Below, piece by piece: positions 1 through 64,000 of a DNA stretch of 64,000 nucleotides (positions are counted from its first letter, which is position 1; every line of letters begins with the position of its first letter). The DNA lies in the NCBI RefSeq assembly GCF_025143365.1, contig NZ_JALXPE010000004.1, positions 30,355-94,354 on the forward strand, in the 5' to 3' direction. The notes below the pieces were generated by a model that saw only the letters and a program-made list of their open reading frames with translations, was not told the origin of the DNA and made no database searches. A program made the translations under genes and the position numbers. The stretch is from Microbacterium sp. p3-SID336 (lineage in GTDB: Bacteria > Actinomycetota > Actinomycetes > Actinomycetales > Microbacteriaceae).

Positions 1-82
1 CGACGGGCAGCGCGTTGACCGGCGGGTAGTCCATGGTGACGGTGCGGACGCCGCGAGGATGGAGAGTGGATGTGATCGTCAT
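1..82 (-). CDS. Enoyl-CoA hydratase/isomerase family protein (N-terminal fragment, cut by window edge)
   Basis: Only the first 27 codons are inside the window, read leftward from the ATG at 82-80. They include VRTVTMDYPPVNALPV, which resembles the first beta-strand of crotonase-fold enzymes (the V-x-x-V-T-x-D-x-P-P-x-N-A-L pattern). Crotonases hydrate or isomerise CoA-bound alkenes. The gene is divergent from an SDR/MaoC/epimerase operon that would act on CoA esters, which fits beta-oxidation-type chemistry. The catalytic glutamates lie outside the window, so the exact reaction cannot be told. Confidence 0.75.
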   Translation of the reverse strand, partial: MTITSTLHPRGVRTVTMDYPPVNALPV

Positions 83-92
83 CGATACCTGA

Positions 93-175
93 CCTAACGT
101 TTGCTCAAGGCACCCTAACAGGTGCTTGGTTCGCTCCGGAAGACCTGCGGAGCATTTGCCCTAGCAATTGCTTGG
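93..175. promoter_or_regulatory. Three operator-like repeats, consensus CCTARCNNNTGCTTGG
   Basis: Copies start at 93 (CCTAACGTTTGCTCAA), 114 (CCTAACAGGTGCTTGG) and 160 (CCTAGCAATTGCTTGG). The first two are 21 bp apart, two helical turns. The consensus is dyad-symmetric, and copy 3 contains the perfect palindrome AGCAATTGCT (163-172). They fill the divergent promoter region between the enoyl-CoA hydratase and SDR genes. The layout fits a dimeric repressor, perhaps of the TetR type common on acyl-CoA gene sets, but no regulator gene is visible here. Confidence 0.55.
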
Positions 176-238
176 TTGGTATGCTCGCGGCATCCGACAC
201 CCGCGTCCGCCGACGCCGCTCAAAGGAGAGAGTCGACC

Positions 239-1141
239 ATGGCAGGAATCCTCGAAGGCCGCGTCGCCATCGTCACCGGGGCCGGTCGCGGCCTCGGCAG
301 GGAGCACGCCCGCGAGCTCGCCCGGCAGGGCGCGAAGGTCGTGGTCAACGACCTCGGCACCACCCTCGACGGCAACGGCGTCTCCGTCGGCCCCGCCCAG
401 GAGGTCGTCGACCTCATCGCGGCCGAGGGTGGCGAGGCCGTCGCGAACGGCGCCGACATCGCCGACTTCGCCCAGGCCGGCGCTCTGGTCGCACAGGCCG
501 TGTCGACCTTCGGCCGCCTCGACATCCTCGTCAACAACGCCGGCTTCGTGCGCGACCGCATGCTCGTGAACGCCGACGAGGACGAGTGGGACGCCGTGAT
601 CCGCGTGCACCTCAAGGGTCACTTCGCGCCGCTGCGTCACGCCGCGGCGCACTGGCGGGCGGAGGCCAAGGCCGGGCGGCAGCCGGACGCGCGCGTCATC
701 AACACCTCCTCCGGCGCCGGCCTCCAGGGGAGCATCGGGCAGGCCGCGTACTCGGCGGCGAAGGGCGGCATCGCGTCGCTCACCCTGGTCGCCGCGGCCG
801 AACTGCAGCGGTACGGCGTCGGCGTCAACGCGATCGCCCCCTCCGCCCGCACCCGCATGACCGAGGGGCCGTTCGCGGAGGCGATGGCCGCGCCGGAGGA
901 CGGCTTCGACCGGATGGATCCCGCCAACGTGTCGCCCGTGGTGGCCTGGCTCGCCAGTGCCGACTGCGACGTGACCGGACGGGTCATCGAGGTCGAGGGC
1001 GGCCGCATCTGCCTGGAGGAGGGGTGGCGGCACGGCCCCGTCCGCGAGCTCGACCGGCGCTGGACCGCTGCGGAGGTCGGCGACGCCGTGCGCGCCCTGG
1101 CCGCCGAGGGCACCGCCCCCGAGCCGGTGTACGGCGCATGA
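239..1141 (+). CDS. SDR family oxidoreductase (3-hydroxyacyl-CoA or hydroxysteroid dehydrogenase type)
   Basis: A 300-residue Rossmann-fold short-chain dehydrogenase. It has the TGAGRGLG nucleotide-binding motif at residues 13-20, NNAG at 99-102, catalytic serine around 157-158, and YSAAK with Tyr171 and Lys175. The extended strand after VVVND and the overall length resemble the dehydrogenase domain of peroxisomal multifunctional enzyme 2, so oxidation of a 3-hydroxyacyl-CoA is likely. The ATG at 239 is preceded by AAAGGAGAG (221-229); an upstream in-frame extension from 122 looks non-coding. The stop overlaps the MaoC start (ATGA), indicating translational coupling. Confidence 0.88.
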   Translation: MAGILEGRVAIVTGAGRGLGREHARELARQGAKVVVNDLGTTLDGNGVSVGPAQEVVDLIAAEGGEAVANGADIADFAQAGALVAQAVSTFGRLDILVNNAGFVRDRMLVNADEDEWDAVIRVHLKGHFAPLRHAAAHWRAEAKAGRQPDARVINTSSGAGLQGSIGQAAYSAAKGGIASLTLVAAAELQRYGVGVNAIAPSARTRMTEGPFAEAMAAPEDGFDRMDPANVSPVVAWLASADCDVTGRVIEVEGGRICLEEGWRHGPVRELDRRWTAAEVGDAVRALAAEGTAPEPVYGA

Positions 1142-1920
1142 GCGCGGGGGACTGGGCCGGGCGCGATCTGGGCGAACGCACCGTCGGCTACGACGAGCGC
1201 GACGCGATCCTCTACGCGCTGGCGGTCGGCGCGCAGGCCACCGACCTCGACCTCGTGTTCGAGGAGCGGCTGCGCGTGCTGCCGTCGTTCGGCCTCACGC
1301 TCGCGCAGTGGGCTCCCGACGTGCTGGCCGAGGCCGGGGCGTTCGACGCGCGGGCCGTGCACGGCTCGCAGACGCTCGAGGTGCATCGCCCGCTGCCCCG
1401 CTCGGGGGAGCTGCGGCTCGCCGCCCGGGTGGGCGACGTGTGGGACAAGGGCTCCGCTGCCGTGTTCGACGTGATCGTGGAGTGCGCGGAGTTCACCGCC
1501 ACGTGGTCGCTGTTCGCCCCGGGCGTCGGCGGTTTCGGCGGGGAGCGGGGGCCGTCGCGTCCGGTCGCGGCCGAGCGCCCTGGCGGCGCCACCGCGTCCG
1601 TCCGCACCTTCCCCACACAGGCCGCCCTGTACCGGCTTACGGGCGACCGGCATCACATCCACATCGACCCCGCCGCCTCCGCGCGCATCGGACAGCCCGT
1701 GCCGATCCTGCAGGGGCTGTGCACCCTCGCCGCGACGACCCTCGTGCTCGCCGCGGCGCAGGGCGCACATCCGGCCGAGCTGAGCTCGCTGCAGGGGCGT
1801 TTCAGCGGGCCCGTCGTCCCCGGCGACGTGCTCGAGGTCGAGCACTGGGAGGGTGGCGCGTTCGAGCTGCGTCGCGACGGCACGCCGGTCATCTCCGATG
1901 GCAGGGCGGTGTTCGCATGA
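1138..1920 (+). CDS. MaoC-like (hydratase 2 family) acyl dehydratase
   Basis: A 260-residue double hot-dog protein. The C-terminal half carries the hydratase-2 signature YRLTGDRHHIHIDPAAS, with the catalytic Asp/His pair of the R-specific 2-enoyl-CoA hydratases. The N-terminal half is the degenerate hot-dog repeat. It probably hydrates a 2-enoyl-CoA, giving the substrate for the SDR encoded just upstream. The start ATG overlaps the SDR stop and the stop overlaps the next start (ATGA), so the three genes form a tight operon. The acyl substrate is unknown. Confidence 0.85.
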   Translation: MSAGDWAGRDLGERTVGYDERDAILYALAVGAQATDLDLVFEERLRVLPSFGLTLAQWAPDVLAEAGAFDARAVHGSQTLEVHRPLPRSGELRLAARVGDVWDKGSAAVFDVIVECAEFTATWSLFAPGVGGFGGERGPSRPVAAERPGGATASVRTFPTQAALYRLTGDRHHIHIDPAASARIGQPVPILQGLCTLAATTLVLAAAQGAHPAELSSLQGRFSGPVVPGDVLEVEHWEGGAFELRRDGTPVISDGRAVFA

Positions 1921-2834
1921 GCCGCGTGCTCGTGGTCGGCGCGACCGGGATGATCGGCAGTCATGTGGCTGCCGACCTCGCTGCACGGGGGGACGCGGTG
2001 ACCGTGATGGCCCGGCGGGAACCCTCCGACCGCGACCCGGCCGCCATCGCCGGCATGCCCCGGGTGCAGGCGGACTACACCGACCAGGACGCTTCGCCTG
2101 CGTTGCTCGACGGCTTCGACGCAGTCGTCTTCGCCGCGGGCAACGACATCAGGCACGTGCCCGCCGAGCAGGAGGATGCGGCGTTCTGGGAGCGCACGCA
2201 GAGCGTCGGGGTGCCGCGCTTCGCCGCGCTCGCGAAGGCCGCAGGGGTCGGACGGTTCGTGCAGATCGGCAGCTACTACCACCAGCTGCACCCCGAGTGG
2301 ACGCAGCGCATCCCGTACGTGGCGGCGCGACGGGACGCCGACGAGCGGACCCGCGCGCTCAGCGACGAGGGTTTCGCGGCGATCACGCTCAATCCACCGT
2401 CCATCGTCGGCGCCGACGAGCGGGGTGTCCGGCGCTTCGCCCGCATGGTCGCGTGGACCCGCGGTGAGCTCGACGAGCCCGCCCTGTTCGCACCCCCGGG
2501 CGGCACTAACTACCTCTCCGTGCGTTCGCTCTCGCAGGCCGTGCGGGGCGCGCTCGACGCCGGCGAGGGCGGGCGGGCCTACCTGGTGGGCGACGCGAAC
2601 CTCACCTACCGCGCCTACTTCCAGCTGCTCGCGGATGCCGCGGGGAGTCCGCACACGATCGAGGAGCGCGACCGGGAGCACCCGTTCCAGCCGGACCGCT
2701 TCATCGTGCAGGGCCGCGGCGCCGTGATCGCCTATGAGCCGGACCCCGCGGAGACGGCGCTGCTCGGCTACGACCGGGACGATGTGCCGCGTGCGCTGGT
2801 CGAGATCGTCAGCGCCGTGGACGCGCTGCGCTGA
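1917..2834 (+). CDS. NAD(P)-dependent epimerase/dehydratase family protein
   Basis: A 305-residue protein opening with VLVVGATGMIGSHV, the glycine-rich dinucleotide fold of extended/atypical SDRs. The usual catalytic YxxxK is not evident (the region after SYYHQLH has no clear YxxxK), so it may be an atypical NmrA-like or non-catalytic member. It is the third gene of the SDR-MaoC operon, starting in the MaoC stop codon. Its 3' end overlaps the convergent coaE gene by 26 bp. Substrate not recognisable. Confidence 0.75.
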   Translation: MSRVLVVGATGMIGSHVAADLAARGDAVTVMARREPSDRDPAAIAGMPRVQADYTDQDASPALLDGFDAVVFAAGNDIRHVPAEQEDAAFWERTQSVGVPRFAALAKAAGVGRFVQIGSYYHQLHPEWTQRIPYVAARRDADERTRALSDEGFAAITLNPPSIVGADERGVRRFARMVAWTRGELDEPALFAPPGGTNYLSVRSLSQAVRGALDAGEGGRAYLVGDANLTYRAYFQLLADAAGSPHTIEERDREHPFQPDRFIVQGRGAVIAYEPDPAETALLGYDRDDVPRALVEIVSAVDALR

Positions 2835-3441
2835 GCTGCTCCCACAGGGCGGCGGCGGCCGCCAGGGTGTCGTCGAGGGTGCCGTCCGTGCGCAGCACCA
2901 CATCGGCGACGGCCACGCGGTCGGCCTCCTCGCCCTGGGCCCGCAGCCGCTGCTCGGCCTCGGCGTGGTCGTGGCCGCGGTCCTCCCGCAGCCGCCGCAG
3001 CCGCACGTCCTCCGCGGCCTCGACCGTCACCACCAGGTCGTAGGTCCAGGGCAGCGGCGCGGTCCTCCTGCTCAGCAGCGGGATCTCGTGCACCACGACG
3101 CCCGGGCTCGCCACGGCCTCCGCGATGCGGGCCGCGACCTCGTCCAGGATCGCCGGGCGGAGCAGGGCGTCGTAGCGTCGTCGCAGCTCCGCGTCGGCGA
3201 AGACGCGTGCGCCCACGGCCGCCCGGTCCAGTCCGCCGTCCGGTGCCAGCACCCCGCCCCCGAGCAGTGCGTCGATGCCGGCGAGCAGCGCGGCACCGTC
3301 GGCGGTCGTGGGGTCCACCACCGCACGGGCGGCGGCGTCGCCGTCCACGATGCGCGCGCCGTGCCCGGCGAGAGCCCGTGCGACCGTGCTCTTGCCAGCG
3401 GCGATCCCGCCCGTGAGACCCACCAGGGTCGCGACGGTCAT
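2809..3441 (-). CDS. coaE: Dephospho-CoA kinase
   Basis: A 210-residue P-loop kinase that phosphorylates the 3'-hydroxyl of dephospho-CoA, the last step of CoA synthesis. Visible signatures are the Walker A GGIAAGKS at residues 11-18, the IVDGDAAAR segment matching the family's D-x-D-xx-R substrate region, the VVHEIPLL strand, and the RLRRLREDRG lid with a later conserved Gln in RLRAQ. Its last 26 bases lie inside the end of the convergent epimerase gene. Length and motifs are normal for a bacterial CoaE without the eukaryote-like extension. Confidence 0.9.
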   Translation of the reverse strand: MTVATLVGLTGGIAAGKSTVARALAGHGARIVDGDAAARAVVDPTTADGAALLAGIDALLGGGVLAPDGGLDRAAVGARVFADAELRRRYDALLRPAILDEVAARIAEAVASPGVVVHEIPLLSRRTAPLPWTYDLVVTVEAAEDVRLRRLREDRGHDHAEAEQRLRAQGEEADRVAVADVVLRTDGTLDDTLAAAAALWEQLSAARPRR

Positions 3442-3472
3442 CCGTGGTGCTCGGCTCTCGGCCGCGGCCGGG

Positions 3473-3982
3473 TCAGGGCCGGACGAAGCGGACCTCGGTC
3501 AGGGTCTCGCCGAGGAAGGGCTCGGTGTGCGTGGCGCCGTCGAGACGGAAGCCGTTGCGCGTGTAGAAGCGGTGCGCACGCGGGTTGTCCTCGGCCACCC
3601 AGAGGTAGAGCGGCTCGTCCTTCTCGACCGCGGCGTCGAACAGCTTCTGGCCGATGCCGGTGGAGTGGTACGCGTCGAGCAGGTAGATGAAGTACAGCTC
3701 ACGGAAGGCCGGGGCGTCCTTGTCGCGCGCGGGGCCGGAGCCGACGAAGCCCACGATCTCCCCGTCGACCAGAGCGGCGTTCATCTTGAAGTCGGGGCCC
3801 TGCGAGGCCCAGTGCGTCCACAGCTCGGCCATGCGGCGCGGGGACACCTTCTCCAGCGCGGCCTTGCTGATCAGGTGATCGTAGGTCTCGTGCCAGCACT
3901 GTGCGTGCACGCGACCGAGGGCTTCCGTGTCCACATCACGGACCGGGCGGACGATGACATCGGGCTGGGCTTCGGCGCTCAT
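3473..3982 (-). CDS. GNAT family N-acetyltransferase
   Basis: A 169-residue single-domain acetyltransferase. The acetyl-CoA pyrophosphate loop is degenerate, STGIGQKLFDAA in place of R/Q-x-x-G-x-G/A, and is followed by the usual C-terminal N-P-R-A-H-R-F-Y-x-R-N-G-F motif. The acceptor is not predictable. The ATG at 3982 follows a TAGAGT box by six bases, so translation is probably leaderless. The gene is convergent with nothing on its right side and divergent from the thioesterase gene at 4114. Confidence 0.85.
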   Translation of the reverse strand: MSAEAQPDVIVRPVRDVDTEALGRVHAQCWHETYDHLISKAALEKVSPRRMAELWTHWASQGPDFKMNAALVDGEIVGFVGSGPARDKDAPAFRELYFIYLLDAYHSTGIGQKLFDAAVEKDEPLYLWVAEDNPRAHRFYTRNGFRLDGATHTEPFLGETLTEVRFVRP

Positions 3983-3994
3983 GCGGTGACTCTA
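3983..3994 (-). promoter_or_regulatory. Leaderless -10 box TAGAGT
   Basis: On the minus strand TAGAGT (3994-3989) is followed by six bases and then the ATG of the GNAT gene, so the transcript should begin at the start codon. Confidence 0.55.
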
Positions 3995-4099
3995 CGCGCG
4001 GCTCCGTGAAAATCGGAAATCCACCGGAGGGCCCTCGCGGAGCCCCGGCGTGGGCTAGAGGATCCGCACAACGATATTCACGGTTCGTGCGCCGATGGC

Positions 4100-4113
4100 T
4101 ACGATCGATCCTC
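4100..4113 (+). promoter_or_regulatory. Leaderless -10 box TACGAT
   Basis: TACGAT at 4100-4105 sits eight bases before the GTG at 4114. This supports that GTG as the true start of the thioesterase gene rather than an in-frame ATG at 4006. Confidence 0.5.
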
Positions 4114-4674
4114 GTGAATGTGATCTGGCGGACCCTCCTCGTGATCCTCGGTGCGCGGCGTCGCGTGCGGCAAGGGAAGACCCTCGATCCGACGGCCGTG
4201 GGCAGCGTCACCGTCACCACGCTCCCCACGGACCTCGACATCCTGCGGCACATGAACAACGGACGCTATCTCTCCCTGTTCGACCTCGGGCGGTGGGACC
4301 ACCTGATCCGCACCGGACTGTTCGACGTGATGAAGCAGCGCAGCTGGTATGCGGTCGTGTCCAGTGAGACGATCACGTTCCGCAAGTCGCTGCAGCTGTG
4401 GCAGCGCTTCGAGGTGCAGTCCCGGTTCATCGGGCACGACGACAGGGCACTGTTCCTGGAGCACCGCGCCGTGGTCGACGGCGAGGTGTACGCGCGGGCC
4501 ATCGTGCGCGCCCGCGTACTGCGTCGCTCCGGCGGCACGGTCAGCAACGAGGAGCTGTTCGCCGCGGTCGGCCGCCCGGACGGCGTGCCGGAGATCGACG
4601 CGTGGGTGCACGTCTGGGCGGCCGCCTCCGCGCTCCCGCCCGTGCGCACTCCGGCCCCCAGCATCTGGAACTGA
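4114..4674 (+). CDS. Acyl-CoA thioesterase, 4HBT/THEM6-like hot-dog protein
   Basis: A 186-residue single hot-dog protein. After a short hydrophobic N-terminus it contains LPTDLDILRHMNNGRYL followed by a D-L-G-R-W-D helix, the pattern of FcbC/THEM6-type thioesterases. A later E-T-I-T-F-R-K-S-L strand matches the fold. It likely hydrolyses acyl-CoA or acyl-ACP esters, substrate unknown. The GTG start was chosen over an ATG at 4006 because a TACGAT box precedes it and because the extra 36 residues have no fold-like character. Confidence 0.8.
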   Translation: MNVIWRTLLVILGARRRVRQGKTLDPTAVGSVTVTTLPTDLDILRHMNNGRYLSLFDLGRWDHLIRTGLFDVMKQRSWYAVVSSETITFRKSLQLWQRFEVQSRFIGHDDRALFLEHRAVVDGEVYARAIVRARVLRRSGGTVSNEELFAAVGRPDGVPEIDAWVHVWAAASALPPVRTPAPSIWN

Positions 4675-4718
4675 CGCGCGGCGGGTATCGACGAACTCCC
4701 CGCACGTCCTCTTGCCGA

Positions 4719-4730
4719 TATGTTGGTCGC
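4719..4730 (+). promoter_or_regulatory. Leaderless -10 box TATGTT
   Basis: TATGTT at 4719-4724 is followed by six bases and the GTG of the membrane protein gene at 4731. Confidence 0.55.
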
Positions 4731-6131
4731 GTGCTGGCCATCCTGACGACTGCCGGGCGCGTGCTGTTGCGGCACTGGCCCGCGCTGATGGCGTGGTATC
4801 TGGCCGGCGTCCTCGTGCACTACGTCGTCACCGAGCTCGCCGGCTTCGTCGGGGCGTCCTCGGCCACGCTGGGCTTCCTGGTGCTGCCGATCGCCATCCT
4901 CGCGCGACTCATCAGCCTCGTCGCGATGTTCCTCGTGCTGCGCGACGGCCTCCGCAACCTGCAGGAGGTCGCACCGCTTCCCGAGGCTCCCGCCGAGCGG
5001 CGACGGACGTTCCTCGCGGCCCTGCTCGCGGGCATCCTCCCGTTCTTCGCCGTCTACTGGGCGCAGGGACTGCTCGGTGAGGACGTGCGCGCCTACTCCG
5101 CCAGGGCTCTGGAGGTGCGCAACGGCATCGTCTGGACGGCGAGCGTGAACGGCGAAGGGCCGGTGAGCGCAGACGACACCATCCTGAACCTGCCGCTCAA
5201 CGGGTGGACCGTCGCGATCATCGTGCTGGCCTTCGCCGGGCGGTGGGCGTGGTCGAAGTGGTCGGCGAAGCTCGCGGCCTGGCTGTCGCCGGTGGCGGTG
5301 TACTTCGAGGTCGTCTGGGTCTTCTTCTCGGTCATGCTGCTGGGTGACGTCTTCGAGGCCGTGCGCGCCTGGGTCGACAGCCGCGCGGCGGTCGCCTTCC
5401 TGGAGGACGTGCGCGAGCGGATGCTGGACGCCGTGGCGCCGCTGCGCTGGCTCTGGGAGGGCATCGGCTGGGTGCTCACGGAGGCCGGGCCCGTGCTGCT
5501 CGCCCCGCTCGCCTGGCTCACGATCGCCGGGGTCGTCTTCGGCCAGGCCATCGTCGCGGAGAAGCTGCGCGTCGAGAACCAGTTCCTGTCCCGCTTCCGT
5601 CAGCACGCGGAGGCGATCCCCAACCCGCTCGTGCGGCGGCTGCGCGACCTCGGCGACGAGCTGGGCGCGCGATTCCGGCCCATCGGCCGCGCCCTCCTGC
5701 TGATGTGGCGGGCCGGTCCCCTGCTCGTGGGGTCGTACGCCCTGCTGTACGTCATCGTGAAGGCTCTCGAGTCCTTCCTCGCGTTCGGCGTGACAAGGCT
5801 GATCGGTCCGCACGACTACGTCTTCTGGGCGATCGCGACGCCCCTCGTCTCCCTCGTGCCGCTGCTGCTCGTGGAGCCGGTGCGCATCGCCGTGATCAGC
5901 GGCGCGTACGACGCCACGCTCGGGCGCCTGCGTCGCAAGCAGCAGGAGCGGGGCGACAGCACGACCGCATCGGCGGCGGAGACCGAGATGCGCGCGGTGG
6001 CCGATGCCGCCGGGCTGCTGCCCTCTTCCGTGGACGCGGTCGCGGCCGCCATGGTCACCGCGCCGCCCCGTGACGGCGTCGGCGGTCAGAGCTCGAACGC
6101 GAACCTGAGGAACGAGCCGCCGGCGTCGTAG
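4731..6131 (+). CDS. Polytopic membrane protein of unknown function
   Basis: A 466-residue protein with about seven hydrophobic segments. Two lie in the N-terminal 70 residues, one near residue 105, one or two around 165-215, one near 265, and two around 330-390. A charged cytoplasmic loop (ENQFLSRFRQHAEA and on) precedes the last pair. The C-terminal 70 residues are polar. I do not recognise a family motif or active site. GTG at 4731 fits a leaderless start after TATGTT. Its 3' end overlaps the convergent gene at 6086 by 46 bp, so the two transcripts are antisense to each other there. Confidence 0.7.
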   Translation: MLAILTTAGRVLLRHWPALMAWYLAGVLVHYVVTELAGFVGASSATLGFLVLPIAILARLISLVAMFLVLRDGLRNLQEVAPLPEAPAERRRTFLAALLAGILPFFAVYWAQGLLGEDVRAYSARALEVRNGIVWTASVNGEGPVSADDTILNLPLNGWTVAIIVLAFAGRWAWSKWSAKLAAWLSPVAVYFEVVWVFFSVMLLGDVFEAVRAWVDSRAAVAFLEDVRERMLDAVAPLRWLWEGIGWVLTEAGPVLLAPLAWLTIAGVVFGQAIVAEKLRVENQFLSRFRQHAEAIPNPLVRRLRDLGDELGARFRPIGRALLLMWRAGPLLVGSYALLYVIVKALESFLAFGVTRLIGPHDYVFWAIATPLVSLVPLLLVEPVRIAVISGAYDATLGRLRRKQQERGDSTTASAAETEMRAVADAAGLLPSSVDAVAAAMVTAPPRDGVGGQSSNANLRNEPPAS

Positions 6132-6691
6132 GGGCGGACGTCCACCCAGAAGGGCCCCTCCGCATCCTCCGGCACCACGAACGGCACGATGAGCTCGTAC
6201 GGGCTGAGCTGATCCGCGAGGCATGTCTCCGGCTCGTCCGCACTCCAGGGCAGCCCGATCTCGAGTCGCACCGGTCGCCACTCCCGACTGGTGGACTGCT
6301 CCACGAGGCGCGGCGTCTCGCACGAGACGCCTTCGGCGCTGGCATCCACCGGCACGGCGACGGCGATCAGGCGGGTGTCTTCGGGCACGTCGAGGCCCGA
6401 GACGTCGTCGACCTCTCCGCCCCGCACCGGCCCCCAGACGGCGCCGACCAGCTCCGCATCGTCGCCGTCCCCGACCTCCACCGGCGTGACCGCGCGGGCG
6501 CCGAATCCGAAGTACTGGTACCACTCCTGCCAGCCGACCGCAACGGCCGTGGCAGGGGCGAGCAGCACCAGGGCGACCAGCGCGAGGCGATTGCGGCGCC
6601 ACCACCCCTGGCGTGCGACGGGCGCGTCTACCGGCTCGGGTGGGGGCGTCGTCGGGGTCGAGGGTCTGAGCGGGGGAGGGATCGTCATCAT
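6086..6691 (-). CDS. Single-pass membrane-anchored extracytoplasmic protein, unknown function
   Basis: 201 residues: a proline-rich cytoplasmic N-terminus (residues 1-28), positive WWRRNR, one transmembrane segment (about 34-52), then a beta-rich outer domain with two cysteines (the C of VSCETP and ETCLAD) that could pair. Third gene of a three-gene minus-strand operon with 7245-7940 and 6688-7248, joined by ATGA overlaps. All three have the same plan, one anchor plus an outer domain, which suggests a cell-surface complex. No family recognised. Confidence 0.7.
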   Translation of the reverse strand: MMTIPPPLRPSTPTTPPPEPVDAPVARQGWWRRNRLALVALVLLAPATAVAVGWQEWYQYFGFGARAVTPVEVGDGDDAELVGAVWGPVRGGEVDDVSGLDVPEDTRLIAVAVPVDASAEGVSCETPRLVEQSTSREWRPVRLEIGLPWSADEPETCLADQLSPYELIVPFVVPEDAEGPFWVDVRPYDAGGSFLRFAFEL

Positions 6692-7248
6692 CGTGCCCAG
6701 CCGTTCTCGTCGAGCAGCACCTCGGCGTCGACCGGGAGCTCCGTCAGGTCGATCGGCAGCTCGATCACGCCGTCGAGCAGGACCTCGCTGCCGCCGGCCC
6801 CTGGCACCCCCAGTCGCAGGGTCGCGCGCTCGTCCGTCACATCGTCCGGAAGCTCGAAGGCGAGGGTCCCGGCACGTGGCACCCCGGTCACGAGCGCCTG
6901 CTGGAAGAAGGTCGCGCCGCGCTCAGTCGCGCTGAAGGTGCGGTCGCCCACCGCGAGCTCGGCCAGGCGCAGCGTGCTCAGGTCCTGCGTCACCCGGGTC
7001 GCCGCCTCCACGTCCACCACGAGCCAGGTACCGTCGGCCGACCACCCCTTCGTGTCGGTGATGCGCTCGGCGAGCCGCACGTCGGTCACCGTGGCGGTGA
7101 GGTTGCGGACGGCGGCGGGCTCGCCGACCGTGGCGACCTGCGGGAACGGGGCGGTGCCGGCGTCGTCGGGCAGCGTGAGCTTCGACACGCCCCAGGCTGC
7201 AGCGAGCAGCGCCGCGGTGAGCAGCCAGATCAGCACGGTCTTCTTCAC
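6688..7248 (-). CDS. Secreted or membrane-anchored protein, DUF4352-like outer domain
   Basis: 186 residues with an N-terminal signal anchor (MKKTVLIWLLTAALLAAAW) and no lipobox. The rest is a beta-sandwich-like domain containing VRNLTATVTDVRLAERI and GTWLVVDVEAATR. That pattern, an ordered secondary effect strand followed by a 'valuable to keep as a large folded unit' W-L-V-V-D-V strand, recalls TelA/DUF4352-type extracellular immunoglobulin-like domains. It overlaps both neighbours by 4 bp, so it is translated with them. Function unknown. Confidence 0.65.
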   Translation of the reverse strand: MKKTVLIWLLTAALLAAAWGVSKLTLPDDAGTAPFPQVATVGEPAAVRNLTATVTDVRLAERITDTKGWSADGTWLVVDVEAATRVTQDLSTLRLAELAVGDRTFSATERGATFFQQALVTGVPRAGTLAFELPDDVTDERATLRLGVPGAGGSEVLLDGVIELPIDLTELPVDAEVLLDENGWAR

Positions 7249-7940
7249 GGAGCCGCCACCTCCTCGACCGTGGCGGTGAGCGTCGCGCCGACGCGGACGT
7301 CGTCCCAGTAGTCGCCGCGGATGACGCTCTGGCCGACGTAGTGGGTCGAGTCGGGCAGCGTGAGCGCGAGCTCCTCGCCGTCGCGCACGTCATCGGGGCC
7401 GACGAGCCAGGCGAGCAGCAGGCGGGCCGGCACATCCGGCTGCAGCATCGGCGCGGCCAGTCCGTCGTCGGCGCGGGAGACCGTCGGCTTCTCGTCGAAC
7501 CCCTCGATCCGGATGCCGTCGACGACAGCGGAGGTGGGGGAGATCGACGTGGAGCCGCGCGGCTTCGGGAACGTGTTCACGACGTCCACGGTCACCACGA
7601 GCAGGCGCTCACCCTTCTCCTCGTCGGGGAACAGGGCCGCCATGCCGCGGTCGTCGCGCAGCTCCACACCCACCACGGACAGCTCCAGGTCGGAGCCCGT
7701 GTAGGTGTCGCCGACCTCCAGTGCCGGGATCGGATCGACGGCCGCGGCTTCGAGTCCGCCGAAGACGGCCGTGCCCGCGAGCAGCAGCGCACCGGCGCCG
7801 GTGATCAGCCACGACGTCGGGATGAGGTCGATGCTGCGTCGCGCCCAGCCGAGCACCTTCGCGCGGGCATCCGGGGGCGACGAGCTCGCGCGGGGGCCGG
7901 TGTGCGGCGGCGCCGTCCCCTCCGGCGGTGTCGTGGTCAC
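7245..7940 (-). CDS. Membrane-anchored extracytoplasmic protein, first gene of a three-gene operon
   Basis: 231 residues: a polar, proline-rich cytoplasmic tail, one transmembrane segment around residues 42-62 (SWLITGAGALLLAGTAVF), then an outer domain with ERLLVVTVDVVNTF. This is the same long-strand signature seen in the next gene, so the two are probably distant paralogs of a DUF4352-like fold. The GTG at 7940 follows TATGCT by six bases, favouring this start over a longer open frame reaching 8213. Role unknown; likely cell-envelope associated. Confidence 0.65.
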   Translation of the reverse strand: MTTTPPEGTAPPHTGPRASSSPPDARAKVLGWARRSIDLIPTSWLITGAGALLLAGTAVFGGLEAAAVDPIPALEVGDTYTGSDLELSVVGVELRDDRGMAALFPDEEKGERLLVVTVDVVNTFPKPRGSTSISPTSAVVDGIRIEGFDEKPTVSRADDGLAAPMLQPDVPARLLLAWLVGPDDVRDGEELALTLPDSTHYVGQSVIRGDYWDDVRVGATLTATVEEVAAP

Positions 7941-7952
7941 GGCAACAGCATA
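7941..7952 (-). promoter_or_regulatory. Leaderless -10 box TATGCT
   Basis: On the minus strand TATGCT (7952-7947) is six bases before the GTG at 7940. It sets both the promoter and the start of the three-gene anchored-protein operon. Confidence 0.55.
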
Positions 7953-8044
7953 GGGGCGGTCGCGGTCTGACGGTTTCCGCAAGAACGCCGGTTCTTTCCC
8001 CGTCACAGAGCCGGAAGCGGGGCGGATGCGCCGCGGCCCGTCAG

Positions 8045-8113
8045 TACTGTGAGCGAAAAGCGAGGGGTGAGGACGCCCCCGGGAACCCCGTCGATGCGGA
8101 CGGGTGGAGGAGG
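8045..8113 (+). promoter_or_regulatory. Probable pntAB promoter and ribosome binding site
   Basis: TACTGT at 8045-8050 is a plausible -10. GGAGGAGG around 8106-8113 is a strong Shine-Dalgarno sequence, properly spaced for the GTG at 8119 and too close for the GTG at 8104. This sets the pntA start at 8119. Confidence 0.5.
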
Positions 8114-8118
8114 ATGCA

Positions 8119-9660
8119 GTGGCAGTCATCGGCATCGTGCGGGAGCCTGCGGGCGAAGCACGGGTCTCGGCCACCCCGGCGACGGTCGCGTCGCTGCGGA
8201 AGCTGGGACACACGGTCAGGGTCGAGCGGGGAGCGGGCGCCGACGCGTCCTACCCCGACACCGAGTACGAGACGGCGGGGGCCGCGCTCACGGATCGCGC
8301 AGGGGCGTGGGGGAGCGAGATCGTGCTCGCCATCACCGCACCCGGCGCGGACGAGATCGCGCTGCTCGCGCCGGGGTCCACGCTGATCGCCCTGCTCTCG
8401 CCCGCGCTGCGGCCCGAGCTGCTGCAGGACCTGGCCGCTCGCGGAGTGACCGCGCTCGCGCTCGACGCCGTGCCGCGCATCTCGCGGGCGCAGTCGATGG
8501 ACGTGCTCAGCTCGATGGCCAACATCGCCGGATACCGCGCCGTCGTCGAGGCCGCGCACGAGTTCGGCCGCTTCTTCACGGGTCAGGTGACCGCGGCGGG
8601 CAAGGTCCCACCGGCGACCGTGCTGGTGGCGGGTGCCGGGGTCGCGGGGCTCGCGGCCATCGGCGCCGCGTCGAGCCTCGGCGCGATCGTGCGCGCGACC
8701 GACCCGCGCCCCGAGGTCGCCGACCAGGTCACGTCCATCGGCGGCACCTACCTTCCGGTTGACGTGGAGGTCGCGGCCTCCGCCGACGGCTACGCCAAGG
8801 CCACGAGCGCCGACTACGACCGCCGTGCGGCGGAGATCTACACCGAGCAGGCGGCCCAGGTCGACATCATCATCACCACCGCGCTCATCCCCGGCAGGGC
8901 AGCCCCGCGACTCATCACGGCGTCCGACGTCGCCCTCATGAAGCCGGGCAGCGTGATCGTCGACATGGCGGCGGGGCAGGGCGGCAACGTGGAGGGATCC
9001 GTCGCGGGCGAGCGCGTCGTCACGTCGAACGGCGTCGTCATCCTCGGCTACACCGACCTGGCGTCGCGACTGGCCACGCAGGCCTCCCAGCTGTACGGCA
9101 CGAACCTCGCGAACCTCGTGGCCCTGCTCACCCCGGGCAAGGACGGGGTGCTCGCGATCGACGAGGCCGACGTGGTGCAGCGCGCGGTCACCGTCGTCCG
9201 CGACGGCGAGGTGACGTGGCCGCCGCCCGCCGTGGCGGTGGCAGCCGCCCCGGCCTCCGGCCCTGCTGCTCCCGCAGCCGAGGCGCCGGCCCCGCCGAAG
9301 CACGTGTCCGCGGCGCGACGGGTGCTGCTGATCGTGGTCGGCATCGCCGCCCTCTTCGCGGTCAATGCGGTCGCGCCGCCGCCGCTGCCGCAGCACTTCA
9401 CGGTGCTCGTGCTCTCCGTCGTGATCGGGTTCTCCGTGATCGGCCGGGTGCATCACGCGCTGCACACCCCGCTCATGTCGGTGACCAACGCGATCTCGGG
9501 CGTCATCGTGGTGGGGGCGATGCTGCAGATCACCTCGCCCGTGCCCCTCGTGCAGGTGCTCGCCGCGATCGCGGTGCTGCTGGCGTCCATCAACATCTTC
9601 GGCGGCTTCGCGGTCACGCGTCGCATGCTCGCCATGTTCACGAAGGGCGGCCAGAAGTGA
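8119..9660 (+). CDS. pntA: NAD(P) transhydrogenase subunit alpha (fused alpha1+alpha2)
   Basis: A 513-residue membrane protein. The soluble domain I binds NAD(H): residues 1-370 contain [16 protein letters not shown], the [19 protein letters not shown] signature and the [15 protein letters not shown]ossmann loop. An alanine/proline linker is followed by four membrane segments (roughly residues 395-510), corresponding to domain II alpha. With PntB it couples hydride transfer between NADH and NADP+ to proton flow, supplying NADPH. Domain I and the membrane part are in one polypeptide as in E. coli, not split into PntAA/PntAB. It overlaps pntB by GTGA. Confidence 0.95.
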
Positions 9661-11054
9661 CCGTCGACGCGCTCGCCGGCGCGGCCTACATCGTCGCCGC
9701 GCTGCTGTTCATCCTCAGTCTCACCGGTCTCAGCCGGCACGAGTCCGCCCGCGCCGGTGTGATCTACGGCATCTCCGGCATGACCCTGGCGCTGCTCGCC
9801 ACCGCGGGCCTGACGATCGCGGGCGCCTGGAGCACCGGCGCCTTCCTGGGCCTCGGGCTGCTCGTCGTCGCCGTGCTCCTCGGCGCCGCGATCGGGCTGT
9901 GGCGGGCCAGGGTCGTGGAGATGACGGGCATGCCGGAGCTGATCGCCCTGCTGCACAGCTTCGTGGGTCTGGCCGCCGTGCTCGTCGGGTGGAACGGCTA
10001 TCTCGCTCACCCCGCGCTCGCCCCGGAGCTGGTCGGCATCCACAATGCCGAGATCTTCATCGGCATCTTCATCGGCGGCGTCACGTTCACCGGCTCCATC
10101 GTCGCGTTCCTGAAGCTCTCGGCGCGCATCTCCTCGAGGCCGCTCATGCTGCCGGGGAAGAACGCCCTGAACGTCGGCGCGGTCCTCGCGTTCGTGGCCC
10201 TCACCGTGTGGTTCGTCGCCGACCAGCAGCTGTGGCTGCTCATCGCGGTCACCGTGTTGTCCTTCGCGCTCGGCTGGCACCTCGTCGCCTCGATCGGCGG
10301 CGGCGACATGCCGGTGGTCGTCTCGATGCTGAACAGCTACTCGGGATGGGCGGCCGCCGCGGCCGGCTTCCTGCTGAACAACGACCTGCTGATCGTCACC
10401 GGGGCGCTGGTCGGCTCGTCGGGCGCGTACCTCTCCTATGTCATGTGCAAGGCCATGAACCGGTCGTTCCTGTCGGTCATCGCCGGCGGCTTCGGCATCG
10501 CGGCCCCGAGCGCCGACGACGCCGACCACGGCGAGCACCGCGAGGTCACCGCCGAGGGCGCCGCCGAGCTGCTCTCCGCCGCGCGCAGCGTGGTGATCAC
10601 CCCGGGCTACGGCATGGCGGTCGCGCAGGCGCAGTACCCGGTCGCCGACCTCGTGCGCCGGCTGCGCGAGCGCGGGGTGGACGTGCGCTTCGGCATCCAC
10701 CCCGTCGCCGGCCGACTGCCGGGGCACATGAACGTGCTGCTCGCCGAGGCCAAGGTGCCGTACGACATCGTGCTGAGCATGGAGGAGATCAACGACGACC
10801 TCGCGGCGACCTCCGTCGTGCTCGTGATCGGCGCGAACGACACCGTGAACCCGGCCGCCGCCGAGGACCCGGGGAGCCCCATCGCGGGCATGCCCGTGCT
10901 GCGCGTGTGGGAGGCGGAGAACGTGATCGTGTTCAAGCGCTCCATGGCCGCCGGGTACGCGGGCGTGCAGAACCCGCTGTTCTTCCGGGAGAACGCGTCG
11001 ATGCTGTTCGGCGACGCGAAGCAGCGCGTGGAGGACATCATCGCGGCGCTGTGA
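9657..11054 (+). CDS. pntB: NAD(P) transhydrogenase subunit beta
   Basis: A 465-residue partner of PntA. Eight or nine membrane segments occupy residues 1-255. The NADP(H)-binding domain III follows, with [55 protein letters not shown] and the [10 protein letters not shown] segment that closes over NADP. GTG at 9657 lies in the pntA stop codon. A 12-bp perfect inverted repeat just after the stop probably ends the operon. All expected motifs are intact. Confidence 0.95.
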
Positions 11055-11069
11055 CGGCTCCACCCCCCT

Positions 11070-11115
11070 CCACCCCGGTCCGTCCGCGCAGGTTTCTGCG
11101 GCAGGACCGGGGTGG
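11070..11115 (+). terminator. Hairpin after pntAB
   Basis: CCACCCCGGTCC (11070-11081) and GGACCGGGGTGG (11104-11115) are a perfect 12-bp inverted repeat. A nested CGCAG/CTGCG stem lies in the loop. There is no T tract, as is common for actinobacterial terminators. It sits between pntB and the leaderless putA promoter. Confidence 0.6.
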
Positions 11116-11142
11116 GCCCGTGCCAGGAGAGGACTCCGGATC

Positions 11143-11155
11143 TAGGGTGAGCATC
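11143..11155 (+). promoter_or_regulatory. Leaderless -10 box TAGGGT of putA
   Basis: TAGGGT at 11143-11148 is followed by seven bases and the ATG at 11156. Confidence 0.55.
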
Positions 11156-14100
11156 ATGGCAGCCCCCTCTCTCGCCGACAGCGCCGTCGAACTCGCGCGC
11201 CGGTGGGCGGTCGAAGCCGCCGCGGCCGAGGTCGATCCGTCCGCCGCGCGGCTCGCCGGCGTGCTCCGCGACGCGAACGGGCTTCCCTTCACGCTCGGCT
11301 TCGTGGACGGCGTCATGCGCCCGGAGAGCCTGACCGCGGCCGCCGCCCAGCTGCACCGGATCGCGCCGATCGTGCCCGACTTCCTGCCGTGGTACCTGCG
11401 CTCCGCCGTGCGCCTCGGCGGCGGGATGGCACCCGTCCTGCCCGCCCCCGTCGTGCCGATCGCGCGGCGGGCGCTGCGCGAGATGGTGGGGCATCTCGTG
11501 GTGGACGCGCGGCCGGCCAAGCTCGGTCCCGCGATCGCACGGCTGCGCGAATCCGGCGCTCGGCTCAACCTCAACCTGCTGGGCGAGGCGGTGCTCGGCG
11601 AGGCGGAGGCGGCGCGCCGCCTCGACGGCATCCATGAGCTGATCCGCCGTCCTGACGTGGACTACGTGTCGGTGAAGGTGTCGGCCATCGTGAGCCGCAT
11701 CTCGATGTGGGGTTTCGACGAGGTCGTGGATCGCGTGGTCGAGCGCCTCCTGCCCCTGTACGTGACGGCGGCGGGCGACCGCACCTTCATCAACCTCGAC
11801 ATGGAGGAGTACCGCGACCTCGACCTCACGATCGCGGTGTTCACGCGGCTGCTGGAAGACCCTCGGCTCACCGGGCTGGAGGCCGGCATCGTGCTGCAGG
11901 CGTACCTCCCGGACGCGCTCCCGGCACTGCAGGAGCTCACCGCGTGGGCGCAGGACCGCGTCGCACACGGCGGCGCCCGCATCAAGGTGCGGCTCGTGAA
12001 GGGCGCGAACCTCGCGATGGAGCACGTCGAGGCGCGGCTGCACGGCTGGACCCCGGCGACCTACGACACCAAGCTCGACACGGACGCCAACTATCTGCGC
12101 TGCCTGGACTGGGCGCTCACCCCCGAGCGCACCGGCGCCGTGAAACTGGGCGTCGCCGGACACAACCTCTTCGGCATCGCCTACGCGTGGCTGCTGGCGG
12201 GCGAGCGCGGGGTGCGCGACCACGTCGAGTTCGAGATGCTGCTGGGCATGGCGCAGGGCCAGGTGCGGGCGGTCTCCCGCGAGGTCGGCCCCGTGCTGCT
12301 GTACGTGCCCGTCGTGGCCCCCGCGGAGTTCGACGTGGCGATCAGCTACCTCGTGCGGCGCCTGGAGGAGAACGCCTCCCCGGACAACTTCCTCTCCGCC
12401 GCGTTCCAGCTCCATGACGACGAGACGCTGTTCGCGCGCGAACGCGACCGCTTCCTCGACGCGCTCGACCGCTCGACCGACGCCACGCTGCGCCGCGGGC
12501 CACGGCGGACGCAGGACCGCACGGCGCCCGTGCACGAGTCGGTGCGGCCCACCCCGGTGGCCCCGGTGGACGAGACCGAGCTCACGAAGGCCGTGCTGGG
12601 CATCGCCCGCGGCTCCGACGGGGCCGACACCGGGGCCTTCCTGGAGACGGCCGTGTATGCGGCGCGCGAGCGGGGCGAGGACACCGGGGGTGCCCCGGGC
12701 TTCGCGAACACCCCCGACACGGACCCCGCGCTGCCCGCGAACCGCGACTGGGCCCGCGAGGTGCGCGCACGCCTGACGGCCGCGACCGTGGGCGAGGCCG
12801 CGCTCGCGGCCGCCCGCATCGACGAGTCCGCGGCGCTCGACCGCGTGGTGGAGGGCGTGCAGGAGGCGGCGACCGCGTGGGGCGCCCGGCCGGCGGCGGA
12901 GCGCTCCGAGGTGCTGCTGCGAGCCGCGGCGGCGCTGGAGTCGCGCCGCGCCGAGCTGATCGAGGTCGCGGCCGCGGAGACCGGCAAGGTGTTCGCGGAG
13001 GCGGACGTCGAGGTGAGCGAGGCCGTGGACTTCGCCCGGTACTACGCCGCCACCTGCCGCGAGCTCGATGCGATCTCCGGGGCGGTGTTCGTCCCGGCCA
13101 GGGTGACGGTGGTCGCGCCGCCGTGGAACTTCCCCCTCGCGATCCCCGCGGGCGGGGTGCTGGCCGCGCTCGCCGCGGGTTCCGGCGTGGTGCTCAAGCC
13201 CGCGCCGCAGGCCCGGCGCTGCGCCGCCGCAGTGGCCGAGGCGCTGTGGGAGGGCGGTGTGCCCCGCGATGTGCTGGCGCTGATCGACATCGAGGAGGAC
13301 GAGCTCGGTCGCGCCCTGATCACGAATCCGGCGGTGGACCGGGTGATCCTCACCGGCTCGTGGGAGACCGCGGCGCTGTTCCGCTCCTGGCGCCCCGATC
13401 TGCCGCTGCTGGCCGAGACGAGCGGCAAGAACGCGATGATCGTCACGCCGTCGGCCGACCTGGACCTCGCCGTGGGCGACCTCGTGAAGAGCGCGTTCGG
13501 TCATGCGGGGCAGAAGTGCTCGGCGGCCTCCCTCGCGATCCTGGTGGGACCGGTCGGCCGGTCGCAGCGGTTCGCACGGCAGCTCGCCGATGCCGTCCGG
13601 TCGCTGCGCGTGGGCTGGCCCACGGATCCGCAGGCCGAGGTCGGTCCGGTGATCGAACCGCCCCGCGGCAAGCTGGCGTGGGCGCTGGGCGAGCTGGAGG
13701 GCGACGAGCGGTGGCTGATCGAGCCCGCACTCGTGGAGGGCGATGCCACCGGACGGCTGTGGCGGCCGGGGGTGCGCGTCGGCGTGCAGCCGGGGTCGCG
13801 GTTCCACACCGAGGAGTTCTTCGGCCCCGTGCTCGGCGTGATGCACGCGCCGACGCTGGCCCGGGCCGTGGAGCTTCAGAACGCGGTCGCCTACGGTCTC
13901 ACGGCGGGGCTCCACACGCAGGACCCCGACGATCTCGCGCTGTGGCTCGACAGGGTCCAGGCGGGCAACCTCTACGTCAACCGCGGCACCACCGGCGCGA
14001 TCGTGCAGCGGCAGCCCTTCGGCGGGTGGAAGCGGTCGTCGGTGGGTCCCGGCGCGAAGCCGGGCGGGCCGAACCATCTGATCGGCCTGGGCACCTGGCG

Positions 14101-14785
14101 CTCACGGCACAGCGGCGCCGCCTCCAGCACGCTGCACCTGCGCGGCCTCGACTCCCGCATCACCGCGCTGATCGAGTCGGCGCAGCCCTCGCTGGCGTAC
14201 GAGGAGTTCGAGTGGCTGCGCCGCTCCGCGCTGTCGGACGCGCTGGCGTGGGACCGGGAGTTCGGACGGGTGCGCGACGTGTCGCAGCTGGAGGTGGAGC
14301 GCAACCTGTTCCGCTATCGCCCTGTACCTGTGGAGATCAGGGCGACGGAGGATGCGGCGCTGCAGGACGTGCTGCGGGTGGTGCTCGCCGGGGTGCGCGC
14401 GGGGGCGGACTTCGTGCTGTCGACCCCGGTGGGGCTGCCCGCGGAGGTGCGGCGGGCCCTGGGCGACCTGGGGGCCGTGGTGTTCCTGGAGTCGGACGAC
14501 GAGTGGATGCAGCGGATGCTGCGGGCGCAGGAGGCTGCGGCGGACGGTGCGGCAGCGGGCTCGCGTCACGACCGGGTGCGGCTGGTGGGCGGCCGGGCGG
14601 CCGTGGCGCGTACGCACGCGGAGCTGGCCGCGGCTTCGGGCGGCGACCCGGACCTCGCGGTGTACGACGCGGAGGCGACGGCGGCCGCCCGCATCGAGCT
14701 GCTGCCGTTCGTGCACGAGCAGTCGATCTCGATCACCGCGCACCGCTACGGCAACCCGGACCCGTGGAGTGCCGGGGTCATCTGA
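11156..14785 (+). CDS. putA: Bifunctional proline dehydrogenase / glutamate-semialdehyde dehydrogenase
   Basis: A 1209-residue fusion that oxidises proline to P5C (FAD domain) and then to glutamate (NAD aldehyde dehydrogenase domain). The PRODH barrel spans roughly residues 80-440, with RLVKGANLAMEHVEARLHGW and a DTDANYLRCLDWAL motif. A low-complexity linker with much Pro/Asp follows (about 450-560). The ALDH domain holds LAETSGKN with general base Glu754 and GHAGQKCSAAS with nucleophile Cys788. The C-terminal 200 residues are a further domain. There is no N-terminal DNA-binding ribbon-helix-helix, so it is not an autorepressor like enteric PutA. Transcribed alone from a leaderless promoter. 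Confidence 0.94.
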   Translation: MAAPSLADSAVELARRWAVEAAAAEVDPSAARLAGVLRDANGLPFTLGFVDGVMRPESLTAAAAQLHRIAPIVPDFLPWYLRSAVRLGGGMAPVLPAPVVPIARRALREMVGHLVVDARPAKLGPAIARLRESGARLNLNLLGEAVLGEAEAARRLDGIHELIRRPDVDYVSVKVSAIVSRISMWGFDEVVDRVVERLLPLYVTAAGDRTFINLDMEEYRDLDLTIAVFTRLLEDPRLTGLEAGIVLQAYLPDALPALQELTAWAQDRVAHGGARIKVRLVKGANLAMEHVEARLHGWTPATYDTKLDTDANYLRCLDWALTPERTGAVKLGVAGHNLFGIAYAWLLAGERGVRDHVEFEMLLGMAQGQVRAVSREVGPVLLYVPVVAPAEFDVAISYLVRRLEENASPDNFLSAAFQLHDDETLFARERDRFLDALDRSTDATLRRGPRRTQDRTAPVHESVRPTPVAPVDETELTKAVLGIARGSDGADTGAFLETAVYAARERGEDTGGAPGFANTPDTDPALPANRDWAREVRARLTAATVGEAALAAARIDESAALDRVVEGVQEAATAWGARPAAERSEVLLRAAAALESRRAELIEVAAAETGKVFAEADVEVSEAVDFARYYAATCRELDAISGAVFVPARVTVVAPPWNFPLAIPAGGVLAALAAGSGVVLKPAPQARRCAAAVAEALWEGGVPRDVLALIDIEEDELGRALITNPAVDRVILTGSWETAALFRSWRPDLPLLAETSGKNAMIVTPSADLDLAVGDLVKSAFGHAGQKCSAASLAILVGPVGRSQRFARQLADAVRSLRVGWPTDPQAEVGPVIEPPRGKLAWALGELEGDERWLIEPALVEGDATGRLWRPGVRVGVQPGSRFHTEEFFGPVLGVMHAPTLARAVELQNAVAYGLTAGLHTQDPDDLALWLDRVQAGNLYVNRGTTGAIVQRQPFGGWKRSSVGPGAKPGGPNHLIGLGTWRSRHSGAASSTLHLRGLDSRITALIESAQPSLAYEEFEWLRRSALSDALAWDREFGRVRDVSQLEVERNLFRYRPVPVEIRATEDAALQDVLRVVLAGVRAGADFVLSTPVGLPAEVRRALGDLGAVVFLESDDEWMQRMLRAQEAAADGAAAGSRHDRVRLVGGRAAVARTHAELAAASGGDPDLAVYDAEATAAARIELLPFVHEQSISITAHRYGNPDPWSAGVI

Positions 14786-14832
14786 CCGCATGCATGCCTC
14801 GCGGCGCACCGCGGATCTCGTCCGGGTGAAGG

Positions 14833-14894
14833 TGTAAAAGATTCTTGACATCGCACGGTGGATCGACTTACTGTCGTGTCAAGAATCTTTTACA
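14833..14894. promoter_or_regulatory. Perfect 18-bp inverted repeat around a sigma-70 promoter
   Basis: Arms at 14833-14850 (TGTAAAAGATTCTTGACA) and 14877-14894 match perfectly as reverse complements across a 26-bp spacer. The left arm ends in the -35 hexamer TTGACA (14845-14850). TACTGT (14869-14874) lies 18 bp further as the -10, and the right arm covers the transcription start. A dimer or tetramer bound to both arms would block the promoter. The XRE regulator encoded at 15343 is the obvious candidate. The stretch is AT-rich against its surroundings. Confidence 0.75.
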
Positions 14895-14908
14895 TCACGG
14901 AGGACGTC

Positions 14909-15343
14909 ATGGTCTACGAGGAACGCAATGTCTGGGCGGGGCTCATCGTCAGCCCGATCGTCCTGGTCGTGTACATCGTGCTCGTGCTGCAGCAGGCCGA
15001 CGGCGGGCCCCTGACCGCGGTCGACTGGTTCCCGCTCATGCTCTGGTCCATCGGCGGCGGCATCGTCGCCACGATCCTCCTGAGCATCGGGTGGGGCATC
15101 GTCGCGGGCATGCGGGAGCCGGACGGCGTCGGCCGCTCCGACATCCGCGACCGCGACATCGGGCGCATGGGCGCCAGGGTCGAGCAGGCCTTCGTGGCGA
15201 TCGCCGGGCTCGGCGTGATCGTGCTGTGCGGCGTCGGCGCCGACGTGTTCTGGATCGCGAACACCATGTACCTCGGGTTCGCGGTGGCGGCCCTCGTCGG
15301 CGGCATCGCCCGCGCCATCGCCTACCGCCGAGGACTGGTCTGA
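14909..15343 (+). CDS. Four-helix membrane protein paired with an XRE regulator
   Basis: 144 residues with four hydrophobic segments, at about 10-32, 43-70, 90-112 and 117-137, and a charged cytoplasmic loop (MREPDGVGRSDIRDRD) between the second and third. A good ribosome site, GGAGG, precedes the ATG. It is the first gene after a promoter framed by an 18-bp inverted repeat and overlaps the XRE gene by one base. Small membrane protein/XRE pairs of this kind are widespread but mostly uncharacterised; the membrane partner may sense something or modulate the regulator. Confidence 0.75.
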   Translation: MVYEERNVWAGLIVSPIVLVVYIVLVLQQADGGPLTAVDWFPLMLWSIGGGIVATILLSIGWGIVAGMREPDGVGRSDIRDRDIGRMGARVEQAFVAIAGLGVIVLCGVGADVFWIANTMYLGFAVAALVGGIARAIAYRRGLV

Positions 15344-15573
15344 TGGTCAAGCCCACCCTCGTCGCCAACACCATCCGCGTCCACAGGGAGCGCGCGGGGC
15401 TGACCCAGGCGGAGCTCGCCCGCACGATCGGCGTGACCAGGCAGACCCTCATCGCGATCGAGCAGCAGAGGTACTCGCCGACACTCGAGCTCGCGTTCCA
15501 GATCGCCCGCGCCTTCGGGGTCGGGCTCGACGACCTGTTCACGTATCCCACCGACACCGGAGGTGCCTCATGA
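15343..15573 (+). CDS. XRE family helix-turn-helix regulator (YgzD/YozG-like)
   Basis: A 76-residue protein that is almost only a Cro/CI helix-turn-helix: ERAGLTQAELARTIGVTRQT, then IEQQRYSPTLELAFQIARAFG. Its ATG overlaps the stop of the membrane protein (TGATG) and its stop overlaps the next gene (ATGA), so one transcript encodes all three. The perfect inverted repeat at 14833-14894 is its likely autoregulatory site (inference from position only). Confidence 0.88.
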   Translation: MVKPTLVANTIRVHRERAGLTQAELARTIGVTRQTLIAIEQQRYSPTLELAFQIARAFGVGLDDLFTYPTDTGGAS

Positions 15574-16562
15574 CCGCGACCATGGCCGCCTGGCGCCGCG
15601 AGACCTACGGCCCTGCCGAGGGCGTGACGCGCGAGCGGCTGCCGTTGCCCGAGCCGCACCACGGCGAGGTCCTGCTGCGCGTGCAGGCCACGGGGCTCAA
15701 CGCGGGGGACGTGCGACTGCTGCTCGGGGACCCGCTGCTGGTGCGTCCGGCCTTCGGGCTCACCCGGCCGAAGCACCCCGTGCGGGGGATGGAGGTCGCG
15801 GGCACCGTGGTCGGCATCGGGCCGGACGTGGTCGGGGTCGAGCTCGACGAGCACGTGGTGGGCGAGCTCGTGGGCGGCGGCGGGCTCGCCGAGTACGTGC
15901 GGGTGCCCGCCGCCCGCCTGGTGCCGATCCCGCCCGGGGTCTTCGCCGAGGCCGCCGCCGTGCTGCCCGTGGCCGGCGGCACCGCGTGGCAGGCGCTCGA
16001 TCGCGCCGGCGTCGGCCTGCACGGCGGCGCCCCGCGGGTCCTGGTGATCGGGGCCTCCGGCGGCGTCGGCACCTTCGCGGTGCAGCTCGCCGCCCTCCGC
16101 GGGGCCGAGGTGTGGGCGTCGTGCCGGGCGCGGAACGCCGCCCTGGTCGAGCGCCTGGGGGCCGTGCGCACGCTCGACCACCGCGAGGAGCCGCTGCGCG
16201 CGCTGCCCGCCGGCACCTTCGACGCGATCGTCGACGTCGCGGGCGGCATCCCGCTGCGGGAGTTGCAGCGCCTCGTCGTGCCGCACGGCCGGGTCGTACT
16301 GGTCACCGGTGACGGCGGGCACGTGCTGGGGCCGATCCCGCGGATGCTGCGTGCGGTCGTGCTGTCGCTCGGGTCGCGCCGGATCCTGCCGCTCGCGGCG
16401 ACGCCCCGCCCGGAGATCCTGGCGAAGCTGCTCGAACTCGTCGACGACGGCCGCCTGGTCCCCGTCATCGAGCGCTCCTACGCGTTCGACGAGGCCGGAG
16501 CGGCGCTGGCGCACCTGGAGGAGGGCCACACGGTCGGCAAGCTCGTCGTCCGCGGCACCTGA
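15570..16562 (+). CDS. Zinc-free MDR alcohol dehydrogenase / quinone oxidoreductase-like protein
   Basis: A 330-residue medium-chain reductase. The GroES-like half contains VQATGLNAGDVRLL and GMEVAGTVVGIG, and the NADPH half has VLVIGASGGVGTFAVQLAALRGAEVWA. The cysteines of structural zinc are absent, placing it with NADPH:quinone/enone reductases (QOR, reticulon-4-interacting-like). It is the last gene of the inverted-repeat-controlled operon, so its expression would follow the XRE regulator. Substrate unknown; detoxification of enones or quinones is the family norm. Confidence 0.85.
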   Translation: MTATMAAWRRETYGPAEGVTRERLPLPEPHHGEVLLRVQATGLNAGDVRLLLGDPLLVRPAFGLTRPKHPVRGMEVAGTVVGIGPDVVGVELDEHVVGELVGGGGLAEYVRVPAARLVPIPPGVFAEAAAVLPVAGGTAWQALDRAGVGLHGGAPRVLVIGASGGVGTFAVQLAALRGAEVWASCRARNAALVERLGAVRTLDHREEPLRALPAGTFDAIVDVAGGIPLRELQRLVVPHGRVVLVTGDGGHVLGPIPRMLRAVVLSLGSRRILPLAATPRPEILAKLLELVDDGRLVPVIERSYAFDEAGAALAHLEEGHTVGKLVVRGT

Positions 16563-16732
16563 GGCCGTCCGCCGCGCGAGTCGCGGATCTGGCGGCGTCC
16601 AGGCGCGGATGACACAATGGACTCCGGCGTGCCCGAGTCGCATCTTCCCCTCCGCCTCTTCCGAGCAGGGGGTCGAAGGACCGCCGGGCCCCTGGACAGC
16701 GTCCGCCGCGCCCGTTCACACGAGGAGCATCC

Positions 16733-17611
16733 ATGTCGACGCCGGAGACCGCCGTCACCGCCGCCCCCGCGCGCACCGCGCACCGCCGCCACTACCTGAT
16801 GTGCCGCCCCGAGCACTTCACGGTGAACTACTCCATCAATCCGTGGATGGAGCCGTCGCGGCCGACCGACACCGCCAACGCCGTCGCGCAGTGGCAGAAG
16901 CTGTACGACCTGTACGTCGAGCTCGGCCACGAGGTCGAGCTCATCGACCCGCTGCCCGGCTACCCCGACATGGTCTACACGGCCAACGGCGGCTTCCTGA
17001 TCGACGGCCGCGCCTACGTGCCCGAGTTCCGTTTCGTGGAGCGTCAGGGCGAGGCACCGGCGTTCGCCGACTGGTTCCGCGCCGCGGGCTACGACACGGT
17101 GATGCCGAAGGAGGTCAACGAGGGCGAAGGCGACTTCCTGCTCGTCGGCGACGTGATCCTCGCCGGCACCGGCTTCCGCTCCACCGGCGACAGCCACCGG
17201 GAGGTCGGCGAGGTGTTCGGACGCGAGGTCGTCTCGCTCAACCTCACCGACCCCCGCTTCTACCACCTCGACACCGCGATCGCCGTGCTCGACCCCGTGC
17301 AGGGCGTGGAGAACGGCGGCCCGGAGCGCGCGAACATCGCGTACCTCCCCGGCGCCTTCGACGACGCCAGCCGTGCCGAGCTGGAGAAGCGGTTCCCCGA
17401 CGCGATCCTGGTCTCCGACGAGGACGGCGCGGTGTTCGGCCTGAACTCCTCCAGCGACGGCTACAACGTGATCATCTCCCCGCGCGCGAAGGGCTTCGAG
17501 CAGCAGCTCCGCGAGCGCGGCTACAACCCGATCACGGTCGACCTGTCCGAGCTGCTGCTCGGCGGCGGCGGCATCAAGTGCTGCACGCTCGAACTGCGCG
17601 GTGCGCAGTGA
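16733..17611 (+). CDS. Dimethylargininase / arginine-modifying amidinotransferase-fold hydrolase
   Basis: A 292-residue pentein-fold hydrolase. Substrate-guanidine contacts are seen in DMVYTANGG and NEGEGDFLL, the catalytic His178 in RFYHLDTAIAVL, and the nucleophilic Cys283 or Cys284 in GGGGIKCCTLE. Family members turn methylarginines or arginine into citrulline, or arginine directly into ornithine plus ammonia (ArgZ/AgrE type). Here the gene overlaps rocD by GTGA, and RocD consumes ornithine, so an ornithine-producing reaction would make better sense than a citrulline-producing one. The exact activity cannot be read from sequence. Confidence 0.82.
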   Translation: MSTPETAVTAAPARTAHRRHYLMCRPEHFTVNYSINPWMEPSRPTDTANAVAQWQKLYDLYVELGHEVELIDPLPGYPDMVYTANGGFLIDGRAYVPEFRFVERQGEAPAFADWFRAAGYDTVMPKEVNEGEGDFLLVGDVILAGTGFRSTGDSHREVGEVFGREVVSLNLTDPRFYHLDTAIAVLDPVQGVENGGPERANIAYLPGAFDDASRAELEKRFPDAILVSDEDGAVFGLNSSSDGYNVIISPRAKGFEQQLRERGYNPITVDLSELLLGGGGIKCCTLELRGAQ

Positions 17612-18831
17612 CCGCGGTCGAGTCCGGCGCCGTGCCCGGCGGGGCCGTGACCGCGTACGCGGAGCCGCACGTCGCGCACAACTACCACCCGCTGCCGATC
17701 ATGATCGCGCGGGGTGAGGGCGCCTGGGTCACCGACGTCGAGGGCAAGCGCTACCTCGACCTGCTCGCGGCCTACTCCGCCGTGAACTTCGGTCACCGGC
17801 ACCCCGCACTTGTGGCCGCGCTCACCGAGCAGCTCGGCCGCGTGACCCTGGTCAGCCGCGCATTCCAGAGCGACCGGCTGGAGCCGTTCGCCGCCGCACT
17901 CGCGGAGCTCTGCGGCAAGGAGCTCGTGCTGCCGATGAACACCGGCGCGGAGGCGGTCGAGACCGGCATCAAGGTCGCCCGCGCCTGGGGCTACCGCGTG
18001 AAGGGCATCCCCGAAGGCAAGGCCCGCATCGTCGTGGCCCAGGGCAACTTCCACGGCCGCACGACCACGATCGTCAGCTTCAGCGACGACGAGACCGCGC
18101 GCGACGACTTCGGGCCGTACACGCCCGGATTCGACCGCGTGCCGTTCGGTGACGCGGAGGCCATCGCCGCCGCGATCACGGAGGACACGGCGGCCGTGCT
18201 CGTCGAGCCCATCCAGGGCGAGGCCGGCGTGGTCATCCCGCCGGAGGGCTACCTGCGCCGCATCCGCGAGATCTGCGACGAGAAGAACGTGCTGTTCATC
18301 GCGGACGAGATCCAGGCGGGCCTCGGTCGGGTCGGCGAGACCTTCGCGTGCGACCGCGAGGGCGTCGTGCCGGACCTGTACCTGCTCGGCAAGGCGCTCG
18401 GCGGCGGCATCCTCCCGGTCTCGGCCGTGGTGGGGAACACCGACGTGCTGGGTGTCATCCGCCCCGGCGAGCACGGCTCCACGTTCGGCGGCAACCCGCT
18501 CGCCGCGGCCGTGGGCCTGCGCGTGGTGGAGATGCTGCAGACGGGCGAGTTCCAGGAGCGCGCCCGTGCTCTCGGCGCGCACCTGGAGGAGGCGCTGCGG
18601 CCCCTGATCGGGCACGGCGTCACGGCCGTGCGCATCGCGGGACTGTGGGCCGGCGTCGACATCGACCCCGCCATCGGCACCGGCCGCGCGATCGCCGAGA
18701 AGCTGCAGGAGCGCGGCGTGCTCGTGAAGGACACGCACGGCCAGACCATCCGCATCGCCCCGCCGCTCGTGATCCGCGCGACCGAGCTCGACTGGGCGGT
18801 CGAGCAGCTCAAGGTCGTGCTGGGGGCCTGA
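17608..18831 (+). CDS. rocD: Ornithine aminotransferase
   Basis: A 407-residue class III PLP aminotransferase transferring the delta-amino group of ornithine to 2-oxoglutarate, giving glutamate semialdehyde/P5C. Key features: NTGAEAVETGIKVARAWGY, FHGRTTTIVSFS, DEIQAGLGR, Lys262 in LLGKALGGGILP (Schiff base) and STFGGNPLAAAV. Translationally coupled to the upstream hydrolase. P5C can then be oxidised by the P5C dehydrogenase half of PutA encoded 3 kb upstream. Confidence 0.93.
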   Translation: MTAVESGAVPGGAVTAYAEPHVAHNYHPLPIMIARGEGAWVTDVEGKRYLDLLAAYSAVNFGHRHPALVAALTEQLGRVTLVSRAFQSDRLEPFAAALAELCGKELVLPMNTGAEAVETGIKVARAWGYRVKGIPEGKARIVVAQGNFHGRTTTIVSFSDDETARDDFGPYTPGFDRVPFGDAEAIAAAITEDTAAVLVEPIQGEAGVVIPPEGYLRRIREICDEKNVLFIADEIQAGLGRVGETFACDREGVVPDLYLLGKALGGGILPVSAVVGNTDVLGVIRPGEHGSTFGGNPLAAAVGLRVVEMLQTGEFQERARALGAHLEEALRPLIGHGVTAVRIAGLWAGVDIDPAIGTGRAIAEKLQERGVLVKDTHGQTIRIAPPLVIRATELDWAVEQLKVVLGA

Positions 18832-18847
18832 GCCCCCTCACACGCAG

Positions 18848-18904
18848 ACGATCCGCAGACGCGGGCGACGGCATCACCCGTCGACCACGGCGTCCGCGGA
18901 TCGT
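18848..18904. terminator. Bidirectional hairpin between rocD and the small acidic protein gene
   Basis: ACGATCCGCAGACGC (18848-18862) pairs with GCGTCCGCGGATCGT (18890-18904), 14 of 15 positions plus one G-U-type mismatch, between two convergent genes. No T tract follows. Confidence 0.5.
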
Positions 18905-18921
18905 TCGCGTTCGGCGCCGGC

Positions 18922-19206
18922 TCAGGCGGGCGGGGAGTCCGGGTCGAGGGTCTTCAGAGTGTCCTCTTCAGCCGGGTTGTCGGCCGCCAGCTCGTCCTCG
19001 GTGGTGTCGTCGCCGCCCAGAGGCGCGTCGTGACCGGGGCCGGAGCTGCCCTGGATGGCGCCGCCGGTCGACTCACCGCGCGAGCTGTCGCCCTGGATCG
19101 CGCCGCCGGTGCCGTCGCCCTGGCCGGAGTTCTCATCCGGCACGTCGACGCCGGGAGCGCCTTCGGCCGGATCCTGCGGGTGCGGGGTGCTCATGTTCTC
19201 GTCCAT
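18922..19206 (-). CDS. Small acidic, disordered, repeat-containing protein
   Basis: 94 residues, about a quarter Asp/Glu, with many Gly, Pro and Ser and almost no hydrophobic residues. It has no signal peptide or membrane segment. The octapeptide TGGAIQGD/TGGAIQGS occurs twice, about 14 residues apart (GTGGAIQGDSSRGES then TGGAIQGSSGPGHDA). A start at 19206 is favoured by TACCGT six bases upstream; a second ATG four codons in is possible. No family recognised; composition resembles stress or hydrophilin-like proteins, but this is speculation. Confidence 0.65.
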   Translation of the reverse strand: MDENMSTPHPQDPAEGAPGVDVPDENSGQGDGTGGAIQGDSSRGESTGGAIQGSSGPGHDAPLGGDDTTEDELAADNPAEEDTLKTLDPDSPPA

Positions 19207-19218
19207 GCCCCGACGGTA
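19207..19218 (-). promoter_or_regulatory. Leaderless -10 box TACCGT
   Basis: On the minus strand TACCGT (19218-19213) is six bases before the ATG at 19206. Confidence 0.5.
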
Positions 19219-19266
19219 CGTCCGGGGTCCCGCGGTGCGGAGGGCGTTGACAAACCGCCGCGGCCG

Positions 19267-20610
19267 TCACTCGCCGTCGTCGCGTCGGGGGAGGCGGATG
19301 GGCGTGGTCGCCGCGGTCTTCTCGGTGTAGTCGACCGGTTCGACCGGCTGCACGACGCGCAGCGGCCGGGTCTCGTCGAGCGTGAGCCGGAACCGGCTGC
19401 TCTCGTGGCGGTGCAGTCGACCGGAGGTGAACACCCAGATCGCGCCGATCGCGCACGCGAGGAAGCCCGCGGTGCCGCCGAGCATGATGGCCGCCCGCGG
19501 CCCATACGCGTCGGCGACCCAGCCGGCGATCGGCGCGCCCACCGGGGTCGAGCCCATGATGACCGCCATGTAGAGCGCCAGCACGCGGCCCCGGAGTGCC
19601 GGGTCGGTCGTGATCTGCACGTAGCCGTTCGCGGTGGTCAGCAGCGTGACGATCATGAAGCCGGTGAACGTCAGCGTGACCGCGTAGGAGAGGTAGGTGG
19701 GCATCGCGGCCGAGACGAACGCCGCGATCCCGAAGCCGCCCGCCGCGAGGATGACCACGCGCACCCTCGCCCTGTCGCGACGCGCGGCGAGCAGGGCGCC
19801 GATGAGCGAGCCGATCGCGAGGACCGAGCTGAGCACGCCGTAGCCGTCGGCGCCGGAGCCGAACTCGAGCGCCATGGTGGAGGCGAAGATCGGGAAGTTC
19901 ATGCCGAACGCGCCGATCAGGAACACGGTCACGAACACGACCTTGAGGTCGCTGCGCGCCCAGACGTAGCGGAATCCCTCCGCGAGCCCGCCGCGGCTGC
20001 GGTTCTTCGGCCGAGGGGCGAGCAGGTGGGTCCGCATCAGCATCAGCGCCAGGATCATCGCGAGGAACGTCGCCGCGTTGGCGATGAACACCCATCCGGA
20101 GCCGATCGCGACGATGAGCAGGCCGCCCACGGCCGGCCCGACCATCCGTGCGAGGTTGAAGGAGGCGGAGTTGAGCGCGACCGCGTTGGAGGTGTCGGCG
20201 GCCGACACCATGTCGGACACGAACGCCTGCCGGGCGGGAGCGTCGAAGGCGTTGACGACGCCGAAGCCGAGGGCGAACGCGAACATCATCGGCAGCGTCA
20301 TGAGGCCGGCGAGCAGCAGGGAACCGACGGCGATCGCGAGGGCGAGCAGCGCGCCCTGGGTGGCGAGCAGGATGCGGCGGCGGTCGAAGCGGTCGGCGAC
20401 CCAGCCGGTCAGGCTCACGAGCACCAGCGGAGGGCCGAACTGCAGCGCCATGGTGACGCCCATGGCGGTGGCGTCGTTGTCGGTCAGCTCGGTCAGCACG
20501 ACCCAGTCCTGCGCGGTCGCCTGCATCCAGCCGCCGACGTTGGAGACCAGGGCTCCGGCGAACCAGATGCGGTAGTTGAGGTTCGCGAAGGAGCGGAACA
20601 TGGCGCTCAT
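19267..20610 (-). CDS. MFS transporter (MFS_3 / EntS-type exporter)
   Basis: A 447-residue protein with twelve predicted membrane helices and the DRFDRRRIL loop between helices 2 and 3 that marks the major facilitator superfamily. The start YRIWFAGALVSNVGGWMQATAQDWVVL is typical of the MFS_3 (enterobactin-exporter-like) drug and metabolite exporters, and the C-terminal 65 residues are cytoplasmic. It overlaps the upstream MarR gene by 4 bp. A MarR/exporter pair suggests efflux induced by the ligand of MarR. Confidence 0.88.
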   Translation of the reverse strand: MSAMFRSFANLNYRIWFAGALVSNVGGWMQATAQDWVVLTELTDNDATAMGVTMALQFGPPLVLVSLTGWVADRFDRRRILLATQGALLALAIAVGSLLLAGLMTLPMMFAFALGFGVVNAFDAPARQAFVSDMVSAADTSNAVALNSASFNLARMVGPAVGGLLIVAIGSGWVFIANAATFLAMILALMLMRTHLLAPRPKNRSRGGLAEGFRYVWARSDLKVVFVTVFLIGAFGMNFPIFASTMALEFGSGADGYGVLSSVLAIGSLIGALLAARRDRARVRVVILAAGGFGIAAFVSAAMPTYLSYAVTLTFTGFMIVTLLTTANGYVQITTDPALRGRVLALYMAVIMGSTPVGAPIAGWVADAYGPRAAIMLGGTAGFLACAIGAIWVFTSGRLHRHESSRFRLTLDETRPLRVVQPVEPVDYTEKTAATTPIRLPRRDDGE

Positions 20611-21047
20611 CGCTCGACCACCCTCCGCATCAGCTCGCTGGCCTCCCGCAGCGTCGCGAGCTCCTGTTCGGTGTAGTCGACCTCGCGGAGCATGTCGGCC
20701 AGCAGCACATCGCGGCGGCGGATGGTCTCCACCACGATCTCCGCGCCGGACGGGGTGATGTCGACCTGCACACGGCGGCGGTCGTCCTCGTCCTGCGTGC
20801 GGACGACGAAGCCCTGCTCCTCGAGGCCGTTCACGATGCTCGTCATGGACGGAGCGGTGACGCGCTCGCGCTCGGCCAGGGTCGAGATCGTGCGGCGGCC
20901 GTTCATGCGCAGGTCGGCGAGCACCGCCAGCTGCGTGTCGCTCATGGCGTCGGCGGCGCGGACGCAGCGGAGGCGGCGGGCGAGCCGGAAGGTGGCCAGG
21001 CGCAGGTCTGTGGCGGTGAGGTGGAGGGATTCATCGGACGCAGACAT
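20607..21047 (-). CDS. MarR family transcriptional regulator
   Basis: 146 residues with the winged-helix core: SDTQLAVLADLRMNGRRTISTLAE, then RVTAPSMTSIVNGLEEQGFVVR and the wing QDEDDRRRVQVDITPSG. It is cotranscribed with the MFS exporter and preceded by a 17-bp near-perfect palindrome just upstream of its ATG, so autorepression relieved by a transported compound is the likely logic. Confidence 0.92.
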   Translation of the reverse strand: MSASDESLHLTATDLRLATFRLARRLRCVRAADAMSDTQLAVLADLRMNGRRTISTLAERERVTAPSMTSIVNGLEEQGFVVRTQDEDDRRRVQVDITPSGAEIVVETIRRRDVLLADMLREVDYTEQELATLREASELMRRVVER

Positions 21048-21050
21048 TAC

Positions 21051-21067
21051 TTAGTTAGCCTATCTAA
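21051..21067. promoter_or_regulatory. MarR operator candidate
   Basis: TTAGTTAG-C-CTATCTAA is a palindrome with 7 of 8 matching pairs, AT-rich in a GC-rich setting, and lies 4-20 bases upstream of the MarR start codon. Size and place fit a MarR dimer site. Confidence 0.65.
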
Positions 21068-21106
21068 TTTTTCGCCACGCGGGCAGGGGGTGCGGGCGGG
21101 ACCGGG

Positions 21107-21118
21107 CAGAATGGAGGG
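21107..21118 (+). promoter_or_regulatory. -10-like box CAGAAT before cutC
   Basis: CAGAAT (21107-21112), six bases, then GTG at 21119. The spacing matches the leaderless boxes elsewhere in the window, though the first base is C and the spacer GGAGGG could also act as a close ribosome site. Confidence 0.4.
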
Positions 21119-21865
21119 GTGACCCGTCGCCTCGCTCTCGAAATCGCCGTCCAGGACCCTGCCGGAGTCCGCATCGCCGCAGAGGTGGGAGCCGCTCGCG
21201 TCGAGCTGGCGACCGCCCTCGCCCTCGGCGGCCTCACCCCGTCGCCCGCGACGCAGGAGCTCGCGCTCGCCGCCGCGGGCGCCGACGGGCCCGAGGTCCA
21301 CGTGCTGATCCGGCCGCGCGCCGGCGGATTCCACTACGACGCCGACGAGCTCGCTGTCGCCGAGCGCGACGTCCGCCACGCGATCGCGGCCGGGGCGGCC
21401 GGCGTCGTCATCGGTGCTCTCGACGCGGAGGGGCGGCTCGACCGCGACGCCGTGGCGCGGCTGCGCGACGCGGCCGACGGCGCCTCGGTCACCCTGCACC
21501 GGGCGATCGACATGACCGCCGACCCTGTCGCCACCCTGCGCGCCGCCCGCGAGCTGGGGCTGCGCCGCGTGCTCACCTCGGGCGGAGCCTCCGCCGCGAT
21601 CGACGGGATCGACACGCTGCGGGCGCTCGTCGCGGCCGCCGAGGGGCGGATCGAGGTCATGGCAGGCAGCGGCGTCGACGTCGCGAGCGCCCCACTGCTC
21701 GCCGCGACGGGAGTCGACGCCCTGCACTTCTCCGCCAAGCGCGCGGTGACCGAGGACGGCGGCGTGCGCATGGGCTCCGCGTCCGACGGCGTCGGCGGCT
21801 ATGAGGTCACCGACCGCAGCACCGCCCTCGCGATCGCGGAGGCGCTCGCGCAGAGTGACCGCTAG
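21119..21865 (+). CDS. cutC: CutC family protein
   Basis: A 248-residue TIM-barrel protein. LEIAVQDPAGVRIAAEVGAARVELA, VHVLIRPRAGGFHYDADE and TLHRAIDMTADP are hallmark CutC segments, as is LTSGGASAA. CutC was linked to copper tolerance in E. coli, but its biochemical role is unsettled. The GTG start is followed at once by the family's usual N-terminus. The stop codon TAG is also the first three bases of the next gene's -10 box. Confidence 0.9.
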   Translation: MTRRLALEIAVQDPAGVRIAAEVGAARVELATALALGGLTPSPATQELALAAAGADGPEVHVLIRPRAGGFHYDADELAVAERDVRHAIAAGAAGVVIGALDAEGRLDRDAVARLRDAADGASVTLHRAIDMTADPVATLRAARELGLRRVLTSGGASAAIDGIDTLRALVAAAEGRIEVMAGSGVDVASAPLLAATGVDALHFSAKRAVTEDGGVRMGSASDGVGGYEVTDRSTALAIAEALAQSDR

Positions 21866-21874
21866 GGTCTGACC
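21863..21874 (+). promoter_or_regulatory. Leaderless -10 box TAGGGT overlapping the cutC stop
   Basis: TAGGGT at 21863-21868 shares its TAG with the cutC stop codon and is six bases before the GTG at 21875. Confidence 0.55.
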
Positions 21875-22735
21875 GTGACGGAAACCCGCGAGTTCACGGA
21901 TGCCCACGGCATCGCCATCGTCTACGACGTCCACCCCGCGGCAGGCACCCCGCGCGGAGTCGTGCAGCTGCTGCACGGGGTGGGCGAGCACGCCGGCCGC
22001 TACCCCGCGCTGATCGGCGCCCTCACCGCCGCCGGCTTCACCGTCTACGCCGACGACCACCGCGGTCACGGGCGCACCGGGATCCGGCAGCATGGCGGCC
22101 CCGAGCGGTTGGGCCGACTGGGCCCCGGTGGTCTGCGCGCCGCGAAGGACGCGCTGTGGCAGCTCACCCGGCTCATCCGCGAGGAGAACCCCGACCTCCC
22201 GCTCGTGCTGCTCGGGCACTCCTGGGGGTCCTTCCTCGCGCAGATGCTCGTGAACGAGCACGCCGACGCCTACGACGCCGTGATCCTGTCCGGCTCCGCG
22301 CTGCGCCTGCCCGGATCGCTCAACGCCGCCCCGCTCAACGCCCGCTGGGCCGCGACGGAGGGTGCGACGGGGTTCGAGTGGCTCAGCCGCGACCCGGCCG
22401 TGGGGGCGGCGTTCCACGAGGATCCACTCACCACGGACGTGCCGCTGCTGAAGCTCTTCGGTCCGGTCGAGGCCGCGCGGCTGTACGGGCGCCCGGCGAG
22501 GAACCTCGGCCGCGACCTGCCGCTGCTGCTGCTCGTGGGGCGGGACGACCCGGTGGGCGGACCCCGCAGCGTGCACAAGCTCGCCGACGAGTACCGCACG
22601 CGCTCCGGGCTCACGGATGTCACCACCCTCGTGTACCCGGACGCCCGCCACGAGATCTTCAACGAGCTGCAGCAGGACGAGGTGCGCGCCGACGTGCTCG
22701 CCTGGCTCGACGCGCGCATCCCCGCTCGCGACTGA
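21875..22735 (+). CDS. Alpha/beta hydrolase, monoacylglycerol-lipase-like
   Basis: 286 residues with an alpha/beta-hydrolase fold. The oxyanion region is LLHGVGEHAGRY, DDHRGHGRTG follows, and the nucleophile elbow is GHSWGS (Ser), with the acid in VGRDDPVGG and the base in DARHEIFNE. The H-G-x-G-E-H-x-x-R-Y pattern is that of monoacylglycerol/lysophospholipase family members, so cleavage of a lipid ester is likely. Probably transcribed from its own leaderless promoter as well as by read-through from cutC. Confidence 0.85.
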   Translation: MTETREFTDAHGIAIVYDVHPAAGTPRGVVQLLHGVGEHAGRYPALIGALTAAGFTVYADDHRGHGRTGIRQHGGPERLGRLGPGGLRAAKDALWQLTRLIREENPDLPLVLLGHSWGSFLAQMLVNEHADAYDAVILSGSALRLPGSLNAAPLNARWAATEGATGFEWLSRDPAVGAAFHEDPLTTDVPLLKLFGPVEAARLYGRPARNLGRDLPLLLLVGRDDPVGGPRSVHKLADEYRTRSGLTDVTTLVYPDARHEIFNELQQDEVRADVLAWLDARIPARD

Positions 22736-22835
22736 TCCCCGCCCCGCATTCCGGTCCCCCCGGGAGTGTGACGCGGGATGACGCGCGGTGAAGGCGTGTG
22801 ACGAGCGGTGTCCGTGCGCCCTCCGGCCGCTCTAG

Positions 22836-22877
22836 ATTCGGGCTCATCCGCAGGAGCGACGGGGAGGGCGCGCGGCG
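22836..22877 (+). promoter_or_regulatory. Possible promoter before the DUF1684 gene
   Basis: TCTAGATT around 22834-22841 contains a TAGATT -10-like element about 36 bases before the ATG. GGAG in GGGGAGGG provides a ribosome site. Confidence 0.35.
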
Positions 22878-23615
22878 ATGAGTTTCCGGAGCGACTGGCA
22901 CGACTGGCATGCCGCGCGCGAGCGCTACGCCGGGGCGGAGTACGGGCCGTCCGCTCTCGAGTCCACGAACTGGCTCATCAGCGAGCCGGCCGCCGTCGAC
23001 GGCATCCCCGGGCTGTGGGCCCTCGCCGGCGACGACGGCATCCGCGGCACCGAGCTCGGGCAGCACGGGTCGAGCGTGACGCTGCGCGGCACCCAGACGC
23101 TGCGGATCGGGCGGCGCGAGCTGCGGGTGTTCGACCGCAACGGCGCGATCGCGCTGCGCGTGTGGAACCCGGCGCGACCGCAGCGGGAGTGGTTCACCGC
23201 GATCGACGCCTACGCCCCGGATGAGCGGTGGCGGCTGCCGGCCCGGTTCGAGCCGACGCCGGGGGAGCGGATCGTGGTGACCTCGGTCGACGGCGCCTCG
23301 CGCGAGACCGAGGTCGCCGGTCGGCTGCACTTCACGCTCGCCGGAGCCGCGCACGTGCTCACCGTCACGCGGACCGCGCAGGGCGCGCTGACCGCGGTGT
23401 TCGGCGACGGCACGAACGGCCTGGAGACGTACCGCTTCCGCTTCCTCCCGGTGGACGATCCCGCAGCCGACGGCACCGCGATCCTCGACTTCAACCGCGC
23501 TTACCTGCCGCCGTGCGCGTTCTCGGACCAGTTCGTGTGCCCGCAGCCTCCGCCGGGCAACCGCTATTCGACGCCGATCAGGGCGGGCGAGCGCGTGGTC
23601 GTGCTCGGCGGCTGA
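22878..23615 (+). CDS. DUF1684 domain-containing protein
   Basis: 245 residues. The C-terminal LDFNRAYLPPCAFSDQF followed by V-C-P-x-P-P-P-G-N-R is the near-invariant signature of DUF1684, and residues from about 65 hold its beta-rich core. No signal peptide is seen, so it is cytoplasmic. No biochemical function is established for the family as far as I know. The conserved Asp, Cys and His/Asn-rich C-terminal block suggests a binding or catalytic site. Confidence 0.88.
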   Translation: MSFRSDWHDWHAARERYAGAEYGPSALESTNWLISEPAAVDGIPGLWALAGDDGIRGTELGQHGSSVTLRGTQTLRIGRRELRVFDRNGAIALRVWNPARPQREWFTAIDAYAPDERWRLPARFEPTPGERIVVTSVDGASRETEVAGRLHFTLAGAAHVLTVTRTAQGALTAVFGDGTNGLETYRFRFLPVDDPAADGTAILDFNRAYLPPCAFSDQFVCPQPPPGNRYSTPIRAGERVVVLGG

Positions 23616-23636
23616 CCCCCGCGGCATCCCGCGCCT

Positions 23637-23648
23637 TAAGCTGGAACC
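23637..23648 (+). promoter_or_regulatory. Leaderless -10 box TAAGCT
   Basis: TAAGCT at 23637-23642, six bases, then the GTG at 23649. Confidence 0.55.
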
Positions 23649-24698
23649 GTGCACGGTGAATACAAGGTCCCTGGGGGCAAGCTCGTCGTCGTCGACCTCG
23701 AGGTCGAGAACGACCGGATCGCGCGCTTCCGGCTCGCCGGAGACTTCTTCCTCGAGCCCGACTCCGCGCTCGACGACATCGATGCCGCGGTCAACGGCCT
23801 GCCCGTCGAATCGGATGCCTCTGCCATCGCGGCGGCCGTCCGGGGTGCGCTCCCCGCGGGCGCGCAGCTGCTCGGCTTCACGCCGGAGGCTGTGGGGACC
23901 GCGGTGCGCCGTGCGCTCGTGACCGCTCCGGGCTGGGGCGACTTCGACTGGGAGGTCGTGCACGAGAAGGCGGTCTCGCCGCGCATGAACCTCGCGCTGG
24001 ACGAGGTGCTCACCTCACGCGTGGGTGAGGGCCGGCGTCGTCCGACGCTGCGCATCTGGGAGTGGGACGAGTCGGCCGTGGTGATCGGCTCGTTCCAGTC
24101 GTACCGCAACGAGGTCGACCCGGAGGGGGCGGCCCGCCACGGCTTCGACGTGGTGCGGCGCATCTCCGGCGGCGGCGCGATGCTGATGGCCGCGGGCCAG
24201 ATCATCACCTACTCGCTGTACGTGCCGGCCTCGCTCGTCGCCGGCATGACCTTCGCCGACTCCTATGCGTTCCTCGACGACTGGGTGCTGCAGGCGCTGC
24301 GATCGCTCGGCATCGACGCCGTGTACCAGCCGCTCAACGACATCGCGAGCCCGACGGGGAAGATCGGCGGCGCTGCGCAGAAGCGTCTCGCGAACGGCGG
24401 CGTGCTGCATCACGCGACGCTCTCCTACGACATCGACGGCCAGGTGCTCACCGAGGTGCTGCGCATCGGGCGCGAGAAGCTCAGCGACAAGGGCACCGCG
24501 TCGGCGGCCAAGCGTGTGGATCCGCTGCGCAGCCAGACCGGTCTGGAGCGGGCGGAGATCATCGAGCGCTTCAAGGACACGTTCCGCTCCCTCACCTCAG
24601 CGGAGGACGGCAGCATCACGCCGGAGGAGTACGAGGCGGCGGAGGCGCTGGTGGCGTCGAAGTTCGCCACCGACGCGTGGCTGCATCGGGTGCCGTGA
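23649..24698 (+). CDS. lplA: Lipoate-protein ligase A family protein
   Basis: A 349-residue protein that likely attaches lipoate (or octanoate) to a lipoyl-domain lysine. The first 90 residues form the accessory domain that is C-terminal in E. coli LplA (GEYKVPGGKLVVVDLEVEND). The catalytic BPL/LPL domain follows, with RRISGGGAMLM, the lipoyl-AMP lysine segment DIASPTGKIGGAAQKR and GGVLHHATLSYDID. Thus the domain order is swapped relative to E. coli. GTG start fixed by TAAGCT. It overlaps the methyltransferase gene by GTGA. Confidence 0.88.
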   Translation: MHGEYKVPGGKLVVVDLEVENDRIARFRLAGDFFLEPDSALDDIDAAVNGLPVESDASAIAAAVRGALPAGAQLLGFTPEAVGTAVRRALVTAPGWGDFDWEVVHEKAVSPRMNLALDEVLTSRVGEGRRRPTLRIWEWDESAVVIGSFQSYRNEVDPEGAARHGFDVVRRISGGGAMLMAAGQIITYSLYVPASLVAGMTFADSYAFLDDWVLQALRSLGIDAVYQPLNDIASPTGKIGGAAQKRLANGGVLHHATLSYDIDGQVLTEVLRIGREKLSDKGTASAAKRVDPLRSQTGLERAEIIERFKDTFRSLTSAEDGSITPEEYEAAEALVASKFATDAWLHRVP

Positions 24699-25690
24699 CC
24701 GGCGCCGACGACGACTCCGCGACTCGCGCTGAGGGCAGCCGAGAGGAGTCGCGGGGGTCGGTCGAGATCATCGAGGGCGACAACCTCGCCGTCGCGGCGA
24801 CCCTCCCGTCCGCCTCCTTCACCCTCGTCTACCTCGACCCGCCGTTCAACACCGGCCGGGCGCGCGAACGCCAGGTCGTCACCGCACGCCGCACGTTCAC
24901 AACGCAGGAGAAAACGGAGTCCCGCGCGGAGGCCATTGCGGAATCTCGCGGCACCGCCGATCCAGACACCGCAGATCTCCTGAGAACCGAACATGGGGCC
25001 GGCGAGCCCGAGGTGCGCCACGGCTTCCACGGGCATCGATACGAGCGCGTGCGCGGCATGCTCCGCACCTACGACGACAGCTTCGACGACTACGGCGCCT
25101 TCCTCATGCCGCGGCTGGAGGAGGCGTGGCGGCTGCTGGCCGACGACGGCACGCTCTACCTGCACCTGGACTACCGGGAGGCGCACTACGCCAAGGTCAT
25201 GCTGGATGCGGTGTTCGGTCGCGACTGCTTCCTGAACGAGCTCATCTGGGCCTACGACTACGGCGCGAAGTCGCGGCGCCGCTGGCCCACGAAGCACGAC
25301 ACGATCCTGGTGTACGTGAAGAACCCCCGCACCTATGTGTTCAACTCCGACGACGTCGACCGGGAGCCGTACATGGCGCCGGGTCTGGTCACGGCGGAGA
25401 AGGCGGCCCGCGGCAAGCTGCCGACCGACGTGTGGTGGCACACCATCGTGCCCACGACGGGGCGCGAGAAGACGGGGTATCCCACGCAGAAGCCGGAGGG
25501 GATCCTGCGGCGCATCGTCACCGCGTCGAGCCGGCCGGGGGATCGGGTGCTCGACCTGTTCGCGGGCAGCGGCACGACGGGAGCGGTGGCGTCGGCGCTC
25601 GGCCGGGACGCGGTGCTGGTCGACGACAACCCCGAAGCGGTGCGTGTGATGGCCGCGCGGATTCCGCACGCCGAGGTCAGCCGCGGCTGA
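24695..25690 (+). CDS. Orphan site-specific DNA methyltransferase (beta class, likely N6-adenine)
   Basis: 331 residues with motif order of beta-class amino-methyltransferases: catalytic motif IV DPPFNTG early (residues about 48-54), a middle target-recognition part, then YPTQKPEGILRR and AdoMet motif I DLFAGSGTTG near the C-terminus. DPPF favours N6-adenine. A segment after motif IV (about nt 24890-25010) is charged, poorly conserved-looking and lower in G+C, as if a variable loop. No restriction endonuclease lies nearby, so it is an orphan, coupled by GTGA to the lipoate ligase gene. Confidence 0.85.
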   Translation: MTGADDDSATRAEGSREESRGSVEIIEGDNLAVAATLPSASFTLVYLDPPFNTGRARERQVVTARRTFTTQEKTESRAEAIAESRGTADPDTADLLRTEHGAGEPEVRHGFHGHRYERVRGMLRTYDDSFDDYGAFLMPRLEEAWRLLADDGTLYLHLDYREAHYAKVMLDAVFGRDCFLNELIWAYDYGAKSRRRWPTKHDTILVYVKNPRTYVFNSDDVDREPYMAPGLVTAEKAARGKLPTDVWWHTIVPTTGREKTGYPTQKPEGILRRIVTASSRPGDRVLDLFAGSGTTGAVASALGRDAVLVDDNPEAVRVMAARIPHAEVSRG

Positions 25691-25711
25691 GACCCGGCAC
25701 CGCGAACCCGC

Positions 25712-27121
25712 TCAGGAGTCGAAGCCCATGCCCAGGGCGTCGAGGGTCCGGAGGAAGAGGTTGCGGCGGCCCTCCTGGTGGTCGGCCCTGTCCATCGCGG
25801 CGCGCACGAGGTTGATGCCGATCGACGCGGCGGGTTCGGGCGGGAACGGGATCGGCTTCTCGCGCACCATCCGCAGCGCCGTGCGTTCCGTCTCCTCGCC
25901 CGCGAGCTTGTCGAGCATCACGTCGGCGGCGAAGCGCGCGGCGCCGACCCCGAGCCCGGTGAAGCCGGTGGCGTAGGCGACGCGGCCGCGGCGCGCGGTG
26001 CCGAAGAACGCGCAGAAGCGGCTTGACGAGTCGATCGCGCCCGCCCAGCGGTGCGTGAAGCGGAGTCCGGCGAGCTGCGGGAAGGTCGTGAAGAAGTGTG
26101 AGGCGAGGCGCCGGTGGCTCTCCATCCGGTCCTCATAGGCGGGGCGGACCTTGCCGCCGAAGTGGTAGACGGCGTCGTAGCCGCCGAACAGGATCCGGTT
26201 GTCGGCGGTCAGACGATAGTAGTGGAACTGGTTGGCGCTGTCGGCGAGGCCCTGGCGGTGCCGCCAGCCGACCGACGCGAGCTGCTCGTCGCTCAAGGGC
26301 TCCGTCATCAGCACGTAGTCGTACACGGGCACGGTCATCAGGCGATTGCGCTTCAGCAGAGAGGGGAACACGTTGGTGGCGAGAGCCACGGTGTTCGCGG
26401 CGACCCTGCCGCCGTCCGTGACGAGCGTGACCGGACCCGCGTCCGGCCCCTCGATGCGCCGTACCCGGCTGCGCTCGTGCAGCTCCACGCCGAGCTCTGC
26501 GGCGACCCTGGCCAGCTCCAGCCCGAGCTTCGCGGGATGCACGAGGGCACTGCCCTCCCGGTCCCACGCCCCGGCGAGGAACGTGGGGGAGTGCACCTCG
26601 GCCTGCACGGCCTCGCGGTCGAGGAATCCGTCCTCCTCGCGCAGCCACTCGATCTGATGCGGCTCCACGGCAACGGCGAGCTGCCCGGTGCGCTCGAACT
26701 CCGCGTCCATGCCGTAGCGGTGCACGGTGTCCGCGATGCCGTCGAGGTTCTCGCGGCCCAGCTCCTCCAGGCGGTCGATCTCCTCGGGCCAGCGGTTCAC
26801 GCCGTTCTCGTGCCCGTGCGTGAGACTGGCCTCGCAGAAGCCGCCGTTCCGCCCGGACGCCGCCCAGGCGATGCGCGAGGCCTCCAGCAGCACCACTCGG
26901 CGGTCGGGGTCGCGCTCCTTGGCGCGGATCGCGGTCCACAGCCCCGTGTAGCCGCCGCCGACGATGGCGAGGTCGGCGTGCACGGTGCCGCGGAGCGGCG
27001 GATGCTCGGGCCGAGGGACGTCGTCGAGCCAGAACACGCGCAGGGCGGTGTCGCGCAGGGAGTCGTCGATGACCGACTGCGGCGGACGGCGGCGTTCGAA
27101 GACCGTGGTGCCCATGTTCAC
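25712..27121 (-). CDS. FAD-dependent amine/amino-acid oxidoreductase (DadA/PuuB family)
   Basis: 469 residues. The FAD-binding dinucleotide fold DLAIVGGGYTGLWTAIRA starts near residue 50, and the second FAD contact IDSSSRFCAFFG...YATGFTGLGVG lies in the C-terminal third. AASGRNGGFCEAS is typical of gamma-glutamylputrescine oxidase-like enzymes, which oxidise amines to imines/aldehydes. It is 19 bp downstream of an Lrp-type regulator and near RidA, an imine hydrolase, which fits imine production. An alternative ATG is two codons in. Confidence 0.85.
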   Translation of the reverse strand: MNMGTTVFERRRPPQSVIDDSLRDTALRVFWLDDVPRPEHPPLRGTVHADLAIVGGGYTGLWTAIRAKERDPDRRVVLLEASRIAWAASGRNGGFCEASLTHGHENGVNRWPEEIDRLEELGRENLDGIADTVHRYGMDAEFERTGQLAVAVEPHQIEWLREEDGFLDREAVQAEVHSPTFLAGAWDREGSALVHPAKLGLELARVAAELGVELHERSRVRRIEGPDAGPVTLVTDGGRVAANTVALATNVFPSLLKRNRLMTVPVYDYVLMTEPLSDEQLASVGWRHRQGLADSANQFHYYRLTADNRILFGGYDAVYHFGGKVRPAYEDRMESHRRLASHFFTTFPQLAGLRFTHRWAGAIDSSSRFCAFFGTARRGRVAYATGFTGLGVGAARFAADVMLDKLAGEETERTALRMVREKPIPFPPEPAASIGINLVRAAMDRADHQEGRRNLFLRTLDALGMGFDS

Positions 27122-27140
27122 TCCGATGTGCGGGGCCGCG

Positions 27141-27608
27141 TCAGCGCGTGCCCCAGTTGTACAGGTCCTTGTAGAGGCCGGCGTAGAGCAGGCTCTCGGT
27201 GTGCACGACCCCCGGGATGGTCCGGATGCGGGTGGCGATGAGGTCGATCAGGTGATCGTCGTCCTCGCACACCGCTTCGACGAGGATGTCGAAAGTGCCG
27301 AGCGTGACGACCACGTAGGCCAGCTCGGTGATGGCGGTCAGCTCCTCCGCGATCGCCCGCGGATCGCCGGCGACCCGGATGCCGATCATCGACATGCGCC
27401 GGAATCCGAGCTGCAGCGGGTCGGTGACCGCGACGATCTGGATGATGCCCGCCTCGGTCATGCGCTGTACGCGCTGGCGCGCGGCCGCTTCGCTGAGCCC
27501 CACTTCGCGCGCGATCTCCGCGTAGGGTCGGCGGCCGTCCTCCTGCAGCAGCTCGACGATGCGCTTGGAGATGTCGTCGAGGGTGGGCTGCGGCGCGTGC
27601 GGGCTCAT
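27141..27608 (-). CDS. Lrp/AsnC family transcriptional regulator
   Basis: 155 residues: an N-terminal winged helix, LDDISKRIVELLQEDGRRPYAEIAREVGLSE, then RVQRMTEAGIIQIVAV, and a C-terminal RAM ligand domain with VVVTLGTFDILVEAVCED and an IRTIPGVVHTESLL strand. It sits first in an operon with the FAD oxidase and is preceded by a TGATTC-N14-GAATCA dyad, so it likely responds to an amino acid or amine and controls itself and the oxidase. Confidence 0.92.
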   Translation of the reverse strand: MSPHAPQPTLDDISKRIVELLQEDGRRPYAEIAREVGLSEAAARQRVQRMTEAGIIQIVAVTDPLQLGFRRMSMIGIRVAGDPRAIAEELTAITELAYVVVTLGTFDILVEAVCEDDDHLIDLIATRIRTIPGVVHTESLLYAGLYKDLYNWGTR

Positions 27609-27644
27609 GTACTGATCGTGTCACCCGTCGGCCACGTGCGCAAC

Positions 27645-27681
27645 TGATTCCGTTGGAAGAACACGAATCAGCCGCTGAATC
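27645..27681. promoter_or_regulatory. Lrp-type operator candidate
   Basis: TGATTC (27645-27650) and GAATCA (27665-27670) are an inverted repeat with a 14-bp spacer, and a further GAATC half-site lies at about 27677-27681. Spaced half-sites upstream of an Lrp gene fit octamer binding. Confidence 0.5.
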
Positions 27682-27701
27682 GGTGGGCTCTTCGACGCCG
27701 T

Positions 27702-28100
27702 TCAGGCCTCGCCGAGGTAGGCGACCCCCTGGATCTCGATCAGCGCCTCGGGTTGCCAGAGACGGCTGACGCCGATGCCGGCCATCGCCGGGTACTCGCT
27801 GCCCGCCATCTCGCGCCACCGCCGACCGATCTCCTTCCCGTGGCGCTGGTAGTCGTCGACGTCGACCAGGTAGATCGTCACGTCGATGAGGTCGCTCGGC
27901 CGGCCGCCGGCATGAGCGAGCGTGGTGAGCACGTTGCCGAACGCCTGCGTGAACTGCTCGACGATGCCGCCGGGGACGATGCGCCCGTCCTGATCCAGCG
28001 CGGTCTGTCCTCCGAGGTGGAGGAAGGGGCCGGCTTTCACGCCGTGCGCGAAGCCGATCGGCAGGCAGAGCTGTGGCGGGTTGATGATCTCGGCGGACAT
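27702..28100 (-). CDS. RidA family protein (enamine/imine deaminase)
   Basis: 132 residues of the RidA/YjgF/UK114 fold: LHLGGQTALDQDGRIVPGGIVEQFTQAFGN..., then VDVTIYLVDVDDY and the IEIQGVAYLG C-terminus. The catalytic Arg of classical RidA (IRAGNMVF..SGQ...P...R near 105) is not clear, so it may belong to a Rid4-7 type. It could hydrolyse imines from the FAD oxidase encoded downstream or deaminate an intermediate of the divergent aromatic cluster, as 2-aminomuconate deaminases do. ATG at 28100 has GGAG upstream; a longer open frame to 28436 is not coding. Confidence 0.85.
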   Translation of the reverse strand: MSAEIINPPQLCLPIGFAHGVKAGPFLHLGGQTALDQDGRIVPGGIVEQFTQAFGNVLTTLAHAGGRPSDLIDVTIYLVDVDDYQRHGKEIGRRWREMAGSEYPAMAGIGVSRLWQPEALIEIQGVAYLGEA

Positions 28101-28118
28101 GGACGCTCCTTCTCCAGC

Positions 28119-28165
28119 GATATTCTGTCTCACTATTGTGACGGTCGAGATGATTCTGTCATACT
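28119..28165. promoter_or_regulatory. Divergent ridA/FAH promoter region with two 17-bp direct repeats
   Basis: GATNATTCTGTC-N2-ACT occurs twice, near 28119-28134 and 28149-28165 (the ATTCTGTC cores 31 bp apart, three helical turns). The first copy overlaps a CAGAAT -10-like box for ridA on the minus strand. The second ends in CATACT (28160-28165), a -10 for the FAH operon with TTGTGA (28136-28141) 18 bp upstream as -35. A regulator bound to both copies would control both directions; IclR (33273) is the nearest candidate. Confidence 0.5.
28140..28148 (+). promoter_or_regulatory. Box GACGGTCGA shared with the iorA promoter
   Basis: GACGGTCGA begins exactly 20 bases upstream of the CATACT -10. 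The same nine bases start exactly 20 bases upstream of the TATAGT -10 at 35942. Beyond the nine-mer the two regions also agree at 10 of the next 17 positions. Confidence 0.5.
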
Positions 28166-28200
28166 GCCCGGGTATCCCGCGCGACACGGACGGAGATCCC

Positions 28201-29055
28201 ATGCACCTGGCGACACTCGTGGTGAGCGGCGGTGGCACGAGGGCGGCGGTGCGCCGCGGCGACGCCTGGCTGCTGCTGAATGCGACCGATGTGGGCGCAC
28301 TCATCCAGAGCCCCACCTGGCGCGACCAGGTCGCCGCCGCCGATGCGGATCGTCGTCCGTTCCTGGTCGCGCAGGCGGGTGCGGTGCTCGCGACCCCGGT
28401 GCCCCGCCCGGCGAAGGTGATCTGCTGCGGCCTCAACTACCGCGACCACATCCTCGAGACCGGGCGCGAGGAGCCGGAGTATCCGACGCTGTTCGCCAAG
28501 TACGCCGACACGCTGACCGGCCCGCGCGCCGAGATCCGGATCGACGGATCGTCTCGGGTGGACTGGGAAGCCGAGCTCGCGGTCGTGGTCGGCGACGCTG
28601 TCCGGAGGGTCACGCGGGAGGAGGCCAAGGCGGCGCTCCTCGGGTACGCCGTGGCCAACGACGTGTCCTGCCGCGACTGGCAGTCGCGCACTCTGCAGTG
28701 GTTCCAGGGCAAGGCGTGGGATCGCACCACACCGGTCGGACCGGTCGTGGTCACCGCCGACGAGGTCGACCCGAGCGAAGGCCTGCGGATCGAAGCCGAG
28801 ATCGGCGACGAACTGGTGCAGTCGAGCAATACGAGGGAGCTCGTCTTCGATGCCGCCGCGCTGGTGGCGTACATCTCGCAGTTCACCGCGCTCGCGCCCG
28901 GAGACATCGTGCTCACCGGGACGCCCGGCGGTGTCGGCATGGGTCGGGAGCCGCAGCGCTTCCTGCGGGACGGCGAGATCCTCCGCACCCGCATCGAGGG
29001 GATCGGGACGCTGGTCAACCGCATCCGCATCGCCTCCGCCGATTCCGAGGACTGA
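28201..29055 (+). CDS. Fumarylacetoacetate hydrolase (FAH) family protein
   Basis: 284 residues of the FAH fold, which cleaves C-C bonds of acylpyruvates using a divalent metal. Seen: GLNYRDHILETGR, the metal ligands in DWEAELAVVVG, YAVANDVSCRDWQSRTLQWFQGKAWD, QSSNTRELVFD and GDIVLTGTPGGVG. Candidate substrates are fumaryl-/maleylpyruvate or a hydroxymuconate derivative from ring cleavage. First gene of the forward catabolic operon; ATG at 28201 chosen because GGAG precedes it, rather than an open frame from 28081 that would read through the promoter. Confidence 0.88.
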   Translation: MHLATLVVSGGGTRAAVRRGDAWLLLNATDVGALIQSPTWRDQVAAADADRRPFLVAQAGAVLATPVPRPAKVICCGLNYRDHILETGREEPEYPTLFAKYADTLTGPRAEIRIDGSSRVDWEAELAVVVGDAVRRVTREEAKAALLGYAVANDVSCRDWQSRTLQWFQGKAWDRTTPVGPVVVTADEVDPSEGLRIEAEIGDELVQSSNTRELVFDAAALVAYISQFTALAPGDIVLTGTPGGVGMGREPQRFLRDGEILRTRIEGIGTLVNRIRIASADSED

Positions 29056-29064
29056 GGGGCTGAC

Positions 29065-29976
29065 ATGACCGACGCGACAGCCACCCCGGGGAACACCGAA
29101 GACGCCGGGCGGTTCCTCGCCGCGATCCGCTTGGCGGAGACCGAGCCGGAGATCTTCGACCGGGCGTTCCATGCGATGCCCCAGTACGTGCCGTGGCCGA
29201 AGGCCTACGGGGGCGATGCCATCGCACAGGCGGCCGCCGCGGCGCTCGCGACGGTCGAGGCGGACAGGCAGCTGCACTCGCTGCACAGCACCTTCCTCCG
29301 CCCGGTCCAGCCCGGGGAGCTGGTGCGCTACGAGGTCGAGCAGCTGCGCGACGGCCGAGGCTACTCGACGCGCCACGTGCGCGGGTACCAGGCGGGCAAG
29401 GCCGTGTTCCTGACGACGGCTTCGTTCCAGGTGCCGGAGCCCGGTCCGCGACGGCAGCCGACGATGCCCGATGTTCCGGCGCCCGAGGAGCTGCCCAGCA
29501 GCGCGGAAGCCCTCGCGCAGCTCGACGAGTCCGCGGCGACCGACTACTGGGCGCACGGTCGCAGCTTCGACGTGCGCCATGTCTCCTTGCCGCTGTACAC
29601 GAGCCAGACGCGGATGCCGGCGAACAGGAACGAGCGCGACGCGGCGTCGCAGGGCGTCTGGGTTCGCGCGTTCGAGGCGCTGCCTTCCGACGCCCGCATC
29701 CAGCAGCTGGCGCTCGCCTACGTCTGCGACTACACGATCCTGGAGCCGTCGCTGCGGGCCCTGGGCCTGGACTGGTCGTCGCCGACCCTGTTCACCGCCA
29801 GCCTCGATCACAGCATGTGGTTCCACCGGCCGGCCAGAGCCGATGACTGGCTGCTGTTCGCGCAGGAGAGCGCGGGAGTCGGCAGCGGGCGTGCGCTGGG
29901 TCTCGGTCGCTTCTTCACCCGGGGCGGCGATCTCGTCGCCACGGTCATGCAAGAGGGCGTCATCCGGCAGGGATGA
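29065..29976 (+). CDS. Acyl-CoA thioesterase II (TesB) family protein
   Basis: 303 residues with two tandem hot-dog units, as in TesB. VYGGDAIAQAAAAALATV-type sequence (YGGDAIAQAA here) marks the first and LTTASFQVPEPG its end, while the second half holds the conserved DHSMWFHRP and LLFAQESAGVGSGRALGLGRFF strands. Ten bases downstream of the FAH stop. In this operon it probably releases a hydroxylated aromatic acid from its CoA ester after the action of the fused oxygenase. Confidence 0.88.
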   Translation: MTDATATPGNTEDAGRFLAAIRLAETEPEIFDRAFHAMPQYVPWPKAYGGDAIAQAAAAALATVEADRQLHSLHSTFLRPVQPGELVRYEVEQLRDGRGYSTRHVRGYQAGKAVFLTTASFQVPEPGPRRQPTMPDVPAPEELPSSAEALAQLDESAATDYWAHGRSFDVRHVSLPLYTSQTRMPANRNERDAASQGVWVRAFEALPSDARIQQLALAYVCDYTILEPSLRALGLDWSSPTLFTASLDHSMWFHRPARADDWLLFAQESAGVGSGRALGLGRFFTRGGDLVATVMQEGVIRQG

Positions 29977-30024
29977 CGCCGACGGGGATGGGCGTCGCCC
30001 GGCGCAGGAGGAAAGGAACGGGCT

Positions 30025-32436
30025 ATGGGAATGAAGATCGCTGTCGTCGGCGGCGGACCGGGAGGACTCTACTTCTCGCTGCTGGCCAAGAGGCTCGATC
30101 CGAGCCACGAGATCACGATCTGGGAGCGCAACGCCCCCGATGACACCTTCGGATTCGGCGTGGTGTTCAGTGAGGAGACGCTCGGGGGCATTCGGAACGC
30201 GGATCCCGAGTTCTTCGCTGCGATGGAGGCCGGCATCGCCCGCTGGAAGGACCTGGACGTGCACTTCCGCGGCGAGACGCTGACGGTGGGCGGTCAGGGC
30301 TTCGCAGCGGCCAGTCGGAAGGAGCTGCTGCTGATGCTGCAGCGCCGGGCCGCAGAGCTGGGAGTGGCCATCCACTTCCGGACCACCGCGCCGGACGTGG
30401 ATGAGCTGGCGCGCGATCACGACCTCGTCGTGGCGGCGGACGGCATCAACTCCGCCGTCCGTGCGCGCTACGCCGAGAGCTTCCGTCCCACGCTCGATCC
30501 TCGGCGGTCGCGGTTCATCTGGCTCGGGCTGGATCGTGCGCTCGAGGCGTTCACGTTCCACGTCAAGCACACGCCGTGGGGCATCATGCAGGTGCACGCC
30601 TATCCGTACTCCGCGACCGAGAGCACGTTCCTCGTCGAGATGCACCAGGACATCTGGCGCGCGGCCGGGCTCGACGCCTCGGATGCTGCGAGCTTCCCTC
30701 CCGGGGTGAGCGATGACGCGTCGGTCGCCCGGATCGCCGAGATCTTCGCCGAGGAGCTCGCGGGTGCCACGCTTCTCACCAACAACTCCAAGTGGGTCAC
30801 GTTCCACACCGTGCGCAACGAGCGGTGGAGTCACGAGAACGTGGTGCTGATCGGTGACGCGGCGCACACGGCGCATTTCTCGATCGGCTCCGGCACCAAG
30901 CTCGCCCTCGAGGACGCGCTCGCGCTCGCCGCGAACCTGCAGGAGCGGCCCGGCGACCTGGGCGCGGCGCTCCGTGCGTACGAGGAGGAGCGTCGCCCGG
31001 TCGTCCTCTCGATCCAGCGCGCGGCCCAGGCGTCGCTCGAATGGTTCGAGAACATCGACCAGTACAAGGGCCAGGCCCCCGTCCCCTTCGCGTTCAACCT
31101 GCTGACACGATCGCGGCGCATCACGTTCGAGAACCTCCGGCTGCGCGATCCGGAGTTCGCGGAGCTGGTCCAGAGGGACTTCGCCGCGCGCCTCGGTACC
31201 GCGGATGCCCCCGCCATGTTCCAGCCGTGCCGGATCGGAGGGCTCGCGCTCGCGAACCGGATCGTGGTCTCGCCGATGGACCAGTACTCGGCGCAGGACG
31301 GGGTGGTCGGAGACCACCACCTCATCCATCTCGGCAGTCGGGCCGTGGGGGGCGCCGGGCTGGTGATGACCGAGATGATCGCCCCGTCCGCCGACGGTCG
31401 GATCAGTCCCGCCGATGCGGGGCTGTACACCGACGAGCAGCGCGATGCCTGGGCCCGGATCGTCGACTATGTGCACACGGCGACGGAGGCCAGGATCGGC
31501 GCGCAGCTCGGACACGCGGGCCGGAAGGGCTCGACCAAGCGGATGTGGGAGGGGATCGACGACCCTCTGGAGGACGGCGGGTGGGAGGTGGTCGGACCCT
31601 CGCCCCTGCCCTACGGGCCCGGTAGTCCGGTGCCGCGCGCTCTGGAGCGCGCCGACCTCGACCGCATCACGGCCGACTACGTGGCGGCTACTCGGCGCGC
31701 GGCGGAAGCCGGCTTCGACGTGCTGGAGCTTCACGCGGCCCACGGCTATCTGCTGTCCTCGTTCCTCTCCCCGCTGGCCAATCAGCGGCAGGACGAGTAC
31801 GGGGGCTCGCTGGAGAACCGCCTCCGCTTTCCGCTGGAGGTCTACGACGCCGTGCGTGCGGAATGGCCGAGCGATCGTCCCCTCCTCGTGCGCCTCTCGG
31901 CGACCGACTGGGCGGAGGGCGGGATCACCGACGACGACGCGGTGGAGATCGCGGCCGCCTTCATCGCGCACGGCGCCGACGGCATCGACGTGTCGTCGGG
32001 CCAGGTGGTGAAGCAGGAGCGGCCTCAGTACGGGCGGAGCTACCAGACGCCGTTCGCCGACAAGATCCGCAACCGCGTGGCGGCCGCGGCGGGAGTTCCG
32101 GTCATCGCCGTCGGCGCCATCTCGTCCTCCGACGACGTGAACTCGTTGCTCCTCGCCGGCCGCTGCGATCTCGTGGCGATCGGTCGGGGCCACCTCTACG
32201 ACCCCTACTGGACGCTGCACGCGGCTGCCGACCAGGGCTACGAGGGGCCGGCGGTCCGTTGGATCCCGCCGTACCGCGCGGGCCGACGCAAGCCTCCGAC
32301 GGCTCGGACGGATGCCGTCCGCCCCCGCCTCGAGCTGCTGCTCGATCCCGTCGTCGAGGACATCCACTCGCGGTGGATCGACGGCGAGACCGTCGCGGCG
32401 GGCGTCCGCTCGGCGGAGCTCGACCTTCAGCACTGA
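30025..32436 (+). CDS. Fused FAD monooxygenase / old-yellow-enzyme reductase acting on aryl-CoA (salicylyl-CoA 5-hydroxylase or 2-aminobenzoyl-CoA monooxygenase/reductase type)
   Basis: 803 residues in two flavoenzyme halves. Residues 1 to about 385 form a class A FAD hydroxylase, with IAVVGGGPGGLYFSLLAKR and the second FAD motif LIGDAAHTAHFSIGSG. From about residue 397 an FMN TIM-barrel of the NADH:flavin oxidoreductase family begins (MFQPCRIGGLALANRIV), with HAAHGYLLSSFLSPLANQR and DEYGGSLENR. This rare architecture is known from 2-aminobenzoyl-CoA monooxygenase/reductase and related proteins annotated as bifunctional salicylyl-CoA 5-hydroxylase. It needs an aryl-CoA substrate, yet no aryl-CoA ligase is encoded nearby. 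AGGAGGAAAGG precedes the ATG. Confidence 0.88.
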   Translation: MGMKIAVVGGGPGGLYFSLLAKRLDPSHEITIWERNAPDDTFGFGVVFSEETLGGIRNADPEFFAAMEAGIARWKDLDVHFRGETLTVGGQGFAAASRKELLLMLQRRAAELGVAIHFRTTAPDVDELARDHDLVVAADGINSAVRARYAESFRPTLDPRRSRFIWLGLDRALEAFTFHVKHTPWGIMQVHAYPYSATESTFLVEMHQDIWRAAGLDASDAASFPPGVSDDASVARIAEIFAEELAGATLLTNNSKWVTFHTVRNERWSHENVVLIGDAAHTAHFSIGSGTKLALEDALALAANLQERPGDLGAALRAYEEERRPVVLSIQRAAQASLEWFENIDQYKGQAPVPFAFNLLTRSRRITFENLRLRDPEFAELVQRDFAARLGTADAPAMFQPCRIGGLALANRIVVSPMDQYSAQDGVVGDHHLIHLGSRAVGGAGLVMTEMIAPSADGRISPADAGLYTDEQRDAWARIVDYVHTATEARIGAQLGHAGRKGSTKRMWEGIDDPLEDGGWEVVGPSPLPYGPGSPVPRALERADLDRITADYVAATRRAAEAGFDVLELHAAHGYLLSSFLSPLANQRQDEYGGSLENRLRFPLEVYDAVRAEWPSDRPLLVRLSATDWAEGGITDDDAVEIAAAFIAHGADGIDVSSGQVVKQERPQYGRSYQTPFADKIRNRVAAAAGVPVIAVGAISSSDDVNSLLLAGRCDLVAIGRGHLYDPYWTLHAAADQGYEGPAVRWIPPYRAGRRKPPTARTDAVRPRLELLLDPVVEDIHSRWIDGETVAAGVRSAELDLQH

Positions 32437-32481
32437 CCACGGGGCGCGCAGCGCTCCACCGACCTCGACGAGGAGACCATC

Positions 32482-33255
32482 ATGCAGAACGCCAACGCCC
32501 TCGCCGCCGCTCTGGCGGCCGGGACCATCCGGATCATCGACCTGACCAATCCGCTGTCGTCGGAGACCCCGACGCTGCGGCTGCCCGAGCCGTTCGCCAA
32601 CCTGATCGACTTCCGGCTGGAGGAGGTGAGCCGGTTCGACGAGCGCGGCCCGTTCTGGATGCATCACAACATCCACACGGGCGAGCACATCGGCACCCAC
32701 CTCGATGCTCCCGTGCACTGGATCACCGGGAAGGACGGTCACGACGTCGCGAGCATCCCGCCGTCCCGCCTGGTGGGCCCGGCGGCGGTGCTCGACGTCA
32801 CCGCTCAGGTCGCCGAGAACCCCGACTACCTGGTGACGGTCGACGACATCCGGGCCTGGGAGGCTCAGCACGGAGCGTTGCCCGAGAACGGCTGGCTGCT
32901 GCTGCGGACGGGATGGGACCGGTTCGCGCAGGACAGGGAGGCGTTCCTCAACATCGATGGGACCGGCTCGCACACGCCGGGGATGACGGCCGAGACGGCG
33001 AGGTGGCTGGCCGAGGAGACGGCGATCTCCGGCGTCGGCGTCGAGACGGTCGGCATCGATGCGGGTCGCGGCGCGGAGCTGGATCCGCCCTTCGCCGCGC
33101 ATCACCACCTCCTGGGCAACGACAAGTACGGCATCACGTCGCTGCAGAACCTCCGTGCGCTTCCCGCGACGGGCGCCGTCATCGTGGTCGCGCCCCTGCC
33201 GATCGTCGGCGGAGGGGGAAGCCCCGCGCGGGTGTACGCGCTGGTCGACGCCTGA
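32482..33255 (+). CDS. Cyclase family metal hydrolase (kynurenine formamidase / isatin hydrolase type)
   Basis: 257 residues. HIGTHLDAPVH at 69-79 is the H-x-G-T-H-x-D-x-P-x-H metal-binding motif of this family, followed by a later catalytic His in FAAHHHLLGND. Characterised members open amide or lactam bonds, namely N-formylkynurenine (KynB) and isatin (isatin hydrolase, giving isatinate). In a cluster with a 2-oxoacid oxidoreductase, the isatin reaction is attractive because isatinate is an aryl-2-oxoacid; this is inference. GAGGAG ribosome site; 45 bases after the oxygenase gene. Confidence 0.85.
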   Translation: MQNANALAAALAAGTIRIIDLTNPLSSETPTLRLPEPFANLIDFRLEEVSRFDERGPFWMHHNIHTGEHIGTHLDAPVHWITGKDGHDVASIPPSRLVGPAAVLDVTAQVAENPDYLVTVDDIRAWEAQHGALPENGWLLLRTGWDRFAQDREAFLNIDGTGSHTPGMTAETARWLAEETAISGVGVETVGIDAGRGAELDPPFAAHHHLLGNDKYGITSLQNLRALPATGAVIVVAPLPIVGGGGSPARVYALVDA

Positions 33256-33272
33256 CGGCACGGTCGAGGTCG

Positions 33273-34034
33273 ATGAGCGACACCCTGCACTCGCTGACGA
33301 AGGCCCTGGAGGTGCTGCACCTTCTGCGTGCTCAGGGGCCGATGCGTCTGTGCGACATCGCGAGCGCCGTCGGGGTCGGCCGGTCGACGGCGCACCGGCT
33401 GCTCTCGACGCTGCGGGAGCAGCGGTTCGTCCGCCAGGAGGTCGGCGGGCGGCGCTACGAGCTCGGCACGGCGATGCTGTTCTCCTCGACCGTCTCGGCG
33501 CTGGAGCATTGCGTGACGGTGAGCCGCGAGGCGATGAACGACCTGCAGCGTTCGACGGGCGAGACCGTGCATCTGACGGTGCTGCGCGGCGGGGTCTGCC
33601 TCTGCGCCGCGAGTGTGCAGTCCGGACGCCCCGGCACCGTCCCGAGCAGGGTCGGGCAGTTGCTTCCGGCGCGACGGACGGCGGGCGGAAAGGTGCTCCT
33701 GGCCGCCCTCGACCCTGCCCGCCGGGCGGAGCTGCTGCGCCCGGACGATACGGACCCTGTGGGGGTCGACGGCGGCGCTCTGGAGGAGGAGCTGCGGCGC
33801 GTTCGCGAGCTCGGCTACGCGCGGAACCTCGGGGAGTCCGAGAGCCGCATGTACGCTCTGGCCGTGCCGATCCGGCGCCCGAGCGGAGATGTCGTCAGCA
33901 GTCTCACGGTCGCGCTGCCGCTCGACCGGGTGGGGTCGCGCCCGCGGGGCGCGGTGCTGAGCGATCGTGAGGAGGCGCTGCTCCATGGGCTGCGCGATGC
34001 GGTGGCGAGGATCGAGCCCCTGTTGGCCTACTGA
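33273..34034 (+). CDS. IclR family transcriptional regulator
   Basis: 253 residues. N-terminal winged helix: LHSLTKALEVLHLLRAQGPMRLCDIASAVGVGRSTAHRLLSTL...FVRQ, with the effector domain following (ETVHLTVLRGG, LLPARRTAGGKVLLAAL, GYARNLGESESRMYALAVPI). IclR members of this kind control aromatic-acid operons. It lies 18 bp after the hydrolase gene, in the operon it probably controls. The direct repeats upstream of the FAH gene are a candidate site. Confidence 0.92.
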   Translation: MSDTLHSLTKALEVLHLLRAQGPMRLCDIASAVGVGRSTAHRLLSTLREQRFVRQEVGGRRYELGTAMLFSSTVSALEHCVTVSREAMNDLQRSTGETVHLTVLRGGVCLCAASVQSGRPGTVPSRVGQLLPARRTAGGKVLLAALDPARRAELLRPDDTDPVGVDGGALEEELRRVRELGYARNLGESESRMYALAVPIRRPSGDVVSSLTVALPLDRVGSRPRGAVLSDREEALLHGLRDAVARIEPLLAY

Positions 34035-34065
34035 CCGCCCGGATGTCCCGCCATGCGGAACGCCC

Positions 34066-34094
34066 GCGGCCGTGCGCGGGGGCCGCCATACACT
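34066..34094 (+). terminator. Hairpin after iclR, followed by a possible promoter
   Basis: GCGGCC (34066-34071) and GGCCGC (34081-34086) form a short GC stem with a 9-base loop. TACACT (34089-34094) directly after it could be the -10 of the cupin gene, which would then have a leader of about 70 bases. Confidence 0.4.
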
Positions 34095-34169
34095 CGGGGC
34101 ACCATCCGGCCGCGATGCAGCGTGACGGCGTCCGCCTTCCGCTGCGCGGCCCGTCGAAAGGACATCATC

Positions 34170-34616
34170 ATGACCGGCATCGATCCCCTCGGGCGCCCGT
34201 TCAAGCGCATCAGCGTGCAGCGCGGGAACGAGCTGCCGCTCGCGCCTGGACAGACCGCGAAAGCGAAGCGCTACTCGGGCGTCGCGGTCGAGAACACCGC
34301 TGTCGTCGACCTCTGGTTCGGTCGAGTGCACACGGCGGTCGGCGAGCACTCCGACCCCCACCACCACGGTGAGGCCGAGACCGGCGGCTACGTGCTGCGC
34401 GGCCGTGGGTACATCCGCTTCGGGGAACGGTACTCCGAGGTCATGTACTTCGAGGAGGGCGACTTCGTGTACGTGCCTCCGTTCGTGCCGCACATCGAGG
34501 GCAACGCCAGTCGGTCGCGCGAGCTCGTGTGGCTCACCACGCGCACGCCGGACAACATCGTGGTCAACCTCACCGACCAGGATGTGGCCGACATCGAGCT
34601 CGACATCGCCGACTGA
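34170..34616 (+). CDS. Small single-domain cupin protein
   Basis: 148 residues with both cupin motifs. Motif 1 is G-E-H-S-D-P-HHHGEAETGGYVLRG (two His and one Glu metal ligands), and motif 2 is GDFVYVPPFVPHIEGN (fourth ligand His). All four metal ligands are present, so it is likely an Fe/Mn enzyme or an isomerase rather than only a binding protein. It is far shorter than gentisate 1,2-dioxygenase (about 350-390 residues, bicupin), but small cupins such as 3-hydroxyanthranilate dioxygenase do cleave rings. The ATG at 34170 has GAAAGGA upstream. Confidence 0.8.
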   Translation: MTGIDPLGRPFKRISVQRGNELPLAPGQTAKAKRYSGVAVENTAVVDLWFGRVHTAVGEHSDPHHHGEAETGGYVLRGRGYIRFGERYSEVMYFEEGDFVYVPPFVPHIEGNASRSRELVWLTTRTPDNIVVNLTDQDVADIELDIAD

Positions 34617-34657
34617 GGGGCGGTCGACGACGGCGCTGCTCCGAGGGCGTGTGCGGC

Positions 34658-34672
34658 ATCGCGAACTGCGAT
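34658..34672. promoter_or_regulatory. Possible operator before paaX
   Basis: ATCGC-GAACT-GCGAT is a 5-bp-arm dyad inside GCATCGCGAACTGCGATATGC, followed by an AT-containing stretch with a possible -10 (TAGAGT near 34681). It lies about 110 bases before the PaaX start. Confidence 0.3.
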
Positions 34673-34789
34673 ATGCCGCTAGAGTACGAGGGCTGTCGGC
34701 CCGGGGGGCGTCCGCGAGTGACCAACCCGCGGAGGGCGTTCCCGGAGTGGCGGGGGCCGCGGCGTACACCCGAAGGAGTCGAACGCCGG

Positions 34790-35665
34790 ATGAACTCGAA
34801 CGTCTCGCGCACTCTCCTCGTCACCCTTCTCGGGGCCTTCGCGAGGCGGACCGAGGACTGGATGCCGGTGAAGGGCATCGTCACGCTCCTGGATGCGCTC
34901 GACGTCGACGAGTCCAGTGTCCGCACCGGGGTGTCGCGGCTGAAGAGCCGCGGGTGGCTGGTGCCCGAGAAGCGGGATGACAGGAACGGCTACCGACTCA
35001 CCGAGGTCGCGAAGGCCTCCCTCGCCTCCGGCGACGAGGTGATCTGGCACGCTCGGCAGCCGGCGCTGATGGAAGACGGCTGGTGCATCGCCACCTTCTC
35101 CGTGCCGGAAGAGCTGCGCGCCAAGCGACACCGCCTGCGGGGGCGGCTGCTGGCGCTCGGCTTCGGCAATCTGGGGCAGGGGGTGTGGATCGCGCCGGCG
35201 CGGATGGCGGCAGAGGCGATCGATCTCGTCGACGAGCTGGAGCTGAGGGACAACACCACGGTGCTCGTCGGGCAGCACGTCGGCGGTCAGGAGCTCTCCC
35301 GCATGGTGCGCGAGAGCTGGGACCTCGACGCGATCGACGAGGGCTACCGGACTTTCATCGGTCGACATCACGCGGCGCTCGAGGGGCTGGAGCGCGCACA
35401 TCCCGATGACGTACCTCCGCGCGACGCGTTCACCCTCTACATGCGGGCGCTCGACGACTGGCGTGTGCTTCCCATGCGCGATCCCGGCCTTCCGCCCGAG
35501 CTGCTGCCGGGCGACTGGTCCGGTCGCCGTGCGGTGCAGCTGATCGAGCAGATCGTGACGCGGCTGGAGCCGGCGGCGCTGGCCTACGTGCGTGGGGTCG
35601 TCAGCGGCGGGGACCGCAAGGCGACGGCCGTGCGTGGCTCCGGGGCAGCCGCCGCCCTGCGCTGA
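34790..35665 (+). CDS. PaaX family transcriptional regulator
   Basis: 291 residues with a winged helix (LLVTLLGAFARRTEDWMPVKGIVTLLDALDVDESSVRTGVSRLKSRGWL pattern, given here in parts: SSVRTGVSRLKSRGWLVPEK) and the PaaX C-terminal domain (HARQPALMEDGWCIATFSVPEE, FGNLGQGVWIAPAR, YRTFIGRHHAALEGL, DWRVLPMRDPGLPPELLPGDW). PaaX repressors respond to aryl-CoA esters such as phenylacetyl-CoA, so this one may sense the aryl-CoA of this pathway. AAGGAG lies 12 bases before the ATG, a long gap, so a slightly different start is possible. Confidence 0.9.
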   Translation: MNSNVSRTLLVTLLGAFARRTEDWMPVKGIVTLLDALDVDESSVRTGVSRLKSRGWLVPEKRDDRNGYRLTEVAKASLASGDEVIWHARQPALMEDGWCIATFSVPEELRAKRHRLRGRLLALGFGNLGQGVWIAPARMAAEAIDLVDELELRDNTTVLVGQHVGGQELSRMVRESWDLDAIDEGYRTFIGRHHAALEGLERAHPDDVPPRDAFTLYMRALDDWRVLPMRDPGLPPELLPGDWSGRRAVQLIEQIVTRLEPAALAYVRGVVSGGDRKATAVRGSGAAAALR

Positions 35666-35915
35666 GAACCTCCGTCGCTCACGCCGCGCCGGTCGCTCAC
35701 GGCGCTTGCGCCGCTGGGGCTGTCCCCATCACTTGCGGCGCTTGCGCCGCTGACGGTGTCCCCGTCGCTGGCGCCGCGACTCATCGCCGCATGCCGTCGC
35801 CGGCCGCATGCCATCGCCTCGCCGCACGGCTGTGGCGCATCGACGGGCCGCACGCCCGCGCCGCGACCTGCCGTCGGCGCGAAGAGCACGGCGTCGCAGG
35901 CGAGCCGTATTACAG
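35666..35915. other. Non-coding stretch between paaX and the iorA promoter
   Basis: The 334 bases between paaX and iorA contain no credible gene. They hold a 36-bp tandem repeat (35701-35766), degenerate GCC/GGC-rich flanks, and then the iorA promoter. Open frames across it on either strand are repeat- and Arg-rich and lack any recognisable feature. Confidence 0.5.
35701..35766. repeat. Two 36-bp-period direct repeats with a stable hairpin core
   Basis: GGCGCTTGCGCCGCTG begins at 35701 and again at 35737. In each copy it is followed by a four-base variable part and TGTCCCC(A/G)TC. Each copy contains GGCG-CTTG-CGCC, a tight hairpin with a CTTG tetraloop. A weaker third partial copy (CGCTGGCGCCGCGACTC) follows. 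It may work as a tandem terminator after paaX or be a short dispersed-repeat unit. Confidence 0.65.
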
Positions 35916-35947
35916 TTTGCCGACGGTCGATGTGAATTTGATATAGT
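35916..35947 (+). promoter_or_regulatory. iorA promoter with extended -10 and shared GACGGTCGA box
   Basis: TGATATAGT (35939-35947) is an extended -10 (TG-n-TATAGT). GACGGTCGA lies at 35922-35930, exactly as far from the -10 as the same box in the FAH promoter. The -35 match is poor (TTTGCC at 35916-35921, 20-bp spacer), which suits an activator-dependent promoter. The region is AT-rich locally. Confidence 0.55.
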
Positions 35948-35999
35948 CACGGAGGCGGGTTCTGTTCTCGACGTCGATGAAGACGAGGAAAGGCGAATC

Positions 36000-38174
36000 A
36001 TGGCAGAGCGTTCATTCGTCAACGAGGTCAAGGTCCTCCGTGAGGGGGCGGGGGCGTCGCTTCATGTCGAGGGCATTCTGGCGGTGACCAAGGCGCTGCT
36101 CGAATCCGGGGTCTCCTACGTCGGCGGCTACCAGGGCGCGCCCATCTCGCATCTGATGGACGTGCTGGGGGACGCCCGCGAGATCCTCGGCGATCTCGAC
36201 GTCTACTTCGAGAACTCCGCGTCCGAGGCCACCGCCGCCGCGATGCTGGCCGCATCCGTGCACTACCCGATGCGGGGCGCCGTCACGTTCAAGTCCACCG
36301 TCGGACTGAACGTCGCCTCCGACGCGCTGGCGAATCTGTCCAGCGGCGGCGTCACCGGAGGAGCGCTCGTCATCCTCGGCGAGGACTACGGCGAGGGATC
36401 GAGCATCATGCAGGAGCGCTCGCACGCCTTCGCGATGAAGTCGCAGATGTGGCTGCTCGATCCCCGGCCGAACATCGGCGCCATCGTGGACGCCGTCAAG
36501 CACGGGTTCGCGCTGTCCGAGGCGAGCAGCACTCCGGTCATGCTCGAGCTGCGGCTGCGCTCGTGCCACCTCCAGGGGTCCTTCGTCGCCGCCGACAACC
36601 GACGGCCCACGATGACGATCCGCGACGCGGTCGAGCACCCGGAGCGCGATCTGAGCCGCATCGTGCTCCCGCCCGCGAGCTTCGCGCACGAGAAGGAGAA
36701 GGTGGAGGCGCGATGGCCCGCCGCGGTCGAGTACATCCGCGAACACCAGCTCAACGAGTTCTTCGACGGAGAAGTGGAAGACGTCGGCATCATCGTGCAG
36801 GGCGGCCTGTACAACACCCTGATTCGCGGTCTCGAACTGCTCGGCCTCTCCGACGTCTTCGGGAACGCGCGCGTCCCGCTCTACGTGATGAACGTCGCAT
36901 ACCCCGTCATCGAGGATGAGGCGCGGCGCTTCTGCGTGGGGAAGAAGGCGGTGCTGCTGCTGGAGGAGGGGCAGCCCGACTACATCGAGCAGAACCTGCA
37001 CGCCATCCTCCGCAAGGCCGGCATCGACACGGCGCTGCACGGGAAGGATCTGCTGCCGATGGCAGGCGAGTACACGACACAGGTGGTCACGGCGGGGCTC
37101 GCGCAGTTCCTGCGGCGGTATGTGCCGGAGGTCGCTCTGGCAGAGCCTGCGCTCCTGCGGCCGGCCGATGACCCCGCGAGTCCCTTCGCCCCGCGGGTCG
37201 ATGCCCGCCAGGTGCACGCGCGTCCGCCCGGGCTGTGCACGGGATGCCCGGAACGTCCGATCTTCAGCGCACTGAAACTCGCGGAGCGCGAGACGGGCCA
37301 GGCCCACCACGTGAGCATGGACATCGGCTGCCACCTCTTCGGTATCAACGAGCCGTTCAACCTCGGCGGCACCACCATGGGATACGGCCTCGGTTCCGCC
37401 GCAGCGGCCGCCCTGAATGCGGAGGGCGCGGATCGCCCGACGATCGCAGTGATGGGAGACGGCGGGTTCTGGCACAACGGCCTCACCAGCGGCGTCGGCA
37501 ACGCCGTGTTCAACCAGAACGACCAGGTGCTCGTCGTCGTCGACAACTCGTACGCGGCCGCCACCGGAGGTCAGGACCTGCTCTCGTCGTACGGACAGGC
37601 CGAGGTGTCCGGCCGGTCGTCTCGTCACCCGATCGAGCGGGCTGTACGCGGCATCGGGGTGCGCTGGGCCAAGACCGTGACGCACACCTACGACGTGAGC
37701 CGGCTGAAGAAGGTCTTCCTCGAGGCGTTCACCGCGACCGAGAAGGGTCCGAAGGTCGTCGTCGCTCAGAGCGAGTGCCAGCTGAACGCCCAACGCCGGA
37801 TCAAGAAGCAGGTGCAGCAGGACGTAGCCGCGGGGAAGAGGGTCGTGCGCCAGCGCTTCGGCGTGGACGCGGAGACCTGCACCGGTGATCACGCCTGCAT
37901 CCGCATCTCCGGCTGTCCTTCGCTCACCCTGACCGACAATCCCGACCCCCTGCGCACCGACCCCGTCGCGACCGTGATCGACAGCTGTGTCGGATGCGGG
38001 GTGTGCGGCGCCAACGCGCATGCCGCCTCTCTGTGTCCGTCCTTCTACCGCACCGATGTTGTCATCAACCCCCACTGGGGTGACCGGGTGCTCGGTGCGG
38101 TGCGAAGCGCGTGGATCGCGGCGCTGTCGGCTCCCGTCGAACGTCGTGCGCGCGGGTACGAGGTCGCCGCATGA
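36000..38174 (+). CDS. iorA: Indolepyruvate ferredoxin oxidoreductase-like protein, alpha subunit
   Basis: 724 residues. An N-terminal pyrimidine-binding/transketolase-like domain (VGGYQGAPISHLMDVL, GALVILGEDYGEGSSIMQERSHAFA) is followed by the TPP domain with PGLCTGCPERPIF and GDGGFWHNG (Asp487). The C-terminal ferredoxin domain has CTGDHACIRISGCP from Cys627 and CVGCGVCGANAHAASLCP from Cys663. These enzymes decarboxylate aryl-2-oxoacids to aryl-(acyl-)CoA and reduce ferredoxin. No dedicated ferredoxin gene is seen. AGGAAAGG precedes the ATG at 36000; it overlaps the beta gene by 4 bp. Confidence 0.9.
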   Translation: MAERSFVNEVKVLREGAGASLHVEGILAVTKALLESGVSYVGGYQGAPISHLMDVLGDAREILGDLDVYFENSASEATAAAMLAASVHYPMRGAVTFKSTVGLNVASDALANLSSGGVTGGALVILGEDYGEGSSIMQERSHAFAMKSQMWLLDPRPNIGAIVDAVKHGFALSEASSTPVMLELRLRSCHLQGSFVAADNRRPTMTIRDAVEHPERDLSRIVLPPASFAHEKEKVEARWPAAVEYIREHQLNEFFDGEVEDVGIIVQGGLYNTLIRGLELLGLSDVFGNARVPLYVMNVAYPVIEDEARRFCVGKKAVLLLEEGQPDYIEQNLHAILRKAGIDTALHGKDLLPMAGEYTTQVVTAGLAQFLRRYVPEVALAEPALLRPADDPASPFAPRVDARQVHARPPGLCTGCPERPIFSALKLAERETGQAHHVSMDIGCHLFGINEPFNLGGTTMGYGLGSAAAAALNAEGADRPTIAVMGDGGFWHNGLTSGVGNAVFNQNDQVLVVVDNSYAAATGGQDLLSSYGQAEVSGRSSRHPIERAVRGIGVRWAKTVTHTYDVSRLKKVFLEAFTATEKGPKVVVAQSECQLNAQRRIKKQVQQDVAAGKRVVRQRFGVDAETCTGDHACIRISGCPSLTLTDNPDPLRTDPVATVIDSCVGCGVCGANAHAASLCPSFYRTDVVINPHWGDRVLGAVRSAWIAALSAPVERRARGYEVAA

Positions 38175-39808
38175 GCGCCCCGGTCGCAGCGGCCCGCCCG
38201 ATCACCGTCGCGATCCTCGCGATGGGCGGCGAGGGAGGCGGTGTCCTCGCGGACTGGATCGTCGACGTGGGCGAGGAGGCGGGTTACACGACGCAGAGCA
38301 CGTCCGTCGCCGGTGTCGCTCAGCGCACGGGCGCGACGGTCTACTACGTCGAGCTCTTCCCGAAGAGCCAGGCTCCCGCGCCGGGCAGTGCGCGGACGGA
38401 GCCGGTGCTGAGTCTGTTCCCCGCACCGGGGGACGTGGATGTCGTGATCGCCTCCGAGCTCATGGAGGCCGGACGCGCGGTGCAGCGCGGGTTCTGCACG
38501 CCCGATCGCACCACCCTCATCGTCTCGACGAATCGCGTCTACGCCATCAGCGAGAAGATCGCCCTGGGTGACGGCCGGGTGGAGTCGGCGAGCCTGCTGG
38601 ATGCGGCGCGAGCGGGTGCCCGGACGCTCATCGCGGCCGATTTCAACGAGATGGCCCTTCAGGAGGGCAGCGTCATCTCCTCGTCGCTGTTCGGCGCGTT
38701 CGCGCGATCGGGCGCGCTTCCCCTCACGCGCGAGCGGTTCGAGGAGGCGCTGCGACGCTCGGGGAAGGCCGTCGATCGGTCGCTCGCAGCGTTCGCCCGC
38801 GGGTTCGAGGGGGCCGACGAGGCCGTCCAGGCCGAGCAGGCGCAGGCGGCGACGCCGCCGCCGAAGGGGCTGGGGCCGGTCCGCGTCACGATCGGCCGCC
38901 GTCCGCCGGAAGACCCGCGGAAGGCCGCAGCGGACGCGGAAGCGGCACGGCATCGTGAACTCGCCGTCACCGACCCCCGAGCCCTGGTCGGTCCGCGGCT
39001 CGCCGGTCGGATGGACGCGGTCGCGCGGTTCCCCGAGGCGGCGCGTTCGATGCTGATCCACGGCTGCGTGCGCACGGCGCTCTACCAGAACCTGGCCTAC
39101 ACCGACCTGTACCTCTCGCGGGTGGCCGGGGTGGCGCGCATCGACGCCGAGCGCGGGGGCGACGAGGCCGCGCTCACCGTCGAGACCGCCCGCCACGCGG
39201 CACTCTGGATGTCGTACCAGGACACGATCCAGGTCGCCCACCAGAAGCTCCGCGCGCGCCGGCTGGACGGTGTGCGGTCCGAGGCGAAGGCGACCGAGGG
39301 GCAGCTCACCCAGATCCGCGAGTTCCTCCACCCTCAACTCGACGAGATCACCGCGATGCTGCCGGCGGCACTGGGGGCGGCGCTGTCCCGCTCGCGACCG
39401 TTCGCGAAGCTCGTGGCCGCCATCACCCGCAACGGCATGATCCTGAACACGACCTCGGTGGTGGGCTACGGCGCGCTCTGGCTGCTGGCGGCGCTGAGAC
39501 CCATCAGGCCCCGATCGCTGCGATTCGGACAGGAGCAGAACGCGATCGAGGCGTGGTTGGCCCTGATCGCCGAGACGGCAACCGTCGACTACGCGCTGGC
39601 GTGCGAGGTGGCACGCTGCGCCCGGGTGCTCAAGGGGTACGGGCAGACGCATGAGCATGGCTCGCAGAGCTTCGCCGTGCTGATGGACTGCGCGCGGCGA
39701 CTCGTGGGCACCGCGGGGGCGGCGGAGACCCTGGCGGGGCTCTCGACGGCGGCCATGGCGGATGAGGACGGTGCCGCGCTGACGCTGGCGGTGTCGCGGC
39801 TGCCGTGA
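38171..39808 (+). CDS. iorB: Indolepyruvate oxidoreductase beta-subunit family protein, long form
   Basis: 545 residues, against about 200 for the archaeal beta subunit. The first 190 residues form the gamma-type domain (MGGEGGGVLADWIVDVGEEAGYTTQS, AQRTGATVYYVELFP, VVIASELMEAGRAVQRGF). The rest is a helical extension with HGCVRTALYQNLAYTDLYL, HAALWMSYQDTIQVAHQKLRA and a Tyr-Gly-Gln-Thr-His-E-H segment, seen in aerobic-bacterial versions. The extension may shield the cluster or bind an alternative electron acceptor; its role is unknown. Coupled to iorA by ATGA. Confidence 0.87.
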   Translation: MSAPVAAARPITVAILAMGGEGGGVLADWIVDVGEEAGYTTQSTSVAGVAQRTGATVYYVELFPKSQAPAPGSARTEPVLSLFPAPGDVDVVIASELMEAGRAVQRGFCTPDRTTLIVSTNRVYAISEKIALGDGRVESASLLDAARAGARTLIAADFNEMALQEGSVISSSLFGAFARSGALPLTRERFEEALRRSGKAVDRSLAAFARGFEGADEAVQAEQAQAATPPPKGLGPVRVTIGRRPPEDPRKAAADAEAARHRELAVTDPRALVGPRLAGRMDAVARFPEAARSMLIHGCVRTALYQNLAYTDLYLSRVAGVARIDAERGGDEAALTVETARHAALWMSYQDTIQVAHQKLRARRLDGVRSEAKATEGQLTQIREFLHPQLDEITAMLPAALGAALSRSRPFAKLVAAITRNGMILNTTSVVGYGALWLLAALRPIRPRSLRFGQEQNAIEAWLALIAETATVDYALACEVARCARVLKGYGQTHEHGSQSFAVLMDCARRLVGTAGAAETLAGLSTAAMADEDGAALTLAVSRLP

Positions 39809-39845
39809 CCGTCGCGAGGGGGCCGCGGCGTGCTCGGGAAGGGCT

Positions 39846-40796
39846 TCAGTGCAGCAGTGCGGACGGCAGGACGCGGAACCGCTGCGCGAAGTAGGCCGCG
39901 AAGCGTCCCGTATGGGGGATGCCGACCTCCGCGGCCACCGCGCTCACCGTGAGAGTGCCCGCGGCGGCGGAGTGGGCGGTGTGCCTCTGGAGCAGGTGCC
40001 ACGAACGATCGAGCCGCGCGTCGCGCAGGTACTGCTGGGCGGTGCAGCCGAGGTGGGCGCGGAACGCGAGTTGGAGCTGACGCGTCCCGATCCCGACGGT
40101 GTCTCCGAGATCGGCGAGAGTCAGCGGATCGGCGAGGTGACGATGCAGGTGTCGGAGGGCAGGGGTGAGATAGGGCGGAGGGGTCGCCCAATCGACGGCG
40201 CCGCCGTCCCGGAAGCGGACGAAACTGCTGAGGCCCGTCAGCAGAGTGTCGACGAGGTCGGCCGGGTCGCCGCCCTGAACGGTGGCGAAGGAGTGCCAGG
40301 TGCGATGCAGTGCTCGCGCGGCGTTCAGGTCGAGGGGCCGTCGGTGAGAGAGGTCGAGCGTCATCTCCCGCTCGGTGCCGAAGAGGTCCCTCAGGAGTGC
40401 GACGAGGGTGCCCAGGTCGACGGCTCCGACCAGGGCACCCGCGTCCGGATCCGGGAGCATCGTGGTGTCCGATGCCGCCGACAGCACGAACGGCGTCGTG
40501 CGGGTCTCCCGGTGACCGGCGACCTCCACCGTCATCGGCCCGAGCGGCACGACCAGCACCACATGACCGGCGGCGGCGGGTGCGATCACCCGCACCGGCG
40601 TGGCGTACGCCACATACACGAGCGACAGTTCGTCGAACCGCCCGCCGTTCACCACCCCGTGCCGTCGAGCAGCGGCCACAGGCTCCCGCGTCACGACCAG
40701 GTGGTCGTACCCGATGAGGTCGCCGACGGCGTCGCGCAGGCGCGAGGGGTCCTCCGCGCGCTCGACGGGGTATGCGGACAGCGGGCGGGCCGTCAT
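39846..40796 (-). CDS. AraC family transcriptional regulator
   Basis: 316 residues with an AraC-binding-like N-terminal domain and a C-terminal double helix-turn-helix: LTLADLGDTVGIGTRQLQLAFRAHLGCTAQQYLRDARLD, then VSAVAAEVGIPHTGRFAAYFAQRF (given in pieces no longer than the motif core). It is two bases after the luciferase-like monooxygenase gene, so they share a transcript. Family members of this type (AraC-binding-like, FeaR/NbaR group) usually activate aromatic-degradation genes. Convergent with iorB. Confidence 0.9.
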   Translation of the reverse strand: MTARPLSAYPVERAEDPSRLRDAVGDLIGYDHLVVTREPVAAARRHGVVNGGRFDELSLVYVAYATPVRVIAPAAAGHVVLVVPLGPMTVEVAGHRETRTTPFVLSAASDTTMLPDPDAGALVGAVDLGTLVALLRDLFGTEREMTLDLSHRRPLDLNAARALHRTWHSFATVQGGDPADLVDTLLTGLSSFVRFRDGGAVDWATPPPYLTPALRHLHRHLADPLTLADLGDTVGIGTRQLQLAFRAHLGCTAQQYLRDARLDRSWHLLQRHTAHSAAAGTLTVSAVAAEVGIPHTGRFAAYFAQRFRVLPSALLH

Positions 40797-40798
40797 GG

Positions 40799-41905
40799 TC
40801 AGCGGCGCGGCGGCCGCACGCCCATCCGTTCGAGGATCGGCATGACCTCCCTGCCGAATCGCGTGACCTCGGTCGTGTAGTCGACGAACGCGAGGGTCAT
40901 CCCGTCCAGGCCGGCGTCGCTCACCGCGCGGATCTGCTCCGCCACATCATCCGGGGTGCCGATCACCGGGAGCGAGCCATGGCCGGATGCGAAGCGCTCG
41001 CGCATGCTCTGCAGCATCTCCGGCGTGAACGACTGGGCATGCATCCCCTGCAGCCCCATCAGGTAGTCGACCGCTCCCCAGTCCGCGTTCTGCTCCGCGT
41101 AGTACGCGAGGTAGTCCTCCGCCTCCGCCCTGCTCTCGCGGCAGACGACGTGGCTCAGCGTCAGGACGCCGACGTTGCGGTCGTAGCGCGCACGCGCATC
41201 CTCCTTGAGCGTCCGCGCGATCTCGGCGCCGGCGGTGACATCTGGGATCACGGTGAAGGCGAGGTCGGAGAAGTGCGCCGCGAAGTCCCGCCCCTGCGGC
41301 GAGGACCCGGCGTTCAGCACGGGCACGCGGCCGCCGCGCGGCTTCGGCTCGGACTCCGCGTCCTTCAGGTGGTAGAACGCGCCGTTGTACGTGAACGTGC
41401 CCTCGGTGCTCCAGGCGCGGTTCACCACGTCCAGCCACTCGGCCGCGAAGGCGTACCGGTCGTCGTGCGCCTCCGGCATCGGCGCGCCGAGCGCCTCGTA
41501 CTCGGGGAGGTTCCACCCGGCGACGACGTTCAGGCCCGCGCGACCGCCGCCGCCGAGCTGGTCGAGGGTCGCGAGCTGCTTGGCGATCACCATCGGGTGG
41601 TTGAAGGCGGTGTGGATCGTGGAGAACACGCTGATCCGTCGGGTGCTCGCGAGGAGCGCCGCCGCCCAGACGATCGGATCGAGCACGGATCCGTGGAAGT
41701 TGGTCTCGCCCTTGTAGCCGATGAAGCGGGCGATCGGGAGGAGGAAGTCGATGCCCGCCTCCTCGGCGGCCTGCGCCATCGCCAGGTTGTCCTCCCAGCT
41801 GGCGCTCCAGCGTTCGGGGATCGTGGTCACGGCGAGCCCGCCGGAGCAGTTGGCGGAGAAGAGTCCGAGCTTGAAGCCGTCGCCGTTGAGGATGTCGCGC
41901 GTCAT
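40799..41905 (-). CDS. LLM-class (RutA/EmoA/DszA-like) FMNH2-dependent monooxygenase
   Basis: 368 residues of the luciferase-like TIM-barrel. FLLPIARFIGYKGETNFHG, SVFSTIHTAFNHP, QLGGGGRAGLNVVAGWNLPEYEALG and FTYNGAFYHLKDAESEPKP match group C two-component monooxygenases of the RutA, EmoA, NtaA and DszA type. Such enzymes open N- or S-heterocycles or attack C-N bonds using FMNH2. It overlaps the flavin-reductase gene (ATGA), which supplies reduced flavin. The substrate is unknown; its place next to the aryl-2-oxoacid genes hints at a heteroaromatic precursor. Confidence 0.87.
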   Translation of the reverse strand: MTRDILNGDGFKLGLFSANCSGGLAVTTIPERWSASWEDNLAMAQAAEEAGIDFLLPIARFIGYKGETNFHGSVLDPIVWAAALLASTRRISVFSTIHTAFNHPMVIAKQLATLDQLGGGGRAGLNVVAGWNLPEYEALGAPMPEAHDDRYAFAAEWLDVVNRAWSTEGTFTYNGAFYHLKDAESEPKPRGGRVPVLNAGSSPQGRDFAAHFSDLAFTVIPDVTAGAEIARTLKEDARARYDRNVGVLTLSHVVCRESRAEAEDYLAYYAEQNADWGAVDYLMGLQGMHAQSFTPEMLQSMRERFASGHGSLPVIGTPDDVAEQIRAVSDAGLDGMTLAFVDYTTEVTRFGREVMPILERMGVRPPRR

Positions 41906-42363
41906 GATTGTCCGTTCGTCGAGGGGTGATGGTTGTCGGGATGGAGGATCAGGGTCGGTCGGCCGATCATGAGGTCGTGATCGCCGACGGTCACGCGCTG
42001 GTGGAGCAGGCAGTCGAACCGGGTCGGCAGCGACGGGAACACGGGGTCGCCGAGCGCATTGCGTTCGAACGTCAGGTCGGCGAACTTGTCGCCGCCCTTC
42101 TGCGCGAACACCCGCGCCAGCGGATGGTCGAGGGGTCGAGCCAGCGGCGGGAAGATGTGCAGGGCGTACGACGTGATGGAGCGCCAGCCCACGATGGACG
42201 TCGAGCCGTGGTCGACCGCCCAGCTCAGCAGCGGGGGCTCCATCGACAGGGACGCGAACGAGTTGCAGACCAGGCCGATCGGCGCGCCGTCCGCATCGAC
42301 GGCAGTCACCAGGCAGAGCCCCGCCTGCCAGTACCGCATCGCGGCCTTGAAGTCTTCGCGCAC
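41902..42363 (-). CDS. Flavin reductase (NADH:FMN oxidoreductase, HpaC/RutF family)
   Basis: 153 residues of the flavin reductase-like split-barrel: MRYWQAGLCLVTAVDADG, LVCNSFASLSMEPPLLSWAVD, FAQKGGDKFADLTFE and the metal/NAD-site H-D-L-M-I-G-R C-terminal strand. It delivers FMNH2 to the monooxygenase encoded next. It is first in the minus-strand operon flavin reductase-LLM-AraC. The GTG at 42363 has AGGAAAGGAG upstream. Confidence 0.88.
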   Translation of the reverse strand: MREDFKAAMRYWQAGLCLVTAVDADGAPIGLVCNSFASLSMEPPLLSWAVDHGSTSIVGWRSITSYALHIFPPLARPLDHPLARVFAQKGGDKFADLTFERNALGDPVFPSLPTRFDCLLHQRVTVGDHDLMIGRPTLILHPDNHHPSTNGQS

Positions 42364-42613
42364 GCTTTTGTCTCCTTTCCTCGACGCTGATGATAAGGAT
42401 GAGACAACATTGCACGTTCACGCGCCCGCGCGCCATCCGGAATGCGAAGTCGCATCCGTGGCCGCGGCGCCGCCGCGTCGGTCGTCTTTCCGAGCGCCCC
42501 TGGCTACCCGCTCACCATGGCGGAGTGGAAGATCGCTCCGACGCACGCCGGCGGCAGCGCCCTCGTGCGGGGCGACGTCTCACGCACGTGATGAGCGCGC
42601 TCGACGGAACGGT
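42364..42613. other. Intergenic region upstream of the flavin reductase operon
   Basis: 250 bases without a credible gene. The part next to 42363 is AT-rich and should hold the minus-strand promoter (TTATCA, minus strand, near 42390, as -10). A small dyad ATGCG-AAGT-CGCAT lies at about 42442-42455. The rest, towards the GNAT gene end at 42614, is GC-rich with no feature I can identify. Confidence 0.4.
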
Positions 42614-43144
42614 TCAGCGGGGGCCGAGGAGCTTGACCCTGCGGTGCTCGCGCAGCGTGAGCTGCGGGCGCTGGTCGAGCTTGGTGGCGCCGTCCAGCTC
42701 CCACCCGTGCCGGGCGTAGAAGCCGTCGGCGCGGTCGTTCCCGTCGAGCACCCAGAGGTACGAGCGCGTGTGACCCGCCGCGATCATCCGCTCCTCCGCC
42801 GCGTCCAGCAGGGCATGGCCGGCACCGGTCGACCAGGCGTCGGGGTCGGCGTAGATGCCGTACAGCTCGGCGTCGTCCAGGCCGTCGGGGTCACGGCCGG
42901 AGCCGAACGAGGCCCAGCCGACGACGCGGCCCTCGCGCTCCGCCACCAGCGTGCCGAGGCTCGTGGGCAGCGGATCCGCGAAGATGCGCCGCCAGCCCTC
43001 CGCGCGTTCGGAGATGGACAGCCCGTCCAGCACGTCCTGGTCGATGAGCCCCCGGTAGGCGGCCTGCCAGGAGCGCACGTGCACGGCGGCCACGGCATCG
43101 GCGTCGTCGGCTGTGGCGTCACGGATCACGAGCGGCGTCGTCAT
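42614..43144 (-). CDS. GNAT family N-acetyltransferase
   Basis: 176 residues. The acetyl-CoA site is degenerate, STGAGHALLDAAEERM, with the usual following W-V-L-D-G-N-D-R-A-D-G-F-Y-A-R-H-G-W segment. It is a close relative in plan to the GNAT at 3473, sharing the R-x-x-x-x-W-x-x-x-Y-x-G/H-L-I N-terminal region (SWQAAYRGLIDQD), but diverged. The ATG follows TAGGGT by six bases. Acceptor unknown. Confidence 0.86.
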   Translation of the reverse strand: MTTPLVIRDATADDADAVAAVHVRSWQAAYRGLIDQDVLDGLSISERAEGWRRIFADPLPTSLGTLVAEREGRVVGWASFGSGRDPDGLDDAELYGIYADPDAWSTGAGHALLDAAEERMIAAGHTRSYLWVLDGNDRADGFYARHGWELDGATKLDQRPQLTLREHRRVKLLGPR

Positions 43145-43156
43145 CCTTCCACCCTA
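43145..43156 (-). promoter_or_regulatory. Leaderless -10 box TAGGGT
   Basis: Minus-strand TAGGGT (43156-43151), six bases, then the ATG at 43144. The spacer GGAAGG could also act as a close ribosome site. Confidence 0.5.
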
Positions 43157-43263
43157 GGAGTCCCGACTCGCTGGTCGGCGAGGGTCGATCGGTGCGACGC
43201 GATGTGGCATGCTGGCGGGCACTGGGCGGGAACACGAGAACGACACCCCAGAGGATCCTCCGC

Positions 43264-44412
43264 ATGACACGACCCCTCGCAGGACCGCAGAGTCTGCTGC
43301 GCACGCTGAACGGCCGCGCCATCCTCGAGCAGCTCGCTCGCCGCGGCCCGCAGACCAGGGCGGAGCTCATGGCAGCGACCGGGCTCTCGCGCACCGCCGT
43401 GACCCAGGTGCTGCGGATGCTCGACGGAGCGGGCGCCGTCGCGGCCGCCGGAGTGGACCGCGACACCAGGGGACCCGCGGCCGGGAGGTTCGGTCTGCAT
43501 CCGGGGCTCGGGTACGCGGCGGCGATCCACGTCGACCACCAGGGCGCTCACGTGGTGCTCGTCGATCCCAGCGGGGCCGTGCGCGCCGAGCAGCACGCGC
43601 CCTTCCCCGCCGCGGTCGACCGCGTGTCGCACCTCGCGGAGCTCGTGGCGACGTGTCGGCGTGCGGCCAGGGGCGCGCTGCACCTCGCCGTGGTCGCGGT
43701 GCCGGGGATCGTCACGGCCGACGGCGGCATCCGTGACGACCAGGGACCCGACGGCGGGGCCTTCCGCTCCGCGCTGCAGACCGCGCTCGACTGCCCCGTG
43801 CGGGTGGAGAACGACGTGAATCTCGCGGCCCTCGCCGAGCTCACCGCGGGTGCGGGTGCCGAGCTCGCGAGCTTCGCGCTGCTGCTGCTCGACGACGGCC
43901 TCGGCGCCGGCATCGTGATCGACGGCACCCTGCACCGCGGATTCTCGGGCGTCGCGGGCGAGATCATGTATCTCCCGCAGACGCCGCTGCCCATCGGCGC
44001 GCCCGTGGTCGGCGAGGACGTGGTGCATGACCTCGCGCTCGGCCTCGGTCTCGACGTCGAGGCGCCCCTGCTCGCGCACCTGGAGGCCGCGCGATCGGGG
44101 GACGCCGCGGCGCAGGAGCTCGTCGGGGAGATCGGCCGGCGCCTCGTGGTGGCGGCGGGCAGCGTGGCGCTCGTGCTCGATCCCGAGGCGTTCATCCTCG
44201 GCGGGGAGGCCGCCCATCCCGCGCTGGTGGAGGCGGTCGAGCGTGTCGCCGACGAGTACGCCGCCCAGCTGCCGCTGCGGTTCGTGGTATCGGGGTTCGG
44301 CCCGGAGGCGCCCCTCGTCGGCGCCGTGGGGGAAGCGGCGACCGCCCTGCGCGCGACCCTGTTCACACGCATCCTCACCCCGTCGGCCGCGTCCGCCAGG
44401 ACCGGTCGCTGA
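43264..44412 (+). CDS. ROK family transcriptional regulator lacking the zinc motif
   Basis: 382 residues: an N-terminal winged helix (LLRTLNGRAILEQLARRGPQTRAELMAATGLSRTAVTQVL, read in parts) and an ROK sugar-binding domain with VVAVPGIVTADGGI, VRVENDVNLAALAEL and LLLDDGLGAGIVIDG. The ROK zinc signature C-x-C-G-x-x-G-C expected near residue 245 is absent (GEIMYLPQTPLP instead). It heads an operon with a YdjC deacetylase and a GPH symporter, so it likely represses sugar uptake genes. Confidence 0.87.
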   Translation: MTRPLAGPQSLLRTLNGRAILEQLARRGPQTRAELMAATGLSRTAVTQVLRMLDGAGAVAAAGVDRDTRGPAAGRFGLHPGLGYAAAIHVDHQGAHVVLVDPSGAVRAEQHAPFPAAVDRVSHLAELVATCRRAARGALHLAVVAVPGIVTADGGIRDDQGPDGGAFRSALQTALDCPVRVENDVNLAALAELTAGAGAELASFALLLLDDGLGAGIVIDGTLHRGFSGVAGEIMYLPQTPLPIGAPVVGEDVVHDLALGLGLDVEAPLLAHLEAARSGDAAAQELVGEIGRRLVVAAGSVALVLDPEAFILGGEAAHPALVEAVERVADEYAAQLPLRFVVSGFGPEAPLVGAVGEAATALRATLFTRILTPSAASARTGR

Positions 44413-44433
44413 CCGCACCGGACAGGATCAGTC

Positions 44434-45363
44434 ATGACCGCACCCTCCGCTCTCGCCGATCGCCTCGGCCTCCCGTCCGGTGCACGGGCGATCATCCTGA
44501 ACGCCGACGACTTCGGCATGTGCCACGCGGCGAACACCGCGATCACCGGTCTCCTGGAACGAGGATCCATCGACGCGGCCACCGTGATGGTGCCCTGTGC
44601 CTGGTCGCCGGAGGCGCTCGCCTTCGCGGCTGCGCGGCGTGACCTCGACGTGGGTGTGCACCTCGTGCTCACGAGCGAGTGGCGGCGCTACCGGTGGCGG
44701 CCCCTCACCGGCACCGCCACCACCCTGGTCGACGACGCCGGGTTCTTCCCCGCCGAGGTCGCGGCGGTCGAGCAGCACGCCTCGGAGGAGGACGTGGCGG
44801 CGGAGATCGCCGCGCAGCTCCAGGCGGCCCTCGACGCGGGGGTGGACGTGACGCACCTCGACAACCACATGGGCTCCGTGTACGGACTCCTCACCGGCCG
44901 CGACTTCCTGCGGCCGGTCTTCGAGCTCGCCGCCAGGTACGCCCTGCCCTTCCGGCTGCCGCGCCACCTGGAGGGCGCGGAGGCGGACCCGGTGCTGCAG
45001 GCGAAGCTGGCGGAGGCCGCGGCCGTGGCCGACGCGTTCGGCGTCGAGATCATCGACCGGCTGTGGACGCATCCGTTCGAGCTGCGCGGCGAAGGAACGG
45101 CCGACGAGGAGACGTACGAGCAGGTGCGCGACGGCTTCCTCGCGGTGCTGCGCGCCGTGCCCACAGGGGTCACCGAGATCTATCTGCACCCGATGACGGA
45201 CGGCGAGGAGCTGCGGTCGGCGGTCGACTTCGGCGCCGCGAAGCGCGGATACGAGCTGCGCCTGCTCGACGACCCCGTGGTGCGGCAGGCGATCGCGGAC
45301 GAGGGACTCCTGCGCGTGGGCTGGCGCGACCTCCGCGAGCTGCAGCGCGGAGCGACGCGGTGA
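44434..45363 (+). CDS. ChbG/YdjC-like carbohydrate deacetylase
   Basis: 309 residues. Opening NADDFGMCHAAN gives the metal-binding Asp-Asp pair, GVHLVLTSEW and THLDNHMGSVYG supply the His/Asp ligands, and a late YLHPMTDG segment completes the site. Family enzymes remove an acetyl group from chito-oligosaccharides or other N-acetyl sugars. Coupled by GTGA to a GPH symporter and preceded by a ROK regulator, it may process an imported acetylated sugar. Confidence 0.87.
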   Translation: MTAPSALADRLGLPSGARAIILNADDFGMCHAANTAITGLLERGSIDAATVMVPCAWSPEALAFAAARRDLDVGVHLVLTSEWRRYRWRPLTGTATTLVDDAGFFPAEVAAVEQHASEEDVAAEIAAQLQAALDAGVDVTHLDNHMGSVYGLLTGRDFLRPVFELAARYALPFRLPRHLEGAEADPVLQAKLAEAAAVADAFGVEIIDRLWTHPFELRGEGTADEETYEQVRDGFLAVLRAVPTGVTEIYLHPMTDGEELRSAVDFGAAKRGYELRLLDDPVVRQAIADEGLLRVGWRDLRELQRGATR

Positions 45364-46685
45364 CCGCGCTCAGCCAGCGACTGCGTGACCGCCGCCTCGA
45401 CGCGGCCCCGACCCGCGCCCAGTCGATCGCGTTCGGAGCCTCCGGGTTCCCGACGCAGCTGATGGCGCAGACCTTCTCTGCTTTCGTCGTCTACTTCTAC
45501 GTGTCGGAGCTGGCGGTGCCGGCCGCCTGGGTCGCGGTCGCCATGATCGCGCACGGCATCCTCAACGCCGCACTGAACCCGGTGGTCGGGGCGCTGTCGG
45601 ATCGGCTGCGCACGCCCTGGGGCCGTCGCATCCCCTGGATCGGGCTCGGCATCGTGCCGCTGGTGGTCGCGTTCGCCCTCGTCTGGATGCCGCCGTCGCT
45701 GCCGCCGGGCGGCCTGATCGCCTGGTTCCTCGTGGTGGTCGCCGTATACGACATCGCCTTCGTGGTGGTCGTGCTCAACATCTCCGCGCTGTTCCCCGAG
45801 ATCTTCCGCACGACCGAGGAGCGCGCCAGGGGCAATGTGCCGCGGCAGATCTTCGCCATCCTCGGCATGGTCCTCGGGACGGCCGGGGCGCCGGCGCTGT
45901 ACGACGCGATCGGCTGGCCCGGCATGGCACTCGTGCTGTCCGCCGTGTGCCTGGTGCTGCTGACGTGGTCGTTCTTCGGCGGCATGATCGAGCGCCGGGT
46001 GCCGGAGGCGGCGTCCGAGGCGATGCGGTGGCGCGATCAGCTCGCGTACACGTTCCGGAACAGGGCGTTCGTGCCCTATGTGCTCGGCTCGCTGTGCGTG
46101 CAGACGTCGATCGCCGTGATCCTCGCCTCCGTGCCGTTCTACGTGCGGTACTCGCTCGGGGCGGCGGAGGGGGAGGGCAGCCTGCTGCTCGGGGCGATCT
46201 TCCTCACCGCCATCCCGTCGATCGTGCTGTGGAGCGCGGTGGTGCGCCGCACCTCGCCGCGGACGGCGCTGCTGTGGAGCGTCGCCGTGTTCGGGATCGC
46301 GGTGCTCGGCTACCTTCTTCCGACCTCGGTGCTGGGGGCCGCTCTCGTCGGGGTCGCCGTCGGCGTCGGCGTGGGCGGGCTGCTGCAGCTGCTCGAGGTG
46401 GTGCTCGCGCAGATCATCGACGAGGACGCGGTGCGCACGGGCCACCGGCGCGAGGGGGCGTACTTCGGCGTCAACGGCTTCGTGGTACGCGGCTCGGTGG
46501 TGCTGCAGGCCGTCGTGGCGGCGGCCGTGCTCACCGCGACCGGGTTCGATGCCACGCTCGGCGACGCGCAGCCGGAGGCGGTGGACGGCGGCATCCGCCT
46601 GATGCTGGCCGTGATCCCGCTCGGCTTCACGGCGCTCGCGTGGCTGTGCTTCTGGCTCTACCCCATCCGCGCGCGCGACCTCTGA
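45360..46685 (+). CDS. MFS / GPH-type sodium:sugar symporter
   Basis: 441 residues with twelve hydrophobic segments. NPVVGALSDRLRTPWGRRIPWIGLGIVP is the cytoplasmic loop characteristic of the glycoside-pentoside-hexuronide (MelB) branch (shown here to its core, SDRLRTPWGRRIPWI). The inner loop E-E-R-A-R-G-N-V-P-R-Q also fits. It starts inside the stop of the deacetylase gene. Sugar unknown; cation coupling cannot be told from the sequence alone. Confidence 0.84.
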   Translation: MTALSQRLRDRRLDAAPTRAQSIAFGASGFPTQLMAQTFSAFVVYFYVSELAVPAAWVAVAMIAHGILNAALNPVVGALSDRLRTPWGRRIPWIGLGIVPLVVAFALVWMPPSLPPGGLIAWFLVVVAVYDIAFVVVVLNISALFPEIFRTTEERARGNVPRQIFAILGMVLGTAGAPALYDAIGWPGMALVLSAVCLVLLTWSFFGGMIERRVPEAASEAMRWRDQLAYTFRNRAFVPYVLGSLCVQTSIAVILASVPFYVRYSLGAAEGEGSLLLGAIFLTAIPSIVLWSAVVRRTSPRTALLWSVAVFGIAVLGYLLPTSVLGAALVGVAVGVGVGGLLQLLEVVLAQIIDEDAVRTGHRREGAYFGVNGFVVRGSVVLQAVVAAAVLTATGFDATLGDAQPEAVDGGIRLMLAVIPLGFTALAWLCFWLYPIRARDL

Positions 46686-46722
46686 GTCGCGAGGCAAGTC
46701 GCGTGGCACCGGCTTCCGCGGA

Positions 46723-47703
46723 TCAGGCGGTGGCGGCGCGCCGAGCCTCCCAGCCCGTGCGGACCATCTCGTCGACCGTGTAGCGCATGGTCCAGTCGAG
46801 GTCGCGCGCGGCGAGCTCGCCCGTGGCCACGATGCGGTCGGGGTCTCCGGGGCGACGGGCGCTGACCTCCGGGGTGAAGTCGATGCCGGTGACCCTGGCG
46901 ACCGCATCCATGATCTGCTTCACGCTGAGGCCGTCGCCGGAGCCGAGGTTGTAGGCCGGTTCGATGGGCTCGCCCGCGGCGAGGCGCTGGGCCGCGGCGA
47001 CGTGGGCGGCGGCGATGTCCCCGACATGCACGTAGTCGCGGACGTTGGTGCCGTCTTCGGTGTCGTAGTCGTCGCCGAAGATCTTCGGGGTACGGCCCTC
47101 CAGCAGCGCCTCGAACACGATCGGGAAGAGGTTGTGCGGGCTGACGTCGTACACCGCGGGGTCGGCCGAGCCCACGACGTTGAAGTACCGCAGCGAGGTG
47201 TGCCGCAGCGGCCGCTCCGTGTCGGCGGTCGCGATGGCCTGGTCTCGCAGCAGCCACTCGCCGATCAGCTTGGACTCTCCGTACGGGCTGGCGGGCCTCT
47301 TGGCGGTGTCCTCGACCACGAGCGGGACGTCCGGAGTGCCGAACACGGCGGCGGAGGAGGAGAACACGATGTTCGAGACGCCGGCCGCCTCCATGGCCTC
47401 CAGGATGACGCGGGTGCCCTCGACGTTCTGCGCGTAGGTGTGCAGCGGGCGCTGCACCGACACCCCGGCGTACTTGTACCCCGCGACGTGGATGACGCCC
47501 TCGGCGCGGTGGTCGCGGAGCGCCTTCTCCACGAGCTCCCTGTCGAGGATGCTGCCCTGCACGAACGGCACACCCTCGGGCACGAACGACGCGACACCGC
47601 TGGAGAGGTCGTCGAGCACGACCGGGGTGAGGCCCGCCGAGGCGAGCGCGCGCACCACGTGGGCACCGATGTAGCCGGCACCGCCGGTGACGATCCAGGA
47701 CAT
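46723..47703 (-). CDS. galE: UDP-glucose 4-epimerase
   Basis: 326 residues of the extended SDR fold interconverting UDP-galactose and UDP-glucose. TGGAGYIGAHV at the N-terminus binds NAD, catalytic residues lie in SSSAAVFG and SPYGESKL (YxxxK), and RYFNVVGS, GTNVRDYVHVGD and YNLGSGDGLSVKQI are hallmark GalE segments. ATG at 47703 with AGGGAGGAACGC upstream. Last gene of galT-galK-galE, 46 bp after galK. Confidence 0.94.
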   Translation of the reverse strand: MSWIVTGGAGYIGAHVVRALASAGLTPVVLDDLSSGVASFVPEGVPFVQGSILDRELVEKALRDHRAEGVIHVAGYKYAGVSVQRPLHTYAQNVEGTRVILEAMEAAGVSNIVFSSSAAVFGTPDVPLVVEDTAKRPASPYGESKLIGEWLLRDQAIATADTERPLRHTSLRYFNVVGSADPAVYDVSPHNLFPIVFEALLEGRTPKIFGDDYDTEDGTNVRDYVHVGDIAAAHVAAAQRLAAGEPIEPAYNLGSGDGLSVKQIMDAVARVTGIDFTPEVSARRPGDPDRIVATGELAARDLDWTMRYTVDEMVRTGWEARRAATA

Positions 47704-47749
47704 GCGTTCCTCCCTTGCCGCGGCCGTGACGGCGCGCGCACCCATTGTG

Positions 47750-48934
47750 TCAGGCGTCCCTGTGCGGACCGGCGGAGGGCACGACGGGGAACACGTGCGG
47801 TGCGGCGAACCCGGAATCCGCGAACCGCGCGCGGACGGCCGCGGACACGGCGTCGACCATGGCCTCCTCGACCAGGGCGATGGCGGCACCGCCGAACCCG
47901 CCCCCCGTCATGCGCGCGCCGAGGGCTCCGGCGGCCAGGGCCGCGTCGACGGCGGCATCGAGTTCCGGCGTGGAGATCTCGAAGTCGTCACGCATCGAGG
48001 CGTGGGAGGCGACGAGCAGCGCCCCGATGCCCCTGGCGCCGTCGGTCCGCAGCGCCGCGACGGTGTCCTGCACCCGCTGGTTCTCGGTGACGACGTGCCG
48101 CACGCGGCGGAACGTGAGCTCGTCCATCAGTCCCTGCGCCCTCGGGAGGTCGGCCACGGACACGTCGCGCAGCGCGGAGACCCCCAGGGTCGCGGCGCCG
48201 CGCTCGCACGAGGCCCGGCGCTCGCGGTAGCCGCCGGTGGCATGCGCGTGGGTGACGCCGGTGTCCATCACGAGGATCGACAGCCCGGCGTCGGCCATGC
48301 CCAACGGCACCACCTCGGCGTCGAGTGAGCGGCAGTCGAGGAAGAGGGCGGCATCCGCCTCGCCCAGCATCGACGCCATCTGGTCCATGATCCCGGTCGG
48401 TGCGCCGACGGCCTCGTTCTCGGCCGTGCGTCCGACGCGGGCGAGCGCGACGCTGTCGAGTCCGGCGCCCCACAGCTCGTTCAACGCGGTCGCCGTCGCG
48501 CCCTCGATCGCGGCCGAGGAGGACAGCCCGGCACCCACCGGAACCTCCGACGCGATCGCGATGTCCAGTCCCACCGACACGGCAGCAGTCGATGCCCGTC
48601 TGAGCGCCCAGGCCACGCCGAGCGGGTATGCCGCCCACTCGGGTACCGCGGGGGTCGCGCCCTCTGCGGTCGGGAACAGGTCGTCGAGCTCGTCCAGCCC
48701 CACCTCCACCGGCTCCGCGGCGAAGGTCGAGGCGACGCGGAGGCGGCGGTCGGCGCGACGGCCGACCGCGGCGACCGTGCGCTGCGGGATCGCGAAGGGC
48801 AGCACGAAGCCGTCGTTGTAGTCGGTGTGCTCGCCGATCAGGTTCGCGCGGCCCGGGGCCGACCACACCCCGTCCGGCGTGCGCCCGGTGAGCGCGCGGA
48901 ACAGGTCGACGGCGGCGTCGGTGACGGCGGTCAT
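47750..48934 (-). CDS. galK: Galactokinase
   Basis: 394 residues of the GHMP kinase family, phosphorylating galactose at C1. The signature APGRANLIGEHTDYNDGFVLPFAIPQRT (core GRANLIGEHTDYNDGFVLP), the ATP loop VPVGAGLSSSAAIEGA and the C-terminal GARMTGGGFGGAAIALV are all intact. Its start overlaps the galT stop (ATGA). Middle gene of the galTKE operon. Confidence 0.96.
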   Translation of the reverse strand: MTAVTDAAVDLFRALTGRTPDGVWSAPGRANLIGEHTDYNDGFVLPFAIPQRTVAAVGRRADRRLRVASTFAAEPVEVGLDELDDLFPTAEGATPAVPEWAAYPLGVAWALRRASTAAVSVGLDIAIASEVPVGAGLSSSAAIEGATATALNELWGAGLDSVALARVGRTAENEAVGAPTGIMDQMASMLGEADAALFLDCRSLDAEVVPLGMADAGLSILVMDTGVTHAHATGGYRERRASCERGAATLGVSALRDVSVADLPRAQGLMDELTFRRVRHVVTENQRVQDTVAALRTDGARGIGALLVASHASMRDDFEISTPELDAAVDAALAAGALGARMTGGGFGGAAIALVEEAMVDAVSAAVRARFADSGFAAPHVFPVVPSAGPHRDA

Positions 48935-50217
48935 ACAGCGGATCCCTCGGACGCGGTGGTGAAGGCGATGGCGGCGCGGAGGCGCTCGGCCCCCTGTTCC
49001 GGCGTCACCTCGGCGGCCCAGGCCCACATCGCGGACTCCGAGCCGGCGAGGAACTTCAGCCGATCGGCCGCGCGACGCGGACTCGTCAGCTGCAGGTGCA
49101 GCCGCACGCTCTCACGGCCGACGTGGACAGGGGCCTGGTGCCAGGCGGCGATGTACGGCGTCGGACGGGCGGCGGTGGTGGCGTCCGCGGCGGGGGCGGC
49201 GCCTGGGGTGTGCGCCGGGTCGGTGCCCTGGGTGCGTGCGGCGGCGTCGGTGCGCGCGGGGTCGTAGAGCGCGTCCACGCCGCGCAGCAGCCGCAGGTAG
49301 AGGGGGGCGAGCTCGTCGCGCTCGGCGGCGGAGGTCGCGGCGAGGTCGGGCACCTGGCGGTGCGGCATCAGGTGCACCTCGAGCGGCCAGCGCGCGGCGA
49401 ACGGCACGTACGCGGTCCAGTGCTCGCCGCGCAGCACCACCCGCTCCGACCCCTGCTCCGACTCGAGGATGCGCGCGAACAGGTCCGGTGCGGTGCGGTC
49501 GACCTGCTCGAGCGTCCTGGCCGTGCGGGGCGTGACGTAGGGGTAGGCGTAGATCTGCCCGTGCGGGTGCGGCAGGGTGACCCCGATCTCCTCGCCGCGG
49601 TTCTCGAAGGGGAAGACCTGCTGGATCCCCGGCAGCGCGGACAGCGCGGCCGTGCGGTCGGCCCACGCCTCGATGACGGTGCGGGCACGCGTGACGGTCT
49701 GCGTGCCGAACGAGCCGGAGTGGTCGGGGCTGAAGCACACGACCTCGCATCGACCGATCGCCGCGCGGGTACGGCCGAGGCCCGGTGCCGCGAGGTCGTC
49801 GAGGCCGCGCGGGGCGTTGCGGGCGGCGGGTGCGGCGCCCACGGCCTCGGCGAGGGCGGGGCCGAACGCGGGGGAGCGGTTCTCGAACACGGCGACGTCG
49901 TAGCGCGAGGGGACTTCGGACGGGTTGCCCGGCGTCTGCGGGGCGAGCGGGTCCGCGTCGGCGCTCGGCATCATGACGCGGTTCTGCCGGTTGGCCGCCA
50001 CCGTGATCCAGTCGCCCGTGAGCACGTCGAGCCGCATGGTCGCGGTGTCGGGGCGGGTCGGGAGCGTCCGCGCGTCGATGGCACGCTCCGGACCCAGGGT
50101 CGTGTCCGGGTCGTCGTAGTAGAAGAGGTCGCGGCCGTCGGCGAGGGCGGTCGCGCGGCGGACGACGCCCGCTCCGAGCACCTCCGCTCGCATCTCCTCC
50201 GAATCGTGCGTGTTCAC
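48931..50217 (-). CDS. galT: Galactose-1-phosphate uridylyltransferase
   Basis: 428 residues. It transfers UMP from UDP-glucose to galactose-1-phosphate through a uridylyl-histidine; LPHPHGQIYAYP contains H-P-H with nucleophile His219. ENRSPAFGP, CEVVCFSPDHSGSFG and EVHLMPHRQVPD are family segments. An alanine-rich low-complexity insert (about residues 325-350, TDAAARTQGTDPAHTPG) enlarges it beyond the usual size. The GTG at 50217 is preferred because TACCAT is six bases before it, even though longer in-frame starts exist. Confidence 0.93.
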   Translation of the reverse strand: MNTHDSEEMRAEVLGAGVVRRATALADGRDLFYYDDPDTTLGPERAIDARTLPTRPDTATMRLDVLTGDWITVAANRQNRVMMPSADADPLAPQTPGNPSEVPSRYDVAVFENRSPAFGPALAEAVGAAPAARNAPRGLDDLAAPGLGRTRAAIGRCEVVCFSPDHSGSFGTQTVTRARTVIEAWADRTAALSALPGIQQVFPFENRGEEIGVTLPHPHGQIYAYPYVTPRTARTLEQVDRTAPDLFARILESEQGSERVVLRGEHWTAYVPFAARWPLEVHLMPHRQVPDLAATSAAERDELAPLYLRLLRGVDALYDPARTDAAARTQGTDPAHTPGAAPAADATTAARPTPYIAAWHQAPVHVGRESVRLHLQLTSPRRAADRLKFLAGSESAMWAWAAEVTPEQGAERLRAAIAFTTASEGSAV

Positions 50218-50224
50218 GTCAACA
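50211..50224. promoter_or_regulatory. LacI-type operator O1 at the galT start
   Basis: TGTTCACGTCAACA fits the dyad TGTT-n-ACGT-n-AACA and covers the galT start codon. The -10 box TACCAT (minus strand, 50229-50224) abuts it. Binding would block galT transcription at its first bases. Confidence 0.65.
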
Positions 50225-50229
50225 TGGTA
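50224..50229 (-). promoter_or_regulatory. Leaderless -10 box TACCAT of galT
   Basis: Minus-strand TACCAT, six bases, then GTG at 50217. Confidence 0.55.
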
Positions 50230-50241
50230 GGCCCGCTGCCG

Positions 50242-50255
50242 TGATAACGTCAACA
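50242..50255. promoter_or_regulatory. LacI-type operator O2 in the lacI-like promoter
   Basis: TGATAACGTCAACA is a second, weaker match to the same dyad, 31 bp from O1 (three helical turns). GATAAC inside it can serve as a -10 for the forward regulator gene, indicating autorepression. Confidence 0.55.
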
Positions 50256-50288
50256 TGGCGGAGTTGTGAACCGGCAGGAGGGTCGCCG

Positions 50289-51299
50289 ATGGCCGAGAGA
50301 GCGTCTGCAGGACGGGGCCGGGTGTCGATGGCCGAGGTCGCTGCGCGCGCGGGCGTCTCTGGCCAGACCGTGTCGCGTGTCGTGAACGGCAGTCCGCGAG
50401 TGGATCCCGCCACGCGGGCCCGGGTGGAGAGCGCGATGGCGGAGCTCGGCTACCGCCCCCACCGGGCCGCCCGCGCACTGCGCACGGGGCGCTCGCGCAC
50501 CATCGGCCTCGTCGTCACGACGCTGGCCACGGTCGGCAACTCCCGCATGCTGCAGGCCACTGCTGAGGCCGCGGCCGAGCGCGGCTACGCCCTCACCGTG
50601 GTCACGGCTGCCGACGGCATCGCCGCGGCCTTCACACAGCTCGGCGAGCAGGGCGTCGACGGCGCCGTGGTGCTCAACGAGGCCTCCGCGCTGGTGCCGG
50701 CCGCCCAGCGACCAGACGGCCTGCACCTCGTGATCGTCGACGCGGACTCCGAGGGCGACCTGCCGACCGTGCACAGCGACCACGCGGGCGGTGCCGCCGC
50801 GGCCACGGCGCATCTGCTCGACCGCGGACACCGCACCGTGCACCACCTGGCCGGCCCGGCGGACTCCTTCGCCGCCGCCGAGCGTGAGCGCGGATGGCGG
50901 GAGACCCTCGTGACCGCCGGGATCCGCCCGCCCGAGCCCGTGCGCGGAGACTGGACCTCCGGCTCGGGTCATGCCGCGGGGGGTGGGCTGTCCGCCGCGA
51001 CCGCGGTGTTCTGCGCCAACGACCAGATGGCGCTCGGGCTCGTGCGTGCGCTCGCGGCCACGGGGCGCCGTGTCCCCGCGGACGTCAGCGTCGTCGGCTT
51101 CGACGATGTGCCGGAGGCCGCGGACTACCTGCCGCCGCTCACCACCATCCGGCAGGACTTCACGCAGCTCGGGCAGCGGGCGGTGTCGGCTCTGGTCGCG
51201 TCGATCGAAGGGGCAACGGTCGCCGCGCCGTCCTCCGCCGTCGTGCCGACCGCGCTCGTGCTCCGGGAGAGCACGGCGCCCCCGCCCGCCCCGGCCTGA
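50289..51299 (+). CDS. LacI family transcriptional regulator of the gal genes
   Basis: 336 residues. The N-terminal LacI helix-turn-helix reads VSMAEVAARAGVSGQTVSRVVNG, and the hinge PHRAARALRTGRSRTIGLVV is followed by a periplasmic-binding-like domain with VFCANDQMALGLVRAL and SVVGFDDVPEAADYLPPLTTIRQDF. AGGAGGG lies 7 bases before the ATG at 50289. It is divergent from galT with two operators in between, so it is expected to repress galTKE and itself until galactose is present. Confidence 0.93.
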   Translation: MAERASAGRGRVSMAEVAARAGVSGQTVSRVVNGSPRVDPATRARVESAMAELGYRPHRAARALRTGRSRTIGLVVTTLATVGNSRMLQATAEAAAERGYALTVVTAADGIAAAFTQLGEQGVDGAVVLNEASALVPAAQRPDGLHLVIVDADSEGDLPTVHSDHAGGAAAATAHLLDRGHRTVHHLAGPADSFAAAERERGWRETLVTAGIRPPEPVRGDWTSGSGHAAGGGLSAATAVFCANDQMALGLVRALAATGRRVPADVSVVGFDDVPEAADYLPPLTTIRQDFTQLGQRAVSALVASIEGATVAAPSSAVVPTALVLRESTAPPPAPA

Positions 51300-51323
51300 T
51301 CCCGACGACGAACTCGCCGCGAT

Positions 51324-52967
51324 TCAGGCGCCGAGCGCCGCCGACACCACCGCTCGCGCCTCCTCCTGGACCTCCGCGAGGTGCTCCGGGCCGCGCAGGC
51401 TCTCGGCGTACAGCTTGTACACGTCCTCCGTGCCCGACGGACGGGCGGCGAACCACGCGTGCTCCGTCTGCACCTTGAGGCCGCCGATCGCCGCGCCGTT
51501 GCCCGGCGCCTGCGACAGCTTGGCCGTGATGTCCTCGCCCGCGAGGGTCGTCGCGGTCACCGCCTCCGGCGTGAGCTTGCCGAGCGCGGCCTTCTGCTCC
51601 GGCGTGGCCGGCGCGTCGACGCGCTGATAGGCGGAGGCGCCGAACGCCTGCTCCAGTTCGGCGTAGCGCTCGGACGGGGTCTTGCCGGTGACGGCGATGA
51701 TCTCCGCCGCCAGCAGGCACAGCAGGATCCCGTCCTTGTCGGTCGACCACACCGAGCCGTCCCTGCGCAGGAACGAGGCACCGGCGGACTCCTCGCCGCC
51801 GAAGGCGACCGAGCCGTCCAGCAGCCCGGGCACGAACCACTTGAAGCCGACCGGAACCTCCAGCAGGCGACGGCCCAGCGACTCGGCGACGCGGTCGATG
51901 ATCATCGACGACACCAGCGTCTTGCCCACCGCGGCGTCGCGCGGCCACTGCTCGCGGTGCGAGAACAGGTAGTCGATCGCCACCGCCAGGTAGTGGTTGG
52001 GGTTCATCAGCCCGGCATCCGGGGTCACGATGCCGTGCCGGTCGGCGTCGGCGTCGTTCCCCGTGAGCACGTCGTAGTCGCCCTTCTTCGCGACGAGGGA
52101 GGCCATGGCGGACGGCGACGACGGATCCATGCGGATCTTCTCGTCCCAGTCCAGTGTCATGAACCGCCACGTGGGGTCCACCTCGGGGTTCACGACCGTG
52201 AGGTCGAGGTCGTGCATCTCGGCGATCAGCGTCCAGTACTCCACCGATGCGCCGCCCAGCGGGTCCGCTCCGATCCGCACGCCCGCCCGGCGGATGGCGT
52301 CCAGGTCGATGATGGACGGCAGATCCCGCACATAGGCGTCGCGGAAGTCATAGCCGGTGATGGCATCCCAGTCCACGTCGGCGAACCGCTCGCGCCTCAC
52401 GTCGCTCAGTCCGCCCGCGATCAGCTGGTTGGCGCGGTCGGCGATCCATCCCGTCGCATCCGTGTCGGCGGGGCCGCCGTGCGGCGGGTTGTACTTGAAG
52501 CCGCCGTCGCGCGGCGGGTTGTGCGACGGCGTCACGACGATGCCGTCCGCCCGGCCGGGGTCGTCGGCGGCAAGGCCGCGGTTGTGGGTGAGGATGGCGT
52601 GGCTCAGCGCAGGTGTGGGCACCCACGAGTCGCGGGCGTCGACGCGCACGTCCACGCCGTTCGCCAGCAGCACCTCGATCGCGCTCCGCTCGGCGGGAAG
52701 CGACAGCGCATGCGTGTCCCGCCCCAGGAACAGCGGGCCGGTGATGCCCTGCGCCGCCCGGTAGTCCACGATGGCCTGCGTCGTCGCGAGGATGTGGTGC
52801 TCGTTGAAGCTGTTCGTGAGCGAGGAGCCACGGTGCCCGCTGGTGCCGAACACGACCCTCTCGGCTGCCACGTCGGGATTCGGCACCCGGTCGTAGTAGG
52901 CGGCGATCAGCTCGTCGACGTCGATCAGGTCACTTTCCTCCGCGGGGAGGCCGGCACGACTGCTCAT
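51324..52967 (-). CDS. pgm: Phosphoglucomutase (alpha-D-glucose phosphate-specific)
   Basis: 547 residues of the alpha-D-phosphohexomutase family interconverting glucose-1- and glucose-6-phosphate. [11 protein letters not shown] is the N-terminal signature, [19 protein letters not shown] holds the phosphoserine, [12 protein letters not shown] the metal site, and [11 protein letters not shown] the sugar loop. [19 protein letters not shown] is the C-terminal phosphate loop. It connects Leloir products (glucose-1-phosphate) to glycolysis and is convergent with the LacI gene. Confidence 0.95.
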
Positions 52968-52979
52968 CCTCTCAGTCTG
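52968..52979 (-). promoter_or_regulatory. -10-like box CAGACT of pgm
   Basis: Minus-strand CAGACT (52979-52974), six bases, then ATG at 52967. First base departs from TAnnnT; the GAGAGG spacer might act as a ribosome site instead. Confidence 0.35.
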
Positions 52980-53040
52980 CCCCGAGAGACGGATACGCGC
53001 ATCCGCTTGACATGCGGGAATGCCATGAGTCAGCGAAGGC

Positions 53041-53053
53041 TAGGCTGAACGCC
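53041..53053 (+). promoter_or_regulatory. Leaderless -10 box TAGGCT of pheA
   Basis: TAGGCT at 53041-53046, seven bases, then the GTG at 53054. Confidence 0.55.
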
Positions 53054-53995
53054 GTGACCGCACGCCGCACCTACAGCTACCTCGGACCAGCCGGAACCTT
53101 CACCGAGGCGGCGCTCGATCAGGTGGCGGAGGCCAGGGGCCAGACCTGGCGGCCCGTTCACAACGTCGGCGAGGCGCTGGCCGACGTGCTGGAGGGTCGC
53201 AGCGACGCCGCCATGATCGCGATCGAGAACTCCATCGAGGGCGGGGTGTCCACTACGCAGGACGCACTGGCCACGCTGCCCGGCCTGCGCATCATCGGCG
53301 AGTACCTGGTGCGGGTGAACTTCGTGCTCGTGGCTCCGCGCGGCACCACGCTCGACGAGGTGCAGGTCGTCGCCGCCCATCCGGTCGCGTATGCGCAGTG
53401 CCACGGCTGGCTGGGCGCGCATCTGCCGAGCCACTCGCACGTTCCCGCCGCCAGCAACGTGGCATCGGCCATCGGCGTGCTCGACGGGACGCTGCCCGCG
53501 CAGGCCGCGATCGCCGCCCCGGGCATCGTGCAGCACTACGACGTGGACGTGCTCGCGGAGGGCATCGGCGACAACGCCTCGGCGGTCACGCGGTTCGTCC
53601 TCGTCACCCGCACGACCACCTCCCCGGCTCCGACGGGCGCCGACAAGACCTCGCTGATCGTGGAGCTCCCGCACGACCACCCCGGCTCGCTGCTGGAGAT
53701 GCTCGAGCAGTTCTCCACGCGCGGCATCAACCTGTCGCTCATCGAGTCCCGCCCGATCGGCGACGAGCTCGGCCGCTACCGGTTCGTCATCGACGCCGAC
53801 GGCCACATCGAGCACGAGCGCATGGCCGACGCGCTGCTCGGCATCCGACGCTTCAGCCCGCGCGTCGTGTTCCTCGGCTCCTACCCGCGTGCCGACCGGC
53901 AGATCGTGCAGTACCCGGACCGCTACTCCGACGACGTGTTCATCGAGGCGAGGGACTGGCTGCGCGGCATCCTCTCCGGCGAGCCCGAGTCCTGA
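53054..53995 (+). CDS. pheA: Prephenate dehydratase
   Basis: 313 residues catalysing prephenate to phenylpyruvate in phenylalanine synthesis. TYSYLGPAGTFTEAAL opens the type-2-binding-protein-like catalytic domain, with AMIAIENSIEGGVSTTQDAL and TRFVLVTR. The C-terminal ACT domain has SLIVELPHDHPGSLLEML and INLSLIESRPI (the ESR-P-x Phe-binding motif), so feedback inhibition by Phe is expected. No chorismate mutase domain is fused. Leaderless GTG start rather than an ATG at 53012. Confidence 0.95.
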   Translation: MTARRTYSYLGPAGTFTEAALDQVAEARGQTWRPVHNVGEALADVLEGRSDAAMIAIENSIEGGVSTTQDALATLPGLRIIGEYLVRVNFVLVAPRGTTLDEVQVVAAHPVAYAQCHGWLGAHLPSHSHVPAASNVASAIGVLDGTLPAQAAIAAPGIVQHYDVDVLAEGIGDNASAVTRFVLVTRTTTSPAPTGADKTSLIVELPHDHPGSLLEMLEQFSTRGINLSLIESRPIGDELGRYRFVIDADGHIEHERMADALLGIRRFSPRVVFLGSYPRADRQIVQYPDRYSDDVFIEARDWLRGILSGEPES

Positions 53996-54016
53996 TCGGG
54001 AGTCCGCGGCCGCGGG

Positions 54017-54226
54017 TCAGTGCTGCTGGAAGCGCGGCCACGCGCTCCCCGGCGTCATCCGCGCGTGCAGCGCCCCCTTCGCCGACTCCAGGCTCGGGTA
54101 GATCCCCGCGGTCGCGTCGGCCCCGGCCATCGTGACGGCGTAGCCGTCCTCGTCGTGGCGGATGCTGCCGACCACCCCGTTCGTGCCGTAGGCGACCCAG
54201 AGTGCGAGTGTCTTGGTGGTGCTCAT
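54017..54226 (-). CDS. Small conserved-looking hypothetical protein
   Basis: 69 residues: VAYGTNGVVGSIRHDEDGYAVTMAGADATAGIYPSLESAKGALHARM, given as segments of a compact alpha/beta pattern resembling the small methyl-accepting or 'Gly-rich, wing-like' unknown families in Microbacteriaceae. GAAGGGG precedes the ATG at 54226. No membrane segment or signal peptide. Coding judged from codon usage, ribosome site and the clean stop; function unknown. Confidence 0.6.
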   Translation of the reverse strand: MSTTKTLALWVAYGTNGVVGSIRHDEDGYAVTMAGADATAGIYPSLESAKGALHARMTPGSAWPRFQQH

Positions 54227-54323
54227 CGTCGAACCCCTTCCTCCGCCGCCGAGGCTACGCCCACGGCCGCCGGAACAGAAGGGCTTGACGAACCGCCGAA
54301 CCACGCCACCGCGGCGCCAGGGA

Positions 54324-55361
54324 TCAGGCGGCGGCGATGAGCTCCAGCGTCTGCGCCCGCCCGACCGCGGTGTCCTTCGGCTCGGCCTCGAACGCCCCGG
54401 CCACGGGGGAGAGCATGACCTCGTCGACGCCGTACCGGGTGGCGAACTCCCGCACCTCGGCGGCGACCGCGTCGCCCGTGCCGACGAACCACCGCGAGCG
54501 TGCCGCCTGCACCACCTGGTCCGTCGCCGCGTCGGTTTCGGCCGCCAGGGCCTGCTCCACCGTCTCCAGCGCCACGAGGGGCTGGTTCAGCCGGAGTCGC
54601 GCCATCATGCGCAGCTGGGGCAGGGCGCGCTGCTCGGCCTCGTCCGCGGTGGGCGCGGCGACCGCGTTCACGGTGAGGAACGTGCGCGGCTCCGGGTGCT
54701 CCTCGCTGGGGCGGTACCCCTCGCGGTACAGGTCGAGGGCGCGCTCGAGCCCCTGTCCGGAGAAGTGGTTCGCGAAGACGTACGGCAGGCCGTGCGACGC
54801 GGCGAGCTGCGCGGAGTAGTCGCTCGACCCGAGCAGCCACAGCTCCGGCACGCCGGTGGCCGCGGGGGTGGCGCGCACGGTGTACTCGCCGCCCGAGGTG
54901 AAGCGCACGGTCGCGCCGTCTGCGGAGAACAGTGCGGCGATGTCCTGGATGTGCCGGGGGAACTGCTCCACGTCGCTCGTGGTGCCGGAGCCGCGGAGCA
55001 GCTGGGTGATGACGGGGTCGCTGCCGGGCGCGCGGCCGAGGCCCAGGTCGATGCGCCCCGGCGCGATGGCTTCGAGGGCCGCGAACTGCTCCGCGACGAT
55101 GAGCGGAGCGTGGTTCGGCAGCATCACGCCGCCGGAGCCGAGACGAAGGCGCGTGGTGCGCGTGGCGGCCGCCGCGATCAGGACGGGCGGCGTGGTGGAC
55201 GCGACGGCCGGCATGTTGTGGTGCTCGGCGAACCAGTACCGGCGGTAGCCCAGCCGGTCGGCGGTCTCGGCGAGGGAGAGGGAGGCGGCGATGGCCTCGG
55301 CGCTGGTCTGGCCGGTGCGGACCGGCACGAGGTCGAGGACGGAGAGGGCGACGTCGTTCAT
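54324..55361 (-). CDS. LLM-class flavin-dependent oxidoreductase (MsnO8 family-like)
   Basis: 345 residues of the luciferase-like barrel: LSVLDLVPVRTGQTSAEA, RRYWFAEHHNMPAVASTTPPVLIA, LGSGGVMLPNHAPLIVAEQFA, RIDLGLGRAPGSDP. The W-F-A-E-H-H-N pattern places it in the MsnO8/YhbW-like subgroup, widespread and largely uncharacterised. No flavin reductase is adjacent. A 6-bp all-GC hairpin ends one base before the ATG (see site entry). Confidence 0.88.
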   Translation of the reverse strand: MNDVALSVLDLVPVRTGQTSAEAIAASLSLAETADRLGYRRYWFAEHHNMPAVASTTPPVLIAAAATRTTRLRLGSGGVMLPNHAPLIVAEQFAALEAIAPGRIDLGLGRAPGSDPVITQLLRGSGTTSDVEQFPRHIQDIAALFSADGATVRFTSGGEYTVRATPAATGVPELWLLGSSDYSAQLAASHGLPYVFANHFSGQGLERALDLYREGYRPSEEHPEPRTFLTVNAVAAPTADEAEQRALPQLRMMARLRLNQPLVALETVEQALAAETDAATDQVVQAARSRWFVGTGDAVAAEVREFATRYGVDEVMLSPVAGAFEAEPKDTAVGRAQTLELIAAA

Positions 55362-55362
55362 C

Positions 55363-55380
55363 CCCGGGTGCAACCCCGGG
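55363..55380 (-). promoter_or_regulatory. GC hairpin directly before the monooxygenase start codon
   Basis: CCCGGG (55363-55368) and CCCGGG (55375-55380) pair across a six-base loop, one base upstream of the ATG at 55361 on the transcript. It leaves no accessible Shine-Dalgarno sequence. Confidence 0.4.
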
Positions 55381-55456
55381 CCCGGCGCCGGCATTCCCGC
55401 GAGGCAGGAGGACCGCGCGGCGGATGCCGACGACGGGGAGGGTGTCGCGGCGCCCG

Positions 55457-55681
55457 TCAGGCGGCCTGCGGGGTGCGGGTGAGGGCGTCGGCGAGGGCGT
55501 TGCGGGCGACGCGGTAGCGGATGTGCCACGCGGCGCTGTAGCTCTGCTCCGGCAGCTCACGGAGAACGGCGCGGTCCTCGGCGCCGAGGCCTTCGCGGGC
55601 GGCCTCGCGCAGCAGGTCGTCGCGGGTCGCCGGGTACTCCATCCCGGCGAGGAAGCGGTCGAGCGTAGGGGAGAGTGCCAT
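55457..55681 (-). CDS. DUF2795 domain-containing small protein
   Basis: 74 residues matching the DUF2795 pattern: L-x-G-M-E-YPATRDDLLREAAREGL, then VLRELPEQSYSAAWHIRYRVARNAL. The fold is a small helical bundle seen in stress- and chaperone-linked neighbourhoods. It follows the hsp20 gene by 68 bases on the same strand and may be co-expressed under heat or envelope stress. GAAAGGACGTCTC provides a ribosome site. Confidence 0.8.
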   Translation of the reverse strand: MALSPTLDRFLAGMEYPATRDDLLREAAREGLGAEDRAVLRELPEQSYSAAWHIRYRVARNALADALTRTPQAA

Positions 55682-55749
55682 GAGACGTCCTTTCTGCGAG
55701 GGGGACGGTGGGGAAGGGCGGGGCGGCGCCGCAGCGCCGCCCCGTCGGG

Positions 55750-56172
55750 TCAGGCGTCGATCGCCTGGCGCTGGTCGCCGGACTCGACGACGATCTTGCG
55801 CGGCTTCGCGCGTTCGCTCACGGGGATGACGACCGACAGGACACCGCTCTCGTACGAGGCGCTGATGCTGTCGAGGTCGACGCCGTCGCCGAGCGTGAAC
55901 TGGCGCAGGAACGAGCCGGCGCCGCGCTCGCGGGCAAGCCAGCGTACGCCCTCGCGGGTGTCGGCGGTGCGCTGGGCGCGGATCGTCAGCTGACCGCCGT
56001 CGAGGTCGACGTCGATCGAGCCGGGGTCGGCCCCCGGCAGGTCGGCGTGCAGGATGTAGCGGTCACCGTCGCGGTACAGGTCCACCGGCATCGACCGGGG
56101 TGCGCGAACGGAGTCCAGCACGCTCGCGGCGAAGCGATCGAGCTGGCTGAAGGGATCGAAGGTCAGTGCCAT
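55750..56172 (-). CDS. Hsp20/alpha-crystallin family small heat-shock protein
   Basis: 140 residues. The alpha-crystallin domain runs from about residue 27 to 127: DLYRDGDRYILHADLPGADPGSIDVDL, LTIRAQR, FLRQFTLGDGVDLDSISASYESGVLSVVIPVSE (A-x-x-x-n-G-v-L signature). The short N-terminus FDPFSQLDRF is typical. It is an ATP-independent holdase. Divergent from an HspR-like regulator gene; AGGAGAAACTC is the ribosome site. Confidence 0.93.
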   Translation of the reverse strand: MALTFDPFSQLDRFAASVLDSVRAPRSMPVDLYRDGDRYILHADLPGADPGSIDVDLDGGQLTIRAQRTADTREGVRWLARERGAGSFLRQFTLGDGVDLDSISASYESGVLSVVIPVSERAKPRKIVVESGDQRQAIDA

Positions 56173-56213
56173 GAGTTTCTCCTTTCGTGCGGCCCGTCTC
56201 GGGCTGAGGTGTC

Positions 56214-56230
56214 GTGCAGATTATCTGCAC
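56214..56230. promoter_or_regulatory. Perfect 17-bp palindrome between hsp20 and the MerR gene
   Basis: GTGCAGAT-T-ATCTGCAC is symmetric at every position. It overlaps a GATAAT -10-like box for hsp20 on the minus strand. It is not the HAIR element (CTTGAG-type inverted repeat) bound by HspR in Streptomyces, though a lone CTTGAG half-site follows at 56230-56235. Confidence 0.65.
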
Positions 56231-56297
56231 TTGAGGTATAGATTTGTTATAGAACACCAGCAGGACCTTCGCAACCCCGAGATGAGGACTCTTCGCG

Positions 56298-56609
56298 ATG
56301 ACGACACGTGACTCCCGCACCCCGGTGTACGGCATCGCCGTTGCCGCCCAGCTGGTGGACCTCCCCGAGGCCACGATCCGGCTGTTCGAGAGCAAGGGAC
56401 TGCTCGTGCCCGCCCGCAGCGACGGCGGCACCCGGCGCTACAGCGACGACGACATCACGCGCCTGCGCCGGGCCGCCGAACTGCGCGGCGACGGGCTCAA
56501 CATCGCCGGCATCGCCCGCGTGCTCGACCTGCAGGACGAGAACGAGGGTCTCCGCGACGCGCTCGACGCCGGGCGGGAGGAGGCGCGCACGCGCGCGGAC
56601 CGGCGCTGA
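56298..56609 (+). CDS. MerR family (HspR-like) transcriptional regulator
   Basis: 103 residues: a single MerR winged helix, VYGIAVAAQLVDLPEATIRLFESKGLLVPARSDGGTRRYSDDDITRLRRAAEL (core PEATIRLFESKGLLVPARS), and a short C-terminal helix rather than an effector domain. This is the HspR plan, in which the regulator itself responds with DnaK or Hsp partners. Divergent from hsp20 around a perfect palindrome, so it likely represses hsp20 and itself. Confidence 0.87.
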   Translation: MTTRDSRTPVYGIAVAAQLVDLPEATIRLFESKGLLVPARSDGGTRRYSDDDITRLRRAAELRGDGLNIAGIARVLDLQDENEGLRDALDAGREEARTRADRR

Positions 56610-56638
56610 TCGACGCCGGCCGGCCGGAGGGCCGGCGA

Positions 56639-56650
56639 TACGCTTCCCCC
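56639..56650 (+). promoter_or_regulatory. Leaderless -10 box TACGCT
   Basis: TACGCT at 56639-56644, six bases, then the ATG at 56651. Confidence 0.55.
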
Positions 56651-58381
56651 ATGGAAGCCGGGATCCTCTACGTCCTCGTCGGAGCCGTCGCCGTCGCCGC
56701 GTTCGCGCGCTGGAGAGGATGGCCCGCACCGCTGCTGGTGACCGTGGCCGCGCTCGCCGTGTCGTTCGTGCCGTTCATCCCCGAGCTCGAGATCGACGGG
56801 CACCTGCTGCTCAACCTGGTCCTGCCGCCGCTGCTGTACTCCGCCGCGCTCGACGTGTCCTTCGTCGGGTTCCGGCGCAGCCTCCCGCAGATCCGGCGCC
56901 TCGGCATCTGGCTCGTGCTGCTGACCGCGCTCGCGGTGGGACTCGTCGCGTGGTGGATCATGCCGGCGCTCACCCTGCCGGGCGCCCTGCTCCTCGGGGC
57001 CATCGTGGCGCCGCCCGACGCCGTCTCCGCGGCCGCCATCGGGCGTCGGCTCGGACTCCCGCGCCGCATCATGACCGTGCTGTCGGGGGAGAGCCTGATC
57101 AACGACGCGACATCGCTCACGCTCTACCGCGTGTTCGCCGCGATCCTCGCGGGAGCCACGCTCACCGTGTGGGACGGTGTCTGGCAGTTCCTGCTCGCGG
57201 TCGGTGTGGGGGTCGCGGTCGGCCTGGTGTTCGGCATCGCGCTCCACCAGCTGCGCATGCGCCTGACCGACCCGGTGGTGATCGGGACCTTCGGCCTGCT
57301 CGCCCCGTTCGGCGCCTACGGCATCGCGGAGCACCTGCTCGGCTCGGGCGTGCTGGCGGTGGTGGCGATGGGACTGTACGTGGGCTTCAACGCGCCGCGG
57401 ACCGACTACACGACCCGGCAGCAGGAGGCGCCGCTGTGGCTCTCCGCCGACCTCCTGCTGGAGAGCTTCGTGTTCGCCTACATCGGTCTGCAGTTCCCGC
57501 GGGTGCTGAACGATCTGGGCAGCGAGTCCGTCGGGCACATCCTGCTGCTCTCCGGCGCGGTGCTGCTGGTGGTGCTGCTGGTGCGGCCGCTCTACATCTA
57601 CCCGACGAGTGCGTGGGCGAACTTCCAGGACCGCCGCCGGCTCGCCCGCATGGACCGCGGCATCGCCTCCGGCGAGTTCGACGAGCGACGTCGGCGGTCC
57701 AGGCGGTGGCGGCAGTACACCGCGGACGAGCTGCGCACGCAGATCGTCCGGGAGCGGATGGCGGGTCTCCGGCTCACGTGGAAGGACAACGCCGTCATCT
57801 CGTGGGCCGGCATGCGCGGCGTGGTGACGCTGGCGATCGCCGTCGCCGCGGCCGACCTCGCCGGGCTCGACACGGCGGCAGCGCACGCGATCGTCGTGGT
57901 CGCCTTCATCGTCACGGTCGGCACGCTGCTGTTGCAGGGCCTGACGCTGCCGCTGCTCATCCGGCGCCTGCGCATCGCGGGCGACGCGGAGGACCTCGAG
58001 GACCAGCGGGCGCTGGAGGCGGTCAAGGCGAAGAGCCGCGAGTCGGGCAAGGCGTACCTCGCGCAGCAGCGTCTCGAGTGGGAGAAGCGACACGGCGAGC
58101 TCGACCTGCGCGTGTTCGACGCCTTCACGAAGCGCATGACGCGGGTGGAGAAGGACACGGATGCGGCGCAGCAGGTGGAGGACACCGCGAACCGGCCGTC
58201 GTACGACGACCTGGTCGCCGTGACCAAGGGCTGGCTGCAGGTGCGCAGAGAGATCCTCGTCGCCGAGCGCGACGCCGGAGAGCTCGACGAGGAGGTCATG
58301 CGGGAGCTGCTCGCCGCGATGGACGCGGAGGAGCTCGCGCTCGACACCCGCGGCGCCACCCGCCAGCACGGTCGGGTCTGA
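56651..58381 (+). CDS. CPA1 family Na+/H+ antiporter
   Basis: 576 residues. About twelve membrane segments fill residues 1-425, including LLNLVLPPLLYSAALDV, LLLGAIVAPPDAVSAAAIGRRL, SGESLINDATSLTLYRVF (the conserved ND pair in the transport site) and WAGMRGVVTLAIAVAAA. The C-terminal 150 residues are a charged cytoplasmic tail. It exchanges protons for Na+ or K+ and helps pH homeostasis. Leaderless start follows the MerR gene by 41 bp. Confidence 0.92.
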   Translation: MEAGILYVLVGAVAVAAFARWRGWPAPLLVTVAALAVSFVPFIPELEIDGHLLLNLVLPPLLYSAALDVSFVGFRRSLPQIRRLGIWLVLLTALAVGLVAWWIMPALTLPGALLLGAIVAPPDAVSAAAIGRRLGLPRRIMTVLSGESLINDATSLTLYRVFAAILAGATLTVWDGVWQFLLAVGVGVAVGLVFGIALHQLRMRLTDPVVIGTFGLLAPFGAYGIAEHLLGSGVLAVVAMGLYVGFNAPRTDYTTRQQEAPLWLSADLLLESFVFAYIGLQFPRVLNDLGSESVGHILLLSGAVLLVVLLVRPLYIYPTSAWANFQDRRRLARMDRGIASGEFDERRRRSRRWRQYTADELRTQIVRERMAGLRLTWKDNAVISWAGMRGVVTLAIAVAAADLAGLDTAAAHAIVVVAFIVTVGTLLLQGLTLPLLIRRLRIAGDAEDLEDQRALEAVKAKSRESGKAYLAQQRLEWEKRHGELDLRVFDAFTKRMTRVEKDTDAAQQVEDTANRPSYDDLVAVTKGWLQVRREILVAERDAGELDEEVMRELLAAMDAEELALDTRGATRQHGRV

Positions 58382-58386
58382 CGACG

Positions 58387-58419
58387 GAGCGCCCCCCCCC
58401 GGGGGGGGGCGGGGCGCTC
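58387..58419. terminator. Bidirectional GC hairpin with a C9/G9 tract
   Basis: GAGCGCCCC (58387-58395) pairs with GGGGCGCTC (58111 counterpart at 58411-58419), and the inner run of nine C (58392-58400) faces nine G (58401-58409), giving a very long GC stem between two convergent genes. No T tract. Confidence 0.65.
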
Positions 58420-58436
58420 AGCGCAGGCGCGGTCGG

Positions 58437-59867
58437 TCAGCGTGCGCCGGCCGGCTCCTGTGCGGTGTCGGTGGCGGCGTCCGCCTCGGGGGCGTCCTCG
58501 TCGCCGGAGTCGTCGGCGAAGGGCAGGCCCTCGCGCGGCGCGTTGTAGAGCTCCTCGTCGAGGATTCCCTCGCGCTTGGCGACGATCGCCGGGACGAGCG
58601 CCTGACCGGCGACGTTGACCGCGGTGCGGCCCATGTCGAGGATCGGGTCGATCGCCAGGAGCAGGCCCACGCCCTCGAGCGGCAGGCCCAGGGTCGACAG
58701 CGTGAGCGTGAGCATGACGACGGCGCCGGTGGTGCCGGCGGTGGCGGCGGAGCCGACGACCGAGACGATCACGATCAGCAGGTACTGCACGAAGTTCAGC
58801 TCGATGCCGAAGAACTGCGCGACGAAGATCGCGGCGATGGCGGGGTAGATCGCGGCGCAGCCGTCCATCTTGGTGGTCGCGCCCAGCGGCACCGCGAAGG
58901 AGGCGTACGAGCGGGGCACGCCCAGGTTGCGCTCGGTCACGCGCTCCGTGAGGGGCAGGGTTCCGATCGAGGAGCGGCTGACGAAGGCCAGCTGCACTGC
59001 GGGCCACACACCCGAGAAGTACTGCTTGATGGACAGCCCGTTGGTGCGGACGAGGATCGGGTAGACCACGAACAGCACCAGCGCGAGGCCGATGTACACG
59101 GCGGCGGCGAACCAGCCGAGCGAGGCGAGCTTCTCCCAGCCGTACTTGATGACCGCGGAGCCGATGAGGCCGAACGTGCCGATCGGCGCGATGCGGATGA
59201 TCCACCACAGCACGCGCTGGATGACCTTGAGCAGCGACTCGGTGAAGACCAGGAACGGCTCGGCCTTCTTGCCGGCCTTGAGCGCCGCGATGCCGACGAC
59301 GGCGGCGACCACGATGACCTGCAGGATGTTGAAGCCGACGCTGGAGCTGAAGGTGCCGTCGGCCGCGCCGGGAGAGGTGCTGACGGTGAGGCCGAGGAAG
59401 TTCTGCGGGATGAGTCCGAGCAGGAAGTTCCACCACGTGCCGACCGTGTACGGGTCGCCCGCCTCGAGGCCCTCGCCCGCGCGGTTGCCCGGCTGGATGA
59501 CCAGGCCGAGCACGATCCCGATGACGACCGCGATGAAGGCGGTGATCGCGAACCACAGGATGGTCTGCCCGGCCAGGCGTGCGGCGTTCTGCACGCGGCG
59601 CAGGTTCGAGATGCTGGCGACGATGGCCGTGAAGATCAGCGGCACCACGGCGGCGCGCAGCAGCGTCACGTACGAGCTGCCGATGGTGTCGAGGGTGGCG
59701 GACAGGCCGGTCGGGTTCTCGGCGGTGGCGCCGAGCTGACGGCCGATCAGGCCGGCGGCGATGCCGAGGACGAGTGCGGCGATGATCTGGAAGCCGAACG
59801 AGGTCAGCAGCTTCCGGACGGGTCCGCGGGTGTCTGGCGCCTTCTGGGCGCGGGCAGTGGTGCTCAT
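58437..59867 (-). CDS. Dicarboxylate/amino acid:cation symporter (DAACS, GltP/DctA family)
   Basis: 476 residues with eight helices and the two re-entrant loops of the glutamate-transporter fold. Hallmarks: AFVSRSSIGTLP (serine-rich loop HP1), TTKMDGCAAIYPAIAAIFVAQ (the N-M-D-G-T equivalent), SAATAGTTGAVVMLTLTL and DPILDMGRTAVNVAGQAL (substrate-binding D and N). It imports glutamate, aspartate or C4-dicarboxylates with Na+ or H+. The C-terminal 45 residues are acidic and cytoplasmic. Motifs intact. Confidence 0.92.
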   Translation of the reverse strand: MSTTARAQKAPDTRGPVRKLLTSFGFQIIAALVLGIAAGLIGRQLGATAENPTGLSATLDTIGSSYVTLLRAAVVPLIFTAIVASISNLRRVQNAARLAGQTILWFAITAFIAVVIGIVLGLVIQPGNRAGEGLEAGDPYTVGTWWNFLLGLIPQNFLGLTVSTSPGAADGTFSSSVGFNILQVIVVAAVVGIAALKAGKKAEPFLVFTESLLKVIQRVLWWIIRIAPIGTFGLIGSAVIKYGWEKLASLGWFAAAVYIGLALVLFVVYPILVRTNGLSIKQYFSGVWPAVQLAFVSRSSIGTLPLTERVTERNLGVPRSYASFAVPLGATTKMDGCAAIYPAIAAIFVAQFFGIELNFVQYLLIVIVSVVGSAATAGTTGAVVMLTLTLSTLGLPLEGVGLLLAIDPILDMGRTAVNVAGQALVPAIVAKREGILDEELYNAPREGLPFADDSGDEDAPEADAATDTAQEPAGAR

Positions 59868-59980
59868 GGGACTCCAGGATCGCGGCGCGCCGAGTGCGCG
59901 CCATGAGGCTCAACGCTAGAGCTGCCTGAGAATTCCCTGGGTCGATGTGACGAAGGATGACGACCGCTCGCGCGAGGTCG

Positions 59981-60322
59981 TCACTCGTTCACGCACTCCT
60001 GCAGGTTCTCGGAGATGACCTTCGAGGTGAGCGCCTTGTCGGCCTCGTCCTTCTGCCTGTCCTCGCCGTCGGCGATGTAGGCGAGGGTCTCGTTGCTGAG
60101 GTCGGAGTCGACCAGGGCCTCGGCGAGGCAGGTCGCCGCCTCATCGGTCATCGCGTCCTCCTGCGAGGTGCCGGCGAAGACCTTCTGGATTCCGTCGGCG
60201 ACCTCGTCCACCGAAGGGCGGCCGGGTCCGCCGCATGCCGAGAGCGAGAGGGCGAGGGCGGCGGCGGGGACGAGCGCCAGGAGACGGAGGCCACGACGCG
60301 GGGTGGAGGCGATGCGGGTCAT
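59981..60322 (-). CDS. Small secreted lipoprotein, unknown function
   Basis: 113 residues. A signal sequence (TPRRGLRLLALVPAAALALSLSACGG) ends in the lipobox L-S-A-C with Cys30 as the lipidated residue. The mature part is acidic and helical, with two cysteines (ATCLAEAL and LQECVNE) able to form a disulfide. The ATG at 60322 follows TAGCGT by seven bases. No family recognised; the two-Cys helical layout is common among small actinobacterial lipoproteins. Confidence 0.75.
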   Translation of the reverse strand: MTRIASTPRRGLRLLALVPAAALALSLSACGGPGRPSVDEVADGIQKVFAGTSQEDAMTDEAATCLAEALVDSDLSNETLAYIADGEDRQKDEADKALTSKVISENLQECVNE

Positions 60323-60335
60323 GCCCAGGACGCTA
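60323..60335 (-). promoter_or_regulatory. Leaderless -10 box TAGCGT
   Basis: Minus-strand TAGCGT (60335-60330), seven bases, then the ATG at 60322. Confidence 0.5.
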
Positions 60336-60435
60336 GCGCCGGCGACGACCGCGGAACGAGGGGCTTGCGGCGCGCGGCCCGGTCGTGCTCTCCGTCGTCG
60401 AACCGCCCCTCGTGTCGGACGCCCTGCCCGGTGGA

Positions 60436-60672
60436 TCAGCGGTCCGCGAGGACGAGGAGGTCGCCCACCTCGCAGTCGAGTGCTTCGCAGATCGCCCGCA
60501 GCGTGGAGTAGCGGATCGCTCTGGCGCGATCGTTCTTCAGGACGGACAGGTTCACGATGCTCACCCCGACGGCGGCGCTCAGCTCGGTCAGCGTCATGCC
60601 GCGGGCGGCCAGCAGCTCGTCGAGACGGCAGTGGATGCCGCTCGACTCGTCGTCGCTCTCCGCCGGGCTCAC
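60436..60672 (-). CDS. XRE/YozG-like helix-turn-helix regulator
   Basis: 78 residues: CRLDELLAARGMTLTELSAAVGVSIVNLSVLKNDRARAIRYSTLRAICEALDCEVGDLLVL, cited by its core MTLTELSAAVGVSIVNLSVL. It is a bare Cro-like DNA-binding domain of the YozG type. Its GTG lies in the stop codon of the upstream membrane-protein gene (GTGA). It is the likely binder of the nested palindrome at 61316-61350. Same gene order and size as the pair at 14909-15573. Confidence 0.85.
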   Translation of the reverse strand: MSPAESDDESSGIHCRLDELLAARGMTLTELSAAVGVSIVNLSVLKNDRARAIRYSTLRAICEALDCEVGDLLVLADR

Positions 60673-61292
60673 ACCAGTCCCTCCGTGTCGCGCTGCAGGC
60701 GGCGGCCGATGGCGAACACGCCGGCCACGAGGGCGAGGGCGAAAGCCCATCCCACGGGTGCCAGGTCGAACTGCAGGAGCAGTGTCCACAGCACGTCCTC
60801 GACGTCCGGTGCGGTGGCGGCCAGATCCCGGACGATCTCCGCCCGGCCGATCCCTCCCACGAGCTGGCCGAACAGCGTGCCGGCGATCAGGAGGCAGGCC
60901 GCGGCGCCGAACATCCACCCGAGCGAGGCGCGGAAGGGGCGGGAGCGGATGAGGGAGACGCCCAGCCACCAGACCACGGCGCACAGCGCGATGGTCGCGA
61001 GGGCGGGGAGTGCGGTCTCTAGCAGCAGGAGCCACCGGGCGCCCGTGGGCGGCGAGGTGAACGTGACGAGGGCGGTCTCGACGGTGGCCGCGTCGATGCC
61101 GGCGACACCGTCGAGGGCGGCGAGGTCGACGTCGTGCACGGGCATCGGCACCGTCGGGGACGGCGAGAACAGGGCGCCGGCGGCCTGCGCGACGGCGACG
61201 ATCGCTCCGATTCCCACGCTGACGGCCCCGGTCGCGATGAGCCCGAGGGCGATGCCGTCGGCGAGCGACGGGCGAGTTCCAATGGTGAGCAT
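60669..61292 (-). CDS. DUF2975-like four-helix membrane protein
   Basis: 207 residues with four hydrophobic segments, at about 12-42, 87-115, 125-150 and 180-200, and a polar outer loop of about 45 residues between the first two. This matches the DUF2975 plan, commonly encoded directly before a YozG-type XRE regulator, as here. Transcribed from a promoter inside the palindromic region at 61316-61350. Role unknown. Confidence 0.78.
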   Translation of the reverse strand: MLTIGTRPSLADGIALGLIATGAVSVGIGAIVAVAQAAGALFSPSPTVPMPVHDVDLAALDGVAGIDAATVETALVTFTSPPTGARWLLLLETALPALATIALCAVVWWLGVSLIRSRPFRASLGWMFGAAACLLIAGTLFGQLVGGIGRAEIVRDLAATAPDVEDVLWTLLLQFDLAPVGWAFALALVAGVFAIGRRLQRDTEGLV

Positions 61293-61315
61293 GCGCCCCT
61301 CCTGACCGTTTGTTG

Positions 61316-61350
61316 TTATCGACTTTCGTTAACATAACGACTGTCGATAA
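61316..61350. promoter_or_regulatory. 35-bp nested palindrome upstream of the DUF2975/XRE pair
   Basis: Outer arms TTATCGAC (61316-61323) and GTCGATAA (61343-61350), and inner arms CGTTA (61327-61331) and TAACG (61335-61339), share one centre at 61333; 14 of 16 pairs match over the full dyad. It is AT-rich in a GC-rich setting and lies 24-58 bases before the DUF2975 start, fitting an XRE autoregulatory operator. Confidence 0.7.
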
Positions 61351-61367
61351 ACAGGTCAACCCCTCGC

Positions 61368-61392
61368 TATGCCCACGGCGAACACGGGCATA
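61368..61392. promoter_or_regulatory. Inverted repeat upstream of clpC
   Basis: TATGCCC-N11-GGGCATA, perfect 7-bp arms, about 75 bases before the clpC start. The spacer contains GGCGAAC, loosely recalling ClgR half-sites, but the full ClgR or CtsR pattern is not present. Confidence 0.45.
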
Positions 61393-61467
61393 CCCGCCAT
61401 TCCTGGTCGTTACTCTCGATGTACAAGCGCTTCATGCGTCTTCGCCCCGTGCGAATAAGGAGTCAAC

Positions 61468-63999
<2,532 letters not shown>

Positions 64000-64000
64000 C

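Follow-up and report, generated by a model that had tools for sequence, protein, structure and literature searches.

The formation of an aryl-CoA from an aryl-2-oxoacid and CoA without a ligase is carried out by phenylglyoxylate:acceptor oxidoreductase in the anaerobic breakdown of mandelate and phenylalanine. This enzyme, likened here by description to the IorAB-type 2-oxoacid oxidoreductase dealt with below, differs from it in the organisms, subunit make-up, and oxygen setting. A CoA-thioester module for anthranilate has already been described, as given in the accessible part of the source (PMC3534580), and is represented by plasmid pAL1 of Arthrobacter sp. Rue61a and, alike, pRLCBG43 of Rhodococcus BG43. 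IorAB is also encoded in the iad auxin loci, in which iadA/iadB are published marker genes (PMC9613470, in the sections available) and which also hold IadI, annotated as kynurenine formamidase (PMC12633357, likewise in part).

The window analysed here is a whole stretch of 64,000 nt from Microbacterium sp. p3-SID336 (NZ_JALXPE010000004.1, positions 30,355–94,354), and coordinates are counted from its start. The genes named by the first-pass annotation at 28201–42363 are all present with open frames, and a RidA gene that it had missed lies 100 bp from the FAH gene, divergently oriented:

27702..28100, minus strand: RidA/YjgF-family enamine/imine deaminase (PF01042, E 3e-20)
28201..29055, plus strand: FAH-family C–C hydrolase (PF01557, FAA_hydrolase, E 4e-65)
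29065..29976, plus strand: TesB-type acyl-CoA thioesterase (PF02551, Acyl_CoA_thio; TIGR00189, 215.3 bits, under the 292.85 cut-off)
30025..32436, plus strand: fused aryl-CoA monooxygenase/OYE reductase of the 2-aminobenzoyl-CoA monooxygenase/reductase type (NF006101, 1174.8 bits, cut-off 1078)
32482..33255, plus strand: predicted isatin hydrolase, KynB/cyclase fold (Pfam Cyclase; closest PDB relatives and retained residues)
33273..34034, plus strand: IclR-family regulator (PF01614, PF09339)
34170..34616, plus strand: small single-domain cupin, metal motif intact (PF07883, Cupin_2)
34790..35665, plus strand: PaaX-family regulator (PF07848/PF20803/PF08223)
36000..38174, plus strand: IorA, alpha subunit of a TPP- and Fe-S-dependent 2-oxoacid oxidoreductase (PF02775; TIGR03336 below cut-off)
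38171..39808, plus strand: IorB, beta subunit, long form with DUF6537 (PF01558, PF20169; NF006179 (PRK08312), 640.6 bits, cut-off 348)
39846..40796, minus strand: AraC-family regulator (PF12833, HTH_18)
40799..41905, minus strand: LLM-class FMN-dependent monooxygenase, SfnG/RutA-like (PF00296, Bac_luciferase)
41902..42363, minus strand: flavin reductase (PF01613, Flavin_Reduct)

The reading frames of IorA and IorB overlap by 4 bp, as do those of the LLM monooxygenase and the flavin reductase, which is likely its partner. The top NCBIfam model of the FAH protein, 2,4-didehydro-3-deoxy-L-rhamnonate hydrolase, scored below its cut-off. The island is not a chance assembly, since other genomes contain most of its genes as a set.

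In composition, the island is the known actinobacterial anthraniloyl-CoA module minus the anthranilate-CoA ligase, plus an isatin hydrolase, IorAB, and an FMN monooxygenase/reductase pair. RidA, FAH, the small cupin, TesB, the fusion enzyme, and PaaX, common to the window and the pAL1 and pRLCBG43 stretches, make up the Rue61a-type set, which is complete in the window; those stretches contain an anthranilate-CoA-type ligase, and relatives of isatin hydrolase, IorAB, and the LLM protein were not found in them, whereas the window is the reverse. With the iad loci (Variovorax, Achromobacter, and Bradyrhizobium; plasmids of Ruegeria and Azospirillum) the window has in common IorAB and an isatin-hydrolase/KynB-family gene, and with the Azospirillum plasmid locus also a monooxygenase/OYE fusion, but nothing related to their Rieske oxygenase, to the IadF-type ligase, to the thiolase, or to the SDR next to isatin hydrolase was found in it, and it has the LLM/flavin reductase pair, IclR, PaaX, and AraC. 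Actinobacterial pairs of isatin hydrolase and a TPP-dependent decarboxylase-like protein likewise place the hydrolase beside a 2-oxoacid-type TPP enzyme; there, however, the decarboxylase-like enzyme replaces the CoA-dependent oxidoreductase, and the aryl-CoA module was not found in most such stretches. The system, first put forward as a candidate undescribed one, is new only in part: the lower module has been described, and IorAB with an isatin-hydrolase-like gene is known from iad loci (PMC3534580, PMC9613470, and PMC12633357, each in its accessible part).

We propose that the island probably encodes the catabolism of isatin as an indole derivative and supplies the known actinobacterial module for 2-aminobenzoyl-CoA with no CoA ligase involved. 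The two-component FMN monooxygenase might convert an indolic compound to isatin or a direct precursor, a weakly founded step, and the isatin hydrolase would, on strong family grounds, open isatin to isatinate (2-aminophenylglyoxylate). IorAB would then convert isatinate and CoA to 2-aminobenzoyl-CoA by oxidative decarboxylation, a step strongly indicated by context, in which the ATP of the ligase would be spared and reduced ferredoxin or an equivalent gained. Judging from its family, the fusion enzyme would yield 5-hydroxy-2-aminobenzoyl-CoA and the dearomatised 2-amino-5-oxocyclohexene-carboxyl-CoA; RidA may hydrolyse the enamine with release of ammonia, and the cupin, FAH, and TesB proteins may open the ring by C–C cleavage and release the acid, in whatever order. 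The island would thus provide a ligase-free entry of isatin into an aryl-CoA pathway.

The four best PDB relatives of the KynB-family protein are all isatin hydrolases (E 5.8e-64 to 1.9e-75). The Mn ligands (His69, His73, and Asp75) and catalytic residues (His79, His207, and Asp193) of the Labrenzia enzyme, as listed in the available text (PMC6117287), are all retained in the window protein, and are kept in 84, 86, 86, 86, 83, and 86, respectively, of 86 aligned rows, some of which are the same gene from two loci. The GLQC/GLAS motif (Gln or Ala at 219) is absent; the window protein has Thr219–Ser220 (GITS) and not the Glu of KynB, and position 219 is Thr in 71 of the 86 rows. This Thr, in place of the Gln/Ala of characterised isatin hydrolases, weighs against the proposed route.

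The first-pass annotation had suggested a check of co-occurrence, and in the class sample (296 actinobacterial genomes; E ≤ 1e-100 for IorA, E ≤ 1e-50 for isatin hydrolase) all seven IorA genomes were among the 47 with isatin hydrolase (P 1.7e-6), with both genes on one contig within 15 kb in six; six of the seven are 2.0–2.4 Mb genomes that group together in trees and are not independent. In the family sample of 249 genomes, the sole IorA genome is one of 11 with isatin hydrolase. Among 50 plasmid records with IorA, many of them near-copies from Sulfitobacter, 40 carry isatin hydrolase, within 25 kb in 39 and within 5 kb in 18, as compared with 10.4 and 2.5 for random placement on those 40 records; it was below cut-off in the other 10, and in one further record the best match was 361 kb away. 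Isatin hydrolase has a TPP-dependent decarboxylase-like gene as its neighbour at 37 of 41 loci of IorA-negative genomes versus none of the seven IorA genomes (Fisher 4.5e-6); searched genome-wide, 10 of 12 IorAB genomes gave no decarboxylase match at E ≤ 1e-60, the others having one 38% match and, in G093, a 69% match. These neighbour counts indicate that two TPP enzymes of the 2-oxoacid type take each other's place. In addition, IorAB and isatin hydrolase occur together in stretches of Novosphingobium (L118) and Paracoccus (L120) in which the ring-cleavage genes of the island were not found; the IorAB substrate is therefore most simply the product of isatin hydrolase. Counting against the proposed route, seven proteobacterial IorAB plasmid stretches (L118–L124, 26–40 kb) showed no monooxygenase/OYE gene.

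The absence of a ligase from the island, noted at first reading, was borne out by tblastn with reference CoA ligases from pAL1, Tsukamurella, and Azospirillum: none of the three gave a match at E ≤ 1e-3 in the whole 64 kb. Homologous islands do not all carry a ligase: in the window, L018, L078, L042, and L004, IorAB is present and a ligase of the anthranilate-CoA family is absent within the stretch. Replacement is not strict, as the actinobacterial islands L001, L019, and L076, and also G410, keep the ligase within the stretch, and G093 has a second, ligase-bearing module close by, plus a TPP decarboxylase. Among 58 monooxygenase loci longer than 20 kb, the ligase is missing in three of five with IorAB versus four of 53 without (Fisher 0.010). 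IorAB islands occur in at least four places in the monooxygenase tree, where the window with G093, and the L018/L019/L078 group, adjoin ligase-bearing kin. It is conceivable that the island is ordinary, IorAB acting on a 2-oxoacid after ring cleavage, or another enzyme making anthranilate, which a distant ligase activates as in Rue61a. The ligase search covered 64 kb, so that the gene may lie elsewhere in this genome, as it does in G001, G003, G488, G522, and G530, and Variovorax forms anthranilate without iadA/iadB (PMC12633357, available part). We consider this unlikely in view of L118 and L120, the lack of a TPP decarboxylase relative in the window, and three IorAB genomes of no stated completeness (G002, G439, and G470) without a ligase match at E ≤ 1e-60, G002 having none above 30% identity.

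The beta-subunit score, the TPP motif, and the alpha-subunit cysteines place the protein among 2-oxoacid oxidoreductases of the IorAB kind: 12 of the 13 Cys of IorA are invariant in all 23 aligned rows, and the GDG...DN and TGGQ motifs are present. No PDB sequence relative was found at 1e-5, and the predicted model for fold comparison, with a mean pLDDT of 49.1, was set aside. The family name and the similarity to TIGR03336 (279 bits) would suit action on indole-3-pyruvate or another arylpyruvate to give indoleacetyl-CoA, with isatin hydrolase as a later step in degrading tryptophan-derived indoles, and in L004, L119, and L121 the annotation places aminotransferase genes a few kb away from IorAB. 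This role is nevertheless improbable, as IorA misses the equivalog cut-off (indolepyruvate ferredoxin oxidoreductase alpha) by far (279.4 versus 650.9 bits), the annotated genes of the window island include no aminotransferase, in L118 and L120 IorAB accompanies the hydrolase in the absence of the remaining island genes, and the alternative neighbour of isatin hydrolase, in genomes lacking IorA, is a decarboxylase-like TPP enzyme. We propose IorA as a subunit of an isatinate oxidoreductase forming 2-aminobenzoyl-CoA, on the basis of its linkage to isatin hydrolase; this predicted reaction is well supported by gene context, and the lack of a noted ferredoxin gene among the island genes counts against it.

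The fusion protein (FAD_binding_3 and Oxidored_FMN) is 68% identical to its pAL1 counterpart and falls with it in a supported 27-row group (99*). The family name of NF006101, bifunctional salicylyl-CoA 5-hydroxylase/oxidoreductase, would agree with a series from 2-hydroxyphenylglyoxylate through salicylyl-CoA to gentisyl-CoA, first regarded as equally open, but clustering with anthranilate-type modules removes that parity. The module of the pAL1 protein has a verified anthranilate-CoA ligase (PMC3534580, in the part available), a gentisate-type bicupin relative was not found in the window, and isatin hydrolase and RidA both indicate a nitrogen compound, making the salicylyl series very unlikely. 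The cupin retains PHHHGEAE and the second-motif His, invariant in six of six aligned. RidA and FAH are both found in 25 of 88 stretches examined, divergent and less than 1 kb apart in 20, and the presence of RidA points to hydrolysis of an enamine, perhaps while still a CoA ester. Arthrobacter Rue61a, with the same module, does not grow on 5-hydroxyanthranilate (PMC3534580, accessible text), which, with RidA, disfavours release by TesB before ring opening by the cupin; of the originally suggested pathway, gene context upholds the succession of isatin hydrolase, IorAB in place of the ligase, and monooxygenase/reductase. RidA may instead belong functionally to the neighbouring DAO/Lrp unit.

According to the consulted part of PMC9613470, IorAB proteins mark iad-like loci exclusively, and loci for auxin degradation, iac or iad, occur in five phyla including Actinobacteria; with IadI annotated as kynurenine formamidase (PMC12633357, in part), the island might be an iad locus for indole-3-acetate (IAA). 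We judge this quite unlikely, as a search of the 64 kb (E ≤ 1e-3) turned up nothing related to the Rieske alpha subunit and IadF-type ligase of Azospirillum or to the thiolase and isatin-hydrolase-adjacent SDR of Ruegeria, and IAA breakdown in Variovorax needs iadDE (PMC9613470, same part). A wider reading, to which we give just short of an even chance, is that the IorAB lineage of Actinobacteria and proteobacterial iad loci is an isatinate oxidoreductase forming 2-aminobenzoyl-CoA in aerobic indole/auxin catabolism, recruited several times in Actinobacteria to replace the anthranilate-CoA ligase, with other actinobacteria using a TPP-dependent isatinate decarboxylase. It is made less likely by Variovorax, in which iadC-K2 without iadA/iadB suffices for anthranilate (PMC12633357, in the part seen); the accessible portions of the iad literature give no role for iadA/iadB. 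If true, these auxin-locus markers would gain a function, and two enzymes would be named for the fate of isatinate, IorAB and a TPP-dependent isatinate decarboxylase, the latter a candidate beside isatin hydrolase in many actinobacteria.

The best solved relatives of the LLM monooxygenase are SfnG and RutA, and its relatives occur in five of the seven IorA genomes of the class sample; an upstream step towards isatin is tentatively proposed for it. Counting against the proposed isatin route as a whole, L010 has the LLM gene and isatin hydrolase with a decarboxylase and ligase in place of IorAB. An AraC relative adjoins the LLM gene in L010, L042, G093, G410, contig C19 of G439, G522, and G530.

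Profile comparisons confirmed the genes named in the first-pass annotation of the island (window 28201-42363), all of which lie where it placed them and give clear family matches. A RidA gene that it had overlooked is divergent from the FAH gene, 100 bp apart. IorA overlaps IorB by 4 bp, and the LLM monooxygenase gene overlaps the flavin reductase gene by the same length. In the PDB, the four best matches to the KynB-family protein are all isatin hydrolases (top E, 1.9e-75), and in this protein the metal and catalytic residues described in the accessible part of PMC6117287 are all kept, with Thr at position 219, where Gln or Ala is reported there. IorA falls far under the curated cut-off for indolepyruvate oxidoreductase; 17 relatives, ranging from Actinobacteria to Roseobacters, are 57-84% identical to the window protein, and 23 aligned rows contain the TPP motif and 12 invariant cysteines. 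No PDB sequence matched IorA at 1e-5, and its predicted structure, made from 17 similar rows, has a mean pLDDT of 49.1 and a pTM of 0.36. The gap between PaaX and IorA (window 35700-35777) holds 2.2 copies of a 36-bp unit, possibly regulatory. RidA is neighbored on the minus strand (window 25712-27608) by a DAO-type FAD oxidoreductase and an Lrp/AsnC regulator, a unit that it could also serve.

Like the window, the anthranilate CoA-thioester modules of plasmid pAL1 of Arthrobacter sp. Rue61a (L002) and of Rhodococcus BG43 (L006) comprise RidA, FAH, a cupin, TesB, a monooxygenase/OYE fusion, and PaaX; these two modules also include an AMP-binding ligase, whereas the window has none. The fusion proteins of the window and pAL1 are 68% identical and fall within one supported 27-row group of the tree. 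Based on the common gene set, this identity, and the tree group, the lower part of the island appears to be an anthraniloyl-CoA module minus the ligase. According to PMC3534580, the Rue61a ligase, once expressed, activated anthranilate; cells grown on anthranilate contained a C7H8O4-CoA ester and what is presumed to be hydroxyanthraniloyl-CoA, and 5-hydroxyanthranilate was not a growth substrate.

The earlier proposal that the small cupin is a dioxygenase opening the ring of free 5-hydroxyanthranilate is disfavored by these growth data and by a split among the loci. In the best 80 of at least 589 loci from the fusion-protein scan, a sample leaning to the kin of the window, 23 have small-cupin modules (with RidA in 22, TesB in 23, and FAH in 20), 6 have a version with a gentisate-type bicupin, a nitrilase-like protein, and FAH, from which RidA is absent, and none has both cupin types at the thresholds used (a 36% bicupin match in locus L023 is under threshold). 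The best E of the small cupin against the PDB was 0.029, and the Caballeronia bicupin does not reach the cut-off of either the gentisate or the 5-aminosalicylate dioxygenase family. On chemical grounds, we read the bicupin version as one in which free 5-hydroxyanthranilate would be cleaved to an amide, to be hydrolyzed by the nitrilase-like enzyme, and the small-cupin version of the window as one in which RidA would deaminate an enamine CoA ester before C–C cleavage opens the ring. The latter order agrees with the CoA esters of Rue61a described in PMC3534580.

The reported lack of a ligase was borne out by searches with the CoA ligases of pAL1, Tsukamurella, and Azospirillum, none of which matched the 64 kb at E ≤ 1e-3; outside the window, the genome may still encode a ligase or an upstream oxygenase. 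It is probable that IorAB takes isatinate, the product of isatin hydrolase, to 2-aminobenzoyl-CoA and thereby feeds the module without a ligase. Among the best 80 loci, IorAB occurs in five, all of which contain isatin hydrolase; two further loci lack IorAB and pair isatin hydrolase with a gene for a TPP-dependent decarboxylase-like enzyme, and another two have the decarboxylase-like gene and no isatin hydrolase at threshold. The ligase is absent from three and present in two of the loci with IorAB, as compared with 11 and 64, respectively, of those without it; in loci over 20 kb (n = 58), it is absent from 3/5 with IorAB vs 4/53 without (Fisher, 0.010). In the fusion-protein tree, the IorAB islands occupy at least four places:

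Place 1: the window and genome G093, adjoining ligase-bearing Microbacterium loci
Place 2: a Pimelobacter/Nocardioides group, adjoining ligase-bearing loci
Place 3: a group of small genomes
Place 4: the proteobacterial plasmids L003 and L004

Replacement of the ligase by IorAB, as first proposed, is not strict: both are carried by loci L001, L019, and L076 and genome G410, and in G093 another module, which includes a ligase, lies close to the IorAB module. Whole-genome searches of ten IorAB genomes gave no ligase match at E ≤ 1e-60 in G002, G439, and G470, and a match in the other seven. On contig C6 of G093 (about 26-86 kb), two modules lie <10 kb apart, one with IorAB that resembles the window and one with a ligase and a separate isatin hydrolase; the IorA of this genome equals protein record P0009, named Alpinimonas psychrophila.

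In the class sample (296 genomes), all 7 genomes with IorA (E ≤ 1e-100) are among the 47 with isatin hydrolase (E ≤ 1e-50), and in 6 of the 7 the two genes lie on one contig, at most 15 kb apart; as 6 of the 7 are related small genomes, these statistics overstate independence, which is partly offset by the occurrence of IorAB in Nocardioidaceae, Skermania, Tsukamurella, G093, and a number of proteobacteria. The family sample (249 genomes, sharing genome G204 with the class sample) contains IorA in one genome (G093), which is among the 11 with isatin hydrolase. On plasmids, isatin hydrolase was found in 40 of 50 IorA records. On those 40, many of them near-copies from Sulfitobacter, the best isatin-hydrolase place per record is within 25 kb of IorA in 39 (vs 10.4 at random places) and within 5 kb in 18 (vs 2.5). 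IorAB adjoins isatin hydrolase in Novosphingobium (L118) and Paracoccus (L120); other island genes were not found in these two stretches, the latter record ending about 0.5 kb past isatin hydrolase.

Where IorA is missing, isatin hydrolase mostly has another partner. A TPP-dependent, acetolactate-synthase-like decarboxylase-like gene, found for example in L010 and within L125-L162, adjoins it in 37 of 41 IorA-negative loci (40 isatin-hydrolase loci plus G204); of the remaining four, one (L143) is truncated where its contig stops. This neighbor is absent in the 7 IorA genomes of the class sample. Across 12 whole IorAB genomes, no match to the gene at E ≤ 1e-60 was found in ten, with matches of 38% in G004 and 69% in G093. 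In the family sample, where contexts were followed in 9 of the 11 genomes, leaving aside the lowest two of the 12 matches (37% identity), the isatin hydrolase/decarboxylase pair occurs without IorAB in 8. The gene in locus L010 is as follows:

14925-16577, minus strand: TPP-dependent enzyme, below the cut-off of each of 25 NCBIfam families listed

From its place beside isatin hydrolase, the decarboxylase-like neighbor is a candidate isatinate decarboxylase. That two 2-oxoacid-type TPP enzymes swap places beside isatin hydrolase is consistent with isatinate as one shared substrate, from which the decarboxylase-like enzyme would yield 2-aminobenzaldehyde and IorAB 2-aminobenzoyl-CoA.

IorA and IorB correspond to iadA and iadB, which are termed exclusive markers of iad-like loci in PMC9613470, the accessible part of which gives no role for them; the portions available of PMC12633357 and PMC10374108 contain no mention of iadA/iadB and of iadA, iadB, or isatin, respectively. 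It is conceivable, at somewhat less than an even chance, that IorAB is an isatinate oxidoreductase in actinobacteria and proteobacterial iad loci alike. In Variovorax CL014 with the whole locus deleted (extent of deletion from PMC9613470), the nine genes iadC-K2, without iadA/iadB, restored anthranilate formation, and a compound C7H7NO was detected, as described in the accessible part of PMC12633357. Isatinate can thus yield anthranilate without IorAB, which weakens both this wider assignment and the proposed ligase-free feed of the module; in iad loci, IorAB may represent a parallel route or something else. No report assigning isatinate to IorAB was found in the open-licence literature, as far as its texts were accessible, which is no proof that the assignment is unpublished. 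The parts are already known, and what appears new, as far as searched, is their combination without a ligase, the reaction proposed for IorAB, and the variant with the LLM enzyme in actinobacteria. In a Variovorax sp. PBS-H4 plasmid (L005), IorA and an IorB match are flanked by two IS1071 transposase genes, with neither isatin hydrolase nor the aryl-CoA module found in the stretch. Roseobacter and Shinella plasmids (L119, L121, and L124) bring together iad-like genes, IorAB, a thioesterase, a nitrilase-like protein, a gentisate-type dioxygenase, FAH, and an Asp/Glu racemase; the monooxygenase/OYE fusion was not found in these stretches.

Relatives of the LLM monooxygenase occur in 6 of the 296 class genomes (E ≤ 1e-90), 5 of which are IorA genomes, and at ≥ 50% identity in 5 of the best 80 loci, together with isatin hydrolase in 5/5 and IorAB in 4/5. 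From this co-occurrence, the enzyme looks to belong to the system. The solved structures most related to it are those of dimethylsulfone and pyrimidine monooxygenases, and a protein search returned general names only; neither isatin hydrolase nor IorAB was found around the relatives in rhizobial loci L178 and L179 and in genome G433. Other islands contain, instead or additionally, carotenoid-desaturase-like flavoproteins, an SDR, or another flavin monooxygenase, and this variety of upstream genes suggests that several routes converge on isatin hydrolase. The carotenoid-desaturase-like flavoproteins perhaps serve in upstream indole oxidation; one or two of them are located near isatin hydrolase and IorAB in loci L042 and L122 and genomes G410, G439, G470, G488, G522, and G530.
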